Assembly (NCBI RefSeq): GCF_001640025.1 | Contig: NC_031673.1 | Span: forward strand, 1,054,001-1,118,000 | Source of the DNA: Sugiyamaella lignohabitans | Lineage: Eukaryota; Ascomycota; Dipodascomycetes; Dipodascales; Trichomonascaceae | Length of the DNA: 64,000 nucleotides | Direction: 5' to 3' | In this document: one piece after another, positions 1 to 64,000 of the stretch | Layout of the letters: each line of letters opens with the position of its first letter | Position numbering within the stretch: the stretch's first letter is position 1 | Program-made: the position numbers and the translations under genes | The notes under the pieces: model-generated | The model's database searches: none | What the model was told of the DNA's origin: nothing | The model's input: the letters and a program-made list of their open reading frames with translations, nothing else

Positions 1-1820
1 AGAATAGTCTATCAGTCAACCTGCCATTTGTCAAATTATGTCAATAATAAATATTATATTATTTGTCTTCGGCCCCTGCATTTGTAATATCTGTTTCTCT
101 AATTAATTAATTATAAACTAATTTTTTAATAGCAAATGAATCCGGCTTGAATATGACTATCAGCTAAAAGCAGCATTTTTGATATTGTGATCTGGAACAA
201 ATTAATAATTGTGGAACAAACTGTGGCTTGCGTAAGGTACGGTACCTGTTGACGAGTATATTTCGTTTCACGGTCTCTATTAATTTTGCCCGGCATTCCG
301 GTTCTGAGACATCTTGGCAGTCGCAAACTAATCCGGAGATAGCTGTCTTGATAACGGCCAGCCCAGTATTGTTATGATGTTATGATATCAGAACCGAGTC
401 GGTCAGACAGATCAGAGCCAGCAGGCATTCATCGTGTTCAACGATCGCCAGTTCTCAGTTACAAGATCATCTTCTCCCTACGTCATGGAGATTTTCGGTC
501 TCCTAGTTAGAGTATCATACCAATCCCGGCACCAACTGGACAAAGTTTACAGTTTACCATATAATAAACACACCATGGTCACATATGAATATATATGAAG
601 ATATATTAAATATACGTATTAGTGAGCCTGCCTGCTTTTATCGTATAATTGAAACCCCCCCCGAAACGTTTCCGGTAGCCAATAGCACTATATCGAGATA
701 ACTATCCGATACAACAATAACCCAGTTAATCATCATACCACAAGTATCTCTTGAGTTACATATCAAACGCAGGAGCGTGCTATCATTACCAGAATTAGCC
801 ACTGGATCCTCCATGTTTACAGATGGGGTCTCACAAACAAACTGCTACTCCCATTTAACCTTCGTTAATACTGGTGGTTCTCATATCATTTTCACCATTA
901 ATCGAATTGGATTGACCAGTGCTTGTCAGAGTACAATTTAAAAAATATTTATTATTTTTTAGGTACCATCATTTGCTGTGGTCCCTCCTGGAACTTCCGT
1001 TCTCCGCATACCACTGCTTTACAGGGAGCAGCACCAGCACCAGCAGCATACCGCGCATACCCTCACTGACATACCTCATCAGGATTTGAGAATCGATTTC
1101 TACCTTGTAACAATTGACCCATCGCCACTTTTTGTCTTGTTATCAGGTACTAACGATCTGTCATAACCGACATTTAAACTGGTTGGTTCACTCGTGTTTA
1201 CTCGTGTTCACTCGTTGGTTTGAATTATCTAGTTTTCCTACTTTTCTTGGACTAGGGGGTTGGTCAGTGCGTTGAAAACAAAGTTAACTCTCAACCCTCG
1301 ATCCAATAGAGTTACCGGTGTCTAGCAATAATTTACATGCCCATAGGCTAAAGCTGGTGCGACAAGTGTAAACTCAGCCATAAGAAGTGACAGATCAGTT
1401 GTGTTTGGTATTAATTGACTAGTCTCGGTGGTAGACTCGGTAGTACACTTGTTGGCGGACCTAGTCTCGTCCCAAGCTACTGTATTGGCACCTGTGTCAA
1501 CTGATCTTGTTGTTGTCTCGACTACACAACACAACTGGTCATTGGGTAGGAGTCAAAAGGACAACAGACAACAAAGGCTACTCAACATCAGCTGTTGGTT
1601 TCATTTCACTGACTTTTACTGAGTTCAGGTACTAGTAGTGGACTTTATTCTGATTTCGATCTCTATTACTCTGGTCGGCCGGTCGGTCTACAGTTGGTTT
1701 CTAATCGTGGGCTGTGTATCTAGTTTTGGTTAGATTGGTGATATCTGGACAAAACCCAGATTCAAAGTCAGTTTTATCCTATTCTGTATCGGCCAAACTT
1801 AATTCATATTTCCTCCCCTG
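1..1820. other. Intergenic region, no gene seen
   Basis: I find no reading frame with coding character on either strand. The stretch is AT-rich, with a short C run near 654-662. No GCE copy, tRNA or splice signals linked to a frame were seen. The 3' part presumably holds the promoter of the gene starting at 1821. Confidence 0.6.
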
Positions 1821-4106
1821 ATGGCTTCTGCAAATTCTAGGGGTGAGACATTGCTGTCTTCCTCACCCAGCAATGTAATTAGTGGTACGAGCTACAAGGG
1901 GTTCCCTGGAAACGAGCAGGACGAAGACGACAAGGATCATTTTCATCAAGCAAATGTCAGTATTGGATCTGAGTCCAACAGAACATCTCGTAGTCTTACC
2001 AGTCCAGTTCTCAGTCAGCATCAACTACATCACGATCCTCACGTGCTTCACGACCTTCCATCTCAACACGATTTCACATACAATTCACACATTTATAGTA
2101 TTGGCCAAGCATCTCCACAGAGTCCTGGGTTTTCTCGTCGAAGCGAAACTGGCTCCCATAGCTCAGAATCCAGCCTTTCTTTCACCAGAGACACTCCTAA
2201 ACGGTATTCAAAACCCTCATTAGACAGACGTCGACTATCCATAAATACGCTGCTGACCAATAATGAACGCTTGGAAAGCGCACTTGAACTTGAAGAAATG
2301 GAGTGCCACAAACTGGAGAAGACTCTCCAGGATCATAAAATAAAGCTTTCCAACTCGTTATTACTACAGAGTCAATTAGAGGATGATTTGGTGAAGCGGG
2401 ATGAGCAAATCGGCTTGCTTCAGAAACAAGCCAAGGACGCCCGTAAGACTAGAATCGAGCTTGAAACTGAGTTGTCTGAGGAGGTTAAAAAGTACATTAA
2501 TGAGAAGCAAATGTGGTTATCAAAAGAGGAAGAATATGAGGAAAAGCTTTCCAACTGTAATACCAAAATCAAGAGTCTTAGCGAGAACCTTGAAGTCGCC
2601 AGGTTGGAGTTTGAGAACTTAAAGTTCAGTGGCGGTTCTTCCCGGTCAGCAGCACCTTCGGTCAAAAACGTAGAGGCATCTCAACCTATTTCCGATTCCG
2701 GTGCTAATAAGTTTATCGAGCGGATGAAGAAGGAGTCTGAAATGGCCCAGCAACAAATGGAAATGGTCACTCGCGAATATCAAGCAAGATACAATAGAAT
2801 CAAGAGCGAGATGGAGCAAGTCCAAGAAGTAAACAAACGACTCATTGAAGAAAATGAAGGATTTCAGTTGCTGTTAGCAGAAAAGACTATTTTAGGAGGA
2901 TTCTCTCTTGCTGATGAACTGGACCAGGATGTTAATCAAGATGTCTTTATTAGTGAAGACGACGAGACTGAGAATCAGCAGAAGCTTAGCGATACCGAAG
3001 CGAGCAGTAGCTTTGAGAGTGACTCGGATTTAGAAACTCCTGTTTCCAAGAGACGACCTGTTCGCAATTCCAGTCTGCCAAACTATGCTAAAGACGAAGC
3101 CGTCACTAATGCTGAGGGTGTTGATGATATTGACCCTCTTGACACTGACGATGACAACATTCGCAGTCTGGACATTCCGAGTGACAGTTCCCCCACTAGT
3201 GATTCTAAGAAGAGTGAATCTAAAACGCCACCCTCGCTTTCGACTAATGCTAAACGTCAAGTATACCAATTGCAGTTTGAAAAGACATCACTCCAAAATT
3301 ATAACCGTGCATTGAAATCATCTTTGGAAAGACTCGTATCAAGACTGCTTGAATATAGAGAGTTTGAAAAGGTTGTAGAAGATCACAACGTCCTCAACAA
3401 ACGGTCGATAACGTCGTTTCAAGACCGGGTTGTTTCGCTATCAAATCAGCATCCACCTACCTTAGATGTTCCACGACAGAGACTCAATTCAGCATCTGCA
3501 CCAGCATCAACAGCGTCTAATCAACGTGGTCATAGTTTTACATCGTCAATAAGCTCTGGCTTTAGTAGTGTAATGGGTCGGAGCAAAGGAGCCAACTCAA
3601 TATCGGGACCGAGCGGCAACATACAGGGCCATCATTCCCACAGCTCCAGTAACCCCTTGTTTCATATGAATCCACCAACTACGCCATCTGGGATAGTCCC
3701 AAGACCATACAGAGGTACTCTTCGTCCTTCCAGCACTTGGTCGTCGATGCTCTTCGCGGCATCTCCTTCGACTCCCACATCACCTAATATCAATCGAGAT
3801 TCTCGACAATTCAGCACTACCAGCACCAATAGTGAATCTACAGCACCACGTTCTCCATCTTCTACATCGTCCTTGGTATCCTCATCATCTGCTGCTAGCA
3901 TCTCAAGTGGCTGTTCAGGCACCCTATCGGTGATTGACCCTACGATTCTGCCACTGAGTGATAACAAGCACTTGGTCCGCACAACCACGAGGAGCCAGAA
4001 GCAGCTACGACCGCTTCGCCTAGTCGTTGCACCCACCGACGCCAATTCCAACCCAGCACCGCCATTACAATCGGCATCCTCACAATCATCAGGCTGGTTT
4101 TCTTAA
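1821..4106 (+). CDS. Conserved fungal coiled-coil protein, function unknown
   Basis: A 761-residue protein. The first ~130 residues are Ser-rich and low in complexity. A long heptad-like coiled coil follows at about 135-270, and a second coiled block at about 290-360 ends in ENEGFQLLLAEKT. An acidic Asp/Glu/Ser linker follows (about 370-460), then a short helical block (KRQVYQLQFEK ... RLVSRLLEYREFEKVVED, about 475-535), and a Ser/Pro-rich basic tail. The ENEGFQLLL motif and the late helical block recur, from memory, in uncharacterised coiled-coil proteins of other fungi. There is no membrane segment or catalytic motif. A scaffold or cytoskeletal role is only a guess. The ATG at 1821 is the first in frame. 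A sense GCE starts 67 bp after the stop. Confidence 0.8.
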   Translation: MASANSRGETLLSSSPSNVISGTSYKGFPGNEQDEDDKDHFHQANVSIGSESNRTSRSLTSPVLSQHQLHHDPHVLHDLPSQHDFTYNSHIYSIGQASPQSPGFSRRSETGSHSSESSLSFTRDTPKRYSKPSLDRRRLSINTLLTNNERLESALELEEMECHKLEKTLQDHKIKLSNSLLLQSQLEDDLVKRDEQIGLLQKQAKDARKTRIELETELSEEVKKYINEKQMWLSKEEEYEEKLSNCNTKIKSLSENLEVARLEFENLKFSGGSSRSAAPSVKNVEASQPISDSGANKFIERMKKESEMAQQQMEMVTREYQARYNRIKSEMEQVQEVNKRLIEENEGFQLLLAEKTILGGFSLADELDQDVNQDVFISEDDETENQQKLSDTEASSSFESDSDLETPVSKRRPVRNSSLPNYAKDEAVTNAEGVDDIDPLDTDDDNIRSLDIPSDSSPTSDSKKSESKTPPSLSTNAKRQVYQLQFEKTSLQNYNRALKSSLERLVSRLLEYREFEKVVEDHNVLNKRSITSFQDRVVSLSNQHPPTLDVPRQRLNSASAPASTASNQRGHSFTSSISSGFSSVMGRSKGANSISGPSGNIQGHHSHSSSNPLFHMNPPTTPSGIVPRPYRGTLRPSSTWSSMLFAASPSTPTSPNINRDSRQFSTTSTNSESTAPRSPSSTSSLVSSSSAASISSGCSGTLSVIDPTILPLSDNKHLVRTTTRSQKQLRPLRLVVAPTDANSNPAPPLQSASSQSSGWFS

Positions 4107-4172
4107 TTAACTACTTGCATTACTTAATAGATTAATAACACTTCCTTCGGACCCTCTTACCGAGGGAGACAC

Positions 4173-4229
4173 TGCCTCCGGCGGCTGGGGCTCCGCCCCA
4201 GACCCTGGTAGCTCCTGCTTCGCAGGAGT
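4173..4229 (+). repeat. GCE copy, B tail, 3' of coiled-coil gene
   Basis: Has the head GCCTCCGGCGGC, the stem CTGGGGC with loop TCC and GCCCCAG, then tail CTCCTGC-TTC-GCAGGAG. Lies 67 bp after the stop codon in sense orientation. Confidence 0.95.
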
Positions 4230-4316
4230 TTGTATTCTATATTAGAATATACTATTATCGTCACCAACATGGTATATTCTTAGCATTACAACCGTAAACT
4301 GGGGGGGTCCTCAGGG

Positions 4317-4358
4317 GATGAGCCGCACCCAGGGGTAAGCCGCACGGTGAAAAATCAC
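4317..4358 (+). promoter_or_regulatory. Candidate promoter motif upstream of GCN20
   Basis: Two AGCCGCAC copies (in GATGAGCCGCAC and GGTAAGCCGCAC) are followed by the palindrome GTGAAAAATCAC, about 65-105 bp before the GCN20 ATG. GGTAAGCCGCAC recurs near 52171 upstream of CCT8, also followed by GTGAAAA. A shared factor site is inferred; the factor is not identified. Confidence 0.35.
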
Positions 4359-4422
4359 TGTATTCCGATCAAGTGGTGAAGCAGAAAATCAGCCTGGCAC
4401 TCAGTCAACAAAGCCAATCAAA

Positions 4423-6684
4423 ATGCCCAGTCTACCAGATCAAGTGCGCCAATCTGTGCCAGCTATTGATCCAATTGTCGCCGAGTATGCTGCCGGATAT
4501 GTGCAGCATATTTCCGAGTCGACGTCGGATCCAGTATTCGCTAATAATCTCGATATTGACGGCGAAGTCGAGTTCATTTCATCTTTGTTGAAAGATGCTG
4601 GTGGCGACCCTTCGTCGGTGGATTCTTTATATGAGAAGTTGATTGAAGAGCTTAAAAAGATTTATGCTGCCAGTGCATCTAAGCCCTATATTGATTCGGC
4701 TTCAAGAAAACTGGACCGGGATACTCTGTTATCTGCTCAAAAACACAATACCAACAGGTTTGGTGCGGGTGGTGGATCCGATGGCATGGATCTTGATCTC
4801 TTGTCAGGTAGAAAGGTCGAGTCTCGTGTTGATAAAAAGAAGCTTGAAAAGGCTGAAAAGAAGATTGCCGCTAAACTGGCCAAGAGAGCTGCCAAGATGA
4901 CTGCTGTGGGATATGAGGCATCTAAGCTATTGAATATAGACGACAAGGAGGATTACGATACTTTCTTCCTTACAGTCAATCCTCTGGAGCTTGGTGCATC
5001 TCAAGGAAAGAGCAAGGATATCAAGATCGAAAACTTTGACTTGTATGTGGGTGCTGGTCAACGTATTCTGTCTAATACTTCACTGACTCTGGCATATGGT
5101 CGTAGATACGGTGTTGTAGGCCAAAACGGTATTGGTAAATCCACTCTATTAAAGGCATTATCGAGACGTGAATTGGCGGTTCCAAAACATATCACGATTC
5201 TGTATGTCGAACAAGAAGTCACTGGTGACGAGACCTCAGCTTTACAAACGGTTCTGGATGCTGATGTATGGAGAAAGCATCTCTTATTAGAGCAAAAGAA
5301 GATCAATGACCGAATCTCGGAAATTTCAGATTTAGTTCGTCCTTTAGAAACAACTGATCCAGATTACAAAGCATTGGACGAAGAGAGAGACGATTTAGAA
5401 TCCAATCTTAACGATATCTATGATAAATTGACCGAGATAGAGAGTGATAAAGCCGAGGGAAGAGCTGCTGCTATTCTGTTTGGTCTTGGATTCTCTGCTG
5501 AAGCACAACAACAACCTACCAACTCGTTTTCTGGTGGTTGGAGAATGCGTCTTTCTCTTGCCAGAGCTCTGTTCTGTAAACCCGATCTACTTCTTCTCGA
5601 TGAACCTTCCAATATGTTGGATGTTCCTTCCATCACTTATTTATCGAACTATCTCCAGTCATATCCATCAACTGTCGTGGTAGTTTCACACGATCGTGCA
5701 TTCCTCAATGAAGTAGCCACCGACATTATCCACCAGCATTCCGAACGTTTAGATTATTACCGAGGATCCAACTTCGACTCATTCTACGCCACTCGTGAAG
5801 AACGACGAAAGAATCAACAACGTGAATACGAAAACCAAATGGCTTATCGTAAACATTTGCAAACATTCATCGATAAATTTAGATACAACGCAGCCAAGTC
5901 ATCTGAAGCACAATCACGTATCAAGAAACTTGAAAAGCTACCCATTTTGGAGCCTCCAGAGGAAGACCAGACTGTTACATTCCGATTCCCTGATCCTGAT
6001 AAGTTGTCACCACCAGTTATCCAGTTACAGGGAGTCGATTTCGGCTATTCGCCAGATAAGTTGCTGCTGAAGAATGTCGACCTGGATGTGGGAATTGACT
6101 CGCGTATTGCACTTGTCGGTGGTAACGGTTGCGGTAAGACGACGCTGCTGAAAATCCTCATGGACCAGCTCAAACCTATTTCCGGTTTGGTTTCGCGAAA
6201 TGGCCGTCTCCGTATTGGTTATTTTGCTCAACATCATATTGACGGTATGGACATAAATCTGTCTCCAGTCGAGTGGATGGCAAAGATGAGTCCTGGAAAG
6301 TCTGACGAAGAGTGTCGTCGTCTTCTTGGAGCTTTTGGAATTACTGGTACTCTGGGTCTCCAAAAGATTGCCTTGCTTTCTGGAGGTCAAAAGTCAAGAG
6401 TCGCATTTGCATGTCTCGGACTGAACACTCCACATATCCTCGTGCTCGATGAACCTTCCAATCACTTGGATACCGCTGGTCTCGACGCTCTTGCTGACGC
6501 GCTTCGTAACTTCAAAGGTGGTATTCTCATGGTCTCGCACGATGTGAGCACCATCGACCGTGTCTGCAACGAAATCTGGCTCTCCGAAAGCGGCACCGTC
6601 CGCAAGTTCCCAGGCTCCATCTATGATTACAAGAAGTATACCCTCAAACAGTCTACTGGAGCAGGTGTTATCGCTAAGCAATAA
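4423..6684 (+). CDS. GCN20: Gcn20, ABC-F ATPase of the Gcn2 activation complex
   Basis: The 753 residues nearly equal the length of S. cerevisiae Gcn20. The N-terminal ~200 residues form the Gcn1-binding type of domain (start MPSLPDQVRQ; basic helix near 137-160). Two ABC cassettes follow: Walker A GQNGIGKS (about 233-240), signature FSGGWRMR (about 369), Walker B LLLLDEPS (about 389); then GGNGCGKT (about 566-573), LSGGQ (about 653) and LVLDEPSNHLD (about 675). There are no membrane segments, as expected for ABC-F. By family knowledge it works with Gcn1 on ribosomes to activate Gcn2 on uncharged tRNA. It converges on DIS3 across 175 bp containing one GCE. Confidence 0.96.
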   Translation: MPSLPDQVRQSVPAIDPIVAEYAAGYVQHISESTSDPVFANNLDIDGEVEFISSLLKDAGGDPSSVDSLYEKLIEELKKIYAASASKPYIDSASRKLDRDTLLSAQKHNTNRFGAGGGSDGMDLDLLSGRKVESRVDKKKLEKAEKKIAAKLAKRAAKMTAVGYEASKLLNIDDKEDYDTFFLTVNPLELGASQGKSKDIKIENFDLYVGAGQRILSNTSLTLAYGRRYGVVGQNGIGKSTLLKALSRRELAVPKHITILYVEQEVTGDETSALQTVLDADVWRKHLLLEQKKINDRISEISDLVRPLETTDPDYKALDEERDDLESNLNDIYDKLTEIESDKAEGRAAAILFGLGFSAEAQQQPTNSFSGGWRMRLSLARALFCKPDLLLLDEPSNMLDVPSITYLSNYLQSYPSTVVVVSHDRAFLNEVATDIIHQHSERLDYYRGSNFDSFYATREERRKNQQREYENQMAYRKHLQTFIDKFRYNAAKSSEAQSRIKKLEKLPILEPPEEDQTVTFRFPDPDKLSPPVIQLQGVDFGYSPDKLLLKNVDLDVGIDSRIALVGGNGCGKTTLLKILMDQLKPISGLVSRNGRLRIGYFAQHHIDGMDINLSPVEWMAKMSPGKSDEECRRLLGAFGITGTLGLQKIALLSGGQKSRVAFACLGLNTPHILVLDEPSNHLDTAGLDALADALRNFKGGILMVSHDVSTIDRVCNEIWLSESGTVRKFPGSIYDYKKYTLKQSTGAGVIAKQ

Positions 6685-6721
6685 TTATATACTCTCTGCT
6701 ATCTCATCCCCGTGTCCAGTT

Positions 6722-6781
6722 GCCTCCGGCGGCTGGGGCGCTGCCCCAGACCCCGTTGCTCCTCTCACTTCGTTCGAGTCG
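6722..6781 (+). repeat. GCE copy, A tail, between GCN20 and DIS3 ends
   Basis: Sense to GCN20, 38 bp after its stop. The hairpin loop is GCT. The tail is diverged (CTCACTTCGTTCGAGTC). It is the only copy in this convergent gap, so DIS3 lacks a sense copy of its own. Confidence 0.93.
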
Positions 6782-6859
6782 GCCGTCGCCGTCCCGACAT
6801 GTATGGTGCTGAAAAAAAATGGGAATAATGATAATAAAGAGATAAATAATACATTATAA

Positions 6860-9800
6860 CTAACTGCGGAGAGACATGTGGACCTTACGCTTACCGCTGG
6901 TCTCGTCCTTTACACTACGTACATAGACTTTGACCTTGTCGAAAATGGACAGTGCAATGGGCTTCTTGTCGTCTTTGCTTTGAAGATGCAGAGTATAGGT
7001 GTCTTCATCGTAAGAGGCAGTCTCTGGGTCACCGAGATCTTCGAGATGAATGAGACTCTCGACACCGAATTTGGGCACCAGGATGTTGATACCATTAGAA
7101 AAGACCTTGATGATAAATCCTTCTTGCTCTGATTCGTCAGCTTTGAGAACCTGTCCGACGTAGTATTCAATAGAAGCACGACCGGCAAATTGGGCGTTGC
7201 GGTGTCTTTTATTAATGTTACGACAGATACTTTCCATCTTGTTCCTATCACGGTGGCTGGGATGCAACGACTCGTAGTCAATAGCTCCTGCAAGCTGTCT
7301 ATGAGCCACAACATCAGCGTATCTACGAATTGGTGAGGTGAAATGGGTATAGATTTCAGATGCTAAACCGTAATGGCGGAACTCGGGATATCCATATTCA
7401 CCTGAAGGGAAGTATTCGGCTGCAAGCATACAACGAGTAGCCATGATTCTAACGAGATTATTGAAGAAAGGTTCCTCTGGGTCCACACATTTGTCAAGAC
7501 TGTCAGCAAGAGTCTTGGACGATTCAAGGTCAATGGACATTCCCTTTTTAATGCGGAGTTGGTCGTTGAGGATTTCGAAATTAGTAGCAGGAGGAGCTCC
7601 GTGTCTACGAAGCATGGCAGTCTGTGGATATGATTCATAAATCTTCTTGGCCACACTGATATTGGCTAGCAACATGAACTCCTCAACAAGTGAGTTGGTG
7701 TCAAGAAGTTTCTTAATCTCCACGTTACCAGGATCAGATGTCTCACTTTCGGTATTGACCTTGACTTCAGGAGACGACAGGTTGAGAGCACCAGCGTCCA
7801 TTCTGCCCTTTTTAAGTTTCTTTGACAAATCTAGGAGAATACGCATGCCTTTAGTGAGATCATCGTTTTGCGACTCATCGTCAATACGGGCCTGTGCTTG
7901 TCCATATTCGAAAGCTTCTCTTGAACGAATGATGGATTTGGTGAATTCCGTATTAACAATTTCACCTTGAGGAGTCATTTCCCAAAGGACAGAGAACGAA
8001 AATCTGTCAACGTAAGGTTTCAACGAACACAGATCAGTACCTAAGAGCATGGGCAACATATCTATACGCTTGTCTACCAGATAAACAGAGGTACCGCGAG
8101 AAGCACCCTCGTCATCTAATGGAGTATTAGGCTTGACAAAGTGAGTGACATCGGCGATATGAACACCAACCTCGTAGTTACCATTCGGCAGAACGTGTGC
8201 GTGAAGAGCGTCATCAATATCCTGACAGTTGGGAGGATCGATACTACAAACAAGAAGATGACGCAAATCTCTACGTTTCTTCAGTTGTTCATCTGTAGTA
8301 GATTCAATATTCTCAGGAACCTTCCAATCATGGCCCTCAGGGGGCAAGCAGTTGAGAACCGATTTGGGGAAGGGTCTATATTCCACATCATGTTCCAACA
8401 ACAAAGCTTCAGTCTCAGCTTCCTTGGATTCAATTTCTCCTAAACTTCGGATGAAGTGACCCTCAGGATGACGCGAGTGGATTGGCCAGTCGTCAATCGA
8501 TACCACAATACGCTTATTGACGAGCTCACCAAGTTTCCTAGTTTTGATACGGATTCGTGGAATACACTTGTCGAGAGGAACCACAAAAATGCTCTTCTGA
8601 GAATTGTCCGAAGAACTAACGCCAGCAGCAGACTGAGCTGACACATGTCCAACATAGAATCGCCAGTTTCGTTTGATAATACCAACAATACGAGCTGTAG
8701 GTTGCACTTTACTAGCAGCAGATTCACCCTGTTGATGTTGAGCTTTCAGGGCTTCTTCAGCCAAAGCCTTTCTTTCCTCATCAGTTTCAATTGTTTCAGA
8801 CTCATTGTCGGCACCTTCAGTTTTACCAAGTTCCTCTTCTTCAATAATACTAGAAGAAGGGATTTTCCATTGTGATTTAGGAAGAAGTTCTACAACAACG
8901 ACATCGCCATTAAATCCTCGATTGAGATTTTCTCTTCCTAGTACAAGAATTGGTTTAGGATAGGCTTGTGTTCTGACAGAACCTTCTAAGAAATTAAACT
9001 GACTAATAGACAATATACCTTGATGCAAAGTACCATTCTTAATACCACCAAGAAGCCTTGACATAGGGTAGAAAGATGGATAAATAGCAGCAAGTCCAGA
9101 ACTGGTAGCAGTCCAATCGTCGCTAGGTGCCAGGTCCAATAAATCATCACCATTAGGAAACTCCTTCAAATAAGATCTAAGAGACAACGCAGTGATACCT
9201 TCAGCTTCAGCCTTGGTACGGTTATCACGGTCATCAGAGATAAGAACAATCTGAGGAACCACAACCATTTTGGCCGAAGACGAGGACGAGTCGCCATCCA
9301 CATCCATGCTACTTATATTCTGCCTCGTATCAACAGTCTTTTTCAAATGATCTTGATACCATTTTGACGTCTGTCTAATAGCTCTATCGTTTCGATCATT
9401 GATACTTTCATTCTTATTTCTTGTCACATGAGTATCCTGGTGAAATTCATTATGAAACACATAAAATCTCTTCTCATCATCACTCGCCTTTGTCAAGTTT
9501 CTCAATCGGTTATAGACAGGCAGACTTCTGTTTCGAACTTCTTCCAGCACAATCTGAGGAATAATAACATCATAAAATATCGACTTATGTTCGAGCAAAT
9601 CGATAGCCTTCAGAGCAATATTAGTATCCACTACAACGTAATGAGGACCCCTCTGCTTATTTGAATTTGGGATTTTCGCCAAAACCGGAGGACGAAAAGT
9701 GCCATCCGCATTCTGAGGAGGAATACAAACAGAACAAGCCTCAGAAGAACAAGGAATATCTGATCTCAAGTACTGTTCTCGAACAATCTTGGACGCATTT

Positions 9801-9883
9801 CCTGCCTTGGACGACCGAACAAACACTTTATGTGCAATAGACCCGCGTCCCGAGGACGACTGACGTTTGGTTGCCACAGCCAT
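6860..9883 (-). CDS. DIS3: Dis3/Rrp44, catalytic subunit of the RNA exosome
   Basis: The 1007 residues compare with 1001 in S. cerevisiae. A short N-terminal Cys motif ([10 protein letters not shown], about 44-53) precedes the PIN endonuclease domain with VVVDTN (Asp86) and LISDDRDNR (about 214-222). Cold-shock-type domains follow. The RNB exonuclease domain carries [14 protein letters not shown], giving metal-binding Asp549, Asp555, Asp557 and Asp558, all intact, and a C-terminal S1-type segment follows. By family knowledge it is the processive 3'-5' RNase and endonuclease of nuclear and cytoplasmic exosomes. It is divergent from SKI8, a gene of the same cytoplasmic decay route. No sense GCE follows its stop. 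Confidence 0.97.
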
Positions 9884-10136
9884 TTTTCAGTCCAATCAAT
9901 TGAACAACCTGCCAGCCACGATCCGAGAAAAAAGCCAGCAAATTTGAATAATAACTGATCAAAGATGAACTGAAACGAGCGTTTGCTTCACAGTAAGCAG
10001 CAGCATGAAAATAAATTTCAGCACAGCCGCGCGTCTACTTCACGAAGTGGATCCTGTAAACTGGTGAAGCATCTGATCTGATCTGATCTCGAACCAAGAC
10101 TCATTACCGAACAAACAGCCTCAATCCATCAAGACA
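9884..10136. promoter_or_regulatory. Shared divergent promoter of DIS3 and SKI8
   Basis: The 253 bp between the two ATG codons must hold both promoters. It contains a tandem CTGATCTGATCTGATCT tract near 10074-10090, and no GCE and no obvious TATA box. Sharing of regulation is inferred from the layout only. Confidence 0.55.
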
Positions 10137-11479
10137 ATGGTAAGTAAGCCAGTTCCAGACCGTAATTCCGCACCCCAACCCCTTCCTGAACCCCACAACC
10201 CCTGCCAAGGAAACCAGCGGAATCTCCTGCGAAGCAGGAGCCACGGGGTCTGGGGCGGAGCCCCAGCCGCCGGAGGCATTGCGGCCTCCTGTGACTGCCT
10301 CCGGCGGCTGGGGCTCTGCCCCAGACCCCGTGGCTCCTCTCGCTGCGCTCGAGTCGGGCGTGGGGGAGCCAGTTGTGGCGAGAATCGTGCTAACAGAGGG
10401 TCAGAGTAGACCGTATATCGCTGCTAATAGCGTCGCTGAGGGTAAGAAATGTTTGGAAATGAGAGTGGGTGGTAAATTGAGACTGGTTAGAGAGGTGGAT
10501 TACAGCTAACTGTGTGATAGCACACAAATCAGACGTATTTGCAGTCGAAACCACCGAGCATTACACGATTACTGCGTCGGGAGACGGCCAGATACTGCTG
10601 TGGAATAATAAGGATCCAGAGCCCAAAAGTGCTGTTAAATTGAACTCCCCGTCTTCTGGTACACATCATTTGAGCACTGATAGGTCGGGTCGATGGCTGG
10701 TAGCAGTGTCGTTTGATGGAAAGGCCACTTTATACGATTTAGACAACCTGGCAGGTGAGAACGGTGGTTCTGGAAGATTGCTGTTTGAAGATGTATGGGC
10801 TGTGGCTATAGAACCCAATGCCCGTCATGTGGTGGCTTCACAGATCACAGGTGATATTGCTGTATGGGATATTTCTGCAATTACTGAGGAAACTCCTGAC
10901 CAAACGACGGAATCAGCAGCCTCGCAACCACAGATCAAACGCATTCAAAAGTTTTCTGGTAATGGGGGAGTTCTTGGTCTAAGTGTTGACTTTGCATCGA
11001 ATGAAGAGCATGTGGCAGCAGGGTTTGAAAGTGGTGCCATTCATGTCTATAACTATAAAACCGGCCGTCTGGAGTATTCTCTGACCGGCCATTCGAATCC
11101 GATTAGGACCGTCAAATTCTCACCAGCAGCTACTTTATTGGCCATTGGCGGCGATTCGAAGCTCATTTCTTTATATAGCATGACATCAGGCGAGCATATC
11201 ACGAACCTAACTGGTAGCGATGGATGGGTGTTTGGACTCGACTGGAATGAGACCGGCGAGTTCTTACTCAGTGCGTCTTATGACGGCCGGTCTCGAGTCT
11301 GGTGGCTCGAAAGCAGGCAATGCGTGGCTGCTCAAAACGACTCCAGCCAGCCCTTATTCGGATGCAAATGGCTCAAAAAAGGCTGGGGTGTCGGCGTCAT
11401 CGGCGGTATCAACCAAGGTTTTGCCACGGTCGGCGTCGACAAAACTCTGCGCTGGTACCGCGAAGCTGCTGGCAACTAA
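10137..11479 (+). CDS. SKI8: Ski8, WD40 subunit of the Ski complex (two exons)
   Basis: Exons are 10137-10143 (ATG GTA A) and 10521-11479, giving 321 residues. The second exon encodes WD40 repeats from AHKSDVFAV and SGDGQILLW through FGLDWNETGEFLLSASYDG to the C terminus. The Ski8 family usually begins with a block like AHKSDIF followed by SGDG, which fixes the frame. The only donor giving the right phase is GTAAGC at 10144; it overlaps the better-looking GTAAGT at 10140. The branch site GCTAAC lies 10 bases before the acceptor TAG at 10520. By family knowledge Ski8 bridges the Ski2-Ski3 helicase feeding mRNA to the cytoplasmic exosome, and also acts in meiotic recombination. A sense GCE follows 42 bp after the stop. 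Confidence 0.88.
10144..10520 (+). other. SKI8 intron filled by two GCE copies
   Basis: 377 bp, donor GTAAGC (overlapping tandem donor GTAAGT four bases upstream), branch GCTAAC at 10505-10510, acceptor ATAG. Two GCE copies lie inside in antisense-then-sense order, the reverse of the order seen in the other introns. Confidence 0.8.
10223..10357. repeat. GCE inverted pair in SKI8 intron
   Basis: Minus copy 10223-10277 (B tail) and plus copy 10297-10357 (A tail), heads facing each other across about 19 bp. Confidence 0.95.
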
Positions 11480-11520
11480 TAAATCCCGCTATTTATTGAA
11501 TAACCTCTCTCGTGGGACCT

Positions 11521-11580
11521 GCCTCCGGCGGCTGGGGCTCTGCCCCAGACCCCGTAGCTCCTCTCGCTCCGCTCGAGTCG
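11521..11580 (+). repeat. GCE copy, A tail, 3' of SKI8
   Basis: Sense to SKI8, 42 bp after its stop codon. Middle loop TCT; the variable tail base is C (CGCTCCGCTCG). Confidence 0.95.
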
Positions 11581-11914
11581 TTTCCGTCGACGGTCCCAGC
11601 TCTCTCTTTCTTCACAAATATAGTATGGACGCCTCTGTTCTACAAATGAACCGAAACGCGTTATCTTCGAATCCTTCATAGGATCTCACCAATAATTCAT
11701 ACAAAATAAACCTTAGAAATTACTTTAATGCTGTAATTAATAGATATTCCTTCTTCGCCAAACGTAGTATTGAATGAGTAGCTATTGTACCACCGCCTGC
11801 CTGATATTGTATGGCTTGGTCATCATTAGTTCTATTCTCGTTATATTCGGAAAATGCAGAATTGTCACAGGAATTTCGGGGCTTTGGCAGCCTACAAGTT
11901 GCTTCAAAATTCCG
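11581..11914. other. Intergenic spacer between SKI8 and PRP6 ends
   Basis: About 330 bp of unremarkable AT-leaning sequence between GCE copies. No gene seen. Confidence 0.5.
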
Positions 11915-12044
11915 GTCTCCTGCTAAGCAGGAGGCACGGGGTCAGGGGCAGAGCCCGAGCCGCCGGAGACAAGTCCCACAAGCCGGTTTTCTCCTGCGAA
12001 GCAGGAGCCACGGGGTCTGGGGCGGAGCCCCAGCCGCCGGAGGC
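11915..12044 (-). repeat. Two minus-strand GCE copies 3' of PRP6
   Basis: The intact copy 11990-12044 (B tail) is sense to PRP6, 31 bp after its stop. A second, diverged copy at 11915-11970 has a TAA loop in the tail hairpin and mutated head bases. Same-orientation neighbours suggest duplication or repeated insertion. Confidence 0.92.
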
Positions 12045-12074
12045 AGGGAGGAAGAGCAGAAATAAATAAATAAA

Positions 12075-15014
12075 TTATTGCCCGAGAGTTGCGGCTGCTC
12101 GGGTGAATATATCTACAAGAGGTGTTTCGTGAGAGGCGACGTCTTTGAAGAAGGACGGCCAGATGAGCCCATGTTTGGGACGGGCTGCGAGCATTTGTTT
12201 GAGCACTTGAGGCGCCTCGAAGAGGAATTTGTCGTTAGAAACCGAAAAGTGGTACAGCCACAACCAGGCATCGCCGTTGTCGTTGTCTGCTTTGACAGCT
12301 CGTTCGAGCCATTTTTTGGCCATGGGTAGTTTGTTTTCTTGCCAGAAATATCGTCCAGCACTTGTGAGAACGTAAGGATCGTGCTCGCATTCGGTGACGG
12401 CTTGCTTGAGTATTTGCATTCGCGATTGTCGGGGCTGGAGAAGAATGTATTCAGACCATAGCAATCCGGATTTCGGACAATCTTGAAGGGCTCGAGCCAT
12501 GAGTTTCATGGCTTGTGATTCGTTGCCAGCACGCTTTTCTAACTGGATTCGATGAAGCCAGATGAGGGCGTTTTTGTCGTTGACTAACGAAGCACGGTCG
12601 AGAATTGCACGAGCTCTGACCACTCCTGTCTGCTGTTCTTCAAGTTTCGACAGGAGTAGCCACAGAGGTACACACTTGGGACTGGATCGGGTACCAACTG
12701 TGAAAGCAGTTCGTGCAGACGGGATATCACCCTTGGCAAGATAAATCTGTCCTTTTTGTAGATGAAGCTTTGCAGACTGTGGAAACAGCTTCAGACCATG
12801 GTCAATGAGCTCAAGTGCCTCGTCATGGTGATTGAGTTGTCGTTCAAGAACAACACTTTTAATCCAAACACGCTCGGTACCAGCATCGCGTCTGGCTCGT
12901 TCCAACAGTTTGGATGCTCGGTCGTACTGCTTCGTATCAACTTCAAGCTTAACAGCAGCCAGCCAGATGGACTCGTTTTTGGGATTGCTTTTAAATGCTC
13001 TGGCAAGAACCTCTTGTGCTCCAGCTGTATCGCCAATGGCTGCTTTCTCGGTGTAGTATATCAGCCAGAACTCTTCGGTTGATGGACAAGCAGTTACAGC
13101 CTTTTCAAGAACATCCCACAAACGGTTCGTAGCAGCATCTCCATTATTACCATTAACAATAGCCAGTTGTGTATTTGACTCGTCCAAGCCATTAGTACTA
13201 GTAACAGGAGGTTTAGGTGCTGTCTTTTCTAACTGTTCTAACTTTACTAAATCCATCCATAGAGTTCGTGATGTAGGGAACTTTTCAAGAGCATAATTAT
13301 AGATAGACCTGGCTGTGTCGAGGAACCCTCGAGAGATGCTTCCTTTAGCGTCCTCAAGCCAAGTAGCTTTTTTATCGTCGTCATCCACAGTGGATTCGTC
13401 TAGTCCTTGAGCAATGGTAGTTTTAATAATAGCATGACAAGTAAGAGGGGCATTTTCCGATTCACATTGCTCGGCCTCAGAAATCCATACTGTACGTTCA
13501 GGCAAACCACCCTCCGATTCTAGTTCACGGACTCCCTTGCTCATAATATTGTCAACAGTCTTGGCATCGCCTTTTTCTTGTTCTTCAAGTCGTGCTGCTG
13601 CAATCCATACTGCTCTTGATACTCGCAAAGCTTTTCTGGCCTTTCCAAGCACTTTTCTAGCGTTTTTATAGGTTTCTATTCTAGCCAATGCTAGCCACAG
13701 GTCTTCAGCCAAAGGCACTAATTCGACAGCTTGGGCAAGCAGCAATTTAGCGTCATTCGGTTCAGACTCTAGATTAACTGCCTTTTTCCAAAGTGTGTCA
13801 CTTGTAGGATTACTTTCTAATGCCTTTTGAATGACTCTCTTTTTCGCATTGACATCGTCTTCCAAATCACTTGCTGCCAGCCAGAGGTTGATACTGTTGG
13901 GAATCATTCCAACAGCCTTGGCGGCTATAATCTTACCTGTTCGCTTATCATGAAGACGGATATTTTCTAACCATACATCCTCGTTTCGAGGACAATTATC
14001 ACATCCCTGTTGAATAACGGATCTTGCCTTGTTCATTCTATGGGCAATTTCCTCCAACCGGGCCAAACCAATCCAACCTCGTGGTTCTTTTGGATCAGTT
14101 TTCACCAAAGATTCTAGAAGTGGACGAACTCTTCTAATATCGCCAATTTCTGCTCCTGAAACACCTGCTGATGCCGATAATGACAGATAGCTCTTGGCAT
14201 CGATGGTACTGGCTCCTCCATACACTGGCTGTCGTTGTACAGAAGTCTGTCTACCATTCTCGGTGCCATTGACCAGCTCATTATTCGATGTATTCAAAAC
14301 TGATCCAACTCCATTACCGTTAGTAAGCGAACCAGGAACAGCAGTCGTGCCTGCTTGGTCCAATCTAAGACCAAGCATTTTGTCTTTGGCCAGCGAAATC
14401 GATCGAAAATCCGTGATAGTCTCATCAGTCTCGTCCAAACCAGCAGCACCACCAGCTTCAATACTGGAATCAACTGCTCCTGAGTTTCTAGCTCCCATAA
14501 TCACACTATCAGGAAGAGCATAAAACCGGCGCTCCATATCTTTTCTCTGGCGTTTGTTTTTCCTCGTCAGATCACCGACTTCCGGCAAACTGGCCCATTC
14601 GTCAGCAGAAATTGTGCCCAATGCCCGTTTCAGATCTTTAAACTGAGTAGAAATTTTCGGGTTCTTCCGTTCAAACTCCTCCTGCTCCTCCCTCTCACGA
14701 GCCTCCCGCTGCTGTCTGCGGCGCTCTTCCATTCTCTGATCAATGGCCTCGTAAATCCTATCAGCCTCGGCATCATCTGCGTCCAAAAAGCCCGATCTCA
14801 ACAGCCCCGAATCGTTCTCAGGATCGCGAAACCGCTCTTCATCGTCCACGACATTCCCGTCGCCCTCACCGGCCCTCACCGCATCACCCACGATCCCGGC
14901 CTTAGCAGGCCCGATATCGGATCGTGTTGTGAACCCCGTGGCACCTCGACCCAGCCCCGGCACATACCCCGCCGGAGCTGGCATATCCAAAAAGCTCAGC
15001 TTATTCCCCGACAT
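12075..15014 (-). CDS. PRP6: Prp6, U4/U6.U5 tri-snRNP splicing factor
   Basis: 979 residues. The N terminus shows the PRP1 N-terminal domain (LDMPAPAGYVPGLGRGATGF near residues 9-28, with FTTRSDIGPA), then an acidic/basic region with EEFERKNPKISTQFKDLKR, typical of Prp6/Prp1. From about residue 285 to the end there is an array of HAT/TPR repeats (WLAASDLE, LWKKAVNLE, VWIKSVVLE, LWLLLSKLE and similar). S. cerevisiae Prp6 is 899 residues. By family knowledge it bridges U5 and U4/U6 snRNPs. The ATG at 15014 opens the conserved N terminus, so no missing exon is needed. The upstream gap to ISWI is 290 bp and contains a GCE pair. Confidence 0.96.
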   Translation of the reverse strand: MSGNKLSFLDMPAPAGYVPGLGRGATGFTTRSDIGPAKAGIVGDAVRAGEGDGNVVDDEERFRDPENDSGLLRSGFLDADDAEADRIYEAIDQRMEERRRQQREAREREEQEEFERKNPKISTQFKDLKRALGTISADEWASLPEVGDLTRKNKRQRKDMERRFYALPDSVIMGARNSGAVDSSIEAGGAAGLDETDETITDFRSISLAKDKMLGLRLDQAGTTAVPGSLTNGNGVGSVLNTSNNELVNGTENGRQTSVQRQPVYGGASTIDAKSYLSLSASAGVSGAEIGDIRRVRPLLESLVKTDPKEPRGWIGLARLEEIAHRMNKARSVIQQGCDNCPRNEDVWLENIRLHDKRTGKIIAAKAVGMIPNSINLWLAASDLEDDVNAKKRVIQKALESNPTSDTLWKKAVNLESEPNDAKLLLAQAVELVPLAEDLWLALARIETYKNARKVLGKARKALRVSRAVWIAAARLEEQEKGDAKTVDNIMSKGVRELESEGGLPERTVWISEAEQCESENAPLTCHAIIKTTIAQGLDESTVDDDDKKATWLEDAKGSISRGFLDTARSIYNYALEKFPTSRTLWMDLVKLEQLEKTAPKPPVTSTNGLDESNTQLAIVNGNNGDAATNRLWDVLEKAVTACPSTEEFWLIYYTEKAAIGDTAGAQEVLARAFKSNPKNESIWLAAVKLEVDTKQYDRASKLLERARRDAGTERVWIKSVVLERQLNHHDEALELIDHGLKLFPQSAKLHLQKGQIYLAKGDIPSARTAFTVGTRSSPKCVPLWLLLSKLEEQQTGVVRARAILDRASLVNDKNALIWLHRIQLEKRAGNESQAMKLMARALQDCPKSGLLWSEYILLQPRQSRMQILKQAVTECEHDPYVLTSAGRYFWQENKLPMAKKWLERAVKADNDNGDAWLWLYHFSVSNDKFLFEAPQVLKQMLAARPKHGLIWPSFFKDVASHETPLVDIFTRAAATLGQ

Positions 15015-15092
15015 CTTCGTCGTCTCGTCTCCTCCTCCAACATGCGAAATCCTACTTCACGACTTTTCAGCCGCACGTCTCAGGGGGGTCCG

Positions 15093-15276
15093 GCCTCCGG
15101 CGGCTGGGGCTGCGCCCCAGACCCCGCGGCTCCTCTCGCTTCGCTCGAGTCGGGCGAGGGGGGGGGGGGGGATCCCTTTTGAACTCCGAGAACGAGCACT
15201 GGACTCCCCCCACGCCCGACTCGAGCGAAGCGAGAGGAGCCACGGGGTCTGGGGCGCAGCCCCAGCCGCCGGAGGC
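15093..15276. repeat. GCE inverted pair between PRP6 start and ISWI end
   Basis: Plus copy 15093-15152 and minus copy 15216-15276, tails facing, both A type. The minus copy is sense to the ISWI gene, 29 bp after its stop. A 13-base G run near 15158 lies in the loop. Confidence 0.95.
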
Positions 15277-15304
15277 ACGCCCTGATACAAAAAAAGTTGG
15301 TTTA

Positions 15305-18300
15305 TTAGGCTACATCCGGGGTCATGTCCTTGACTTCTTCGATGCGGGACTTTTTCGACTTGCGGTCCGGGGCTGCGGGAGTTCCGTAGGTCGAAGTTTC
15401 TTCGAGATTGTCTTCGTCAAAGCTGATGTCGGGAGAGCCTGTGTTGGAGGGCAGGTTGCGGGGTCGGCCAGGTCGGCCGGTTTTGCGTTTGGCAGCGGCG
15501 ACTGGTCCTTCTGCTTCACGGTTGATGGCCAGAAGGAGCGTGGCACATCGGCGGGACAGTTCGACGGGTGTTCGTGATTGGAAGTACCAGTTGAATCGGA
15601 AAAGAGGCGATTTGCTGATCCGGTCGCGCACTTTTTCGTACAGGTTCTCGGTCTCGAGCCCGATGTCGTTGATCGCTACTAACAGGAACCGGTCTTCCTC
15701 AATAGAATATATCTTCTTGGCAGTAGCTGGATACGTTACGTCCATGGTACTTAAAGGTGCTTCGTATTGTTCGATCTTTTGTCGTAGAAGTTCTTTGTGA
15801 CGACCCATTTTGCGCATCCGCTCTTCTCCTTGCTCAACTTGGGCAATGTACTTGTCATAGCCGTCGATTTCTTTATATCGTTTCCAGAACACTTCCGAGT
15901 ATCGTTTGATTTCGTCAGCAGTCTTGTCTTCATCGTTGAAATCAGCTGCTACTGCTTCGTAATTGTGTCGTCCATGTTTAGCGATTAAGTGGATGAATGT
16001 GGTGAAATCTCGTCTTGCCCAGTTGTCGAATCCAGACGCAGCCAGCTCATTCTTTTCAGCCTCTTCTTCTTCAGTTAGCGGCTCGGCGTTTTTAATAAGA
16101 TCGTTTTCGATTTTTAATCGCTCTTGTCTTGTTTGTCCTTCGTCGACTTCGGTAATATCTCCTTCACTAAGAAGATATCCTGCTTGACGACGCGAATAGG
16201 CGAGCTCTTTTTCTTGTAGTTCTCGAAGTCGTGGCGTGTAGAATTGATGGTCTTGAATGTTGGCTTGTTTCAGGAACCGGGGGGTTCGACCCGATGTATA
16301 TCGAGGTTTGAATCCGTTGTTATTGGCATTGTTACCAGTGGCCATCACTTCTTTATAATAATTGTCAATTGAATAAGCATGTTCTTTACGTTCTCGTTTA
16401 GACGGGTTGATCCATGCCATGCCGTTGTTGAGTTTATTACGTTTGGCAAAGTCCTGACCATTCCATTCATATGCAGATGAATCCGATGTGAACTTTTGTA
16501 AATCGTCGAGTCCTAGCTTGGCATATCGTGAATTGAGCTCGGCTGTTCGTTCCTCTCCGTGTTTCAGAATACTATCAATACTGGTGTCCGAGGTGATAGT
16601 ACCAGTCGAGTTCTCGAAAATGGCTGGTGCTCCATGCTGGATCATCCGTAACAACTCGTCTTTCGATGCAGCAGCATTGGTTTTAGAATTGCTTCCACTG
16701 TCTTTAGAATCCTTAGTACTACTAGTAGCACGGCCTTGTTGAATAACCAGTTGGTCCAGTCTCAGTTTCTGAGCCGCTCGTTCTAAAACCTTCTCTTCAA
16801 TGGCATTTTCAGTCACAAACCTGTACACATAAACCTGTTTTGTCTGGCCAATACGATGTGCTCTATCCATGGCCTGTAAATCGGCCTGGGGATTCCAGTC
16901 AGAATCGTACAACACCACAATATCGGCACTGGTCAAATTGATACCCAGACCACCAGCACGTGTCGTCAACAAAAATACAAACTTGTCGGACCCTTCTTTA
17001 TTATAATCGTCAATAGCAGCGATTCTGTCTTCATGGCCTGTAGAACCGTCGATTCGTGAGTACTCGTAATCTCGGAATATACAGTAGTCTTCTAGAATAT
17101 CGAGCATTCGGCTCATCTGCGAGAAAATAAGCACTCGCGAGCCAATCTCCTTCATTCTCTTTAACAGCTTGTCGAGAATGATCATTTTACCACAGTTAAA
17201 TACTAAATGTTCGTCAGTCGTATAGGGAGGGCCGGGTTCGGCGCCCTCAAATAAATATGGGTGGTTACAGCATTTCCGCAGCTGCATTACAATGTTCAAT
17301 AGTCGAGTTTTGCCCTCTCGTTTGCCAATGGCTCCATTTACCGCGTCGATATCCTTTTCCAGCAGTTTTCGGTACCATTTGACCTGCATCTCCGACATAC
17401 CGATATATACATTAACCTCTTTCTTGGGCAGCAGCGACTTTTCCACATCGGCTTTAACTCTTCGTAGTAAAAATGGTCGTAGCACTTTATGTAGTTGTTG
17501 AACCACTTTATCCTGGTCTGAGCCTTGACTCTCAAACCACTGGTCAAACACCTGTGAGTCGGAAAACACATCTGGCAGCAGAAAATTAAGCAGTGCCCAT
17601 AGTTCATGTAAATTATTCTGTAATGGAGTACCAGTAATAAGAAGACGGTTTCGTGAGTGAAATAACCTGATAATCTGAGACAGCATACTCTCTTCGTTTT
17701 TGATTCTATGCGCTTCATCTACAATAATATACTGCCAGGCAATCTTCCTCAAATGAGCCTTTTCACGAATAACCATCTCATAAGACGTCACACAGATATC
17801 GAAATCGCATTCCAGAAGTTTTTCATTGATAATCTCTGCTCGGCTTTCCTTATCTCCCTGCAGAATAAACACACTAACTTCGGGTGTCCATTTAGCAAAC
17901 TCTCGACTCCAATTGTCCAAAGTACTTTTCGGTACAATAACAATATGAGGACCCTCGACGCCTCGAACCCATCTCAAGTACCCTAAAAACGAGATTGTCT
18001 GCAGCGTTTTGCCCAGTCCCATTTCGTCTGCCAAAATACCCGAAATACTATTTTCGTGCAGCGAAATCAGCCAATTGAGACCCTGGATCTGGTACTCTCT
18101 CAACGTACCACGAATAAATGCTGGCGACTCTGTAAATACTGTAGTCTTATCTTCTTCCTCCTCTTCTTCCTCATGTAACAACTCGGCATCCTCTTCTCTC
18201 TCTGTCTTCCTTCTCCTACTGGCAGCGCCGGCTCTACCACGTCCTCTCCGGCTCCTGCCCGACCCGTTATCGCTGCCTCTTGCCGAGTTCGCCATATCCA

Positions 18301-19029
18301 CCTCCTTCAAAATCTTCTTAAACTCGGGATCCCGCTTGGCCCGCAAATCAATAAAGTGTCGAAACAGATCTGTCAGCCCCAGCAAATACTTGAACCGTTT
18401 AATCGAGTCCTCTCTCTACACCCTCTGTTAGTCCACTGTCCTGTGGCCCGGGTCTGCCTCCGGCGGCTGGGGCTGCGCCCCAGACCCCCCGGCTCCTCTC
18501 GCTACGCTCGAGTCGGGGCTCGGGGTATTGGAACCGCACGGGGAAACAACCAGAACTCACTCCCCCTACGCCCGACTCGAGCGCAGCGAGAGGAGCCGGG
18601 GGGTCTGGGGCGCAGCCCCAGCCGCCGGAGGCCGTCCGACACCCACTTACTTTGATGTTCTCAACCTTGTGGTGCTTGTCGAGGATGTACCGACGTTTTC
18701 TGTCCTCGAAATCAATGGCGACAGGCGTGGCAATGGCCGACGACGACGCTGACTGGGGGGTCTGTTAGTTCTGGTTCTGGGGTCCGTAGAGGGGGTGACG
18801 CTGCCTCCGGCGGCTGGGGCTTCGCCCCAGACCCCATGGCTCCTGCTTCGCAGGAGATTGCTTGGTCTGTAGACGCTCGACTCGAGCGAAGCGAGAGGAG
18901 CCACGGGGTCTGGGGCAGAGCCCCAGCCGCCGGAGGCACGGTGTCCCGGACCTAATCTGCCTCCTCGTCGCGTGTAGCGAGTGAACTTACGTCGCCGTTG
19001 CTGCCTGAGTCGTCGATTGCAGGCGCCAT
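15305..19029 (-). CDS. ISWI-family chromatin remodelling ATPase (three exons)
   Basis: Exons on the minus strand are 19029-18991, 18752-18651 and 18415-15305, giving 1083 residues, close to yeast Isw1/Isw2. Exon 2 encodes the acid/basic segment [20 protein letters not shown], and exon 3 continues in phase with [18 protein letters not shown], the start of the ISWI ATPase module. Motifs include DEMGLGKT (Lys about 183), [20 protein letters not shown] and [21 protein letters not shown]. The C-terminal third has HAND-SANT-SLIDE character ([21 protein letters not shown]). By family knowledge it slides and spaces nucleosomes. I cannot separate ISW1 from ISW2 by eye. Both introns contain GCE pairs, and a sense GCE lies 29 bp after the stop. 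Confidence 0.93.
18416..18650 (-). other. ISWI intron 2
   Basis: 235 bp, donor GTAAGT, branch ACTAAC, acceptor GTGTAG 11 bases later; joins exons in phase 0. Contains a sense then antisense GCE pair (18632-18572, 18517-18456). Confidence 0.88.
18456..18632. repeat. GCE inverted pair in ISWI intron 2
   Basis: Plus copy 18456-18517 and minus copy 18572-18632, both A tail, separated by about 54 bp. In the transcript the sense copy comes first. Confidence 0.95.
18753..18990 (-). other. ISWI intron 1
   Basis: 238 bp after a 39-base first exon encoding 13 residues. Donor GTAAGT, branch ACTAAC, acceptor CCCCCCAG 11 bases later, phase 0. Contains a GCE pair. Confidence 0.85.
18803..18937. repeat. 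GCE inverted pair in ISWI intron 1
   Basis: Plus copy 18803-18856 (B tail) and minus copy 18878-18937 (A tail), loop of only about 21 bp. Sense copy first in the transcript. The two tails differ, so the pair did not arise by simple local inversion. Confidence 0.95.
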
Positions 19030-19791
19030 GGTGGAGATCGTGTTTTTGCGAGAAAATTGCCGGCGATGTTGGGGGTTTTTGGGGGGTGGAGATGCGGTTC
19101 GCTCGTGAGGTGAAGTGATTCGTGTGTTTACTTTTTGCAGCACCAGCAACGAAATCAGCCGGTGGTGGTGATCTGATGGTCAGTGTCGGTGAAAGTATGG
19201 CGTGGTCTCGGGGCGTTGTGGCGGCAAAGTCCGAAATAAACAGCTGGTACCGTGAAAATCAACCTAAAAAATCGTCGCTGTTCAAACGAAAAATCCGGGC
19301 CAAGATATTCACTTTATATATCCTTTTATATCCAGTGTGTCTAGCATTTTAATATGCAGGCACTATTGACTAGCGTGCGGCTGGCCCGTTTTAGCTTTTG
19401 ATATGCTTTTTTCTCCCAAGTCCACGCGTTTGCAGCGACCGACCGACCGTCAGCAGCAGCACCTGCCGCTGCCGCTGCTGCGAATGCGACAAATGCGGCA
19501 AATCCTGTTACCCCCTGAGTTCCTCTCGGATTGCGGGGAACTTTTCTCTTTTTAATTATCTCGTTACCCGGTTAATATTTCTCTTAAATACTAACCGGTA
19601 TCGCCACTCCTTTTCCAGCGCTCATTTCTACCCAATTGTCCACTTTTTTTCCCCCACAAACTCTCCTTGCTCCCAAGCAACACCACCTCCCGGACCCTGA
19701 AACTTATTATCTTTCAACGCGCGGCAAGCATGCCGATCTCATGTACAAGGGTACGCGTACGGCTGTGCGGGACCGGTACTCGTGAGGGACT

Positions 19792-19846
19792 GCCTCCGGC
19801 GGCTGGGGCTCCGCCCCAGACCCTGGTTGCTCCTGCTTCGCAGGAG
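19792..19846 (+). repeat. Orphan GCE copy, B tail
   Basis: Intact copy with loops TCC and TTC. No recognised gene ends just upstream on the plus strand. Confidence 0.94.
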
Positions 19847-19949
19847 AGGGTGGGGGCTGTGAGATAGCTGGGGGGTGGTAGAGGTGAGTGAGGTTGAGGG
19901 GCTGAGGGGTTAGTTAGTTGGTGGAGAGCGTTTCAGTTGTAGGGGATTA

Positions 19950-20020
19950 GGTCCCGTTAGTAAGTCGCTTATGACATATATTGTGTTATCGGGGTCACTT
20001 GATATACGCAGTTCTCCCGG
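19950..20020 (+). repeat. Second repeat family, diverged copy
   Basis: Core CGGGGTCACTTGATATACGC resembles the copies at 20322 and 27442, which read CGGGGTCGCTTGATATAGGC. Confidence 0.5.
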
Positions 20021-20259
20021 TCTCCAGTATGGCACAAAAACCGTCTGGAGTATCTGTTATCACTCTGAGAGAATTTTAATAGTTTCTTTGGGGCTGATTA
20101 AGCTGGTAATCGCATTTATTTTCATCTTTAAACTGCTTTTCGTGGGAACACTGTGGTTTCTGTGTGGTCACGTGACACATATGTGATGAGAGCTGGACTC
20201 AGAATGAGCAATCCTGGAGGATTCCCCTATACTCCTCGGAACTGGGTAAACGGGGGTTT

Positions 20260-20319
20260 CGACTCGAGCGGAGCGAGAGGAGCAGCGGGGTCTGGGGCGG
20301 AGCCCCAGCCACCGGAGGC
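20260..20319 (-). repeat. Orphan GCE copy, A tail
   Basis: Minus orientation, one head mutation (CCACCGGAGGC). It directly abuts the second-family repeat starting at 20322. Confidence 0.93.
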
Positions 20320-20321
20320 AC

Positions 20322-20400
20322 ACCCCGTTTGTGGAGAATTCCACATCAGATCGTAGTAACGGGGTCGCTTGATATAGGCAGTTTTGGGGGGGTCGAGTTT
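20322..20400 (+). repeat. Second repeat family copy
   Basis: Shares about 80 bp with 27442-27520: CCCCGTTTG, then ATCGTA, then AACGGGGTCGCTTGATATAG, then GGGGGGTCGAGTTTT. Confidence 0.65.
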
Positions 20401-20616
20401 TGGTTTGAAAGTTGTCTGGAGGCCTTTGGAGCATGTTCAATTGTGTTTTGTGTACTTTTAGAGTTCTGAAGTGCTTTTGGTTTGTTTCTAGCGAGCTATT
20501 ATGGGTGAGATATGGCTGAGCCTGGATTGACGTCACGTGAGTCTCTTTTTTAGTGGGTGTGGGTGAGCTCTCAGGGCCCGGTGAGTTTGTCGAAAAAACT
20601 AATTTGGCATGGGATT

Positions 20617-20677
20617 CCGACTCAAGCGGAGCGGGAGGAGCAGCGGGGTCTGGGGCGGAGCCCCAGCCGCCGGAGGC
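20617..20677 (-). repeat. Orphan GCE copy, A tail
   Basis: Minus orientation with a modified tail (GACTCAAGCGGAGCGGGAG). No gene recognised on the minus strand just upstream of it. Confidence 0.92.
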
Positions 20678-20904
20678 AGGTCCCTTTAGCCAGTGTAGAC
20701 CGTTGTTCGTGCGATACAGTGAGCCTTCTCCCCAGTTTACGGGTAGAATTTTCGGCTGATGGCTGGTAGGCTAGTTTTGCTATTTATTTTGTTTAATGAT
20801 ATGGGTTAAGTGAGAGGGAGAAAGGAGGTTATTTTATAGTTAGAGGAGAAGTTAGGAATGTGAGATGTATATTCAGGTTAGTGGTTCGAGGTTCTTGATT
20901 CACC

Positions 20905-23280
20905 CTATTATTGTCGCCAATCAACTACTCAGCATTGGTATATGATACCAAGTCATCAGTAGACCACTCAGTAAAAATTCAGCTGTCTCTTGCCAACAGC
21001 ATATGGTCTGGTATTGACACATTGGGATGTCTACTTTGTCTCAGAATAATTCTTTCCTTTATTCTACCTGAAGCAATTATATTTTACCTGGTGACATTAC
21101 TATTAGCTGTCTTGACAGTAAGATTTTCAAATGAGAGAACCGTTTTTACAATTTCTTCTCCACTTACGTGGTCAATGTTAAATGACATTTTGCTACTCAT
21201 TCCATCTGTCATCAAGGATCATGAGGAAGATGAAGTGAACAACTATAAAAATATTATTATTAATAATAGTTATATTATATTTAATAGTAATTTATCATTC
21301 TAATACTAATAAATCATTATTAATACAAGATAATATTAATAATATTAAACGTTTATTATCAAGTAATCCTGGATTAGAATATATAGTATTAATATTATTA
21401 AATATATTTGCTATGTCATTATTTACTATTTTTAAAGTTTTATTATTTATGTCAGCTGGTTCAATTATTCATGGCCTTATTATCCTCATGTGTGTCTTTC
21501 TTTCACAATTATCTGTTTTTCAATTTTTGACGAAAAAAAGTTTTATATTGAAACGGAACGTTCGTGAAGTGGATGAGCTTATCCAAGTACTAGCCAACTG
21601 TAGTATACGCCAGGGGGATACTAGTCGTCCTGAGCCGAATTCGGAAATAGTTAATGCTAGAATTCAATTCGTAGATGTCACGCTCACTTTCCCGTCTGCT
21701 TCTGAACCATCATTAGTCAATTTCAATCTAACTATGGAACCAAGTCAATGCTTTGGACTAGTCAGTGGTTCTAGTGCTGAGATGCTAGGCCAGTCTGCTG
21801 CTATTCTTGATCTAATCAGTGGCAGTATGCACCTGATTCTGGCCAAGTACTAGTAGATGGACAAGACCCAGCTATAATCAGAACTATTTCACGACAGACA
21901 GATTGCTACTATCTGTGCTTAAAATATGGACATTATTGATGAAAGCATTTATGACTACGTCTATAAAGGGCTAATTTGGTACTAAGTACGAGTAATATGA
22001 TTCTGTAGGGCAACATAGAATGATGATGCGTGTTGCAAAGAAGCTGGTCAATGGCATATAGCAAACCCCCAATCGCTACAATCACAGGCAGCCAATGGTA
22101 GATACTCTCTATGGCGGAATGTCGGAAACTGACAATTGCGAATTCACTGGTATCTAAACCAACAATTGCTCTTGTGGACCAATACGCCCTTCCTTCTATT
22201 TCTAGTATACTGCATCAAATATCTAAGAACAAGACGACAGTATTGGTTCCCTATTACGGTTCTGGATTACGGCTAACAGATCTGGTACTTATGCTGTCGC
22301 ATGGTTAGATAATTGAGGATGGCACACATTCCGAATTATCGAAATCTTGTGCGGGATACCAAGTATTGACTAGACACTGGAAATCGAAGCGTAGATGTAG
22401 TGTGAATTCATTGACTAGCAGTCCTGGAGTATTGATACCTGAAAAATTTTAACGCTCCCTCTAAAATGGTCACACAGCGGATTTCGATTTGAAGTCTGTG
22501 TCCTTTACAAACTTGGCCACAACAACAATATTCTGTGCTTTAGGAGTCAGTATAGTTACGAAATTTTTTATTGGTATTAGAATAACAATTGAATCTATTA
22601 CCAATGATACAAAATATAGAACTGCTTATTGGCTTCGCAGGCTAGCTTTTCAATAGCGGAACTGAGTATTATCGTAGGGGTGGACTTGTTATTTGCTGCC
22701 GCCCAGTATTTGCACTCAACCATTCATTTAATAGCCTCATAAATTTGGCATTGTTCTCAACCGTCTATGTGTTTTATGGTTGTGGTTAATTATTTAAACT
22801 GGAAGCTTGGTTTGATCACCGTCGGCTATATGTTACATGCTCTATACAGCGGTTACTTAAGCTCAAATTGCGGACTGAGAATACAAATCAGATAACTGAT
22901 ACTTATCAATCCAACCGGAACCAACTTGCGGAGTCCCTAACTAGCTGTCATGCATCTCAACAATTTTACGATAACGTGGAATCTGAGTTAAAACGGTTCT
23001 TCAAACGGAGACGTAGCAATACAAAACTTCTTCATGCTATTATGCTCATTATAACGTTTGTAACTCTTTTCGATCGGTTCACTCTATCTCCTTTATTATA
23101 ATGTGTCTCAGAGATGATCATGGTCTTTTTTGATAGCCGCCTCATTTGGGTCTCTCCTGAATGGAGTGCTATTTCCTGCTATCTTTGCGCCGTATGTATA
23201 TTGATTGATAAAAAATCTTTAATGCAGAATATTATCTCTTATCTCATCTTCTTTTCATATATTATCATTGTACCTATGGT
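20905..23280 (+). pseudogene. Decayed ABC transporter (ABCB-like), interrupted
   Basis: Reading-frame fragments fit one full-size ABC exporter in order. A membrane region lies at about 20911-21236 (LCLRIILSFILPEAIIFYLV). A linker and first nucleotide-binding domain follow at about 21470-22340, with IQFVDVTLTFPSASEPSLVNF, a ruined Walker A, VLVDGQDPAIIRTISRQ, a degraded signature (LSMAECRKLTIA), a Walker B remnant (PTIALVDQ) and IIEDGTHSEL. A second membrane region follows at about 22490-23270. Stops and frameshifts break it throughout, and no second ATP domain is seen. A Ste6/MDR-type origin is possible but unproven. An AT-rich mitochondrial-like insert splits the N-terminal half. No GCE is present. 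Confidence 0.6.
21240..21473 (+). other. Probable mitochondrial DNA insertion (NUMT), nad5-like
   Basis: This ~235 bp patch is far more AT-rich than its flanks. Its right end reads FKVLLFMSAGSIIHG, which matches the conserved FFKALLF(M/L)SAGSIIH block of mitochondrial NADH dehydrogenase subunit 5. The left part looks like mitochondrial intergenic or intron sequence. It sits inside the ABC pseudogene, between transporter-like segments that resume on both sides. The identity rests on this short motif and the composition. Confidence 0.55.
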
Positions 23281-23738
23281 ACTCTAATTAGATTTTCTGA
23301 CAGGTTATCGATGTTCCAGACCCACATCCCCTGAAACAGGCACGCTCGGAGTAAGCGCGCCTATCAAATTGGTCTGATATGAAGATCTGCGTGATAACAC
23401 CGTCGATCTTCAAACTCTGATAAGCCCAAAACTGTCAAAATAGACATGACTGTTGATACTATTATATTTTTAAGCTCACTATATATATCTTAGCTCCTAG
23501 CCCTCGGCCATGTACAGAAACAGCAACTAGGAACGAAACTTTATTTCGGAGGTGGTGCGTTTATGGATATCGATACAACTTTCTGAACTGGTCAGCGAGA
23601 TCTAGACATTGAGACATTGAGATCTGCCAGGGGGTAAAATAGCCGCCATATTATATAAATTCAGGTATAAACCAGTTGTGTTGTCATTGTTGAAATTTTT
23701 TTTGACTTATCAGCTCTCCCAGAGTTTTATCAGTCATC
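23281..23738 (+). promoter_or_regulatory. Permease promoter region with TATA box
   Basis: A TATATAAAT box lies at 23652-23660, about 80 bp before the permease ATG at 23739. No gene is seen in the rest of the stretch. Confidence 0.5.
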
Positions 23739-25295
23739 ATGGAAGAACCAGGTAATAGTAAATATGATGACACCTTACTTCTTGAACAATTCGGCTACAA
23801 ACAGGAACTGAAACGAAGTTTCAGTTTACTTTCTATGTGCGGTTTCTGTTTTGCCATTCTATCATGTTGGACTGCTCTAGGAGGATCGCTGGTTGAGGCT
23901 ATGAATGCAGGTGGTCCCGTTGCCCTCGTTTGGGGATGGATCATTGTGTGTGCCTTTTCACTCATGGTGGCTCTATCACTGGCAGAGCTGGCCAGTGCGT
24001 ATCCTGTTGCTGGTGGTCAGTATTCTTGGGTCCTAATACTGTGTAGAGGCACGAAATGGGGAAAAGGACTCTCTTATGCTACTGCCTTTATTCAGTTGGC
24101 AGGTCTGATCTGTATGGGATCAACTGCTCTCTACCAATTTGGTTCATTTGCGTGTGGATTGGGAGTCCTTAACAGTGATGGTGAGACATGGGAACCTAAA
24201 GATTGGCAAGTTGTTTTGATTTGTTGGGCTCTCTGTTTGGTTTGCCTAGTTATCAACATTTTTATAAATAAGATGCTTCACCATATCAGTAAATTCGCCC
24301 TTTGGTGGACTATTGGAGGCTTTATCGTGTGTACTGTGACAATTCTAGCAGTGTCAAAGTATAAGCAGGACGCTAGTTTTGTATTTACAGGGTATATCAA
24401 TAATAGTGGATGGAATAACAATGGCATGGCGGTATTTTTCCTGCAGAATGCTGCTTACGGAATGTGTTGTTATGATGCACCTTGTCATATGGGAGAAGAA
24501 ATGGAAAACGCAAGTAGAGATATCGCTAGGGCTGTGGTACTTAGTGTCGTAGTTGGATTTGTTACCGGGTTTGCTTTTGTTCTAGCCCTTTTGTTCTGTA
24601 TCCGAGATCTGGATACTGTGGCCGCAACTGCAACTGGGGTTCCTTTATTGGAAATCTTTTTCCAGAGCACCAACAATAGCAAAGCAGGAGCTAGCTGTCT
24701 CCTAGTCATTATCATGGTTTGCCAGTTTCTTGCATCCAATGGTCTGCTTACTGAAGGATCGAGATCAGTATATGCTTTTGCTAGAGACGGTGCGTTTCCA
24801 TATCAAATCAACAAATACATGGGCACAGTAAACTCCAATTACGATGTGCCAATCTGTGCACTTATCTTCTGTGCTGTATTGCAATGTGCGTTCATCGCCA
24901 TCTATTTCGGATCTAGTACTGCCTTCTTTACAGTCATTTCGATCGCCACTGTGGGTCTCTACGTGTCTTACCTTGTGCCCATTATTGTGGTAATGTTTCG
25001 ACGGAAGCTTAAGACTGCCGGATACTATAATCTCGGCAGATGGGGTCTTTGGGTTAACGCTCCAGCCGCCTTGTTTTTGATTTACACCTCTGTATGCTTC
25101 TTCTTCCCGACAGCATTGCCCATCACGGGAGACAACATGAACTACACGATCGCTGCGTTTGCAGTTTGTGCGATTCTTGGGTTGCTCTCCTGGTTTTTAG
25201 GAGGTCGTCACACCTACGGTACTCTAACTGAATCAGAGTTCTTAGAAGGTGTCCGTGATGAACCGGTCGTCGAGATTGTGGAACAAAAGAGATAA
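23739..25295 (+). CDS. APC-superfamily permease (amino acid/GABA/choline type)
   Basis: 518 residues with about twelve hydrophobic segments. The N terminus (LLEQFGYKQELKRSFSLLSM) and the block PVAGGQYSWV (about 85-94) are hallmarks of the fungal amino acid/choline transporter family that includes Uga4, Hnm1 and Bio5. FLASNGLLTEGSRSVYAFAR and DGAFPYQINKY are further family blocks. It is expected at the plasma membrane or vacuole; the substrate cannot be told from sequence reading. The frame is intact despite decayed neighbours. No GCE lies within 1 kb of its stop, unlike most genes in the window. Confidence 0.88.
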   Translation: MEEPGNSKYDDTLLLEQFGYKQELKRSFSLLSMCGFCFAILSCWTALGGSLVEAMNAGGPVALVWGWIIVCAFSLMVALSLAELASAYPVAGGQYSWVLILCRGTKWGKGLSYATAFIQLAGLICMGSTALYQFGSFACGLGVLNSDGETWEPKDWQVVLICWALCLVCLVINIFINKMLHHISKFALWWTIGGFIVCTVTILAVSKYKQDASFVFTGYINNSGWNNNGMAVFFLQNAAYGMCCYDAPCHMGEEMENASRDIARAVVLSVVVGFVTGFAFVLALLFCIRDLDTVAATATGVPLLEIFFQSTNNSKAGASCLLVIIMVCQFLASNGLLTEGSRSVYAFARDGAFPYQINKYMGTVNSNYDVPICALIFCAVLQCAFIAIYFGSSTAFFTVISIATVGLYVSYLVPIIVVMFRRKLKTAGYYNLGRWGLWVNAPAALFLIYTSVCFFFPTALPITGDNMNYTIAAFAVCAILGLLSWFLGGRHTYGTLTESEFLEGVRDEPVVEIVEQKR

Positions 25296-26324
25296 AAGTA
25301 TTCATGGTGTCCTGCATATATATTGCTTTTTTCTCTCCCTATTGTTTTATGTTTTTATTATATTTTATATTTTATGACGAAGTAAATTTTCTAATAAGCT
25401 GTCTCATTTCGGCTAATGTTTTTTTCTCGTATATAAAAACAAATTAAGGTTTCTACTGCTGCATTTGCATGATGCATATGCATAGAATAACTGGCGTGAG
25501 CTTGACTACGAGGCTAATCGCTCTCAAGGCGGGAAAAACCAAGAGCATCAATTATCGGCCGAGGCATGAACCGTTTCGCACAGATCTGTTTCGAGGCTTG
25601 TAACTTGTTGCTCGATCCCAAATATTTCGAACTACTGGGCTAGCCTAATTAATATTCCAATCGACACTAGGTCGCTTATTTTAAGACGGGCGATTGGGTT
25701 TAAACTTAGAATTTCAACTATCTAGAGTGCCGTATTAGAACTGATAACTATTATATAGCACTTTGAAACATATTATGGCAGTCAATCTGACAATCAGGAG
25801 CTCATGCCAGGGGGGTGGGAAAAAAAATTTAAAACCTGTCAGGGCCCGTTCTACTGCCAACGCTAATTACCCATTTCGGGGCAACAAGGTTAAGAATATT
25901 AATACTCAATCAGGGTTCGCTTATTCTTGGTTGTTTAAAATCAAACTGCTAGTTCCCCGCCCGCCCTAAACATTTGTTCTTTGCTAAATCCAAACGTGCT
26001 TCCGTGCATAAGCTCGGCAACGTTGAGTTCCAAATCCGGGTATTCCTTTGATTTGATCCCCTTTTGAGCATCATTGACATCGATCAAGTAGATCCCCCTG
26101 AAGTGATGATACATTATACTGCCAGAGTGCTATGCAGTGTTAAACCAGTATACATATATTTTTTGTTCAATATTTTTAGTACTTCTAAATTTTCTTTTAG
26201 TTCATTGGCATAAGACCTCTGGGGATTTTCATGGCTTTTTAATCAACCTCATGATTCTTTTGAAAAGAAAATATTGTCGAGAAGGAACTGAATACCTCTG
26301 CAGTAGAATTCGAGCGGTGGGGTG

Positions 26325-26464
26325 TGCCTCCGGCGGCTGGGGCTCCGCCCCAGACCCTGGTTGCTCCTCTCGCTGCGCTCAAGTCTTTGTGTCGACGGTC
26401 GGTGCTATTCTCCTGCGAAGCAGGAGCTACCAGGGTCTGGGGCGGAGCCCCAGCCGCCGGAGGC
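26325..26464. repeat. GCE inverted pair, orphan
   Basis: Plus copy 26325-26385 (A tail, altered end CAAGTC) and minus copy 26409-26464 (B tail), loop about 23 bp. No gene or intron recognised around it. Confidence 0.94.
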
Positions 26465-26487
26465 ATGCCCCACCCCCTGGTAATTAG

Positions 26488-26553
26488 GGATTACCCGGAA
26501 AACGGCTGGTAGCTAGGTCGATAACGTGGAAGTTGAAAGCAAAGCCGGGTAAC
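26488..26553. mobile_element. MITE-like short repeat, copy 1
   Basis: 66 bp with ends GGATTACCCGGA and GCAAAGCCGGGTAAC, i.e. 8-bp inverted termini TTACCCGG/CCGGGTAA. A second copy of nearly equal length is at 60543-60610. The ends are conserved and the interior is diverged. MITE identity is inference. Confidence 0.4.
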
Positions 26554-27295
26554 ATGATCACCGAGACCTACATTTGGGCCCCCCCATTACACATTATATT
26601 AGCAATTCCAGCTAACAGCATGAGTTGGTTTATACGGTTATTTGTCCAAGATAAAAATCCAAGCTAATATTTTCAGCTATTGTGCTCAACTAGTGTTACT
26701 GCTCCGTAGGCTAAGTTTGGTAGCAAACAGTGCTAAATCGACTTGTGTCTCCAGACGGTCAAATTTAACTAGTAATTGTGGCTCCAGCTCATGCGACGAG
26801 CTTCAAGATCAATTGACCAAACCAAAATCTCCATCTGAGCGTGTCCAACTAAATTTTCTCTCCAGTTGCAGGGCCCTGGTGATGCGAGGTTATATGACCG
26901 CTGCAGCGTAGGTTTGGCATGCACCAACCGTGAAGACTTGAACTATCCCAAAAAATATTTCCAATCCGTGAAATTAGAACTAGTTGTCAAACATAATAAC
27001 AACGAAATTCTTGCCTAGCTAGTCCTGGTCGAAAGTTAAGCAGACTAAAATCGATGTTTTTCCCGGCTATGGTATCAAACCTGTAGTCCGGGTAACACCA
27101 GAAATATGGAAGTGAGAATAATTTCATCTAGAATGTGAAATATCAATTCAGTAATCCAGCACCTAAACAAGACTTCAAAACATATATCCAATAAATCCAA
27201 AACCGAAAAAAATATAACCATTTCCGCTCCTAACATTCCTGTTCTGCTGGCTGTCTACACACCAGGTAACACCGGAACTCAGTGGGTGCACCTCT

Positions 27296-27356
27296 GCCTC
27301 CGGCGGCTGGGGCTCCGCCCCAGACCCCGCTGCTCCTCTCGCTCCGCTCGAGTCGG
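27296..27356 (+). repeat. Orphan GCE copy, A tail
   Basis: Intact plus copy with joint ACCCCGCTG; no recognised gene ends upstream. Confidence 0.94.
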
Positions 27357-27441
27357 GCTCCTGGGTCCCCTTTCAATTAACTTTTGGGGATGTTTCTCCA
27401 TTTGCTCGGCAGTCTAGACTGGACCCTGACAGTTTCCTGAT

Positions 27442-27520
27442 GACCCCGTTTGGAGACCATAAGCTACCATATCGTACTAACGGGGTCGCTTGATATAGGC
27501 GGTTTCAGGGGGGTCGAGTT
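27442..27520 (+). repeat. Second repeat family copy
   Basis: Best match to 20322-20400; contains AACGGGGTCGCTTGATATAG and GGGGGGTCGAGTTTTT. It lies about 85 bp after a GCE, as copy 20322 lies right after one. Confidence 0.65.
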
Positions 27521-27817
27521 TTTGATAAATCTCAGTTTCAGCGTATATACAGGAACTAAAGTAGACTCTATGTCTCACAGAAGCACACTGCTCCAGTTTA
27601 TTAGACCATTGTACCAGTGCCGGTGCGGTAGAAGGCGTCCTGATATCGAGCCCTGGAACCACTGATAAGTACGGCGGTTAGGGCTGATATGCGAGATAAC
27701 GGTATCGCCAAACCCAGCGAGACCCGGGTCAAGCCGACCCAAGCCATTTCCACCCAAACCCGCCAAAAAACCACCCCCAAATTCCACCTCGCCGTCCCCC
27801 TGACCGTCCCTCCACGC

Positions 27818-27878
27818 CCGACTCGAGCGCAGCGAGAGGAGCCGTGGGGTCTGGGGCGCAGCCCCAGCCGCCGGAGGC
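27818..27878 (-). repeat. Orphan GCE copy, A tail
   Basis: Intact minus copy, loop GCG in the sense strand shown, about 600 bp upstream of the myosin ATG. Confidence 0.94.
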
Positions 27879-28487
27879 AACAACCCCCGACCCCCGTCCC
27901 CGACGACAGCCGCACCATACCCTGTGACGGGGCGGTGCTGGAGGCACGGCTCAACGGGGGGAGTTTGGGTGGGTGCAGATATCAGCAGGTGCAGCAGCGG
28001 CAGCGGCAACGGGCCCGGGTGGGTGATAAAGGCCACTGGCTGGCTGACTGGCAGCTGGCTCGATACAGCCTCTCACAGGTCATTTTCCGGACCAGATTTG
28101 TTCGCCTGAGCATAGTTGGACGTGCAATTGACAGAGCTTTTTCGGGAATTTCGATCCATTGGGTACATCCAAGGACTTATATCGACCCAGAGAGCACCGG
28201 AGCTGATTCTAGCAGCTGTTTTTTGTATATAAATAGAGAACCGAGTCACGGCACCAGGACCCAGTTCCACGGACATTGCCAGAAATCATCCGGATCGAAC
28301 CACAAAAACCCATCATTTGCATTGCAATAGACGTCAAAACAGTCGATTTGGACCAGTTTTTTTCCAGTCTACAAACTAGAGAACCGTCTGGATTCCTGAA
28401 CAAACAAACCAACGAAGAAACTAACAAGTGAGCGAAGAACTACGGTGAAAGACCAGTGAAACAGACGCATTCACCGACTCATTTGCC

Positions 28488-31400
28488 ATGGCCATCACGA
28501 AACGAGCGGCCCGTAAAGCGCAGGGCCAGACCAAAGCCCCGCCTCCTAAACGAGGCGAGGGCAACGGCAAAATCAATAAAGCAACCTTCGACCTCGCCAA
28601 AAAGAAAGAGGTCGGCGTTTCGGACCTCACGCTCCTCAGCAAGGTCTCGGACGAGGCCATCAACGACAACCTCAAAAAAAGGTTCGACAACGGCACCATT
28701 TACACATACATCGGCCATGTGGTAAGTTCCGGACATGCCTCCGGCGGCTGGGGCTGCGTCCCAGACCCCCTGGCTCCTCTCGCTTCGCTCGAGTCGGGCG
28801 TTGACGATGCCCTCCATTCTCCTGCGAAGCAGGAGCAACCAGGGTCAGGGGCGGAGCCCCAGCCGCCGGAGGCATGAACCCATAGAAGAGTGACTAACGG
28901 AGCAGCTGATTTCTGTAAACCCGTTCCGTGATTTGGGCATTTACACGGACCAAGTGCTCGACTCGTACAAGGGTAAGAGCAGGTTGGAGGTGGCTCCACA
29001 TGTGTTTGCCATTGCCGAGGCCATGTATTATAACATGAAATCGTACTCGGAGAGCCAGTGTGTGATCATTTCTGGCGAGTCAGGTGCCGGAAAGACCGAG
29101 GCCGCCAAGCGGATTATGCAGTATATCGCATCGGTGTCGGGTGGAAGTGCCAGCTCAGATATCCAGCGAATCAAGGATATGGTTCTGGCTACTAACCCGT
29201 TGCTGGAATCGTTTGGTTGTGCTAAGACGCTGCGTAATGATAATTCGTCGCGTCATGGAAAGTATTTAGAGATTCTGTTTAATGGTCAGGGTGAACCGGT
29301 AGGTGCTCAGATCACAAACTATTTACTGGAAAAGGCCCGTGTGGTGGGCCAGATCCGTAACGAACGGAATTTCCATATCTTTTATCAGTTTACAAAGGGT
29401 GCCACTCAACAGTATAGAGAGGTTTATGGCATCCAGGGCCCTGAAACGTATCTTTATACATCGGCCAGTAAGTGTACTTCGGTCGATAGTATTGACGATG
29501 TCAAGGACTTTCAAGAGACGATTAATGCTATGAAGGTTATAGGTCTTACTCAGGACGAACAGGACTCGGTGTTTAGATTACTCGCAGCGATATTATGGAT
29601 CGGTAATATCGATTTTATTGAGAACGATGAGGGCAGTCAGATTAGAGACAGCTCGGTCCCGAACTTTGTCGCTTATTTGTTGGATGTAGACGCTGCCAGC
29701 ATTGAAAAGGCTCTTACGATTCGAATCGTAGAAACGTCGCGTGGTGGACGTCGTGGTTCGGTTTATGAGAGTCCTTTGAATGTGGTTCAGGCCAAAGCAG
29801 TTCGAGACGCTCTTGCCAAGGCTATTTACGATAAATTGTTTGACTGGATTGTTTACAGAGTGAATGAGTCGTTAAAGGCACAGAAGGGAAGCAGCTCGCT
29901 GTCAATTGGTATTCTGGATATTTACGGGTTTGAGATTTTTGAAAACAACAGTTTTGAACAGATCTGTATCAACTATGTCAATGAGAAACTGCAGCAGATT
30001 TTTATTCAGTTGACGTTGAAATCCGAACAGGAAGAGTATGTTCGGGAACAGATCAGCTGGACTCCTATTGATTATTTCAATAACAAGGTGGTGTGTGATT
30101 TGATTGAGGAAAGACGTCCCCCCGGTATTTTCTCGGTATTGAACGATGCAGTGGCTACAGCACATGCTGATTCAGGAGCTGCTGACCAGAATTTCGCCAT
30201 GAAATTGAGTATGTTATCGAGTAACGCACATTTTGAACAGCGTCAAAACAAGTTTTTGATCAAGCATTATGCTGGTGATGTCATGTACGATATCAATGGT
30301 ATGACTGATAAGAATAAAGACCAGCTGTTGAAAGATTTGTTGGTGCTTATTGATGGTTCTAGCAATCAGTTTTTGAAACAACTGTTTCCTGATCAGGTCG
30401 ATACTGACAGTCGTAAGAGACCTCCTACTGCCAGTGACAAGATCAAGAAATCTGCCAATGCTCTTATGGATACATTAGCTCAGGCCCAACCGTCGTATAT
30501 CCGTACTATTAAACCCAATCAGCATCGGTCGCCATCTGAATACGACGAAAAAGCCGTGCTTCACCAGGTTAAGTATCTTGGTTTGAAGGAAAATGTGCGT
30601 ATTCGTCGAGCTGGTTTTGCATACAGACAAACTTTTGACAAGTTTGTCGAGCGGTTTTATCTGCTGTCGAGAAAAACGTCATATGCAGGAGATTTTATTT
30701 GGCAAGGAGATTCTCGTTCGGCTACTATTCAAATCTTCAAGGATACAGGAATCCCGGCTTCCGAGTACCAAATGGGTGTTACAAAGGCATTTATCAAGAC
30801 TCCCGAGACTCTATTTGCACTTGAACACATGAGAGACATGTATTGGCATAACATGGCAGCCCGTATCCAAAGAGCTTGGCGACGACACCAGAAGTTTAAG
30901 GCCGACTGTGCCACTAAAATCCAGCGTGCCTGGAGAGAGGCTAAAGGAAGTAAAAAGTATATTGAACTTCGTGAAAGAGGCCATGCCGTGCTTAAGAATC
31001 AGAAAGAACGTCGTAGAATGAGTTTACTTGGATACAGACGATTCTGGGGTGATTATCTGGCTTGTAATGTCAAGAATTCGCCAGGTGGCTTTATGATGAA
31101 AGCTATTGGTGTAACTGACACAGTGCGATTCTCGTGTCGTGGCGAGATTTTGTTTGCAAAGTTTGGTCGGTCGAGTCAGCGTTTGGATAGAGTTTTTATC
31201 CTGACTGCTGGTAAATTTTTTGTGGTTGCCGAATCGGTTATACAGAACCAGCTGTCGTTCGTCGTTGAACACACGTATGCTGCCTCGTCAATTCGAAGTG
31301 TGTCAATGACGAATCTTCGAGACGATTGGTTTGCACTGAATACGGGATCTTCCAGTGAGCCTGAACCGCTGTTATGGTGTTATTTCAAGACCGAACTTGT

Positions 31401-32493
31401 TACGTTGTTGAATGTGCCAGTGAAAATCGGGCCCACAATTCAGTACAATAAAAAGCCCGGTAAGCCCAGTACAGTGAAATCTCAACGAGACGAGACTGCT
31501 CCACCCAACTACGATGCTTATAAGAGTGGAACGATCCGTGTTCGAACTGGTCAACCTGCCAACTCAGTATCAGAACCAATTCCAAAACCCAAACCAAAGG
31601 TTAAATCAGCCACTACCACCAGATCTACACCTGCTGCCAAACCTAAAACCCGTCGTCCTCCTCCTAGAGCACCCACTGTTACTGCTCTACCCTCACAAGC
31701 AGCTGCTGGAGTCCCACCTCCACGAGCCGCCAACACCTACAGCTACCCTTCATCGACCCCAGCAGCAGCATCATCAATTCCAGCCGGTCCTGCTGTTACA
31801 GCCCAACCTGCCTCGATGACCAACAACACCCTTGGATCCGGACCAGGAGCAGCAGCTGCTGCTGCCGCTGCCGCTGCTATGTCACACACCACCTCTTCGG
31901 CCCGACAAGCACCTGTGAAAGCAACTCCTTCGCCAGCAGTTCCCGCACAAAGAACCTCACCAGCTGCTAAACGAGTATCACGAGTACCCCCTCCACCACC
32001 TGTGGCATCCTCTAAACCGTCACCACCGCCTCCAGCACCACCTGCTCAACCGACTGCCAAAGCACTTTACGACTATGCCGGCACAAGACCGAACGAACTG
32101 TCTATCTCCAAAGACGAGATAGTCTATGTTCTCCAGAAAGCCGATAACGGCTGGTGGCTAGCGGAAAAACTCGATAAATCGGCTCAAGGATGGACCCCTG
32201 CCTCGTACGTGGAAGAAATCAAGGTCGAATCTGCACCCCCTGCTGCCGCCAGAAAAGCTCCTCCACCCGCACCACCCAAGAAGAAAGCCATTGGCTCGGC
32301 ACTGACGCCCAATGGCGGAGCCGCCACGCCTTCTTCCGACCAAACCCCGTCACCAACGCTCGCGTCTGGCCTCGCCGAGGCACTCAAACAGAAAAACCAG
32401 GCCACAAACCACCTCGCGGGCGGACTCGCCGACGCCCTCAAAGCACGGGCCGGCCGCCACGAAAGCGAAGACGAGGGAGACGACGACTGGTAA
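28488..32493 (+). CDS. MYO5: Class I myosin Myo3/Myo5 (two exons)
   Basis: Exons 28488-28721 and 28906-32493 join in phase 0 to give 1273 residues. Exon 1 carries [20 protein letters not shown] and YIGHV; exon 2 resumes at [11 protein letters not shown], the standard motor sequence. The P-loop is GESGAGKT (about 136-143). The TEDS-rule phosphosite is Ser363 in [11 protein letters not shown]. Two IQ motifs ([16 protein letters not shown]), a TH1 tail, an Ala/Pro-rich TH2 region, an SH3 domain (AKALYDYAG ... WWLAEKL) and a final acidic EDEGDDDW (Arp2/3-activating type) follow. By family knowledge it drives endocytic actin patch assembly. The intron contains a GCE pair. A GCE head fragment lies 36 bp and a full copy 67 bp after the stop. 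Confidence 0.97.
28722..28905 (+). other. MYO5 intron
   Basis: 184 bp, donor GTAAGT, branch ACTAAC, acceptor GGAGCAG 7 bases later. Exon junction YIGHV/LISVN is exactly the family sequence. About three quarters of the intron is a GCE pair. Confidence 0.95.
28737..28873. repeat. GCE inverted pair in MYO5 intron
   Basis: Plus copy 28737-28797 (A tail; one stem mutation, GCGTCCCAG) and minus copy 28819-28873 (B tail; GTCAGGGGC). Sense first. Confidence 0.95.
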
Positions 32494-32528
32494 CCGAATA
32501 AACTCTCTTTTTTTTTTTGGCCGTTCCT

Positions 32529-32714
32529 GCCTCCGGCGGGTGGTTCTGGGGGCCCTGCTGCCTCCGGCGGCTGGGGCTGCGCCCCAGACCCCGTGGCTCC
32601 TGCTTCGCAGGAGACTGCTGGGATCGTAGACGGTGACCGGGACCGTCGACGCCCCGACTCGAGCGTAGCGAGAGGAGCCGGGGGGTCTGGGGCGCAGCCC
32701 CAGCCGCCGGAGGC
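32529..32714. repeat. GCE fragment plus inverted pair 3' of MYO5
   Basis: Head-only fragment at 32529-32553, full plus copy 32560-32613 (B tail), minus copy 32654-32714 (A tail). The minus copy ends 46 bp before the tRNA-Gly gene. Confidence 0.93.
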
Positions 32715-32760
32715 TGCAGGGCTCAAGTACGAGCCCGGGAATTTCAAATCACAAGTGGCA

Positions 32761-32831
32761 GGCCACTTGGTGTAGTGGTAACATAGCAGACTTCCAATCT
32801 GCTGCCACGGGTTCGATTCCCGTAGTGGTCA
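32761..32831 (+). tRNA. tRNA-Gly, anticodon UCC
   Basis: Folds by eye: acceptor GGCCACT with AGTGGTC, anticodon stem GCAGA with TCTGC around loop CTTCCAA (anticodon TCC), T arm ACGGG-TTCGATT-CCCGT, discriminator A. A- and B-box sequences are present (TGGTGTAGTGG; GGTTCGATTCC) and a T run for Pol III termination follows immediately. There is no intron. It reads GGA codons. Confidence 0.95.
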
Positions 32832-34421
32832 TTTTTTTTGGCGGATGTGTCGTGAAGTGAAAAAGCGAGAAGAAGTCGTTGGGCGTTGGTGGTGTATCGT
32901 CGGGCATTAGTGACTGGATCGAGTAGTGATTCCCGAAACCGTTGTGGGTCGCGAGGTGGCCGGTAAAGAGTTGACGCAGTGGGGAACTTTATTCCGGTGG
33001 CATCGCGTGAGGCAGGAGCGGGTTACCCAGTTAATGGCGTCGCAGCTCGGAGATTGGTGGTGGTGGTGGTGGTCGTGGTCGTGGTCGTGGTGGTTAGTGA
33101 GTTCATCAGGCGGGTGGGATGATGGATGGATAGGGGGTGGTGCATCTCCGAATGCACGGTGCTGCTGTTAGAGGTGATTTGCTGTGGTGGTGATTTGATC
33201 CTGCGATTGCATCACCGATCGTGATCTATCTCCTATCTCTGGTGGCTGATAAGAGAACCTTGCATTCTACGTAAGGCGATGAGACAGGATCCCCTGCGTG
33301 GGTTGTTGTTGCTGTGGCTATTATGTCTCAGCTGATAGAGACAAAATGAAAATAGTTAATTAAAGTAGAATGAGAGTACGTGAACTTGTACAACTTGAGT
33401 TTTGTGATTCTGACAAGCATAAAAAGGATGTCTCTAGTGGCATCAAATCACGGCTTGGATACCGTTCAAGCAAGCAGCCTGTCTGCATGGAGATACAGCT
33501 GAAACTAAAACCCAAGACAGCCCAGAAACTTAAATTATTGCATGCTGCAACTGTTAGAAGTTTGGTTAGCAATTGGCAATTTCCCAAGCATAGCCAAAGT
33601 TTGAATTTTTTATTTTGGTTTTGATTTTGGCTTTGGTTTTGCTTTTGCTCAACTGTCATCGCACATAACCCGCCAAATGCAGCGCTTATTATACCGACAG
33701 TCTTATTAGGCAGATGTAACGGAACTACTGAACTACTGATAGCTAAATGTACGGCATCTATGGCGCCATTCGATCAACAGTAGATCGGTTCATGACAAGA
33801 GGTTTACAGGTCCATCATGCAACGATTGGCAATGATATCTTATTAGACTGATGAGAGCCCAGATTGCCCTCCACTCCAGGCTGGTCTGGGTGGTGGTGGT
33901 GCGACTAACAAAGTAAGGATGACTCCTTGCCGATGTGTCTGGTTTCCAAAAGCAACAAGTGAAAAAAAAAAAAGGTTACTGAGTAGAAGTCGTTGGCTAT
34001 AAAATCAGGGAACCACGCCAGATCATGGGTGATCCCAATCTTGATTTGACATTTGACATTTGACATTTCGAGTTTCAACTAACGAAGTACCAAATTACTA
34101 GTTGTTAAGCCAAGAAGTCGAGTCAACTCGAGTGTTTGATTCTTTTACTAGTCAGATTTTGCTGTAGTCATTTTGGTGAAGTCAGTTTGTCGAGTACAGA
34201 TAGTCAAGTTAGTAATCCAAATTTTGTCGAATAGCTTGTCGTCAATCTTTGTATTTTCATCATTAGTTGGTAGCTGTCATCAATAAAGCAATTGCTGTTG
34301 ACAGCTGTAGGATAGGATATCTGTTCCATTACTACGGTGTACAGATCATAATTAGCAACAACCAGATCAGTCTGATAACATCTCACTATTAAATAGTAGT
34401 CACTAGCTGCATCATATCACA
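32832..34421. other. Intergenic region upstream of MFS transporter
   Basis: No gene seen. Contains a GGT/GGTCGT microsatellite (about 33053-33105) and a triple TTTGACA repeat (34043-34066). The last part is the transporter promoter. Confidence 0.55.
33053..33105 (+). repeat. GGT / TCGTGG microsatellite
   Basis: Tandem GGT units grade into GGTCGT units. Low-complexity sequence with no sign of coding use. Confidence 0.85.
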
Positions 34422-36065
34422 ATGTCAAAAGAGAAATCTGATCAACTGGCTGCTGAGCCCCCTGTCGTCCATATTCCTGAGCCCACTGTCGTCAGTATTC
34501 CTGAGCCCCCTGTCGTTCATATTCCTGTTCAGGGAGACGACGAGCTGCTGAGAGAAAATGCTCCTACTCACTGGTATGACAGCTTTGTTCGTATGGTCAA
34601 CTGGTATCCTAAACATATTTCCAAGGACGAAAGAAGACTGCTGATAAAGGTAGATTTTGTTCTCCTGTCGTATGTGTGTATCTCATATTTCTGCAAAGCT
34701 CTTGAAAAGTCCAATATCACCAATGCCTATGTGTCGGGCATGAAGGAAGATATTGATTTCGGTGGTAATGATTTGTCATATGCCAAGTCGTTGTATTCGG
34801 CTGGTTATATTGTCAGTATGTGTCTTGGTACTATGTTTGTGACTCGAGACTGGGCTCGTTTGATGCTGCCTGTACTTGAAATCACTTGGGGTGTTCTTTC
34901 TGCCTGTGAATCTGCTGTTACGAACTCGTCGCAAATGTTTGCCCTTCGTTTTCTTATCGGTTTTGCAGAGGGTCCTATTTTCCCGTCTGTGTTGTATATT
35001 ATTGGCAGTTGGTATAACCGTGATGAGAGGTATAGAAGAATCATGGCCTTTTCTGTGTCGTCTTCGCTCGGAGGAATGTTTTCTGGATACTTGCAATCTG
35101 CTGCTTATGGACATTTACAAGGTGTAGGGGGACATACCGGCTGGCAATGGGGTTTTATTATCGATGGAGCTGTTATTGCTATTCCACTGGGTGTTATTGG
35201 TATATTCATTTTCCCAGGAACTCCTCAACAAGCCAAGAATGTATGGTGGCTCAAGAAAAGTGATATTCAACTGGCTGTGGATCGAACTATCAGAAACGGA
35301 GTTGCTACACCTACAAAACTGAATTGGAGTATTGTCAAGAGAACGCTCCTCCGTTGGCACGTTCATTTCTTTGCAACTTTCTGGGTACTACTCAACATCG
35401 TAGCACTTCCTGACGGTACTGGATTCCCACTGTGGCTGAAGTCGCAATCTCCCGAACGATTCTCTGTCGCACAAGTCAATAATTACCCGACTATTGCTTC
35501 TGCTGTAGGAGTCGTCGCACAATTTCTGATTGCTGGATTTGCCGACTCGTACCCTGTATACCCTTTTCTATCACTCTGTCAAGTACTTTTCATCATCTCG
35601 TACTCGAGTTTGGCTGCTTGGGATATTCCTGACGGATGGAGATGGGTGTGTTTCCTGATTGTGGGTTTTGACGGAGTCAACCAAATGCTTGTTTCCGGCT
35701 GGATCAACGATGTCACTAAAGCAGATGCCGAAGAGCGAGCATTTGTTCTTGGCTACTCCGACGCAGTCTCCCAAGCAATCAATATCTGGACCAACATTGT
35801 ATTTTTCCCGACCGAAGATGCTCCCAAGTTCCATCTCGGCTACATCATCTCCACGGTAGGAGCCATTCTCATGCTGTTCCTGCCCATCCTCGGCTACTTC
35901 GGCGAACGCTGGGACAAGAAACACAACTACGGACTCGGCAGCGAAGTCCTCGTCGAGCGCTCCACCGGCAAAATCGAAGCCACCACCAGTATCGCCCCGT
36001 CCTCCGCCCTCGACCCGTCCTCCTCACTCGAGCACGAACCCCCTGCCTACTCTGCCACCCAATAG
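34422..36065 (+). CDS. MFS transporter, Dal5/Fen2/Vht1 (ACS) family
   Basis: 547 residues with about twelve membrane segments. LRFLIGFAEGPIFPSVLYII (about 175-194) and SWYNRDERYRR (about 197-207) are signatures of the fungal anion:cation symporter family (allantoate, pantothenate, biotin and similar acids). The N-terminal tail has an imperfect PEPPVVHI repeat (three units), unusual for the family. The C terminus is Ser/Pro-rich. Fen2/pantothenate-type is my best guess, but the substrate is not determinable. A sense GCE follows 50 bp after the stop. Confidence 0.88.
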   Translation: MSKEKSDQLAAEPPVVHIPEPTVVSIPEPPVVHIPVQGDDELLRENAPTHWYDSFVRMVNWYPKHISKDERRLLIKVDFVLLSYVCISYFCKALEKSNITNAYVSGMKEDIDFGGNDLSYAKSLYSAGYIVSMCLGTMFVTRDWARLMLPVLEITWGVLSACESAVTNSSQMFALRFLIGFAEGPIFPSVLYIIGSWYNRDERYRRIMAFSVSSSLGGMFSGYLQSAAYGHLQGVGGHTGWQWGFIIDGAVIAIPLGVIGIFIFPGTPQQAKNVWWLKKSDIQLAVDRTIRNGVATPTKLNWSIVKRTLLRWHVHFFATFWVLLNIVALPDGTGFPLWLKSQSPERFSVAQVNNYPTIASAVGVVAQFLIAGFADSYPVYPFLSLCQVLFIISYSSLAAWDIPDGWRWVCFLIVGFDGVNQMLVSGWINDVTKADAEERAFVLGYSDAVSQAINIWTNIVFFPTEDAPKFHLGYIISTVGAILMLFLPILGYFGERWDKKHNYGLGSEVLVERSTGKIEATTSIAPSSALDPSSSLEHEPPAYSATQ

Positions 36066-36114
36066 TCTTTTTCTGTTTATGTTTTAATGTAAATACTTTT
36101 TCACCCTCTCTGTT

Positions 36115-36324
36115 GCCTCCGGCGGCTGGGGCTCCGCCCCAGACCCCGTTGCTCCTGCTTCGCAGGAGACTCTGCTGCATGGACCCTGCATTTCTCCGGC
36201 GGCGGGGGCTGCCCCACACCCCGTGGCTTCTGCTCCGCAAGAGGGCCTTGGCACCCCCCACAACCGACTCGAGCGAAGCGAGAGGAGCCGGGGGGTCTGG
36301 GGCGCACCCCCAGCCGCCGGAGGC
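36115..36324. repeat. GCE cluster 3' of MFS gene
   Basis: Plus copy 36115-36168 (B tail), diverged plus copy about 36192-36243 (shortened stem, tail GCTTCTGCTCCGCAAGAG), minus copy 36264-36324 (A tail). Confidence 0.92.
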
Positions 36325-36684
36325 AATGCAGGGCCCTGGCGTCAGGGTCCAGGGCCCTGCGGCGTGCATGTGCTGATAAGCGAGAGGTGCATGAGCAATT
36401 ACCCGGACTGGGAGAGGGCGCGTTCGCGGGTGGTGGAGGAGGTGGGTGAAAGAGAGAGGTGCTTCGCGAAGATTGGGACCGGACCACAAACCAGTAAGCG
36501 AGATTCGGCATCCACATCGGCTTTCGAGTCCAAAAATCCCAAAAAAAAAAAACAAGAGTCGGAAAAAGCGACGCTGGGCTGTCACTGCGCTTGAATTACG
36601 AGACGGCTCACAGCCGACCGACGCGAACAAAAACACCGGTGCGCCAGAAATTCTACTGTCGAGCTCTCGATCAGTCTGCCTGCC

Positions 36685-39512
36685 ATGAGCGCCAAGGGTA
36701 GGTAAATCCGGCCCGTGAGGGGTCTACAGATTTGGGATGGGGACCAGGGGCTCCTGGTTGGAATTCGGGTCCTGTGTTAAGTGAGGTTTGGTTGGTTTTT
36801 GGGGTGGGGAGGGGGGGGGGGAGAGTCTGCCTCCGGCGGCTGGGGCTCTGCCCCAGACCCCGTGGCTCCTCTCGCTTCGCTCGAGTCGGTTTCGCTGGAT
36901 GTTAGCAGATTCGGGGGATGGAGACGGTTAAGGGAAGATGGGTTTAGTGCGGTTTTCGAGTTTGTTTTCGTGTGTTTTGAACTGATTCTTCTGGGGTTTC
37001 CTGTTCGAATGGTGAACGTGAAGATCCAGCGATAACAGGTGAATTAGCCCTTGTTTCGGCCATTGAACGCTTGGAAATGGACCAGGAGCTTGATCAGACA
37101 CGGGATAAGTGGCCATTTGGTTTTTTTTGTGGGAAAATTGGATACTAACAGTCGGTGTAGGAGTTAAACCGGACACGAACCAGACCCAGTGCAGGAACAT
37201 CCTGATCCACGGGTACTGTAAATTTGCCGACAAAGGCTGTGCTTTCCGGCACGACAGCGGCCCCTCGTCGGCCCTCTCAACGGCCGCACCAGGTTCTTCA
37301 GTTTCTGTTGCTGCTGGAGCCCCTGCTGCTGGACCAGGAACCTCGCCAACCCGGCCCATGGACGCATCGTTGAAAAAGAAGCAACTGAACGCGGACTCGC
37401 CCTCATTCACTCCCTCATTCGTCAATCCGCTAGCGGGCACGGCCGTCGGCTCGCCCATTTCGAAATCTCACGCGGCCCCATCACCAAAAGTCGATGTTGT
37501 CCCGTTCTACCCCAAAAGTAAGTCTTCGACCCTGGGGGTCGGGGTGTGCCTCCGGCGGCTGGGGCTGCGCCCCAGACCCCGTTGACGCCCGACTCGAGCG
37601 GAGCGAGAGGAGCCGGGGGGTCTGGGGCGCAGCCCCAGCCGCCGGAGGCACCACCCTTTTTGAAAGGACCCCCCTCGAAAGAAGGAGCTAACTCGGACCA
37701 GATCTCGCGAATGGAGGTGCTAAGTATAATCCCGAGACGAGCAGTTTTAACCCCGAGTCTGTGTTTAGTCCGCGTATGGGGAATGGCCAGGCCGCGCCGT
37801 CTCCAGGTCCTGGAGGTGGTGGTGCGTTTGTAGTTCCTGCTCATGCTCCACAGCAACAACAACAGCAACAACAACAACAACAACAGCAACAGCAGCAGGT
37901 TCAGCATCAGCAACAGCAGCAACAACAACAGCAGGTTCATGGAGGACCAGTTCCACCTCATCATTTTCAGTTACAACAGACGGCAGACGAGTTTAATGGG
38001 CTCATGATCGATTCGCACCAACCACCGCCACCGCCGCCGCCCCAATCACATCACCATCATCAGACAATGGCCCCTCCTCCTCTTCATTTCCAGACTCCAA
38101 TGACAGGAAATCCCGATATGCTTTTCCAACCGCACTCGGCATTCCCGCTTCAGTACCATTTATACGCGCCAGTGCCCATGCGACGTGCCCGTGAGACCCT
38201 GTCGCCTCACGAACGACGCATTGAGGACTTCTTTATTCGAAATGATTTACGAGAAGAATTACAGAAGAAAAACGAGGCACTGCTTCAGAAACTGCCGAAC
38301 TCGGCTCTGCCCGAGTTTGTTCATATTTATCACTCGCTGGTGCCTCTGGACACGAATATCGACAAGAACGACCGATTGTTTGGCTACCCGACTTGGGCGT
38401 ATAAAGCGACGTCAAATCGTGACGGACGAATCTACTGTCTACGACGAGTCGAGGGTTTCAGGTTGACTAACGAGCATGCTATTAAATTGGTGCAAAAGTG
38501 GAGAAATATCGATTCACCGAATATCGTTAAACTTTACGAAGCATTCACGACCCGTGCATTTGGCGATAATTCTCTAGTGTTTGTGTACGATTACTATCCA
38601 CTAGCAACGACGCTGTTCTCGACGTATTTCGGGCCAATGGTCAAGTTCCAGCATCCTCTGGAACAAACAAGACCTATTGACGAGGGTCTGATATGGGCGT
38701 ATATCATTGAACTGGTAAATGCACTTAAAGCTATACATGAAGCCGGGCTGGCAGCACGAATTGTTGATCCAACCCGGATTCTGGTGGTGAAAAAGGGACG
38801 AATCCGGTTGAACTGCTGTGGAATTTTTGATATTCTTCAGTTTGAAAGCAGTAATGGAGTCATTAGTAAAGAGGAGATTGCCGCGTTACAGCAGGAAGAC
38901 TTTATTAATATCGGACGATTGATTTTGATTCTTGCGTGTAAATCGACACTGGGGGCTAGCCAGCCACTGGCCAAGTCGTTTGAGACCATATCCAAGCAAT
39001 ATTCTGCTGATCTGTTACAATTCACACAACATTTGCTGTCGTCGGATGCTGTTGAGCAGCCCGATGCTGCTGTTCCGACGCCGATTACCGTTGGTTCGTT
39101 AGTGACGATGCTGGCTGATAAGACGTTAGAGTACCTGAGCAGCTCATTGTATGCGAACGACGACCTTGAATCGCAGTTGTCACAGGAGCTAGAAAATGGC
39201 CGGCTCGTAAGATTACTGGCCAAATTCGGGTTTATTAATGAACGACCCGAGTATGAACACGATCCGAACTGGTCCGAGTCTGGCGACCGGTACCTGATTA
39301 AACTGTTCCGTGACTATGTGTTCCACCAGGTCGACGAAATGGGTAAACCCATTGTCGACATGGGCCATGTGCTGGCATGTCTCAACAAACTGGACGCCGG
39401 CGTCGACGAGCCCATCCTGCTGGTGTCCCGCGATGAACAGTCGTGTCTCCTCGTCTCCTACAAAGAGCTCAAGTCCTGCATCTCCTCGGCCTTCCGCGAC
39501 CTCTCTAAATAG
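36685..39512 (+). CDS. PAN3: Pan3, poly(A) nuclease regulatory subunit (three exons)
   Basis: Exons 36685-36697, 37161-37517 and 37702-39512 join in frame to 726 residues (S. cerevisiae Pan3: 679). Exon 2 encodes the N-terminal CCCH zinc finger (CRNILIHGYC, then KFADKGC, AFRH). Across the second junction it reads VPFYPK then NLANGGAKYNPETSSFNP, matching the Pan3 PAM2-like area. Exon 3 begins with polyQ (about 37852-37935), then the pseudokinase (YCLRRVEGFRLTNEHAI; ATP loop and catalytic residues degenerate as usual) and the C-terminal knob (FRDYVFHQVDEMGKPIVDM). By family knowledge it binds poly(A) and Pab1 and recruits Pan2 for deadenylation. Both introns carry GCE copies. A sense GCE follows 43 bp after the stop. 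Confidence 0.92.
36698..37160 (+). other. PAN3 intron 1
   Basis: 463 bp after a 13-base exon (MSAK plus one base). Donor GTAGGT, overlapped by GTAAAT four bases on; branch ACTAAC, acceptor GTGTAG 11 bases later. Only the first donor keeps frame with the zinc-finger exon. One sense GCE inside. Confidence 0.75.
36829..36889 (+). repeat. GCE copy, A tail, in PAN3 intron 1
   Basis: Intact sense copy, just after a G-rich run (about 36804-36822). No antisense partner in this intron. Confidence 0.95.
37518..37701 (+). other. PAN3 intron 2
   Basis: 184 bp, donor GTAAGT, branch GCTAAC, acceptor GGACCAG 9 bases later, phase 1. Contains a truncated sense and a full antisense GCE. Confidence 0.88.
37548..37649. 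repeat. GCE near-palindrome in PAN3 intron 2
   Basis: The plus copy 37548-37582 has lost its tail and runs almost directly into the minus copy 37589-37649 (A tail). Pair and loop appear collapsed by deletion. Confidence 0.94.
37852..37935 (+). repeat. CAA/CAG repeat encoding polyQ in PAN3
   Basis: Mixed CAA and CAG triplets give two long Gln runs split by VQH, in the flexible linker before the pseudokinase. Length polymorphism is likely. Confidence 0.9.
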
Positions 39513-39554
39513 TCTCTCTCATAATAGAACCAAAAACAGTTCGTTTCTGGGTGT

Positions 39555-39879
39555 GCCTCCGGCGGCTGGGGCTCTGCCCCAGACCCCGTGGCTCCTCTCG
39601 CTTCGCTCGAGTCGGGTTTTGGGGGCATCGGAATATGCCTCCGGCGGCTGGGGCTGCGCCCCAGACCCCCTGGCTCCTCTCGCTTCGCTCGAGTCGGGTT
39701 TGGGGGAGTCAGAACTGGCGATTCCAACCCGAAACTGGCCCCCCGACACCCGAGCGAAGCGAGCCGGGGGGTCTGGGGCACAGCCCAGCCGCCGGAGGCA
39801 CACCCCGACCCCCCAAACCCGACTCGAGCGCAGCGAGAGGAGCCACGGGGTCTGGGGCAGAGCCCCAGCCGCCGGAGGC
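39555..39879. repeat. Four-copy GCE palindrome between PAN3 and TOM6
   Basis: Plus copies 39555-39616 and 39637-39698, then minus copies 39744-39799 (short tail, one base lost in the stem) and 39819-39879. Each convergent gene thus has two sense copies after its end, the first at 43 bp (PAN3) and 64 bp (TOM6). Confidence 0.95.
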
Positions 39880-39942
39880 AGGTCGCTGATACAAGAACCT
39901 GGTGTCATTATTTACAGCTTTTTAAGTGGTTGTAGTGTGTAG

Positions 39943-40142
39943 TTACAGTCTGCGAGGTTAGTTCGGGTCCAGGAGATTGGAGAGGACGGGGGAGGAGGGA
40001 CTTACTGAGGAGCGAGGAAGTCCATGAACTGGGACTGGATGAACGCCACGCCGGCGGCGAAGAGGGCGACATTCCAGACAACGGGGGCAGCATCGCCGGT
40101 GAGGGCTTCTTGGACGGTTTCGATGATAGATTTGTCGGCCAT
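39943..40142 (-). CDS. TOM6: Tom6, small subunit of the mitochondrial TOM complex
   Basis: Exons on the minus strand are 40142-40006 and 39949-39943, giving 47 residues. The C terminus reads FAAGVAFIQSQFMDFLAPQL, nearly identical to the conserved Tom6 tail (VAFIQSPLMDMLAPQL in S. cerevisiae, from memory). The last Gln codon is split, and the final Leu and stop lie in the second exon of only 7 coding bases. The single membrane helix is about residues 20-38. The N-terminal cytosolic part is short and acidic. Without splicing the protein would end at Gln, one residue short. By family knowledge it stabilises the Tom40 pore assembly. A sense GCE follows 64 bp after the stop. Confidence 0.9.
39950..40005 (-). 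other. TOM6 intron
   Basis: 56 bp, donor GTAAGT, branch ACTAAC, acceptor CTCGCAG 7 bases later. One of two recognised introns without a GCE, and the shortest. Confidence 0.85.
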
Positions 40143-40364
40143 TGTATCTTTTTGGTGTGATTTCGGTGGTTTTGTGGGTGTTTTCTGTAGTGGTCAAGTG
40201 ATCCGCCAGGTTCGTGAACATGAAAAATGTCCTCTCTTGCTCCAGTCCGTTAGCCGCATATATGCATGTGCACTGTCCACGGTCTGGAAGAGGGAGAGGG
40301 GGAAAGTAAGGGTTTATATAGCTAATAAATAATATTAAAGGAGGAGATAGCGGGATGGCGGAAT

Positions 40365-40418
40365 GCCTCCGGCGGCTGGGGCTCCGCCCCAGACCCCGTG
40401 GCTCCTGCTTCGCAGGAG
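40365..40418 (+). repeat. GCE copy, B tail
   Basis: Intact plus copy 27 bp beyond the 3' end of the small minus-strand gene but in antisense orientation to it; orphan by the sense rule. Confidence 0.93.
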
Positions 40419-40445
40419 AGACGTCGGGGTATCCGGGTGTGGGTG

Positions 40446-40751
40446 TTAGTGTGGGGTGGAGAGAGCGGTGGTTTGGCCGGTGGGGGTGGAGGTGGAGGTG
40501 GTGAGGGTGGATTTGTCGGTGGGTTTGCGACTGGGGGCTCGTGGTTTCGGTCGCGATTTCACGTGTTCTGAGAGTTTGGTGCGTACCGATTCAGTGAGAT
40601 TAGCTCCCAGACGAAGCGTGCAAACAGCAATGTCCAGTCCGATGACAAGCAGAATCGGAAGTAGGCAGAGGAATGCCAACACCAGGAATATATCGGTGAT
40701 AATGGTTTGAAACGGGATGGATGACAGTGATACTGATAGCAATGAAGACAT
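40446..40751 (-). CDS. Small single-pass membrane protein, unknown
   Basis: 101 residues starting at ATG 40751. A strongly hydrophobic segment (IFLVLAFLCLLPILLVIGLD, about 21-40) is followed by a basic linker and a Ser/Thr/Pro tail. It looks like a tail-in-cytosol single-pass protein of the secretory pathway. I do not recognise the family. A GT microsatellite sits directly upstream of the ATG. The gene is plausible but rests on the membrane segment and clean frame alone. Confidence 0.5.
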   Translation of the reverse strand: MSSLLSVSLSSIPFQTIITDIFLVLAFLCLLPILLVIGLDIAVCTLRLGANLTESVRTKLSEHVKSRPKPRAPSRKPTDKSTLTTSTSTPTGQTTALSTPH

Positions 40752-40753
40752 TG

Positions 40754-40779
40754 TGTTTGTGTGTGTGTGTGTGTGTTTG
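40754..40779 (+). repeat. GT microsatellite
   Basis: GTGTTTGTGTGTGTGTGTGT-like tract within 30 bp of the small membrane protein start codon. Confidence 0.85.
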
Positions 40780-41456
40780 TTGAGAGTAATGGATGTTACA
40801 CTGTAGATAAGAGTCTGTTATGAGATCCTGTGAAGTGGATACTGAATCTGTTGTTTCTGTTTCTCTGTTCTTTCTTCACCAAAAAAAAGACGACACCGGC
40901 CAACGACCGAGTACGGAGCCTGCTTCCAGTGATAGATTGAATTAAATTGCAATTGGTTAAACTCGTTTGTCAATAGCTTGTGCTAGTAACTCTGGTGCTC
41001 TGACAACGAGTCTAAGATGTGTGTGTTCTTGTTTGTGTTGTATCTCGTTTGTAATCAGTTAAGTTGTACGTCTAAACCTTCAATTGATTTTTTAAGGTCG
41101 ATATGAAGGTGAAATAATGGAATACCCAGGGTCGTAAATTATAATCTTTTATTGGCTGAATTGTGGCATGTGATGAGTCGTCTCGGGTGATGCAAGATTA
41201 GATTTATATATACAATAGCCGTGTATCACACTTCACCTCGCTCCGGCACTTGCTGCTGCTCCTGCTGCTGCTGCTGCACCTGCACCTGCACCTGTTATCT
41301 GCAGCGTCCGACTATCAGCACCCGTTTCCAGAAAGATCAATCTCCGGCGCCTGAAACTAGTCCTTTTCCGCCAGGCCCACTCACCTCCGGGAGCAGCCGA
41401 GCCCAATTGGCCGGTTTATTCACGTTTCCCTCACTTCACCTTCGGGGGTGATGTGA

Positions 41457-41580
41457 GCCTCCGGCTGCTGGGGCTCTGCCCCAGACCCCGTGGCTCCTGC
41501 TTCGCAGGAGATTTCTCTGACCTCGCCCGACGCCCGACTCAAGCGAAGCGAGAGGAGCCACGGGGTGTGGGAGCGTGTGG
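41457..41580. repeat. GCE copy plus truncated inverted copy
   Basis: Plus copy 41457-41510 (B tail, head mutated to GGCTGC). Minus partner 41534-41580 keeps the tail but is lost beyond GAGCCACGGGG. Confidence 0.9.
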
Positions 41581-41901
41581 ATGGGGGTGACAGGGAGAGG
41601 ATCCCGGTTATAGTGGTGTCGATCTTTTCATTTACCCCCATGAAAACTGCCTTCCTGAAGTGCTCAAGACTTGATATTAGGCTCTTTGTAAACCCTTATT
41701 TCTTCTAATAGGTTTAGTGTTATCACGTTTGCCATTACACACTGTCTGTGCCGGTGAGAAAGCACCAAAAACAGGCAAGCCCCGTTAAAAGCATAACCAG
41801 TATGACTCGAGCCCCCATCCCTCACCCCCATCTCCACCCACGGAACCACTCCGTTTCCACCGCCAACTCCCCTCCCCGAGCTACAGCACCTTCCAACGCA
41901 A

Positions 41902-41961
41902 CGACTCGAGCGCAGCGAGAGGAGCCGCGGGGTCTGGGGCGCAGCCCCAGCCGCCGGAGGC
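41902..41961 (-). repeat. Orphan GCE copy, A tail
   Basis: Intact minus copy with no recognised minus-strand gene just upstream. Confidence 0.93.
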
Positions 41962-42047
41962 AGCAGAACCCCAATCTGCACCAGCTAATTAACCCGCGTC
42001 GCCCCGGCAACGGTGGGGCTCAACCTCTTCCCACCTCCCCACTCCTT

Positions 42048-42174
42048 CGAGCGAAGCGAGCCAAGGGGTCTGGGGCAAAGCCCCAGCCGCCGGAGGCATC
42101 CCCCAGGACCGTGAGTTTGTGCCTCCGGCGTCTGGGGCTCCGCCCCAGACCCCGTGGCTCGCTTCGCTCGAGTT
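42048..42174. repeat. GCE pair with short C tails, heads facing
   Basis: Minus copy 42048-42097 and plus copy 42121-42174, both with the short tail CTCGCTTCGCTCG, in head-to-head order. Confidence 0.92.
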
Positions 42175-42298
42175 TGGGGAATGAGGGAGGTGCACGGTCG
42201 ATCTGGCATGTAGGACCCTAACCTGGGAGATGCAGGGCTGTTTACTGAGTGAGAGTGGTGGTGGTTGTGGGGGTAGGGGCGGGGGCAGAGGGGAGGAC

Positions 42299-42313
42299 TT
42301 ATATATTATTTTT
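42299..42313 (+). promoter_or_regulatory. TATA-like box, wall-protein gene
   Basis: TTATATATTA followed by a T run, about 870 bp before the ATG at 43178. If used, the transcript has a very long leader. Confidence 0.3.
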
Positions 42314-42850
42314 CAGTGGTTATCCGTCTGTCGTTTGTTAGCCTGTGAAGCTTGTGCGTGAACTGGTTAGTCTGCTTTGTTAGTGGGTAGTTTTTGTGTT
42401 TGTTGCACTTTGATCAGCCCAGATTTATTTTGCTCGGTTTGTTTGTGTGAGGTTGAAATCTGATTCGTGAAAAATCTCTCGATTATCGCGCGCTCTTCCT
42501 CGGTTGTTGAACTGTGGATCACACATCACTCACTTTACACTCCATTCGTTTGTTGAGTGACGTTCTCCACTTTTGCAATTTCAAAGATAATTGTCTTTCT
42601 GATTCATTGACCTGGTGTCTGATTTAGCTGGACTTTTTTTTTTTATCTGGTGTTTGGTGTTGGTTTTTGATTGGTTTTTTTTTGAATCAAGTCACTGACT
42701 GGTGCATCATCGATTGATTCTGCTATCGTTTATCTATTTCGTTTGGTTCCTTTTTCACCTCTTTCATTTGTCTTCTGTCTTCTGTTTATTTGAATTTAGG
42801 TTTCAGAATTCAAAATTTTTAACCGCTTTCTTTACCACGTTATCACCGTT

Positions 42851-43091
42851 CTTCTCGACTTGGTTTCACTGTTTTCCACTACAGCACTTGTTGACAATTT
42901 GTTGAAGTCGATTGTTTTCGTGCAATTATTCAATTAGCATCATTATTTCTTCAAATTACAGATATATCAGGCTCTTATTCTTCTCGTTTGTCTCGACTCG
43001 GTTTCATCTGTTGACAATTTGTTCAAGTCGATTGTTTTCGTGAAATTATTTAATTAGCATCATCATTTCTTGAAATTACTTGATATTTCAG
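42851..43091 (+). repeat. Imperfect tandem duplication in leader
   Basis: Two units of about 100-118 bp (42851-42968 and 42991-43091) share TTGACAATTTGTT, AAGTCGATTGTTTTCGTG, AATTAGCATCAT, ATTTCTT and end in TCAG. Located 90-330 bp before the wall-protein ATG. Confidence 0.8.
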
Positions 43092-43177
43092 ACTCTTTTT
43101 CTCATTCACCTGGCTCTTCTCGTTATTTTCATTTCTCATTGATCTCATTCTTCTCATTCTAAGTACTTTTCTTCACA

Positions 43178-43350
43178 ATGGTTCATATCAAATCACTCCC
43201 AGTTGTCGCCCTATTGGCTACCTCGGTTTTGGCTAATCCTGGCGGAGCTGCTCTGGCAGAAGGTGCTTTAATGGTTCGTCAAGATCCTGCTCCCGCTCCA
43301 AGTGCCGCTGCTGGTGCCCCAGCTCCTGCTCCAAGTGCCCCTGCTGCTGG

Positions 43351-43405
<55 letters not shown>

Positions 43406-44068
43406 AGTGCCCCAGCTGCTGCTCCTGCTCCTAGTGCTCCTGCTGCTGGAGCTCCTGCTCCTTCTCCAAGTGCTGCTGGTGCCCCTGCTGGTGCTCCTGC
43501 TCCTTCCCCATCAACTCCAGGAGGTGCTGCTGCCCCTGCTGGAGCTCCTGCTTCAGCTCCTTCTCCCTCAGCAGCCGCAGGTGCACCTGCTGCTCCTGCT
43601 GGTCAGCCTGCTCCAGTTAATAACCCAGCAGGGCCTGCTGGTCCACAAGCCCCAGCTTCTGCTGCTCCTGCTGCTGGAGCTCCTGCTGCTGGTGCCCCAG
43701 CTGCTCCTGCTGTCCCATCACCCTCTACTCCTGGCACTCCAGCTGCTGCTGGTGCTCCTGCTGCTGGTGCTCCTGCTGCTGGCGCTCCTTCTGCGGGTGC
43801 TTCTGATGCTGGTACTCCAACAGACGCTGCTCCTTCAGGATCAGCTCCCGAAGGAAATCCATTCCTCCCCACAGACGGTCAATACTCACTCTTTGTACCT
43901 ACTGGCACCGTCACATACTCCTCAACGCCCTCTGTGGTTTATAACAAATCCCCTGGTAACTCAAGTGCGAGCGGGTCGACTGCCAAAGGCGCCGGATCCA
44001 AAGTCACAGCCATTTACGGTGGACTCTTCATGGCTTCGCTCTCCACCACCCTTGCCATTCTCCTCTAA
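43178..44068 (+). CDS. Ala/Pro-rich secreted GPI-anchored wall protein
   Basis: 296 residues. Residues 1-19 form a signal peptide (VVALLATSVLA, cut near LANP). Residues ~35-220 are almost only Ala, Pro, Gly and Ser in APAPSAPAAGAP-type repeats. A globular-like segment follows (FLPTDGQYSLFVPTGTVTYS, about 230-249), then a small-residue stretch and a hydrophobic C-terminal tail (YGGLFMASLSTTLAILL) typical of GPI attachment. It likely sits in the cell wall. No enzyme domain is seen. The repeats probably vary in number between strains. No sense GCE follows; the copy at 44112 faces the converging gene. Confidence 0.82.
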
Positions 44069-44111
44069 CCCCTCTCCCACACACACCCAACCTCGACCCC
44101 ATCTCCCCAAC

Positions 44112-44165
44112 CGCTCGCGAAGCGAGCACAACGGGGTCTGGGGCAGCGCCCCAGCCGCCGGAGGC
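44112..44165 (-). repeat. GCE copy, short C tail, 3' of HAO gene
   Basis: Minus copy, sense to the oxidase gene, head 65 bp after its stop. Middle loop GCT in sense reading, short tail. Confidence 0.93.
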
Positions 44166-44229
44166 AACACCCCCCCTCCACCACGATAATACCCCTGTTT
44201 AGTTTACTGTTTGTTATTTGATTTTTGGT

Positions 44230-45405
44230 TTATAGCTTTTGAATTGCTGGTCCAACTCTTACAAGACTTTTCGTAGATAGTTTCGAGATGTCGGTGTTTC
44301 CAGACAGGGCCATGACGTAGCCGAGGTCTTCTTCGATGATATCGATGAGGAGCTCGACGCCTGCCTGGCCGTTGTACTGGAGACCGAACAGCACTGGTCT
44401 GCCGAGCCACACAAAGTCTGCTCCAAGAGCCAGTGCTTTAAAAACGTCAGCTCCGCTGCGAACTCCTCCATCAACGTGAACAGGGATTCGGCCCTTGATT
44501 GTCTCAACAACCTCAGGCAGTGAATCAAGTGTAGCGACGGCAGAGTCTAATTGACGACCTCCGTGATTAGACACCCACACACCGTCGACTCCAGCATCCA
44601 GAGCCAGTTGTGCATCTTCGCTGGTAACGATTCCTTTTACCCAGATCTCCATTTTAGTGATGGATCTTAGCCATGGAATAGTCTCTTCCCAAGTCAGCGA
44701 GGGATCTAAAACATTGGCTTTACCAGCTTGAGATTCTCCAGTAGAATCGTCAGCAAACCCCCTTCGCGATAGAGATTCCGGTTCTACACCCACATCCACC
44801 GGCCCAGATCCGGATGATTCTGGGAAATTGCCGAGAACCAGGTGTGAAGGAAGTTTGAAGTCGTTATGAACATCCGAGAATCGTCGGCCAATCACCGGAG
44901 TATCCACTGTCAAAAGAAGTGCTTTATACCCAGTCTGTTCAGCCCATCGAACCAGTTTTTCTGTAGTGTCTCTATTTTTAAACACATACAACTGTAGAAA
45001 CACCACCGAATCACCTCCGGCTTTCTTGACCTCGTCCAATGGAGTGTTGGAATAGCTACTAAGACCCATGGGCCAGTTTTTCGCTTGAGCTGCTCGGGCT
45101 GTAGCGAGCTCACCTTCTTCATGAGCCAGTTTCTGGAATCCAGTCGGAGCAATGCCAACTGGAATTTCAAATGTCTTGCCAAACAGCTGTTGTGGCCGGT
45201 TGTTGATTCGAGACACATCTCTCAGAGCTCGAGCCCGGATCCGATAGTTATCAAACGCCGACCGGTTATCACGAACTGTCTGCATTTCATTAGCTCCCGA
45301 CAGCCAGTAATCTCTGGCCATTTTCGGGGCCATTGGCAGAGCTGCCGCTTCCAGTTCGCCAATCGAAAGAATCCTCTTCGTTTTCTCGTTGCTGCTGCTG
45401 CTCAT
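44230..45405 (-). CDS. FMN-dependent alpha-hydroxy acid oxidase/dehydrogenase
   Basis: 391 residues, the whole (beta/alpha)8 FMN domain without a cytochrome b5 part. Motifs: IPVGIAPTGFQKLAHEEGEL (about 83-102), LLLTVDTPVIGRR, WVKGI (FMN/substrate Lys), DGVWVSNHGGRQLDS with the catalytic His, and VHVDGGVRSGADVFKALALGA with phosphate-binding GADF. This places it with glycolate/lactate oxidases and lactate 2-monooxygenase-like fungal enzymes. An insertion near residues 205-240 (SLSRRGFADDSTGES) is variable in the family. The end IQKL is not a good peroxisomal signal. The substrate is undetermined. Confidence 0.92.
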   Translation of the reverse strand: MSSSSNEKTKRILSIGELEAAALPMAPKMARDYWLSGANEMQTVRDNRSAFDNYRIRARALRDVSRINNRPQQLFGKTFEIPVGIAPTGFQKLAHEEGELATARAAQAKNWPMGLSSYSNTPLDEVKKAGGDSVVFLQLYVFKNRDTTEKLVRWAEQTGYKALLLTVDTPVIGRRFSDVHNDFKLPSHLVLGNFPESSGSGPVDVGVEPESLSRRGFADDSTGESQAGKANVLDPSLTWEETIPWLRSITKMEIWVKGIVTSEDAQLALDAGVDGVWVSNHGGRQLDSAVATLDSLPEVVETIKGRIPVHVDGGVRSGADVFKALALGADFVWLGRPVLFGLQYNGQAGVELLIDIIEEDLGYVMALSGNTDISKLSTKSLVRVGPAIQKL

Positions 45406-45721
45406 TGTATCTCTTTCACTTTCACTTTCTATTTCTCTATCACTTTCAATTTAATCCAATGAAACTCTCCTTCGATTCACGGAATTCCTACTTTCAATTC
45501 ACCGTAAGTTCAGTTCGTGCTAAAACTCAAACGCTCTTTCAATCCACCAACTAAAAACTCTAAAACTTACAACAGGGACACATCCCGGCTCTACCCCTGT
45601 ATATGTACACCACTCGGAACGACATCCGACAGTGGGGGTAGCATCTGCATTCGTACTGAACATGCACCTGCGTGGGGTAGTCTCGCTTGAGCGGAGTGGG
45701 ATTGCAGGGCCCGGCAGGTCG

Positions 45722-45771
45722 GCCTCCGGCGGCTGGGGCTCCGCCCCAGACCCCGTAGCTCGCTTCGCTCG
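45722..45771 (+). repeat. Orphan GCE copy, short C tail
   Basis: Plus copy with tail CTCGCTTCGCTCG; about 300 bp upstream of the oxidase start, antisense to it. Confidence 0.93.
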
Positions 45772-46298
45772 TTGCAGGGACCGTGTACGGGCCGGTGGAT
45801 ATTTGGGAAATATCGGATGGTAGGGCGTCGGTTTTCTGTCGTTACTTTGCTACAAATATCACTGATCGGCGGTCATGCAGGTCGTATGACAGCTGTGAAT
45901 CAAATGCAGGGTCTTGCAAGTCCGGATCTCGCTACAATGCTAACCCGGTACTTCAAATGCCGCCATACGCCCATTCTTCCCAGTCTTATCTTGCTTTAGG
46001 CACCCCCATGTCTGGTCTGTACAATACGTTTAATGACTATAATCATTTTGCATAGACAGCACATAGCTTGAAGCTAACCAGCGATTTATTATTGCGTCAA
46101 AATTTCAGAATCAAAAACTAGGATCTCAACCAAAAATGGGCTTGCACTGACAAAAATCCTCTGGTATAATTATGTCATGGCCAGTTTACTGCACGGGCTG
46201 AAGCTCAGACATCCAACACCGCGTGCTAGTTATACTATTGTTAGCGCTGTAGGTTTAAGCTGCTTCCCCAGCCTACCCTTCTGATCAGTTCATCCACA

Positions 46299-46596
46299 TC
46301 AGCTGTCTGAGAAATGGTTGTAGTACCGATTATAGAGTTCAGTTAATCGTTTCAAACCCACATAGCTTCGTTTCTTGGCAAGCTCATCATGCTCGTTCAG
46401 AGGCCACCTCCTTGGATTGTGCCTTTTCTCCGTTTCTTGGAAATAGCACTCTGAACGTTTTATTGTTTTGAGCTCTTCCCCTGGCCATAGGTGTACCGTG
46501 GGTCGCAAACTGTGCTCTGTAACATTAGACTTCGGATTATGATAGTCAGTTCCATCTTGATAAAGCCGTTGGTAGTACAGAATGTACTGGCTAGCT
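46299..46596 (-). other. Unrecognised open stretch, possible exon or relic
   Basis: About 99 codons without a start Met, reading ASQYILYYQRLYQDGTDYH and later LWPGEELKTIKRSECYF and NEHDELAKKRSYVGLKRL to a stop at 46299. Composition is protein-like, rich in Tyr and Arg. Just upstream on the minus strand is GACTAAT followed by CGCAG and GTCAG, a possible splice acceptor. I do not recognise the family. Could be the last exon of a decayed gene. Confidence 0.25.
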
Positions 46597-46661
46597 TCTG
46601 ACCCTCAACCACTGCGAACGATTAGTCATCATTTTTACCGCCTGGTGGGAGCCATACGCAC

Positions 46662-46720
46662 GACTCGAGCGTAGCGAGGGGAGCAGCGGGGTCTGGGGCG
46701 GAGCCCCAGCCGCCGGAGGC
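46662..46720 (-). repeat. Orphan GCE copy, A tail
   Basis: Minus copy. Its head is 25 bp after a minus-strand stop at 46745 that ends a 63-codon frame (LPLRSLSGAYNKMFFQDN) of unknown status. Confidence 0.93.
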
Positions 46721-47851
46721 ATTTCCGTATGCCCGTGAAATTTATTAGATGATCGTCAGGGGTAAGTGGCTAAGCTCATGCAATGTAATGTTATCTTGGA
46801 AGAACATCTTATTGTATGCTCCTGAAAGGGAGCGCAGAGGCAGGAAATACTGAATACTAGATATAAGTGTGGTGCGGGGGCTCAGCCATGACTTTGACCC
46901 CATAGGCTGAAAATTTAAGTTAAAATCCGTAAACAAGATGGGAACTCAGTAACAGGCAGGCAGACCACTTTATTAAAGCTCTATCTATGATGATGGAGGA
47001 ATTGGCTGACGAGGTGCACATTCATCATCATAATATGTCAATTATACACTTTAAGAAGCAGTCCACTGGGATTTCTATCCTCCATACTACGAAGATATTT
47101 TTAAATACCATGGTCACTGTCATCCGACATGTCGAACTCTTGACTTTCTATGATAGTGTACTACTTGTCTGATCTGCCAGTGGTTTCTGATCCAAGTTAA
47201 GCAGCGACTGGGTTTCTCAATCAACATATTTCCACTATATTGGGGAGCAGCTTAACAATAAATAAGTGGTTTTATCGATTAAACCTAGCTGCTACTTCGC
47301 TTCTGGCTATTTCTCCCATATCATACCTTCTGCCGGAGATTAGCAATAATGTAATCAAATAGATCATTCACTACGATAAATTTGTTCATTCTCCGGAAGA
47401 AAGAAAATAACTAGTAGGGATTAAACAATAAATTGCTATGATAATAACTGGAGCTCAGAACATATGAAGGGTAAATTCTCATGCTGGAGTAACGTAAGTA
47501 CGTCAAAATCAGGTGCATGGTGTAGATAGGCAGAGAAGCTTGTTTCGCTGTAAAGAACTGATTGAAGTCGTGGTTGGTAGATTTTCAATGGAAAGAGTAT
47601 TATCCCTCATTATAGGGCCAAAAAATAAAGTAATAAATAACTGGTGAATTATATGAGTAGAGGTTATAAAATAGTTTTACTGGTGGTGGACTGGACGGAC
47701 GTGCATATTCCAGCCTTGCATGAATGAAATTAAGACATAAATCAATTCCATATCAGACCGACCTCTTCTCATGTTGTGAAAGAAAACTGCTGTGTCGTTC
47801 GATTGTCCATTACTACTGGTTTGATTGAGCACGCGTGTGTTAATTCAAAAT

Positions 47852-48523
47852 ATGCCTCCAAGGAAATCGAAAAAAGAAGCTTCCCGGCTGAAATCCGAAG
47901 CGGCAAGAACGCCGTCTGCTGGTGATGGGCTTGACGATGATGATAACTTCGTGGCCCATGCTGGAAATAGTGAAAGAAGACCAGATCAGTATGACGAAGA
48001 AGAAGAAGAAGACGACGATGAGGATGATGCTATGGGATTAGGAGTTACAAGTGCAAGAGCTGGTGCCAATGGCATGGCAGGTCTGTCAGTTGGAGGAGAA
48101 AACGGAGCCATAAATGGAGTCATGGCAGCAGATCTGGAACGAGAGAAAATGAATCTATTGCTAGCCAACTTCAACGAAGACCAAATGTCTCGTTACGAAG
48201 CGTTCCGTCGAGCAAACATCAACCGAAACGGCGTCAAAAAGCTGGCCAATGCCATTCTCAACCAGTCCATTACCCCCAATGTAGCCGTGGCCCTTTCTGG
48301 TATGTCCAAAGTGTTTGTTGGCGAAGTAGTCGAACGAGCCCGCGACATCCAGCTCCGAATGAACCCACCCCAATCATTCGAAGAGTACGAAAACCGCGGT
48401 GCCGTTCCCCTGAAACCAGAGCACCTCCGTGAAGCGTGGCGAATGATGAAACTCGAGGCCGGCACCGTCCCCAACGCGCACTGGCGCCGCCAGGGCAACG
48501 CCGACGGCATGTTCTTCCGATAG
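47852..48523 (+). CDS. TAF11: TAF11, TFIID subunit (histone fold)
   Basis: 223 residues from ATG 47852 (MPPRKSKKEA). The N-terminal half is disordered with an acidic run (EEEEEDDDEDD, about 52-62). The C-terminal half is the TAFII28 histone fold: LLLANFNEDQMSRYEAFRRA, INRNGVKKLANAILNQS, VALSGMSKVFVGEVVERARD and LKPEHLREAWR, the classic TAF11 order. By family knowledge it pairs with TAF13 in TFIID and contacts TBP/TFIIA. A sense GCE follows 49 bp after the stop. Confidence 0.95.
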   Translation: MPPRKSKKEASRLKSEAARTPSAGDGLDDDDNFVAHAGNSERRPDQYDEEEEEDDDEDDAMGLGVTSARAGANGMAGLSVGGENGAINGVMAADLEREKMNLLLANFNEDQMSRYEAFRRANINRNGVKKLANAILNQSITPNVAVALSGMSKVFVGEVVERARDIQLRMNPPQSFEEYENRGAVPLKPEHLREAWRMMKLEAGTVPNAHWRRQGNADGMFFR

Positions 48524-48571
48524 CTGTGTATATTTATTGACCTTATTTATTTTTCTGGGGGGACGGGACTT

Positions 48572-48797
48572 GCCTCCGGCGGCTGGGGCTCCGCCCCAGA
48601 CCCTGGTTGCTCCTGCTTCGCAGGAGTTTTTTCTGGCGGGACCGTCGTCGAACCCACTCGAGAGAAGCGAGAGGAAGAGCCATGGTCTGGAACGGAGCCC
48701 CAGCCGTCGGAGACAGGTGGTGGTATCATCGACGACCGACTCGAGCGAAGCGAGACGAGCAACCAGGGTCTGGGGCGGAGCCCCAGCCGCCGGAGGC
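48572..48797. repeat. Three GCE copies between TAF11 and Sac gene ends
   Basis: Plus copy 48572-48626 (B tail), a decayed minus copy about 48650-48715, and intact minus copy 48736-48797 (A tail), whose head is 45 bp after the Sac-phosphatase stop. Each convergent gene has its own sense copy. Confidence 0.94.
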
Positions 48798-48841
48798 AGA
48801 CCCCGTCAGCAGGTGTGTGTAGTAAGAGTGATATAAAGAGA

Positions 48842-51800
48842 TTAGGCCCAGACGGCCCGTTTCATGTAGTACTCGAGGGTGTCCCAGAGGCCCGTGTTGG
48901 AGGTGGCTTCTTTGAGGCTGACGATGTCTTGATCGATTAGTTGGGCGTGTTTACAGCACTGCTGGAGAGCGGTGAGGAGGTGGATGAAGTCGTCGGGTTG
49001 GGTGGCCGGGATCTTGATTGCCACCGATTGTGTGGGTGTTGGTGCAGGGGTGCCGTCAGAAGGGGGTTTGGTGGTGGGAGTTTGCGTCGATGCGGAGATA
49101 GAACTGTCGTCAGATGCGGATGTGACTCCATCCAGTCGGTACTTGATTAGAAATCCTCTGTTTCGAGAGGGGTTTTTTGAGGCTTGAGATAGAATTTCCC
49201 CGTAGAATGATCCCTTTTGAATCGTCTCGACTGAATTGGCAGGGATCCGGTGGTAATCCACGACTTTCTCTGCTTTCAAATCAAAGTCGCAAATGTATAC
49301 AGCCGAGTCTGTCACAAGAACAACGGTGTCTTTCAACTCGGCTCGTCGTATGTCTCCTTGACGGGGTGTTAATAACCACCATCCGCCATATAACACTTCA
49401 AGCTCCGACGCGACTACGATCGATATTGTGGCCTCGATTGCGCTGGATCGTACAGAGTTCAAGTTCACTAACAGGTCCCTGCTCTCCATGTTTTCTTCAA
49501 ACTCGTCAAACACTTGCTCGTCAACGTTTCCTAGAACATAGTCGATGGTAGCTTGCATGAAAAAGTCCGACACCATGCCGTAAAAGTATCGCGACATGGT
49601 CAGGAACGCGTCGTTCAGCACCCCGCGGTAGTTACGTTTACTCGTTCGTGTAAAGTCGCCCTTGAGAGCATTGGTACTAGAGTACTGTTGTGAAATGGCG
49701 TCGCCATTATCTGCCCATACGTTATTGAACTGCTTCTGGAACCGTTTCCAATCTTCGAATTCTAGCCCGTGCTCGGCTATAATTTGCTTGATAACCCGTT
49801 TACCAATAAACGTCTCAACTACATTAGTTCGATCCAGACAATCGATACAGTTAACTCGGAAGACTCCCTTTTGCGTTTTGTGGTTACTGCTATCCGACCA
49901 GCCAAACTGGCTCAACTTTGTTCCAATATCAGTATCAAACAGAGTTTCCACATTATCGAATCTCAGTCCTTTACAAACACGGTGAAAATCAAACCATTCT
50001 AAATAAACGCCGGTTTCATCTGCTAATTGTTTGTATAGCTCGCCTACACCACTTTCTCTGCTGGGTGCCTTTTCTACAAGTGAGATTCCAGCCACTTCTC
50101 CGTAATGTCGTTGCAGTCGCTCAAAGTGCTTTATGAATACCGGTCTCATCTCGTCTTTCTTTTTAAGCAGTTTTGGTTTGGGTTGTAATTTATACGGCGA
50201 CTGCGAGAAGTAAAGAGGCATTGACCCTCTGACTTGTGTAAACGAACACACAGTTGTCTGTGTTCCTTGCGGGATTTGAACCAGTTGCTCTGTTTCTACC
50301 CAGTTAGCACAGTTGGCATCGTCATCAATACCCCGCCGAAGAAACCGCACACCAGCTCGTTTATTACTTCGTCGTGAGATCAGGAACATATCTCCCGTAG
50401 AGCCAGACGTCTCTCCGTCTGCCGTAGTTTCTGTATTATCCTCTTTCTGGCTTTGTATGTTCTCCTTAATATGATCTTCTGAAACTGGCTGAAGAGGGAT
50501 GCTACAGTGTCCGATAAACCCCTGGATTACGGGCAGTAGCAAGTCGGTGCCTTGGAATATGGTGGTAGCATGTCGGTTAAAGAAAAAGACATCCCTAATG
50601 TTTTTGAACGGCGACTCGCCAGGTTCAACACCAAGTGTAGATGTCAGATCAAGGTCGTACGAGAAATAAAACGACCCCGACGACAGACTCATGCGAACGT
50701 ATCGCACGAACTTTCCCATCAGGCCAGATTTGGGCTGTTTAGTTTGCATGGCAGTCTCCTCGCTCTTATCTTCAATAACTTCACCAGTCTTTCCATGACT
50801 AGATCTTCTTCTTGATCTATCCATCTTGTCATTTTTACCCACTTCTGTCTCGGATTTGGCCTGGTTGACCTGTATATCACTATCTCCGGCATCATCTCCA
50901 GCCTTTCCATGGCTTGATTTCCTTCTTCCTTTATCCTTCTTGCCAGTTTGAGCAATATCAGAATCTGATTTATCGTTCTGTGGCGTTTCACTGCCTTTAT
51001 TCTCCTGGGAACTGGATTTAGAAAACCACCGTTTCCACTTGGGTCCTTTACCTTTCTTAGCCGTCACCTTGACAACCTCAGTTTCTCCAGCGACATCATC
51101 AGCCAGAACTGATATCGACTCTCTTCGAGTCAGTTTCTGACTTGGATCATCTGAACGGTCGTCATTAACCAGACTCAACAGATCGCTTTCGTCCATATCA
51201 TCGACCTGGTCACCTCCATCCAGATCAGCCTCTTCCTCTTCGGTCTCAGCCTGCTCCTCGGTCTCGTGACCATCTTCTCCACCCTGCCCTTTGCCATCAC
51301 CTTCGACTTCGTGGCAGTATCCAGGCTTCTTTCCAGCCTGTTTACTGGCTATTATCTTTCTCTTAGCCTCATGGTAGCTTAACGGGATAGCAACCACTTT
51401 CTTGATTCTATAAATATCCCTGCCATGAACGGTCGCCACATGCTCGCGTTTAGTTATAGCAAACACAAAACCAGGTCCATAATCGACCTTGCCAACCAAT
51501 CCATACGAGTAAAACTCTAATTCACCAGCGGGGGTTGCGCTGCTGTCGACAACTCCACCACTCTCAGTCTCTGGTTTGTCACCCCCTTCTTTCCCACCTA
51601 CCACTATCTTCTCCATTCCATTATTGTCAAAACGAACACGATACACACTCTTTAAACCACAGGATCTGATGATCTAAATCAACTAGTTAGAACCAAATCA
51701 CAAACCAAATGCGAAACCATAAACCACCTGAATCAGAATTCACAGCATCCGAACCACCTCTTCACCACCGTCAAAACCCCACGAAAACATACCAGACCGT

Positions 51801-51849
51801 CGCTATCAAGTCCTATCCGGACTTTCCTGGCGGGCTGTATATACGACAT
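48842..51849 (-). CDS. Sac-domain phosphoinositide phosphatase, Sac2/INPP5F type
   Basis: Exons on the minus strand are 51849-51793 and 51673-48842, giving 962 residues. Exon 1 supplies ARKVRIGLDSDGL and joins in phase to IIRSCG, resembling the conserved N terminus of fungal homologues (ARKLLIFAAVDGLILQP, from memory). A long acidic and Lys/Ser-rich insert (about 140-330) lies inside the N-terminal part of the Sac domain. The catalytic CX5R motif is CIDCLDRTN (about 627). The C-terminal part has the hSac2 domain (GGWWLLTPRQGDIRRAELKD, VLVTDSAVYICDFD) and no 5-phosphatase domain, so it is not an Inp51-53 type. It probably removes phosphate from PI4P or related lipids on endosomes. The exact substrate is not shown. 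Confidence 0.88.
51674..51792 (-). other. Sac phosphatase intron
   Basis: 119 bp, donor GTATGT, branch TCTAAC, acceptor GATTTAG 12 bases later. Without it the frame has no ATG. No GCE inside. Confidence 0.75.
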
Positions 51850-51998
51850 TTGCACTTCAACATCTACCAGGGCCACCAAACGGGTTTATGGACACAGAAA
51901 CCCCTGACTGATGCATGTGCATCCCAAGTAAACAAACATCATCGTACCTGCAGCTGACCCGACCCTGCATATTCCGCTACTTCTCCGGGCTGGGGTCG

Positions 51999-52159
51999 GC
52001 CTCCGGCCCGGCTGGGGCTCCGCCCCCCAGACCCCGCTGCTCCTCTCGCTGCGCTCGAGTCGGCTCCGTCTACCGACCCGCCAACACCCCCCGGTCCCCG
52101 CAATCTCCTGCTTCGCAGGAGCAACCAGGGTCTGGGGCGGAGCCCCAGCCGCCGGAGGC
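51999..52159. repeat. GCE inverted pair with inverted tail loop
   Basis: Plus copy 51999-52063 has extra bases in the head and stem (GGCCCGGCTGGGG, CCGCCCCCCAG). Minus copy 52104-52159 has a B tail whose loop reads TTC instead of GAA on this strand, i.e. the hairpin loop is flipped. Confidence 0.93.
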
Positions 52160-52170
52160 AGGGCTCAGGG

Positions 52171-52209
52171 GGTAAGCCGCACGCCGCACAATGCGCTGTG
52201 AAAAGTACA
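52171..52209 (+). promoter_or_regulatory. Candidate promoter motif upstream of CCT8
   Basis: GGTAAGCCGCAC then GCCGCAC and GTGAAAA, the same order as upstream of GCN20 (4317-4358). About 120 bp before the apparent 5'UTR donor. Confidence 0.35.
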
Positions 52210-52291
52210 TGAAAGAACGCGTTGGAAAACAGTTGATCTGATTACACAGATCAGACTGGTACACACAAAAGCACACTTGGTCGTCCAATCA

Positions 52292-52555
52292 GTAAGTTTC
52301 TAGGCACAATTGGGTTTCTGGAACCCGGTAAGAGGTTCGCCGGGACGGGCTGGCTGGGTTATAGGGTTTAGAGAGGGGGTGAGGGTGTGCCTCCGGCGGC
52401 TGGGGCTCCGCCCCAGACCCTGGTTGCTCCTCTCGCTTCGCTCGAGTCGTTTGCGTCGGCGGTCGTAGCAATCTCCTGCGAAGCAGGAGCTACGGGGTCT
52501 GGGGCAGAGCCCCAGCCGCCGGAGGCAGTGTGGGACTCAGAACTAACAGGATCAG
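52292..52555 (+). other. Apparent 5'UTR intron of CCT8
   Basis: 264 bp with donor GTAAGT at 52292, branch ACTAAC at 52542-52547, acceptor GGATCAG 8 bases later, ending 6 bases before the CCT8 ATG. Contains a sense then antisense GCE pair, exactly as the coding introns do. Confidence 0.7.
52389..52526. repeat. GCE inverted pair in CCT8 5'UTR intron
   Basis: Plus copy 52389-52449 (A tail) and minus copy 52472-52526 (B tail), loop about 22 bp. Confidence 0.95.
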
Positions 52556-52561
52556 TAAACA

Positions 52562-54235
52562 ATGTCGAATCTGAAGATGCCCAGCGCCCCTAATAGCGGG
52601 CTGTTTAAACAGGGCTATCAGACATATCAGGCAGAAGATGGTGCTGTGAATAGGAATATTGCTGCTGTTAGAGAGATTTCTTCTATGGTTAGAACGTCGG
52701 TGGGTCCTTGTGGACGTAATAAGATTGTTGTGAACCATTTGCAAAAGATCTTTTTGACCAGTGACGCAGCCACCATTTTGCGGGAACTGGAGATTGTTCA
52801 TCCAGCAGCCAAGCTCGTGGTTATGGCCAGTCAGCAACAAGAAACTGAAATGGGTGATGCGTCGAATTTAGTATTGATTCTCGCTGGTGAACTGCTGTCA
52901 TTGGCAGAGGGTCTGCTCAGATTGGGTTTAAACCCATCAGAGATCTCTCAGGGCTATGAAATGGCTAAGAATTTCGCCGTGGATACTCTGGAAAAGGGTA
53001 CTTTATTCAAGAACCTCGCTAATAACCAGATCACAGACTTGACTGACGTCGACCAATTGCGTAAAGCTGTATCTACCGCCATTGGATCGAAACAATACGG
53101 AAGTGAACAGTTTTTGTCGGGATTAGTGGCCGAGGCTGTTTCGTATGTCATGCCCAAGAACCCTCGTTATTTCAATGTTGATAACGTGCGAGTGGTGAAA
53201 ATCATGGGTTCCAGTTTAGAAGCCAGTGCTGTTGTTCGTGGTATGGTATTTGCTCGTGAACCTGAAGGAAGTATTAAAAAAGTCGGTACCAAGTCTAAGG
53301 TGGGTGTTTTCTCATGTCCAATTGATATTTCGACTACTGAGACTAAGGGTACAGTGCTTCTTCATAATGCCAAAGAGATGCTGGAGTTTTCCAAGGGAGA
53401 AGAGGCTCAATTGGAATCGATTGTTAAAGAACTTGCTGACTCGGGACTACGAGTGGTTATTGCCGGAGCCGGTGTCGGCGAGTTGGCTCTTCATTATTTG
53501 AACAGATATGGCATTCTTGTTTTCAAAGTCGGCAGTAAATTCGATCTTCGTAGACTGTGTAGAGTGGTAGGAGCCACTCCTTTGCCACGACTGGGTGCTC
53601 CTATGCCCGAGGAGATGGGTGTCATTGATGTTGTTGAGACTATTGAGATTGGTGGTGACCGAGTGACGGTGTTCCGTCAAGACCATGAACAAACTCGTAC
53701 TTCGACTATTGTTGTTCGTGGAGCTACTCAGAACTCACTCGACGATATCGAGCGTGCTATTGACGATGGTGTTAATGTTGTCAAGGCTCTTACTAAAGAT
53801 ACCCATTTGCTTCCTGGAGCAGGAGCCACTGAAATCGCCCTTGCTACTCAAATTGTCGCTTTTGGAGAACGTACACCCGGACTTCTCCAACACGCTATTA
53901 AGAAATACGGCGAAGCTTTCGAGGTGATTCCTCGTACACTTGCCGAGAACGCTGGTCTCGACGCTACCGACCTTGTTTCCAAACTCTACGCAGCACATGC
54001 CGGTACCGAGTCGACCATCGGAGTCGATGTCGATGACAACGATGGCACCGGACTGCTGGATGCCGCACAAAACGGCATTTTTGACCTCCTGGCCGCCAAA
54101 AAGTCTGCCATCCAACTGGCCACCGATGCCGCTACTACCGTGCTCTCGGTCGACCAAATCATTATGGCCAAACGAGCCGGCGGCCCCGTCATGCCCAAAC
54201 AACAGTCCACTGGTAACTGGGACCAGGACGACTAA
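52562..54235 (+). CDS. CCT8: CCT8, theta subunit of the TRiC/CCT chaperonin
   Basis: 557 residues (S. cerevisiae Cct8: 568). The N terminus reads NSGLFKQGYQTYQ, a Cct8 hallmark. Group II chaperonin motifs include SVGPCGRNKIVVN, TSDAATILRELEIVHPAAKL, GDASNLVLILAGELL (phosphate-binding), the apical domain with GTVLLHNAKEMLEFSKGEE, and the C-terminal GAGATEIALATQI and NAGLDATDLVSKL. By family knowledge it is one of eight ring subunits folding actin and tubulin. A sense GCE follows 33 bp after the stop. Confidence 0.97.
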   Translation: MSNLKMPSAPNSGLFKQGYQTYQAEDGAVNRNIAAVREISSMVRTSVGPCGRNKIVVNHLQKIFLTSDAATILRELEIVHPAAKLVVMASQQQETEMGDASNLVLILAGELLSLAEGLLRLGLNPSEISQGYEMAKNFAVDTLEKGTLFKNLANNQITDLTDVDQLRKAVSTAIGSKQYGSEQFLSGLVAEAVSYVMPKNPRYFNVDNVRVVKIMGSSLEASAVVRGMVFAREPEGSIKKVGTKSKVGVFSCPIDISTTETKGTVLLHNAKEMLEFSKGEEAQLESIVKELADSGLRVVIAGAGVGELALHYLNRYGILVFKVGSKFDLRRLCRVVGATPLPRLGAPMPEEMGVIDVVETIEIGGDRVTVFRQDHEQTRTSTIVVRGATQNSLDDIERAIDDGVNVVKALTKDTHLLPGAGATEIALATQIVAFGERTPGLLQHAIKKYGEAFEVIPRTLAENAGLDATDLVSKLYAAHAGTESTIGVDVDDNDGTGLLDAAQNGIFDLLAAKKSAIQLATDAATTVLSVDQIIMAKRAGGPVMPKQQSTGNWDQDD

Positions 54236-54267
54236 ATATTAATGTATAGATTTTGCACTGTCACGCT

Positions 54268-54425
54268 GCCTCCGGCGGCTGGGGCTCCGCCCCAAACCCC
54301 GTGGCTCCTCTCGCTTCGCTCGAGTCGGGCGTGGGGGTCCGGGCTGTTTCGGGGAATACAGTGATGCTGGGACCACACGTAACGACTCGAGCGCAATGAG
54401 AGGGCAGCAGGGTCTGGGGCGGAGT
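54268..54425. repeat. GCE copy and truncated inverted partner
   Basis: Plus copy 54268-54328 (A tail) 33 bp after the CCT8 stop. Minus partner 54382-54425 keeps tail and half the hairpin, head lost. Confidence 0.92.
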
Positions 54426-56949
54426 GTCAGGGATGTTTCCGAAATCGTACGGATAAATACATGTCCGAGGAATTCGGAATACTTTATCTGTCTGGTTTCG
54501 TGGAACCATTATCTAATAATAAGAATCATCATTATATGCCAGGGCAGTTGATAATTCCAGCCACTTACTTAAGTAAGTAGTATTGGAATTGAAACAGAGT
54601 ACTGGGAGTAACAACCATTTGATTTGTTAAGGGTTATGACGAATAATCCTTATAAGTTAAACTTATTATCGTATTAACACATCAAATTAAGTGTGGAGGA
54701 TAACTCCCAGACGAAGGGCGAGAAAACCTATTTATATAGTTATTGGCAGATCGAGGAAAAGGGAAAAGATTGAGGTTTTTCTGAGGGAGTAAATATGGAA
54801 GTATCCGTAATTTGAGGAGCTACTTTGGCGAATGAGAAAGTGTGGTCAAATGGAGATACTATACGTCTAGATTCTCACAACTTGGTGCCTCATAATAAAA
54901 ATAATATTTATCAGAATGGTAAGGAACGTGAAAGCCTGGGATAGGGTGGAATCTTGAGATAACGAGAGCTTGCGGTTAATGAGGCTTGAGTTTCAGGAGA
55001 GTCCTGACACGGAGCCCCTGCCGACCCTGCGTCTCGCCGGTTATCCAGCGGCATTTCGCGCAACCGGTTGTTTTTATGACCCGATAAAGTTGCTGGAGAG
55101 TAGATATAGAAAGATAAAGAATTGTTAAAAGAGGAAGGACCGGTTTATGGAGAAATTTATCTGGCTACTGAAGTGTGTAAACTACCTAAACAGATATCAT
55201 ATTCGATCATGTAATTACTATTCTTCAGTTCGGAGAGTTTTAATTCTTCGTACTCAATAAACAATAACTAGCCTAACCTCAAATAATTTAATAAATCACG
55301 TGTAGCGAATATATTAGGGGCAATCCTACAGCTCGAAGCAGGGGTAGTATCGCTAGACAGCATATGATGCGAACTCACTGACGACACGCGACACACATAA
55401 CCCGGTAGTCGTGGAAATTGGAAATAGACCGTCTTTCTGAGAAAATTCCTCTTTTCGAGTTGAAGTTAGCCAATTTCTCTCACGGAGGAGGAATGCTGAA
55501 GGATAAACCAGCAGCTTGGGAAGCTCGAAGCGCAGTGATCGATCAAGATAACGCTAAATGTCGAAGGGACATAAAAATGGCTGTCAAGTTGTTTCAAAAA
55601 CAGGAACTTGACAGTAGAATACGATTTGCAACATAGAATTGAATGATCGGTAGAAGGATATCTACAACGTGAAGATTTATTGTAATGCTTTAGTTCAACA
55701 TCTCAAGTTTAATGCCATTTCGGTCCGGCAATCCAAAAACTCGTTGGCGAACGGTTTAAACGATTCCAAATCAAGGATCTCAACTATCTCGTTGTGACTA
55801 TCAAGAAAGTATCTGTCGTATCATAAACGAGTGCCCGTTATTACAAGAAGCACGAAATGAACTAGCTTCACTTATCACTCAGTATCTGACAAACTGAAGA
55901 TTCAGCACTGTTCAGATCAGATCCTAGAACTCTGTACGGATACCATTTTAGGATTCTTGACCTTTCTGCTCTTTGAACATGGCTTTAGTCAATTAACCTT
56001 GGTCACTATGGTTACTACCAATATTGGCGGTACACAACCAATTCTTAACCTAACTTGATAAGTATATAAAATGATCTAAAGCTACGGAAGGGCTTCCATT
56101 ATAAAATAGTAGTATTAATATTAAGTACAAGAGACAATAAAAGAAACAACAACCAGACAAATGATAGGTGTTAAGCTTAAATCAATCAAGTTTGCGGTTA
56201 CAACTAGTCGGCCAACTTCTGTTCGTGAATAACTGTGTCAGCTCCGTAGAAGCGAGGGATCATTGCATCAATACTAGAAATCCCATTAGAACAGAATCAA
56301 CTAGCCCATTGAGTTCAGTTGTCAAGCTCGGAATCGTAGAACTGGATCCCAGAGTGCATGCCATAGTAAGAGGGAAGTACCACTAAAAGTCCATTGGCCA
56401 GGTAACTAGAGAAGAACCACCTAAGGCGCCAAGTCTTTGAATGCTCATCGTCCGTCCATGAATATTGTGAGCCTTGAGATCCAATTCCAAAATGTCGCTA
56501 AGGAAGCGCCTCATTGGAAGGATTCAAGAATGTCCAGGAGTAGACTAGCGAGGAGCCAGCTCTACCTTAGTCGAACGGTCTAAATCGTCGTCTGCTCGCG
56601 ATGTGCGAGGCGACAGATGAAGTGAGCAACGAGGGACGATGAGCCAATTGTTAGACTTGGGACCTATGAGCCAATGAATGACAGCAGATATCAGCCGGGA
56701 CTCGGGATGTCGCAGACTGAAGATCGCTAGCCAGTAGTGAGTACCAAATTGAAACCATGACAAGGGAGCCTCTGAATATTACCTTGTAATTCTGTTCGTC
56801 ATCTATCAAACAAAAAGATAGTCTCATCATGAACTAATGATCTTAGCTAGTATTTGTCCCTTGAAGAGGAGGGAGCAACAGACAAGGAAATAAAAAAACC
56901 TCGAATCATGCTAGACCGACCAGATAACCGCACATCATGAAAGAAGAAC
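54426..56949. other. Gene-poor AT-rich region
   Basis: No intact gene. A probable LINE relic lies at about 55400-55970. The rest shows no recognisable feature and no GCE. Confidence 0.55.
55400..55970 (+). mobile_element. Probable LINE (non-LTR retrotransposon) 3' relic
   Basis: Frame fragments read AAWEARSAVIDQDNAKCRRD, then after breaks FKRFQIKDLNYL, then ICRIINECPLLQEARNEL. The last piece fits the C-terminal Cys/His zone seen after fungal LINE reverse transcriptases (pattern CP followed by R..L). Stops and frameshifts separate the pieces. No reverse transcriptase core is seen, so the call is tentative. Confidence 0.35.
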
Positions 56950-58794
56950 TTAACAACGAGTAGACACTAATCTGCCTGTTCCAGGGACCACGGCAGATTG
57001 AACGAAATTGAGGAATCTCGCTCCATACTTCGCAGGGTGAACAACATCTACAGCGGATCTGCCAAACATCAGTCCTTTGACAGTGGTCTCCGCTCTCTTG
57101 CGCCAACTAAAGGGGCAAAGGGTATCGATCATACCAATAACTGGTTGTTGTTCACAAGTACGAGTGTCACTCTGAAGTCCTACCAACAATGAATAATCCA
57201 TGATATTATGTCGCTTCAAAAAATCGACATCCTTTGAAATTTGAACCATTAAGTTGTCTCGGTCCTCTTGAGTCAAGGAGATAGCCTCGTGCTTGTCAGT
57301 CCAGTCAAGATCCTTGAACACTACACGGCCACGATTGTCTTTTCTGGGCCCGGCACTTCGGTCATGGCTCGATCCCTTGAGATCGTAAATCAAATCAGTC
57401 TCCTTTTGAAGCAAATTCTTCATAATGATAAAGTGAGTCTTCTTTCCACCAGAAACAAGGGTGTAGTTTCCAAGATAGAAAGGGAGCCGAGTACTAGGGT
57501 GGGCCTTGATATGATTGTAATAGTCGGCCAAAAATTCCTCGTTAGCAATGACGTTGTGCTCCTTGCGCTTGATGGTCTTAATAATGTACTTGCCATTAGG
57601 AGTAAACAAGAAATCGGATCCAGATTTGCCAGGAGATTTAGTCTTGGTCAAGTCAGACTGCAAAAGAAATGAGTTTAAAAACTCATGATAGTCAATTCCA
57701 CAAATGGTGCGGATGTTCTGATAAACAATAGGCGAATAGGCCTTAATAATGGCACCTCCATCAAGTCTGTATTTCTTGTTCTCCATAGTGAGAGCTTCCT
57801 GGCTACTAAGGGGAGTAGCATCGATAGCAGTTTGAACTCCATTAAACATGAGAGTGGATTTCGTAATAGGGGAAGCGCGTCCAGTAAAAGAAGCCAGCTT
57901 TGCTTTGGCTCTTGTCATCAACAATGGTGTCTCGGACTTGTTGACTTCCTCAACCTGAATGACCAAATTGTCAGAGGGAGTTTGAGCAATGGGCCTAGAT
58001 GGAGCCAGTGGAGCTGTAGTGGGAAGCTCGGAGTCAGGTTCAGCTTGAAGGCCGCCAGAAACAATCAATTGTGGCAAACCCTTGAATAAGTTTGCAACGG
58101 CAATAATCTCATCAACAAGGCCGTCAATGGAAGAATTGCCCTCGGTGGCAGGGGCAGGAGCGTCGGCAATAACACAAGGGGTTTCATCATCCACCTTGGC
58201 GGGAGTGATTTCTTCAGATTCAGCCAAATCGGTGGTAGAGGTTTCCAAAGGTGACTCAACCAATGTAACATCGCCATGGGAATCAGGAAAAAAGTCATTC
58301 TCATCAATTTCAATAGGGCAATCAGATAGAGCCCAAGAGGTAGCAGGGGCCGACCAAGTAGCTTCAGTGTTTTCTTCGGACCAAGTAGTTTGAATTTGGC
58401 AGGCAGTAAAGGCAGCCTCGTCTCCAGCCTCAAAAGACCACTCAGAGAAGTTGTCGTCATCATTATCAATGGGAGCAGAGTAAGTATTATTCGACTCTTC
58501 ACAATAAGGTTGTTCAGAAACAATATTAATGGGTTTCCAGACGGTGGGTTCATTGAGAGTCTCATCAGATCCAACCGAGACACCAGAGTCATCGGGGGAA
58601 CATTCAAGGATCAAAACCTTGTGATAAGCAAAAGCAGAACGTCTGGCAGGACGACGGTTCTCTTGTTGTACACAAGCACCATACTTGGGCACAGAAACAC
58701 CGCAACGGACGTCACTCAAGACAGGACGACGAGGGACCTTGTGGGTTCCATTAGAAGGAAGAACATTACCGTTGGAAAAGAAAAGTGCACCCAT
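56950..58794 (-). CDS. Phosphatidylinositol phosphate kinase (Mss4-like PIPK)
   Basis: 614 residues. The N-terminal ~320 residues are acidic and disordered. The PIPK catalytic domain starts near YRLDGGAIIKAYSPIVYQNI. The G-loop/Lys segment is SGSDFLFTPNGKYIIKTI (about 385-402), with DLIYDLKGSSHDR (about 466), HNIMDYSLLVGLQ (about 530, MDYSLL motif) and GMIDTLCPFSWRKRAE replacing the usual IID motif; the Asp is kept. The C terminus ends GARFLNFVQ plus a short tail. Yeast Mss4 is 779 residues. It probably makes PI(4,5)P2 at the plasma membrane, perhaps as a divergent paralogue. It is isolated in a gene-poor region and has no GCE at its 3' end. Confidence 0.85.
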   Translation of the reverse strand: MGALFFSNGNVLPSNGTHKVPRRPVLSDVRCGVSVPKYGACVQQENRRPARRSAFAYHKVLILECSPDDSGVSVGSDETLNEPTVWKPINIVSEQPYCEESNNTYSAPIDNDDDNFSEWSFEAGDEAAFTACQIQTTWSEENTEATWSAPATSWALSDCPIEIDENDFFPDSHGDVTLVESPLETSTTDLAESEEITPAKVDDETPCVIADAPAPATEGNSSIDGLVDEIIAVANLFKGLPQLIVSGGLQAEPDSELPTTAPLAPSRPIAQTPSDNLVIQVEEVNKSETPLLMTRAKAKLASFTGRASPITKSTLMFNGVQTAIDATPLSSQEALTMENKKYRLDGGAIIKAYSPIVYQNIRTICGIDYHEFLNSFLLQSDLTKTKSPGKSGSDFLFTPNGKYIIKTIKRKEHNVIANEEFLADYYNHIKAHPSTRLPFYLGNYTLVSGGKKTHFIIMKNLLQKETDLIYDLKGSSHDRSAGPRKDNRGRVVFKDLDWTDKHEAISLTQEDRDNLMVQISKDVDFLKRHNIMDYSLLVGLQSDTRTCEQQPVIGMIDTLCPFSWRKRAETTVKGLMFGRSAVDVVHPAKYGARFLNFVQSAVVPGTGRLVSTRC

Positions 58795-58963
58795 TTTATC
58801 AATTAAAACGGGTGATAGTAAGAGAGTAGTAGAAAAATAGTGTTGAAAGCGCTGGTTAAAAATTCACAGAACAAAACTTGAGTGTAAAAACAGTTGTAGG
58901 TTTATTCTGAGGAGAAAAAAGAAGAAGAGAAGAAAAAAAGACCATTGCAGCGGATGTCCCATC

Positions 58964-58972
58964 ATATATATA
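58964..58972 (-). promoter_or_regulatory. TATA box of the PIPK gene
   Basis: TATATATAT on the minus strand about 170 bp before the PIPK ATG. Confidence 0.4.
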
Positions 58973-59379
58973 CATGGGGCTCTAAAGATTATGTTGATGT
59001 CTGCACCTACCACATAATCTTGGTTCACGGACTCGGCCGAGCTGCAGATTGCAGCCTACAGCCTGCAGCCTGCAGCTGCTGGGGCACCGGCTGGGGTACT
59101 CGCTGGGAACAAGCCAGTACCCCTGCTAGCATCTGAGCATCAGAAAGAGATGAGAATTGGATGAAAATATCATTCAGGACTCAATACACTGAATGATGTA
59201 TAATAGGGATCTCAATTTGACTCTGATCGTTGAAGTTTACTTTAACTTTATTTGGTACGGAAATGTCAGGGGTGATCTCATCGCCGCCCCGCCTAACGGC
59301 TAGCCCATATATGCGAGATAACGGGCGGACATCACCGGCGTATGCATGCAGGTTTGGGAAAGCAGGGCTGGCTTGGGCA

Positions 59380-59429
59380 GCCTCCGGCCGCTGACGCTCT
59401 GCCCTAGAGCCCGTGGCTCGCTTCGCTCG
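59380..59429 (+). repeat. Decayed GCE copy, short C tail
   Basis: Head GCCTCCGGCCGC and a broken stem (CTGACGCTCTGCCCTAG), tail CTCGCTTCGCTCG intact. The only copy in the last 9.5 kb. Confidence 0.8.
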
Positions 59430-60542
59430 TTACGCCTGGATGGCCAAAACTCGGCAGGACTCAGCTCTTATGGCGGTTGGGAGTATTGCAGCTGGGAGAA
59501 ATGCAGCTGAGAGTACAGACGGTACTGTCTCAAGGTCTAAGTAAAGCACGGGAGCTCAAGGCCACAAATATTATTGATTTAATCAGTAAAGCTTTTTTTT
59601 TAATTGATTAGAAGCAATAGACTATAGCAATTGATGGAAGAGGAACACCAGTATGTGCCACGCCAAACCATAGCATACTTCAACCAACACACCATTTCCA
59701 GGGTTAAAACTGTTCAGCAAGAAGATGACTATAGTCAGCTGTGTATCCAGGGAGCGCCAGCCCACCGCCAGCCTCAAAGGGACCGCGTCCCCACAGTTAT
59801 TGCCGGTATAGTCACTATCATGTGGCTCACCGAGGTTCCTTGAGGACGAAGCGATACCCACTAGCTTTCAAATGGCCTAATAGTTGTAAATCTAGTTTTC
59901 TAGAGGTTTTATGGTAAAAGAAAATTGGAATTTGTTTTGCGATTTTCTCGTTCATTTTTTTAACATTTCAGGTTAGTTCTGAACTCAGGACGACCAAGGG
60001 CGCCTACTCTATCATTTGAGTCTAATTTTGATCAGAAATAGGGTCGATCATGAAAACTCGGATAAAAATGTTAACTTACATATAATTTTGAAAGTCACCT
60101 GACCTGTTACGTGAATTGTGACCCTCTATGTGCTCGATTCTCAGCTTGTGTAAATTAAAGTTCAGCGAGAGGCTTTCTAGAACTATTCAATATGGCCAGT
60201 CTAGCTTGAGTTTGGGGCCCAAAAAATAGGCAACCCATTATTTCCCTCCCCATTAATATTCCCTTGCTTTATCATCCCAATTCCTGATTAAGTGAGGAAA
60301 AATTATCCATTCTCGCTCAATTCTTATGTGTCAATGAAGTCATATTGTAACGAAGTTTTGGTTTGCCGGGTAAGCTCTACATAAGAAACTCTGATAATAT
60401 TCCAAGTAATAAAATTAATTTCTAGAAATATAAATAAAAAAAAAAGGAAAATGTAGAAGTTTATTTTTAAAGAAATGTTTTTGTTTTTAATTTTTTTTTC
60501 CTCAGGGGAATTAAGCGATTTGTTTGTCACTTGTAAAATTTA

Positions 60543-60610
60543 GGATTACCCGGAGAAAAAGCCAAGCTAAATTACCCCAGTTTTTGGAATTTTTTGCAAA
60601 GCCGGGTAAT
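60543..60610. mobile_element. MITE-like short repeat, copy 2
   Basis: 68 bp with ends GGATTACCCGGAG and GCAAAGCCGGGTAAT, inverted termini ATTACCCGG/CCGGGTAAT. Pairs with 26488-26553. Confidence 0.4.
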
Positions 60611-62891
60611 GTGTGTTAGACAAGATGAAAATGTCTGGAACTATGGGCTTTACAAGGTTAGCTACTGAGATACGGTTGATAACCTCATGGTCAACAGAAG
60701 AAAACATGGGATATTGTGTTTTTGTATCTATAGAGAACTTTATCTGGGTTTGTACAATTATGCAATTAGGTGGGTAGCCCCATGGGTTTGCTGATTATTT
60801 GTTTTTAGTTGGTGAGGTTCACTCAGCGTACCAACCGATAAGAGATATTCGGTAAAAGTTATGAGATGAGATTAAAGTCTTAATATTTGAATCTGTCAGA
60901 GGTAGATAGAATTCTGGGCCTACTTATCTCTAATTCACGAGCAGTGGTTTTGTACAAATTCTCAGCATTGTCGGACGCCCTGATTCTGAAGTCATCAAGA
61001 CCAATGTGAGAAGATTTTCTTCACTGGATTTCAGTCTGGTATTCATTGTCAATAGCATTCTGAGAAGTATTTAAGAAAGTAAGAAGGAATCGGTTTAGAT
61101 ATTAAATATTACAACCATTGCCGTTATTCTATAAAGTGGGAAGAAAAGTAGGGTAACATTAAATATGCCCACAAGTGGCCGGCTAAAAAAAGAGCCTATA
61201 GTCCAGGAATACAGATAGATATATGATAGAGAGCTGAATCACCCGTGAGAAAAGAGCAGCGCAACAACTATAGGGATATTCCACTAAGCCCAGAAAAAAA
61301 TGCAGAAGAATTATAATTATCCTGTGTTATGGTGCGATTCGGCTGCAAATTTCACCTAATACGAAGAGCTTATTTCCAGTAGCTCCCAGATTTAATTGCA
61401 GATGTGGAAAATATAAATGTCTTGCACTTGGAGTACATATGCCAAAACTTGGCAGCTAAAGTCTATTGAAGGAATCAACAAAACCACCTTCAGTTGCGGA
61501 ATTGCCAAATTGCAAATAATCATTCTTTAATATATAATGTAGGACAATCAATTAATACAATGAACAAAGAAGAGTGAATAGTACTCAGCATTATTTTTCT
61601 GTAGTTCGTCTATTACGCTTGAAATTCAAAAATAACATAGGCGTTTTCTACATTGGTGGTACATGTACTATGAGCAATTTCAGAGATCTTCTCGGAAAAA
61701 AGAGTCAGTCGGAAACAACCGAAACGTCATATAGACATAAAAATAAAATTACAAGCTTTCTCTTGCTGCTGAAAAGGACTGTGCCGGGGTATAGAAATTA
61801 TTTGGACTATACGATGTACTATCTTTAGTAAGGTGTGGATATGTGCAGTTAGAGGGCAAAGGGAATTTACACGCCAACCTCTTCTACCATCAAATCTCTC
61901 CACAGCAATTTGACCATATACTAGATTTGACTCATAAGCAACTCCAAGAAAAATCTCATCATTTTTTCAACAAAGATTTATATTTGAGAATCAGCTATGC
62001 TACTTTCTGCCATTATATACAAGTTCCGGAAATTGCTGACTAGTTTCTTGTATCGTTCAGGGAAAACAATCGCAAAAAGTCACCCTGAATTTCCGGCATA
62101 TTAACGGGAGATTGAAATCTAAGCTCCCGGGACTTGGTAAAGTGAACCAAATACTGAGGCTCACGCTAATATCAACCAAGCCATTCAGCAGTCCAGTGAT
62201 CAAGGGAGCCTGAAATTATCACGAACCTCTAGGAGCTAGTAGTAAAGTCGTCAGGTCATAGCCGAGTTTATGCCTGCATAATAGCATTGAATTGGCGTCG
62301 GAATTAAGTAGCAAAACCTAACATCACTCAGACGGCTGAGACGTAAACAGAGAGCATTGAAATGCATACACGGGAAGTTAGGGGTAATGTACAGGGGTAA
62401 AAGGGGAAATAAAGTGAGTGACGTGGGACAGACTTGACCAATATACTTTTATTCTAAGCCTGGGTAGAAAGTTTACGCTAGCTGGCAGCTTTGATTTGGT
62501 TCACCATTGGATCTGTTTTAGACTAATCAAGTCTAATTTCTACGACTTCAGAAAGACTTTAGCAATATTTGATCTTGTAATCAATTCTCTTGATTGAACG
62601 TTCCGAAAAATAACACGCTAGAGGTTCTGCAGTGAAATTACTTCTTGTTAGTTCTGAACTCGCAATATCACAAAGAATTCCATAACTTCATACACTGTTG
62701 CCTGTGCTTCAACTGTGAAAAAGCCGATACACGAAAAAGAATCGAAAATCGTGTACTAGAGCTTATTCAGTAGCTACGCGTTTTTTCAAGTAGAAAAAGT
62801 GGAATTATTGAATCCGGTGGGTACCTCGGTTATTTCTTGTGGAAAGTAGCTACACTTTATTGAAACAGAAAACAATCATATACCATACACA

Positions 62892-64000
62892 ATGTCGTCA
62901 TATTCAGGACTCCGTAAAAAGGCGGTCAAGAAGATCCAATTCACAGTGATGGTGTGCGGTGCATCGGGAACTGGCCGTACGAGTTTTATCAACACACTAT
63001 GTGGCCAGAATGTCATTCCTTCGTCGGATTTAGAGTATGATCCACGAAATGCACATCTCGAGAAAGGAATCGAGGTCCGTCCTATTGCCACAGAAATAGA
63101 AGATCCCGATGGAACAAGAATTGCACTTACTATCATTGACACCCCCGGGTTTGGTGATAATATCGATAATTCAGAATGCTTTGACAAGATTGTGGGATAT
63201 CTTGAGTTCCAGTATGACGAAGTATTAGCAGAAGAATCAAGAATCCGCCGGAATCCGAGGTTTAAAGATAATCGGGTTCATGTGTGTTTATATTTCATAG
63301 AGTCTACAGGCCATGGATTGCGTGAGCTGGATGTTGAAATGATGAAGAAACTGTCACACCGGGTCAATGTTATTCCTGTGATTGGCCGAGCAGATTCCCT
63401 GACTCCGTTGGAAAAGACTACCAGTAAGCGCATGATTATGGAGGATCTAAAACAGCATAATATTCCTATCTTCAATTTCCCCTATGACCCTGAAGAAGAT
63501 GATCCAGAGACAATCCAGGATAACTCGGAGCTGCGGGAAATGTTACCATTTGCAGTTGTGTCAGGAAATGAGATTATCCAGACTGCTACCAGTGGCAGAC
63601 GCATCTACGGCCGAGTGTACCCCTGGGGATATGTGGATGTTGAAGATCCCAGCCACTCCGATTTCATTTCTCTACGGTCGGCTTTATTCGGATCTCATCT
63701 CATGGATCTCAAAGATCTTACCCACGATTACTTATATGAGAACTATCGTACCGAGAAGCTATCTGGCACTTCTGCTGAGAATGTGCGAGCGTCTCGTCTG
63801 CTGAATGCTGAGGATCTTGCCAATCAATCATACCTACTAAAGGGAGAGCAATTGGCGCGAGAAGAAGAGAAGCTTCGTGAAATCGAACTACGAGTACAAA
63901 GAGAAATCAACGAGAAACGTCTTGAACTGACGGCACGAGAAAATGAACTGAGAGCCATTGAAGCGAGATTATCTCGCGAGCGATCGGTATCCTCGAGCGT
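62892..64000 (+). CDS. CDC11: Septin, Cdc11 type (3' end beyond window)
   Basis: At least 369 codons from ATG 62892 to the window end, still open. A polybasic segment (LRKKAVKK) precedes the GTPase domain. The P-loop is GASGTGRT (23-30), with Arg where most septins have Lys, as in yeast Cdc11. DTPGFGDNIDN (switch II), ESRIRRNPRFKDNRVHVCLY, and GRAD in the G4 position follow. The C-terminal part begins a coiled coil (REEEKLREIELRVQREINEK). By family knowledge Cdc11 caps septin rods and forms filaments at the bud neck. Confidence 0.93.
   Translation, partial: MSSYSGLRKKAVKKIQFTVMVCGASGTGRTSFINTLCGQNVIPSSDLEYDPRNAHLEKGIEVRPIATEIEDPDGTRIALTIIDTPGFGDNIDNSECFDKIVGYLEFQYDEVLAEESRIRRNPRFKDNRVHVCLYFIESTGHGLRELDVEMMKKLSHRVNVIPVIGRADSLTPLEKTTSKRMIMEDLKQHNIPIFNFPYDPEEDDPETIQDNSELREMLPFAVVSGNEIIQTATSGRRIYGRVYPWGYVDVEDPSHSDFISLRSALFGSHLMDLKDLTHDYLYENYRTEKLSGTSAENVRASRLLNAEDLANQSYLLKGEQLAREEEKLREIELRVQREINEKRLELTARENELRAIEARLSRERSVSSS

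Follow-up and report, generated by a model that had tools for sequence, protein, structure and literature searches.

Bacterial REPINs have two conserved inverted ends around a variable spacer, fold into a long hairpin with compensatory changes, and occur in many extragenic copies as well as in singlets (PMC3116915). GTAG or CGTC tags mark REPs (PMC3733652). The palindromic GC clusters and repetitive hairpin-forming elements of mitochondrial DNA are short GC-rich intergenic hairpins with conserved stems, variable loops and merged forms (PMC4478555, PMC2800124). MITEs of DNA transposons are about 140 bp long, possess terminal inverted repeats, have no apparent coding capacity and are present in very many copies.

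GCE, a repeat of a yeast nuclear genome, resembles all three. It shares the listed features of REPINs and BIMEs, but resides in a yeast nuclear genome, has no GTAG/CGTC tag and forms a strong, oriented zone behind stop codons, and a search for a Y1 (RAYT) transposase found none. Like the mitochondrial GC clusters, GCE is a short GC-rich, intergenic hairpin unit with conserved stems, variable loops and merged forms. In contrast to these clusters, it occupies nuclear chromosomes (copies sit on contigs of 2.3-5.9 Mb amid nuclear genes), is longer, is arranged tail-to-tail and is not flanked by short direct repeats, of which AG and ACT are examples in the mitochondrial clusters of yeast. It shares the size, inverted ends, lack of apparent coding capacity and abundance of MITEs; unlike them, it has no target-site duplication, its internal hairpins are under compensatory change, half-elements are common, and no partner transposase was found in a search limited to Y1. 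In a protein search, the top match was a metagenome protein at 76% and the nearest named relatives were Geotrichum, Trichomonascus and Blastobotrys at 61-63%, with no Sugiyamaella among at least 120 matches, which suggests a yeast of that group. At gathering scores, Rfam recognised only a tRNA in the window, the whole stretch of 64,000 nt analysed here. Among the matches listed by exact-sequence and topic searches, in whose scope subscription journals were mostly not included, none described GCE by its title or the start of its abstract.

Anatomy and copy number of GCE

Two GCEs lying tail-to-tail, with their heads outward, make up a short interspersed inverted-repeat element of about 140 bp. 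The unit runs from GCCTCCGGCGGC through a hairpin, GACCC, a second hairpin and a variable spacer, followed by all of these in reverse; its conserved end is TGCCTCCGGCGG. The following elements were mapped in the window (strand where assigned; distances were measured from the last base of the stop codon to the first C of CCTCC).

4173-4234, plus: half-element in sense, head 69 nt past the stop of ORF 1821-4106
6721-6783, plus: half-element after GCN20 (stop 6684, head 39 nt), tail toward the DIS3 stop 6860
10219-10278, minus: half-element, head-to-head with 10296-10357
10296-10357, plus: half-element, head-to-head with 10219-10278
11520-11606, plus: half-element and spacer after the SKI8 (WD40) exon (stop 11479, head 43 nt)
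11900-11970, minus: degenerate second tandem half-element behind PRP6
11983-12045, minus: half-element after PRP6 (stop 12075, head 32 nt)
15093-15277: inverted pair, right head toward the ISWI stop 15305 (30 nt), left head toward the PRP6 start
18455-18632: inverted pair within a divergent intergenic region
18802-18938: canonical full element, 137 bp
19791-19853, plus: half-element
20245-20320, minus: half-element
20614-20678, minus: half-element
26325-26465: canonical full element, 141 bp
27295-27383, plus: half-element and spacer
27818-27879, minus: half-element
28736-28874: canonical full element
32559-32714: full element behind MYO5 (stop 32493, head 68 nt), with a head-only fragment closer to the stop
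36114-36325: inverted pair behind the MFS gene (stop 36065, head 51 nt)
36828-36900, plus: half-element
37547-37650: shortened inverted pair upstream of PAN3
39554-39620, plus: element half behind PAN3 (stop 39512, head 44 nt)
39636-39800: inverted pair in the PAN3-TOM6 interval
39817-39880, minus: element half, head toward the TOM6 stop 40002 at 124 nt
40364-40422, plus: half-element without a real gene end before it, TOM6 being on the minus strand
41457-41571: element with a truncated mate
41888-41962, minus: half-element
42044-42098, minus: half-element, head-to-head with 42120-42177
42120-42177, plus: half-element, head-to-head with 42044-42098
44112-44166, minus: half-element with a variant second hairpin behind HAO (stop 44230, head 66 nt), tail toward the stop of ORF 43178-44068
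45722-45788, plus: half-element
46658-46721, minus: half-element
48571-48715: inverted pair behind TAF11 (stop 48523, head 50 nt), right half degenerate
48721-48798, minus: element half behind the Sac phosphatase gene (stop 48842, head 46 nt)
51999-52160: inverted pair upstream of CCT8
52388-52527: canonical full element upstream of CCT8
54267-54428: element behind CCT8 (stop 54235, head 34 nt), distal half without a head
59380-59440, plus: degenerate half-element, 6 core mismatches

Across the yeast genome, 6490 copies of GCE were found within 3 mismatches, compared to 0 for the reversed control, and 1192 full units have both 16-bp ends exact with 95-125 nt between them. The length of full units shows a peak: 25 of the 46 tail-to-tail pairs spaced 90-260 nt, some of them from loci L001-L008, which had been picked by GCE matches, measure 129-138 nt between the outer core bases, corresponding to 136-143 bp counted from TG to CA. 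The ends are strongly conserved, while loops and spacer vary, and single halves and truncated mates are present. The canonical element at 26325-26465 folds as a single long hairpin (-119.6 kcal/mol). Both stems carry compensated changes: the first hairpin exists in the versions TGGGGC/GCCCCA, TGGGC/GCCCA and CGGG/CCCG, and stems of at least 6 pairs occur in the second hairpin in 59 of 135 copies, compared to about 1% of shuffles.

This anatomy would also be expected if GCE were a eukaryotic REPIN, in other words belonged to the REP doublets of bacteria, which a Y1 transposase of the RAYT type moves, since the inverted doublet, conserved ends, variable spacer, compensatory changes, singlets and extragenic position agree. 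We nevertheless regard this as very improbable. A search of the yeast genome for Y1_Tnp gave no match (a control search was positive in 5 of 14 genomes), and the conserved ends lack a GTAG or CGTC tag. Within the class of genome G001, Y1_Tnp was detected in 4 of 13 head-rich genomes versus 25 of 47 others. With two defining features, tag and Y1_Tnp, not found and no positive association between heads and Y1 in bacteria, REPIN/RAYT membership was rejected.

Placement and orientation behind stop codons

The first-pass annotation had placed a sense GCE shortly after the stop codon in 13 genes of the window. This was borne out, as 13 of 17 gene ends have one within 130 nt, and the distances given for 12 of the 13 genes agree with ours to within 1-2 nt (69, 39, 43, 32, 30, 68, 51, 44, 66, 50, 46 and 34 nt). 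The exception is TOM6, for which 64 nt had been given: Pfam puts Tom6 on the minus strand (40002-40142), ORF 40024-40332 being antisense to it, and the facing head is actually 124 nt away. The spacing, described earlier as fixed, turned out to be a zone, with 29 of 31 heads at 28-83 nt and the remaining two at 7 and 124 nt.

As GCE is half of an inverted pair with its heads outward, full elements automatically face any neighbouring gene, and orientation can therefore be tested by half-elements only. Among half or partly mated elements near stops, 17 face the stop with their head and none with the tail only, and halves near starts are likewise head-facing (4:0).

In all, 284 kb of the 15.9-Mb genome were sampled, chiefly on contigs 1 and 4. 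On contig 1 (19 stretches of 10 kb, 4 of them without any GCE), 12 of 45 genes have a sense GCE within 130 nt of the stop, or 13 of 47, as the gene sets vary with length cut-off and edge rule. Three more 10-kb stretches on contigs 2-4 gave 6 of 9 genes within 115 nt, namely all 3 on contig 2, neither of the 2 on contig 3, where one sense head lies at 143 nt, and 3 of 4 on another part of contig 4. Altogether, 40 of the 71 sampled stops have no GCE nearby. To obtain an expectation, elements were re-placed at random 5000 times within their own intergenic regions in a 254-kb sample excluding L001-L008. Single-copy heads facing a stop at 20-90 nt numbered 16 compared to 3.15 expected (p 0.0002), and paired heads 8 compared to 3.83 (p 0.003). 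By the same procedure, tails facing a stop numbered 2 (3.1 expected), and the excess of heads facing a start (5 versus 2.7 and 2 versus 1.4 expected) was not significant. The preference for this position and orientation is thus real, and it was seen again on contigs 1 and 2 and elsewhere on contig 4. Only 30 of the 137 heads in the 254-kb sample face a recognised stop within 130 nt; 79 lie near neither stop nor start.

Few heads (3 of 137) fall within long ORFs. Together with the terminal inverted repeats and the high copy number, this scarcity would suit a conventional class II MITE with random insertion, in which case selection against insertions into genes and promoters would alone account for the 3'-end pattern. 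We consider this unlikely. The 25 canonical units, some of them likewise from L001-L008, showed no target-site duplication when ends were shifted by -4 to +2 and flanks of 2-8 bp were compared (42 comparisons, lowest p 0.010), and placement within intergenic regions is not uniform, the excess being found 20-90 nt from stops and none of significance at starts.

Transcript ends and a proposed spread of the element

The explanations put forward earlier were a role in mRNA 3'-end formation, in termination between close genes or in 3' UTR stability, or else insertion tied to transcript ends. GCE density per kb is 1.25 in divergent, 0.97 in tandem and 1.76 in convergent regions. As GCE is equally dense between divergent genes, where no 3' end lies, and between tandem genes, a required 3'-end signal is unlikely; insertion or retention of a mobile element gathered at transcript ends fits better than a dedicated signal.

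GCE may still be a functional 3'-end element, the hairpins of its sense strand or its GC-rich DNA pausing RNA polymerase II or blocking exonucleases; cleavage would then occur just upstream of GCE and close genes would be kept apart. The tight sense peak after stops and the uniformly head-facing halves are in line with this, as are the T/C-rich, G-poor leader ahead of the head and the fact that some convergent neighbours each own a head (e.g. SKI8/PRP6 and a pair in L019). TATATA/TATGTA/TACATA within 160 nt is also rarer in genes with GCE (3 of 27 versus 12 of 33; Fisher p 0.036, uncorrected, for one of six motifs tried); the other five poly(A) motifs showed no deficit in these genes when equal lengths were compared. 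We find the proposal doubtful, however, given the many stops without GCE and the similar density of divergent and tandem regions. G.T and A.C changes in the first stem are moreover symmetric (54 versus 47 genome-wide), and RNA-level strand selection on this stem was rejected. Stronger conservation near stops was likewise rejected: core mismatches are similar near stops and far from them (means 0.79 and 0.98, compared without a significance test and with a gene set that counts ORF 40024-40332, antisense to TOM6).

We favour, with some confidence, a short interspersed inverted-repeat element that lands or is retained at transcript ends and leaves single halves as remnants. The full tail-to-tail unit would spread by some machinery that recognises its hairpin ends, and new copies would preferentially land or survive in the transcript-end zone, where coding sequence and promoters are spared and a stable hairpin would mark where the 3' UTR ends. 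Of each unit, the half toward the gene would then be retained, and the distal half would be free to decay. That halves are remnants is suggested by those running into the common spacer (11520-11606 and 27295-27383) and by the partly decayed mate kept in 7 of 137 copies, as remnants should show. In the core, compared without a significance test and with the gene set that counts ORF 40024-40332, halves have more mismatches than full units far from genes (1.25 versus 0.81) and near stops (1.13 versus 0.40), in the manner of REPIN singlets, which diverge more than doublets, but the order is reversed near starts (0.50, n = 4, versus 0.93, n = 14). The 25 canonical units showed no target-site duplication and the transposase search, for Y1, found none, so that movement is deduced from anatomy and copy number; neither an empty nor a polymorphic site was seen. 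Two observations sit less well with an element of this kind. The core is highly intact relative to the spacer, and simple neutral decay fails to explain it, since 5396 of the 6490 copies match perfectly at every one of the 28 non-loop sites. Also, geometry could account for part of the head-ward bias, which halves near starts share, because the stop codon limits deletions toward the gene.

Similar repeats in bacteria

The 28 fixed core bases of GCE occur exactly in four bacterial genomes; the bacterial classes sampled are, we presume, Desulfovibrionia and Alphaproteobacteria. Repeats of the Desulfovibrio group and of one Acetobacteraceae MAG resemble GCE in their head CCTCCGGCGGC, followed by a hairpin and GACC (or GAAT), in their tail-to-tail pairs and in their position at gene ends. 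An 11-base head is common to the copies of the Desulfovibrio group, and the Acetobacteraceae MAG, one of the four genomes, contains 343 copies of the 17-base head. Sense heads lie 2-31 nt past the stops of 15 bacterial genes identified by Pfam. The second hairpin is not obvious by eye in the bacterial copies.

This likeness may reflect convergence of GC-rich hairpins at gene ends instead of a shared origin, a possibility we take seriously but lean against. In copies of the Desulfovibrio type the first hairpin varies, so that a chance match of one variant to the yeast hairpin is conceivable; in the Acetobacteraceae MAG this hairpin has a variable loop. The outer flank is A- or A/G-rich in bacteria and G-rich in yeast, and the 17-mer, two single copies aside, is restricted to one of 150 genomes sampled from its family. 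On the other hand, 19 aligned halves, all chosen as head carriers, show no variation in the 11-base head or in the GA that follows the hairpin, tail-to-tail pairs are of similar length in bacteria and yeast, and the head is about 4- to 17-fold more frequent than its reversed control in 4 of 4 genomes, which were chosen for a single 28-base match. We raise, tentatively and with more doubt than belief, as the boldest reading that a single family (head GCCTCCGGCGGC, hairpin, GACC, tail-to-tail) crossed between bacteria and the yeast nucleus, where it would number about 6,500 half-units, and that it occupies and helps to define gene 3' ends in both domains.

If the family truly spans bacteria and a eukaryotic nucleus, some agent that copies hairpin-ended DNA may operate in both, to all appearances independently of the known Y1 enzymes. 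In the yeast, thousands of copies serve as natural experiments that can show if transcript ends are shaped by a strong hairpin right behind the stop, and the old question of what REP-like gene-end repeats do thereby becomes testable in a simple eukaryote.

Searches of viral contigs and phages gave no match, and plasmids gave short matches only (2 and 3 records). At the bacterial loci L031-L034, no Rfam family reached its gathering score; relaxing the limit to an E of 1 brought up an unrelated c-di-GMP riboswitch and, on the L033 element, weak matches to microRNA hairpins, the latter with a best E of 0.0039 and all far under their gathering scores. The T tract of intrinsic (Rho-independent) terminators is absent in yeast, the T fraction at positions 1-12 past canonical units being 0.04-0.28. 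In the Acetobacteraceae copies, A-rich leaders are mirrored as T-rich trailers, and due to this mirrored flank they resemble putative two-way intrinsic terminators.

Distribution of GCE and its position behind stop codons

The GC-rich hairpin repeat GCE is real and abundant, with 48 copies in the window (at most 7 mismatches) and 6490 genome-wide (3215 forward and 3275 reverse; at most 3 mismatches, reversed-pattern control 0). The genome comprises 15.93 Mb in four contigs; the window lies on contig 4 and its genes are ordinary yeast genes. The repeat appeared in patchy domains: among 19 evenly spaced 10-kb stretches across the first 1.9 Mb of contig 1 (the contig-1 sample), the richest carried up to 12 copies and four had none.

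Contig-1 stretches without GCE
50-60 kb (L009)
150-160 kb (L010)
350-360 kb (L012)
450-460 kb (L013)

The first-pass annotation had placed a sense GCE, its conserved outer end (head) facing the stop codon, 29-67 bp behind 13 of 18 genes. These distances proved correct to 1-2 nt for 12 of the 13; that of TOM6 was corrected from 64 to 124 nt. A sense head lay at most 130 nt after the stop in 13 of 17 genes of the window and in 12 of 45 in the contig-1 sample; within 115 nt, the figures were 3/3, 0/2 and 3/4 genes for contigs 2, 3 and 4 (one stretch each). Distances were 28-83 nt in 29 of 31 cases, the remaining two being 7 and 124 nt. Two stops in the window had a nearby copy in antisense only, both in short convergent gaps with the head toward the neighbour gene's stop.

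When all 100 element units were re-placed randomly inside their own intergenic regions, single heads facing a stop at 20-90 nt exceeded expectation (16 seen, 3.15 expected), as did paired heads (8 versus 3.83); in the same test, the excess of tails and of GCE near starts was not significant. Near stops, 17 units with no mate or only a partial one were head-facing and none was tail-only. As the full unit is symmetric, facing a gene head-on is uninformative for it, and since half-units near starts were head-facing too (4:0), their bias at stops may be partly geometry.

Tandem regions had a GCE density of 0.97 per kb, convergent ones 1.76 and divergent ones 1.25, and GCE is thus a general intergenic element with additional concentration behind stops. 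Heads faced a recognised stop within 130 nt in 30 of 137 cases, a figure that would rise with intron-bearing or short genes missed by the ORF calls, and 79 of 137 were near neither stop nor start. Copies also occurred within predicted long ORFs, at L017 9065 and at L025 2620-2757 (stretches outside the window), the latter an entire unit with 133 nt between core ends in a 538-aa frame. At 32713-32761 of the window, a head points at the 5' end of a tRNA-Gly gene 48 nt away.

Between stop and head, the leader is rich in T and C and poor in G. TATATA, TATGTA or TACATA occurred within 160 nt in 3 of 27 GCE genes versus 12 of the 33 lacking GCE (uncorrected p = 0.036), faintly hinting that GCE might replace or shorten the usual 3' region; five other motifs showed no deficit in GCE genes at equal lengths. 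A 3'-end role or insertion at transcript ends had been proposed; the evidence best supports an interspersed element with hairpin ends that accumulates in the transcript-end zone.

Anatomy and sequence constraint

Tail-to-tail pairs at 90-260 nt numbered 46, with outer core bases 129-138 nt apart in 25, while head-to-head pairs at most 260 nt apart numbered just 9. Genome-wide, 1192 full units had both 16-bp ends exact. The full unit starts with TG, finishes with CA, has inverted ends of about 43 bp, mostly combines one half from each of two hairpin types and retains traces of one motif in its spacer; that at 26325-26465 of the window folds into a single long hairpin (-119.6 kcal/mol). Head-to-head neighbours recur with 21-26 nt between core starts, as if new units inserted directly beside an existing head.

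Head-to-head neighbours (core starts)
10276 and 10298, the window
42096 and 42122, the window
1837 and 1862, sampled stretch L016
6854 and 6875, sampled stretch L018

The 28 non-loop core sites were perfect in 5396 copies; loops, linker and spacer were variable. The second hairpin varies in sequence and keeps its pairing, with stems of at least 6 pairs in 59 of 135 copies versus about 1% of shuffles, and compensated variants also occur in the first. Stem changes yielding G.T (54) and A.C (47) were about equal and so gave no sign that selection acts solely on the sense RNA. The core carried similar mean numbers of mismatches near stops (0.79) and far away (0.98).

GCE is most likely mobile. It works like a REPIN but does not qualify as one, since neither the tag nor a Y1 transposase was found, and the target-site duplication usual for a MITE was not found either.

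Bacterial relatives

The 28 fixed bases were sought in 84,980 prokaryote species (one genome each), and four records matched, from Solidesulfovibrio aerotolerans, two further Desulfovibrio-type MAGs and one Acetobacteraceae MAG. The 11-base head occurred in these genomes (G001-G004) in 332, 156, 450 and 164 copies, compared with 20, 16, 62 and 42 of its reversed control. Of 60 genomes from the Solidesulfovibrio class, 13 were rich in this head, the cut-off being at least 20 copies and a threefold excess over the control. The Acetobacteraceae genome carried 343 copies of the 17-base head (control 0), found as a single copy in 1 of 95 other sampled genomes of its class and as one copy each in 2 of 149 others of its family. 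In the Acetobacteraceae genome, 20 of the 41 places listed make 10 tail-to-tail pairs (79-123 bp), and 10 of 12 stretches taken held a pair, 8 of the 12 having been picked as pairs.

Sense open frames of at least 80 codons ended at most 50 nt before 11/16 and 17/22 bacterial heads, in stretches taken around heads, versus 0.19 and 0.23 at random positions; on the tail side, ends numbered 2/16 and 8/22. Of 40 frames, most picked for ending near a head, 16 had a Pfam family, and 15 of these 16 have a sense head 2-31 nt past their end. A GA after the hairpin is common to all 19 aligned yeast and bacterial halves, all picked for carrying the head. We consider shared ancestry with the bacterial elements more likely than convergence. 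Judged by sequence, the Acetobacteraceae copies, with A-rich leaders mirrored by T-rich trailers, resemble two-way intrinsic terminators, whereas yeast copies are without these flanks.

Immediately outside the head, 10-15 nt are rich in G in yeast copies and in A or A/G in bacterial ones; this flank may either belong to the element as a degenerate extension or reflect a target preference. A Brevibacillus brevis plasmid, in a host distant from the others, matches the bacterial element over 36 nt (92%) at NZ_CP134051.1:2423-2458.

Other repeats in the window

An 80-nt sequence occurs twice, at 20322-20401 and 27443-27522 (81% alike), with self-complementary ACCCCGTT..AACGGGGT and TTTT at its end. 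It had no Rfam match, and a genome search with the 27443-27522 copy returned just itself and 55 nt of the other. An AT-rich 71-nt direct duplication (42889-42959 and 43009-43079; 93% identical, 120 nt apart) lies upstream of the repeat-rich ORF 43178-44068.
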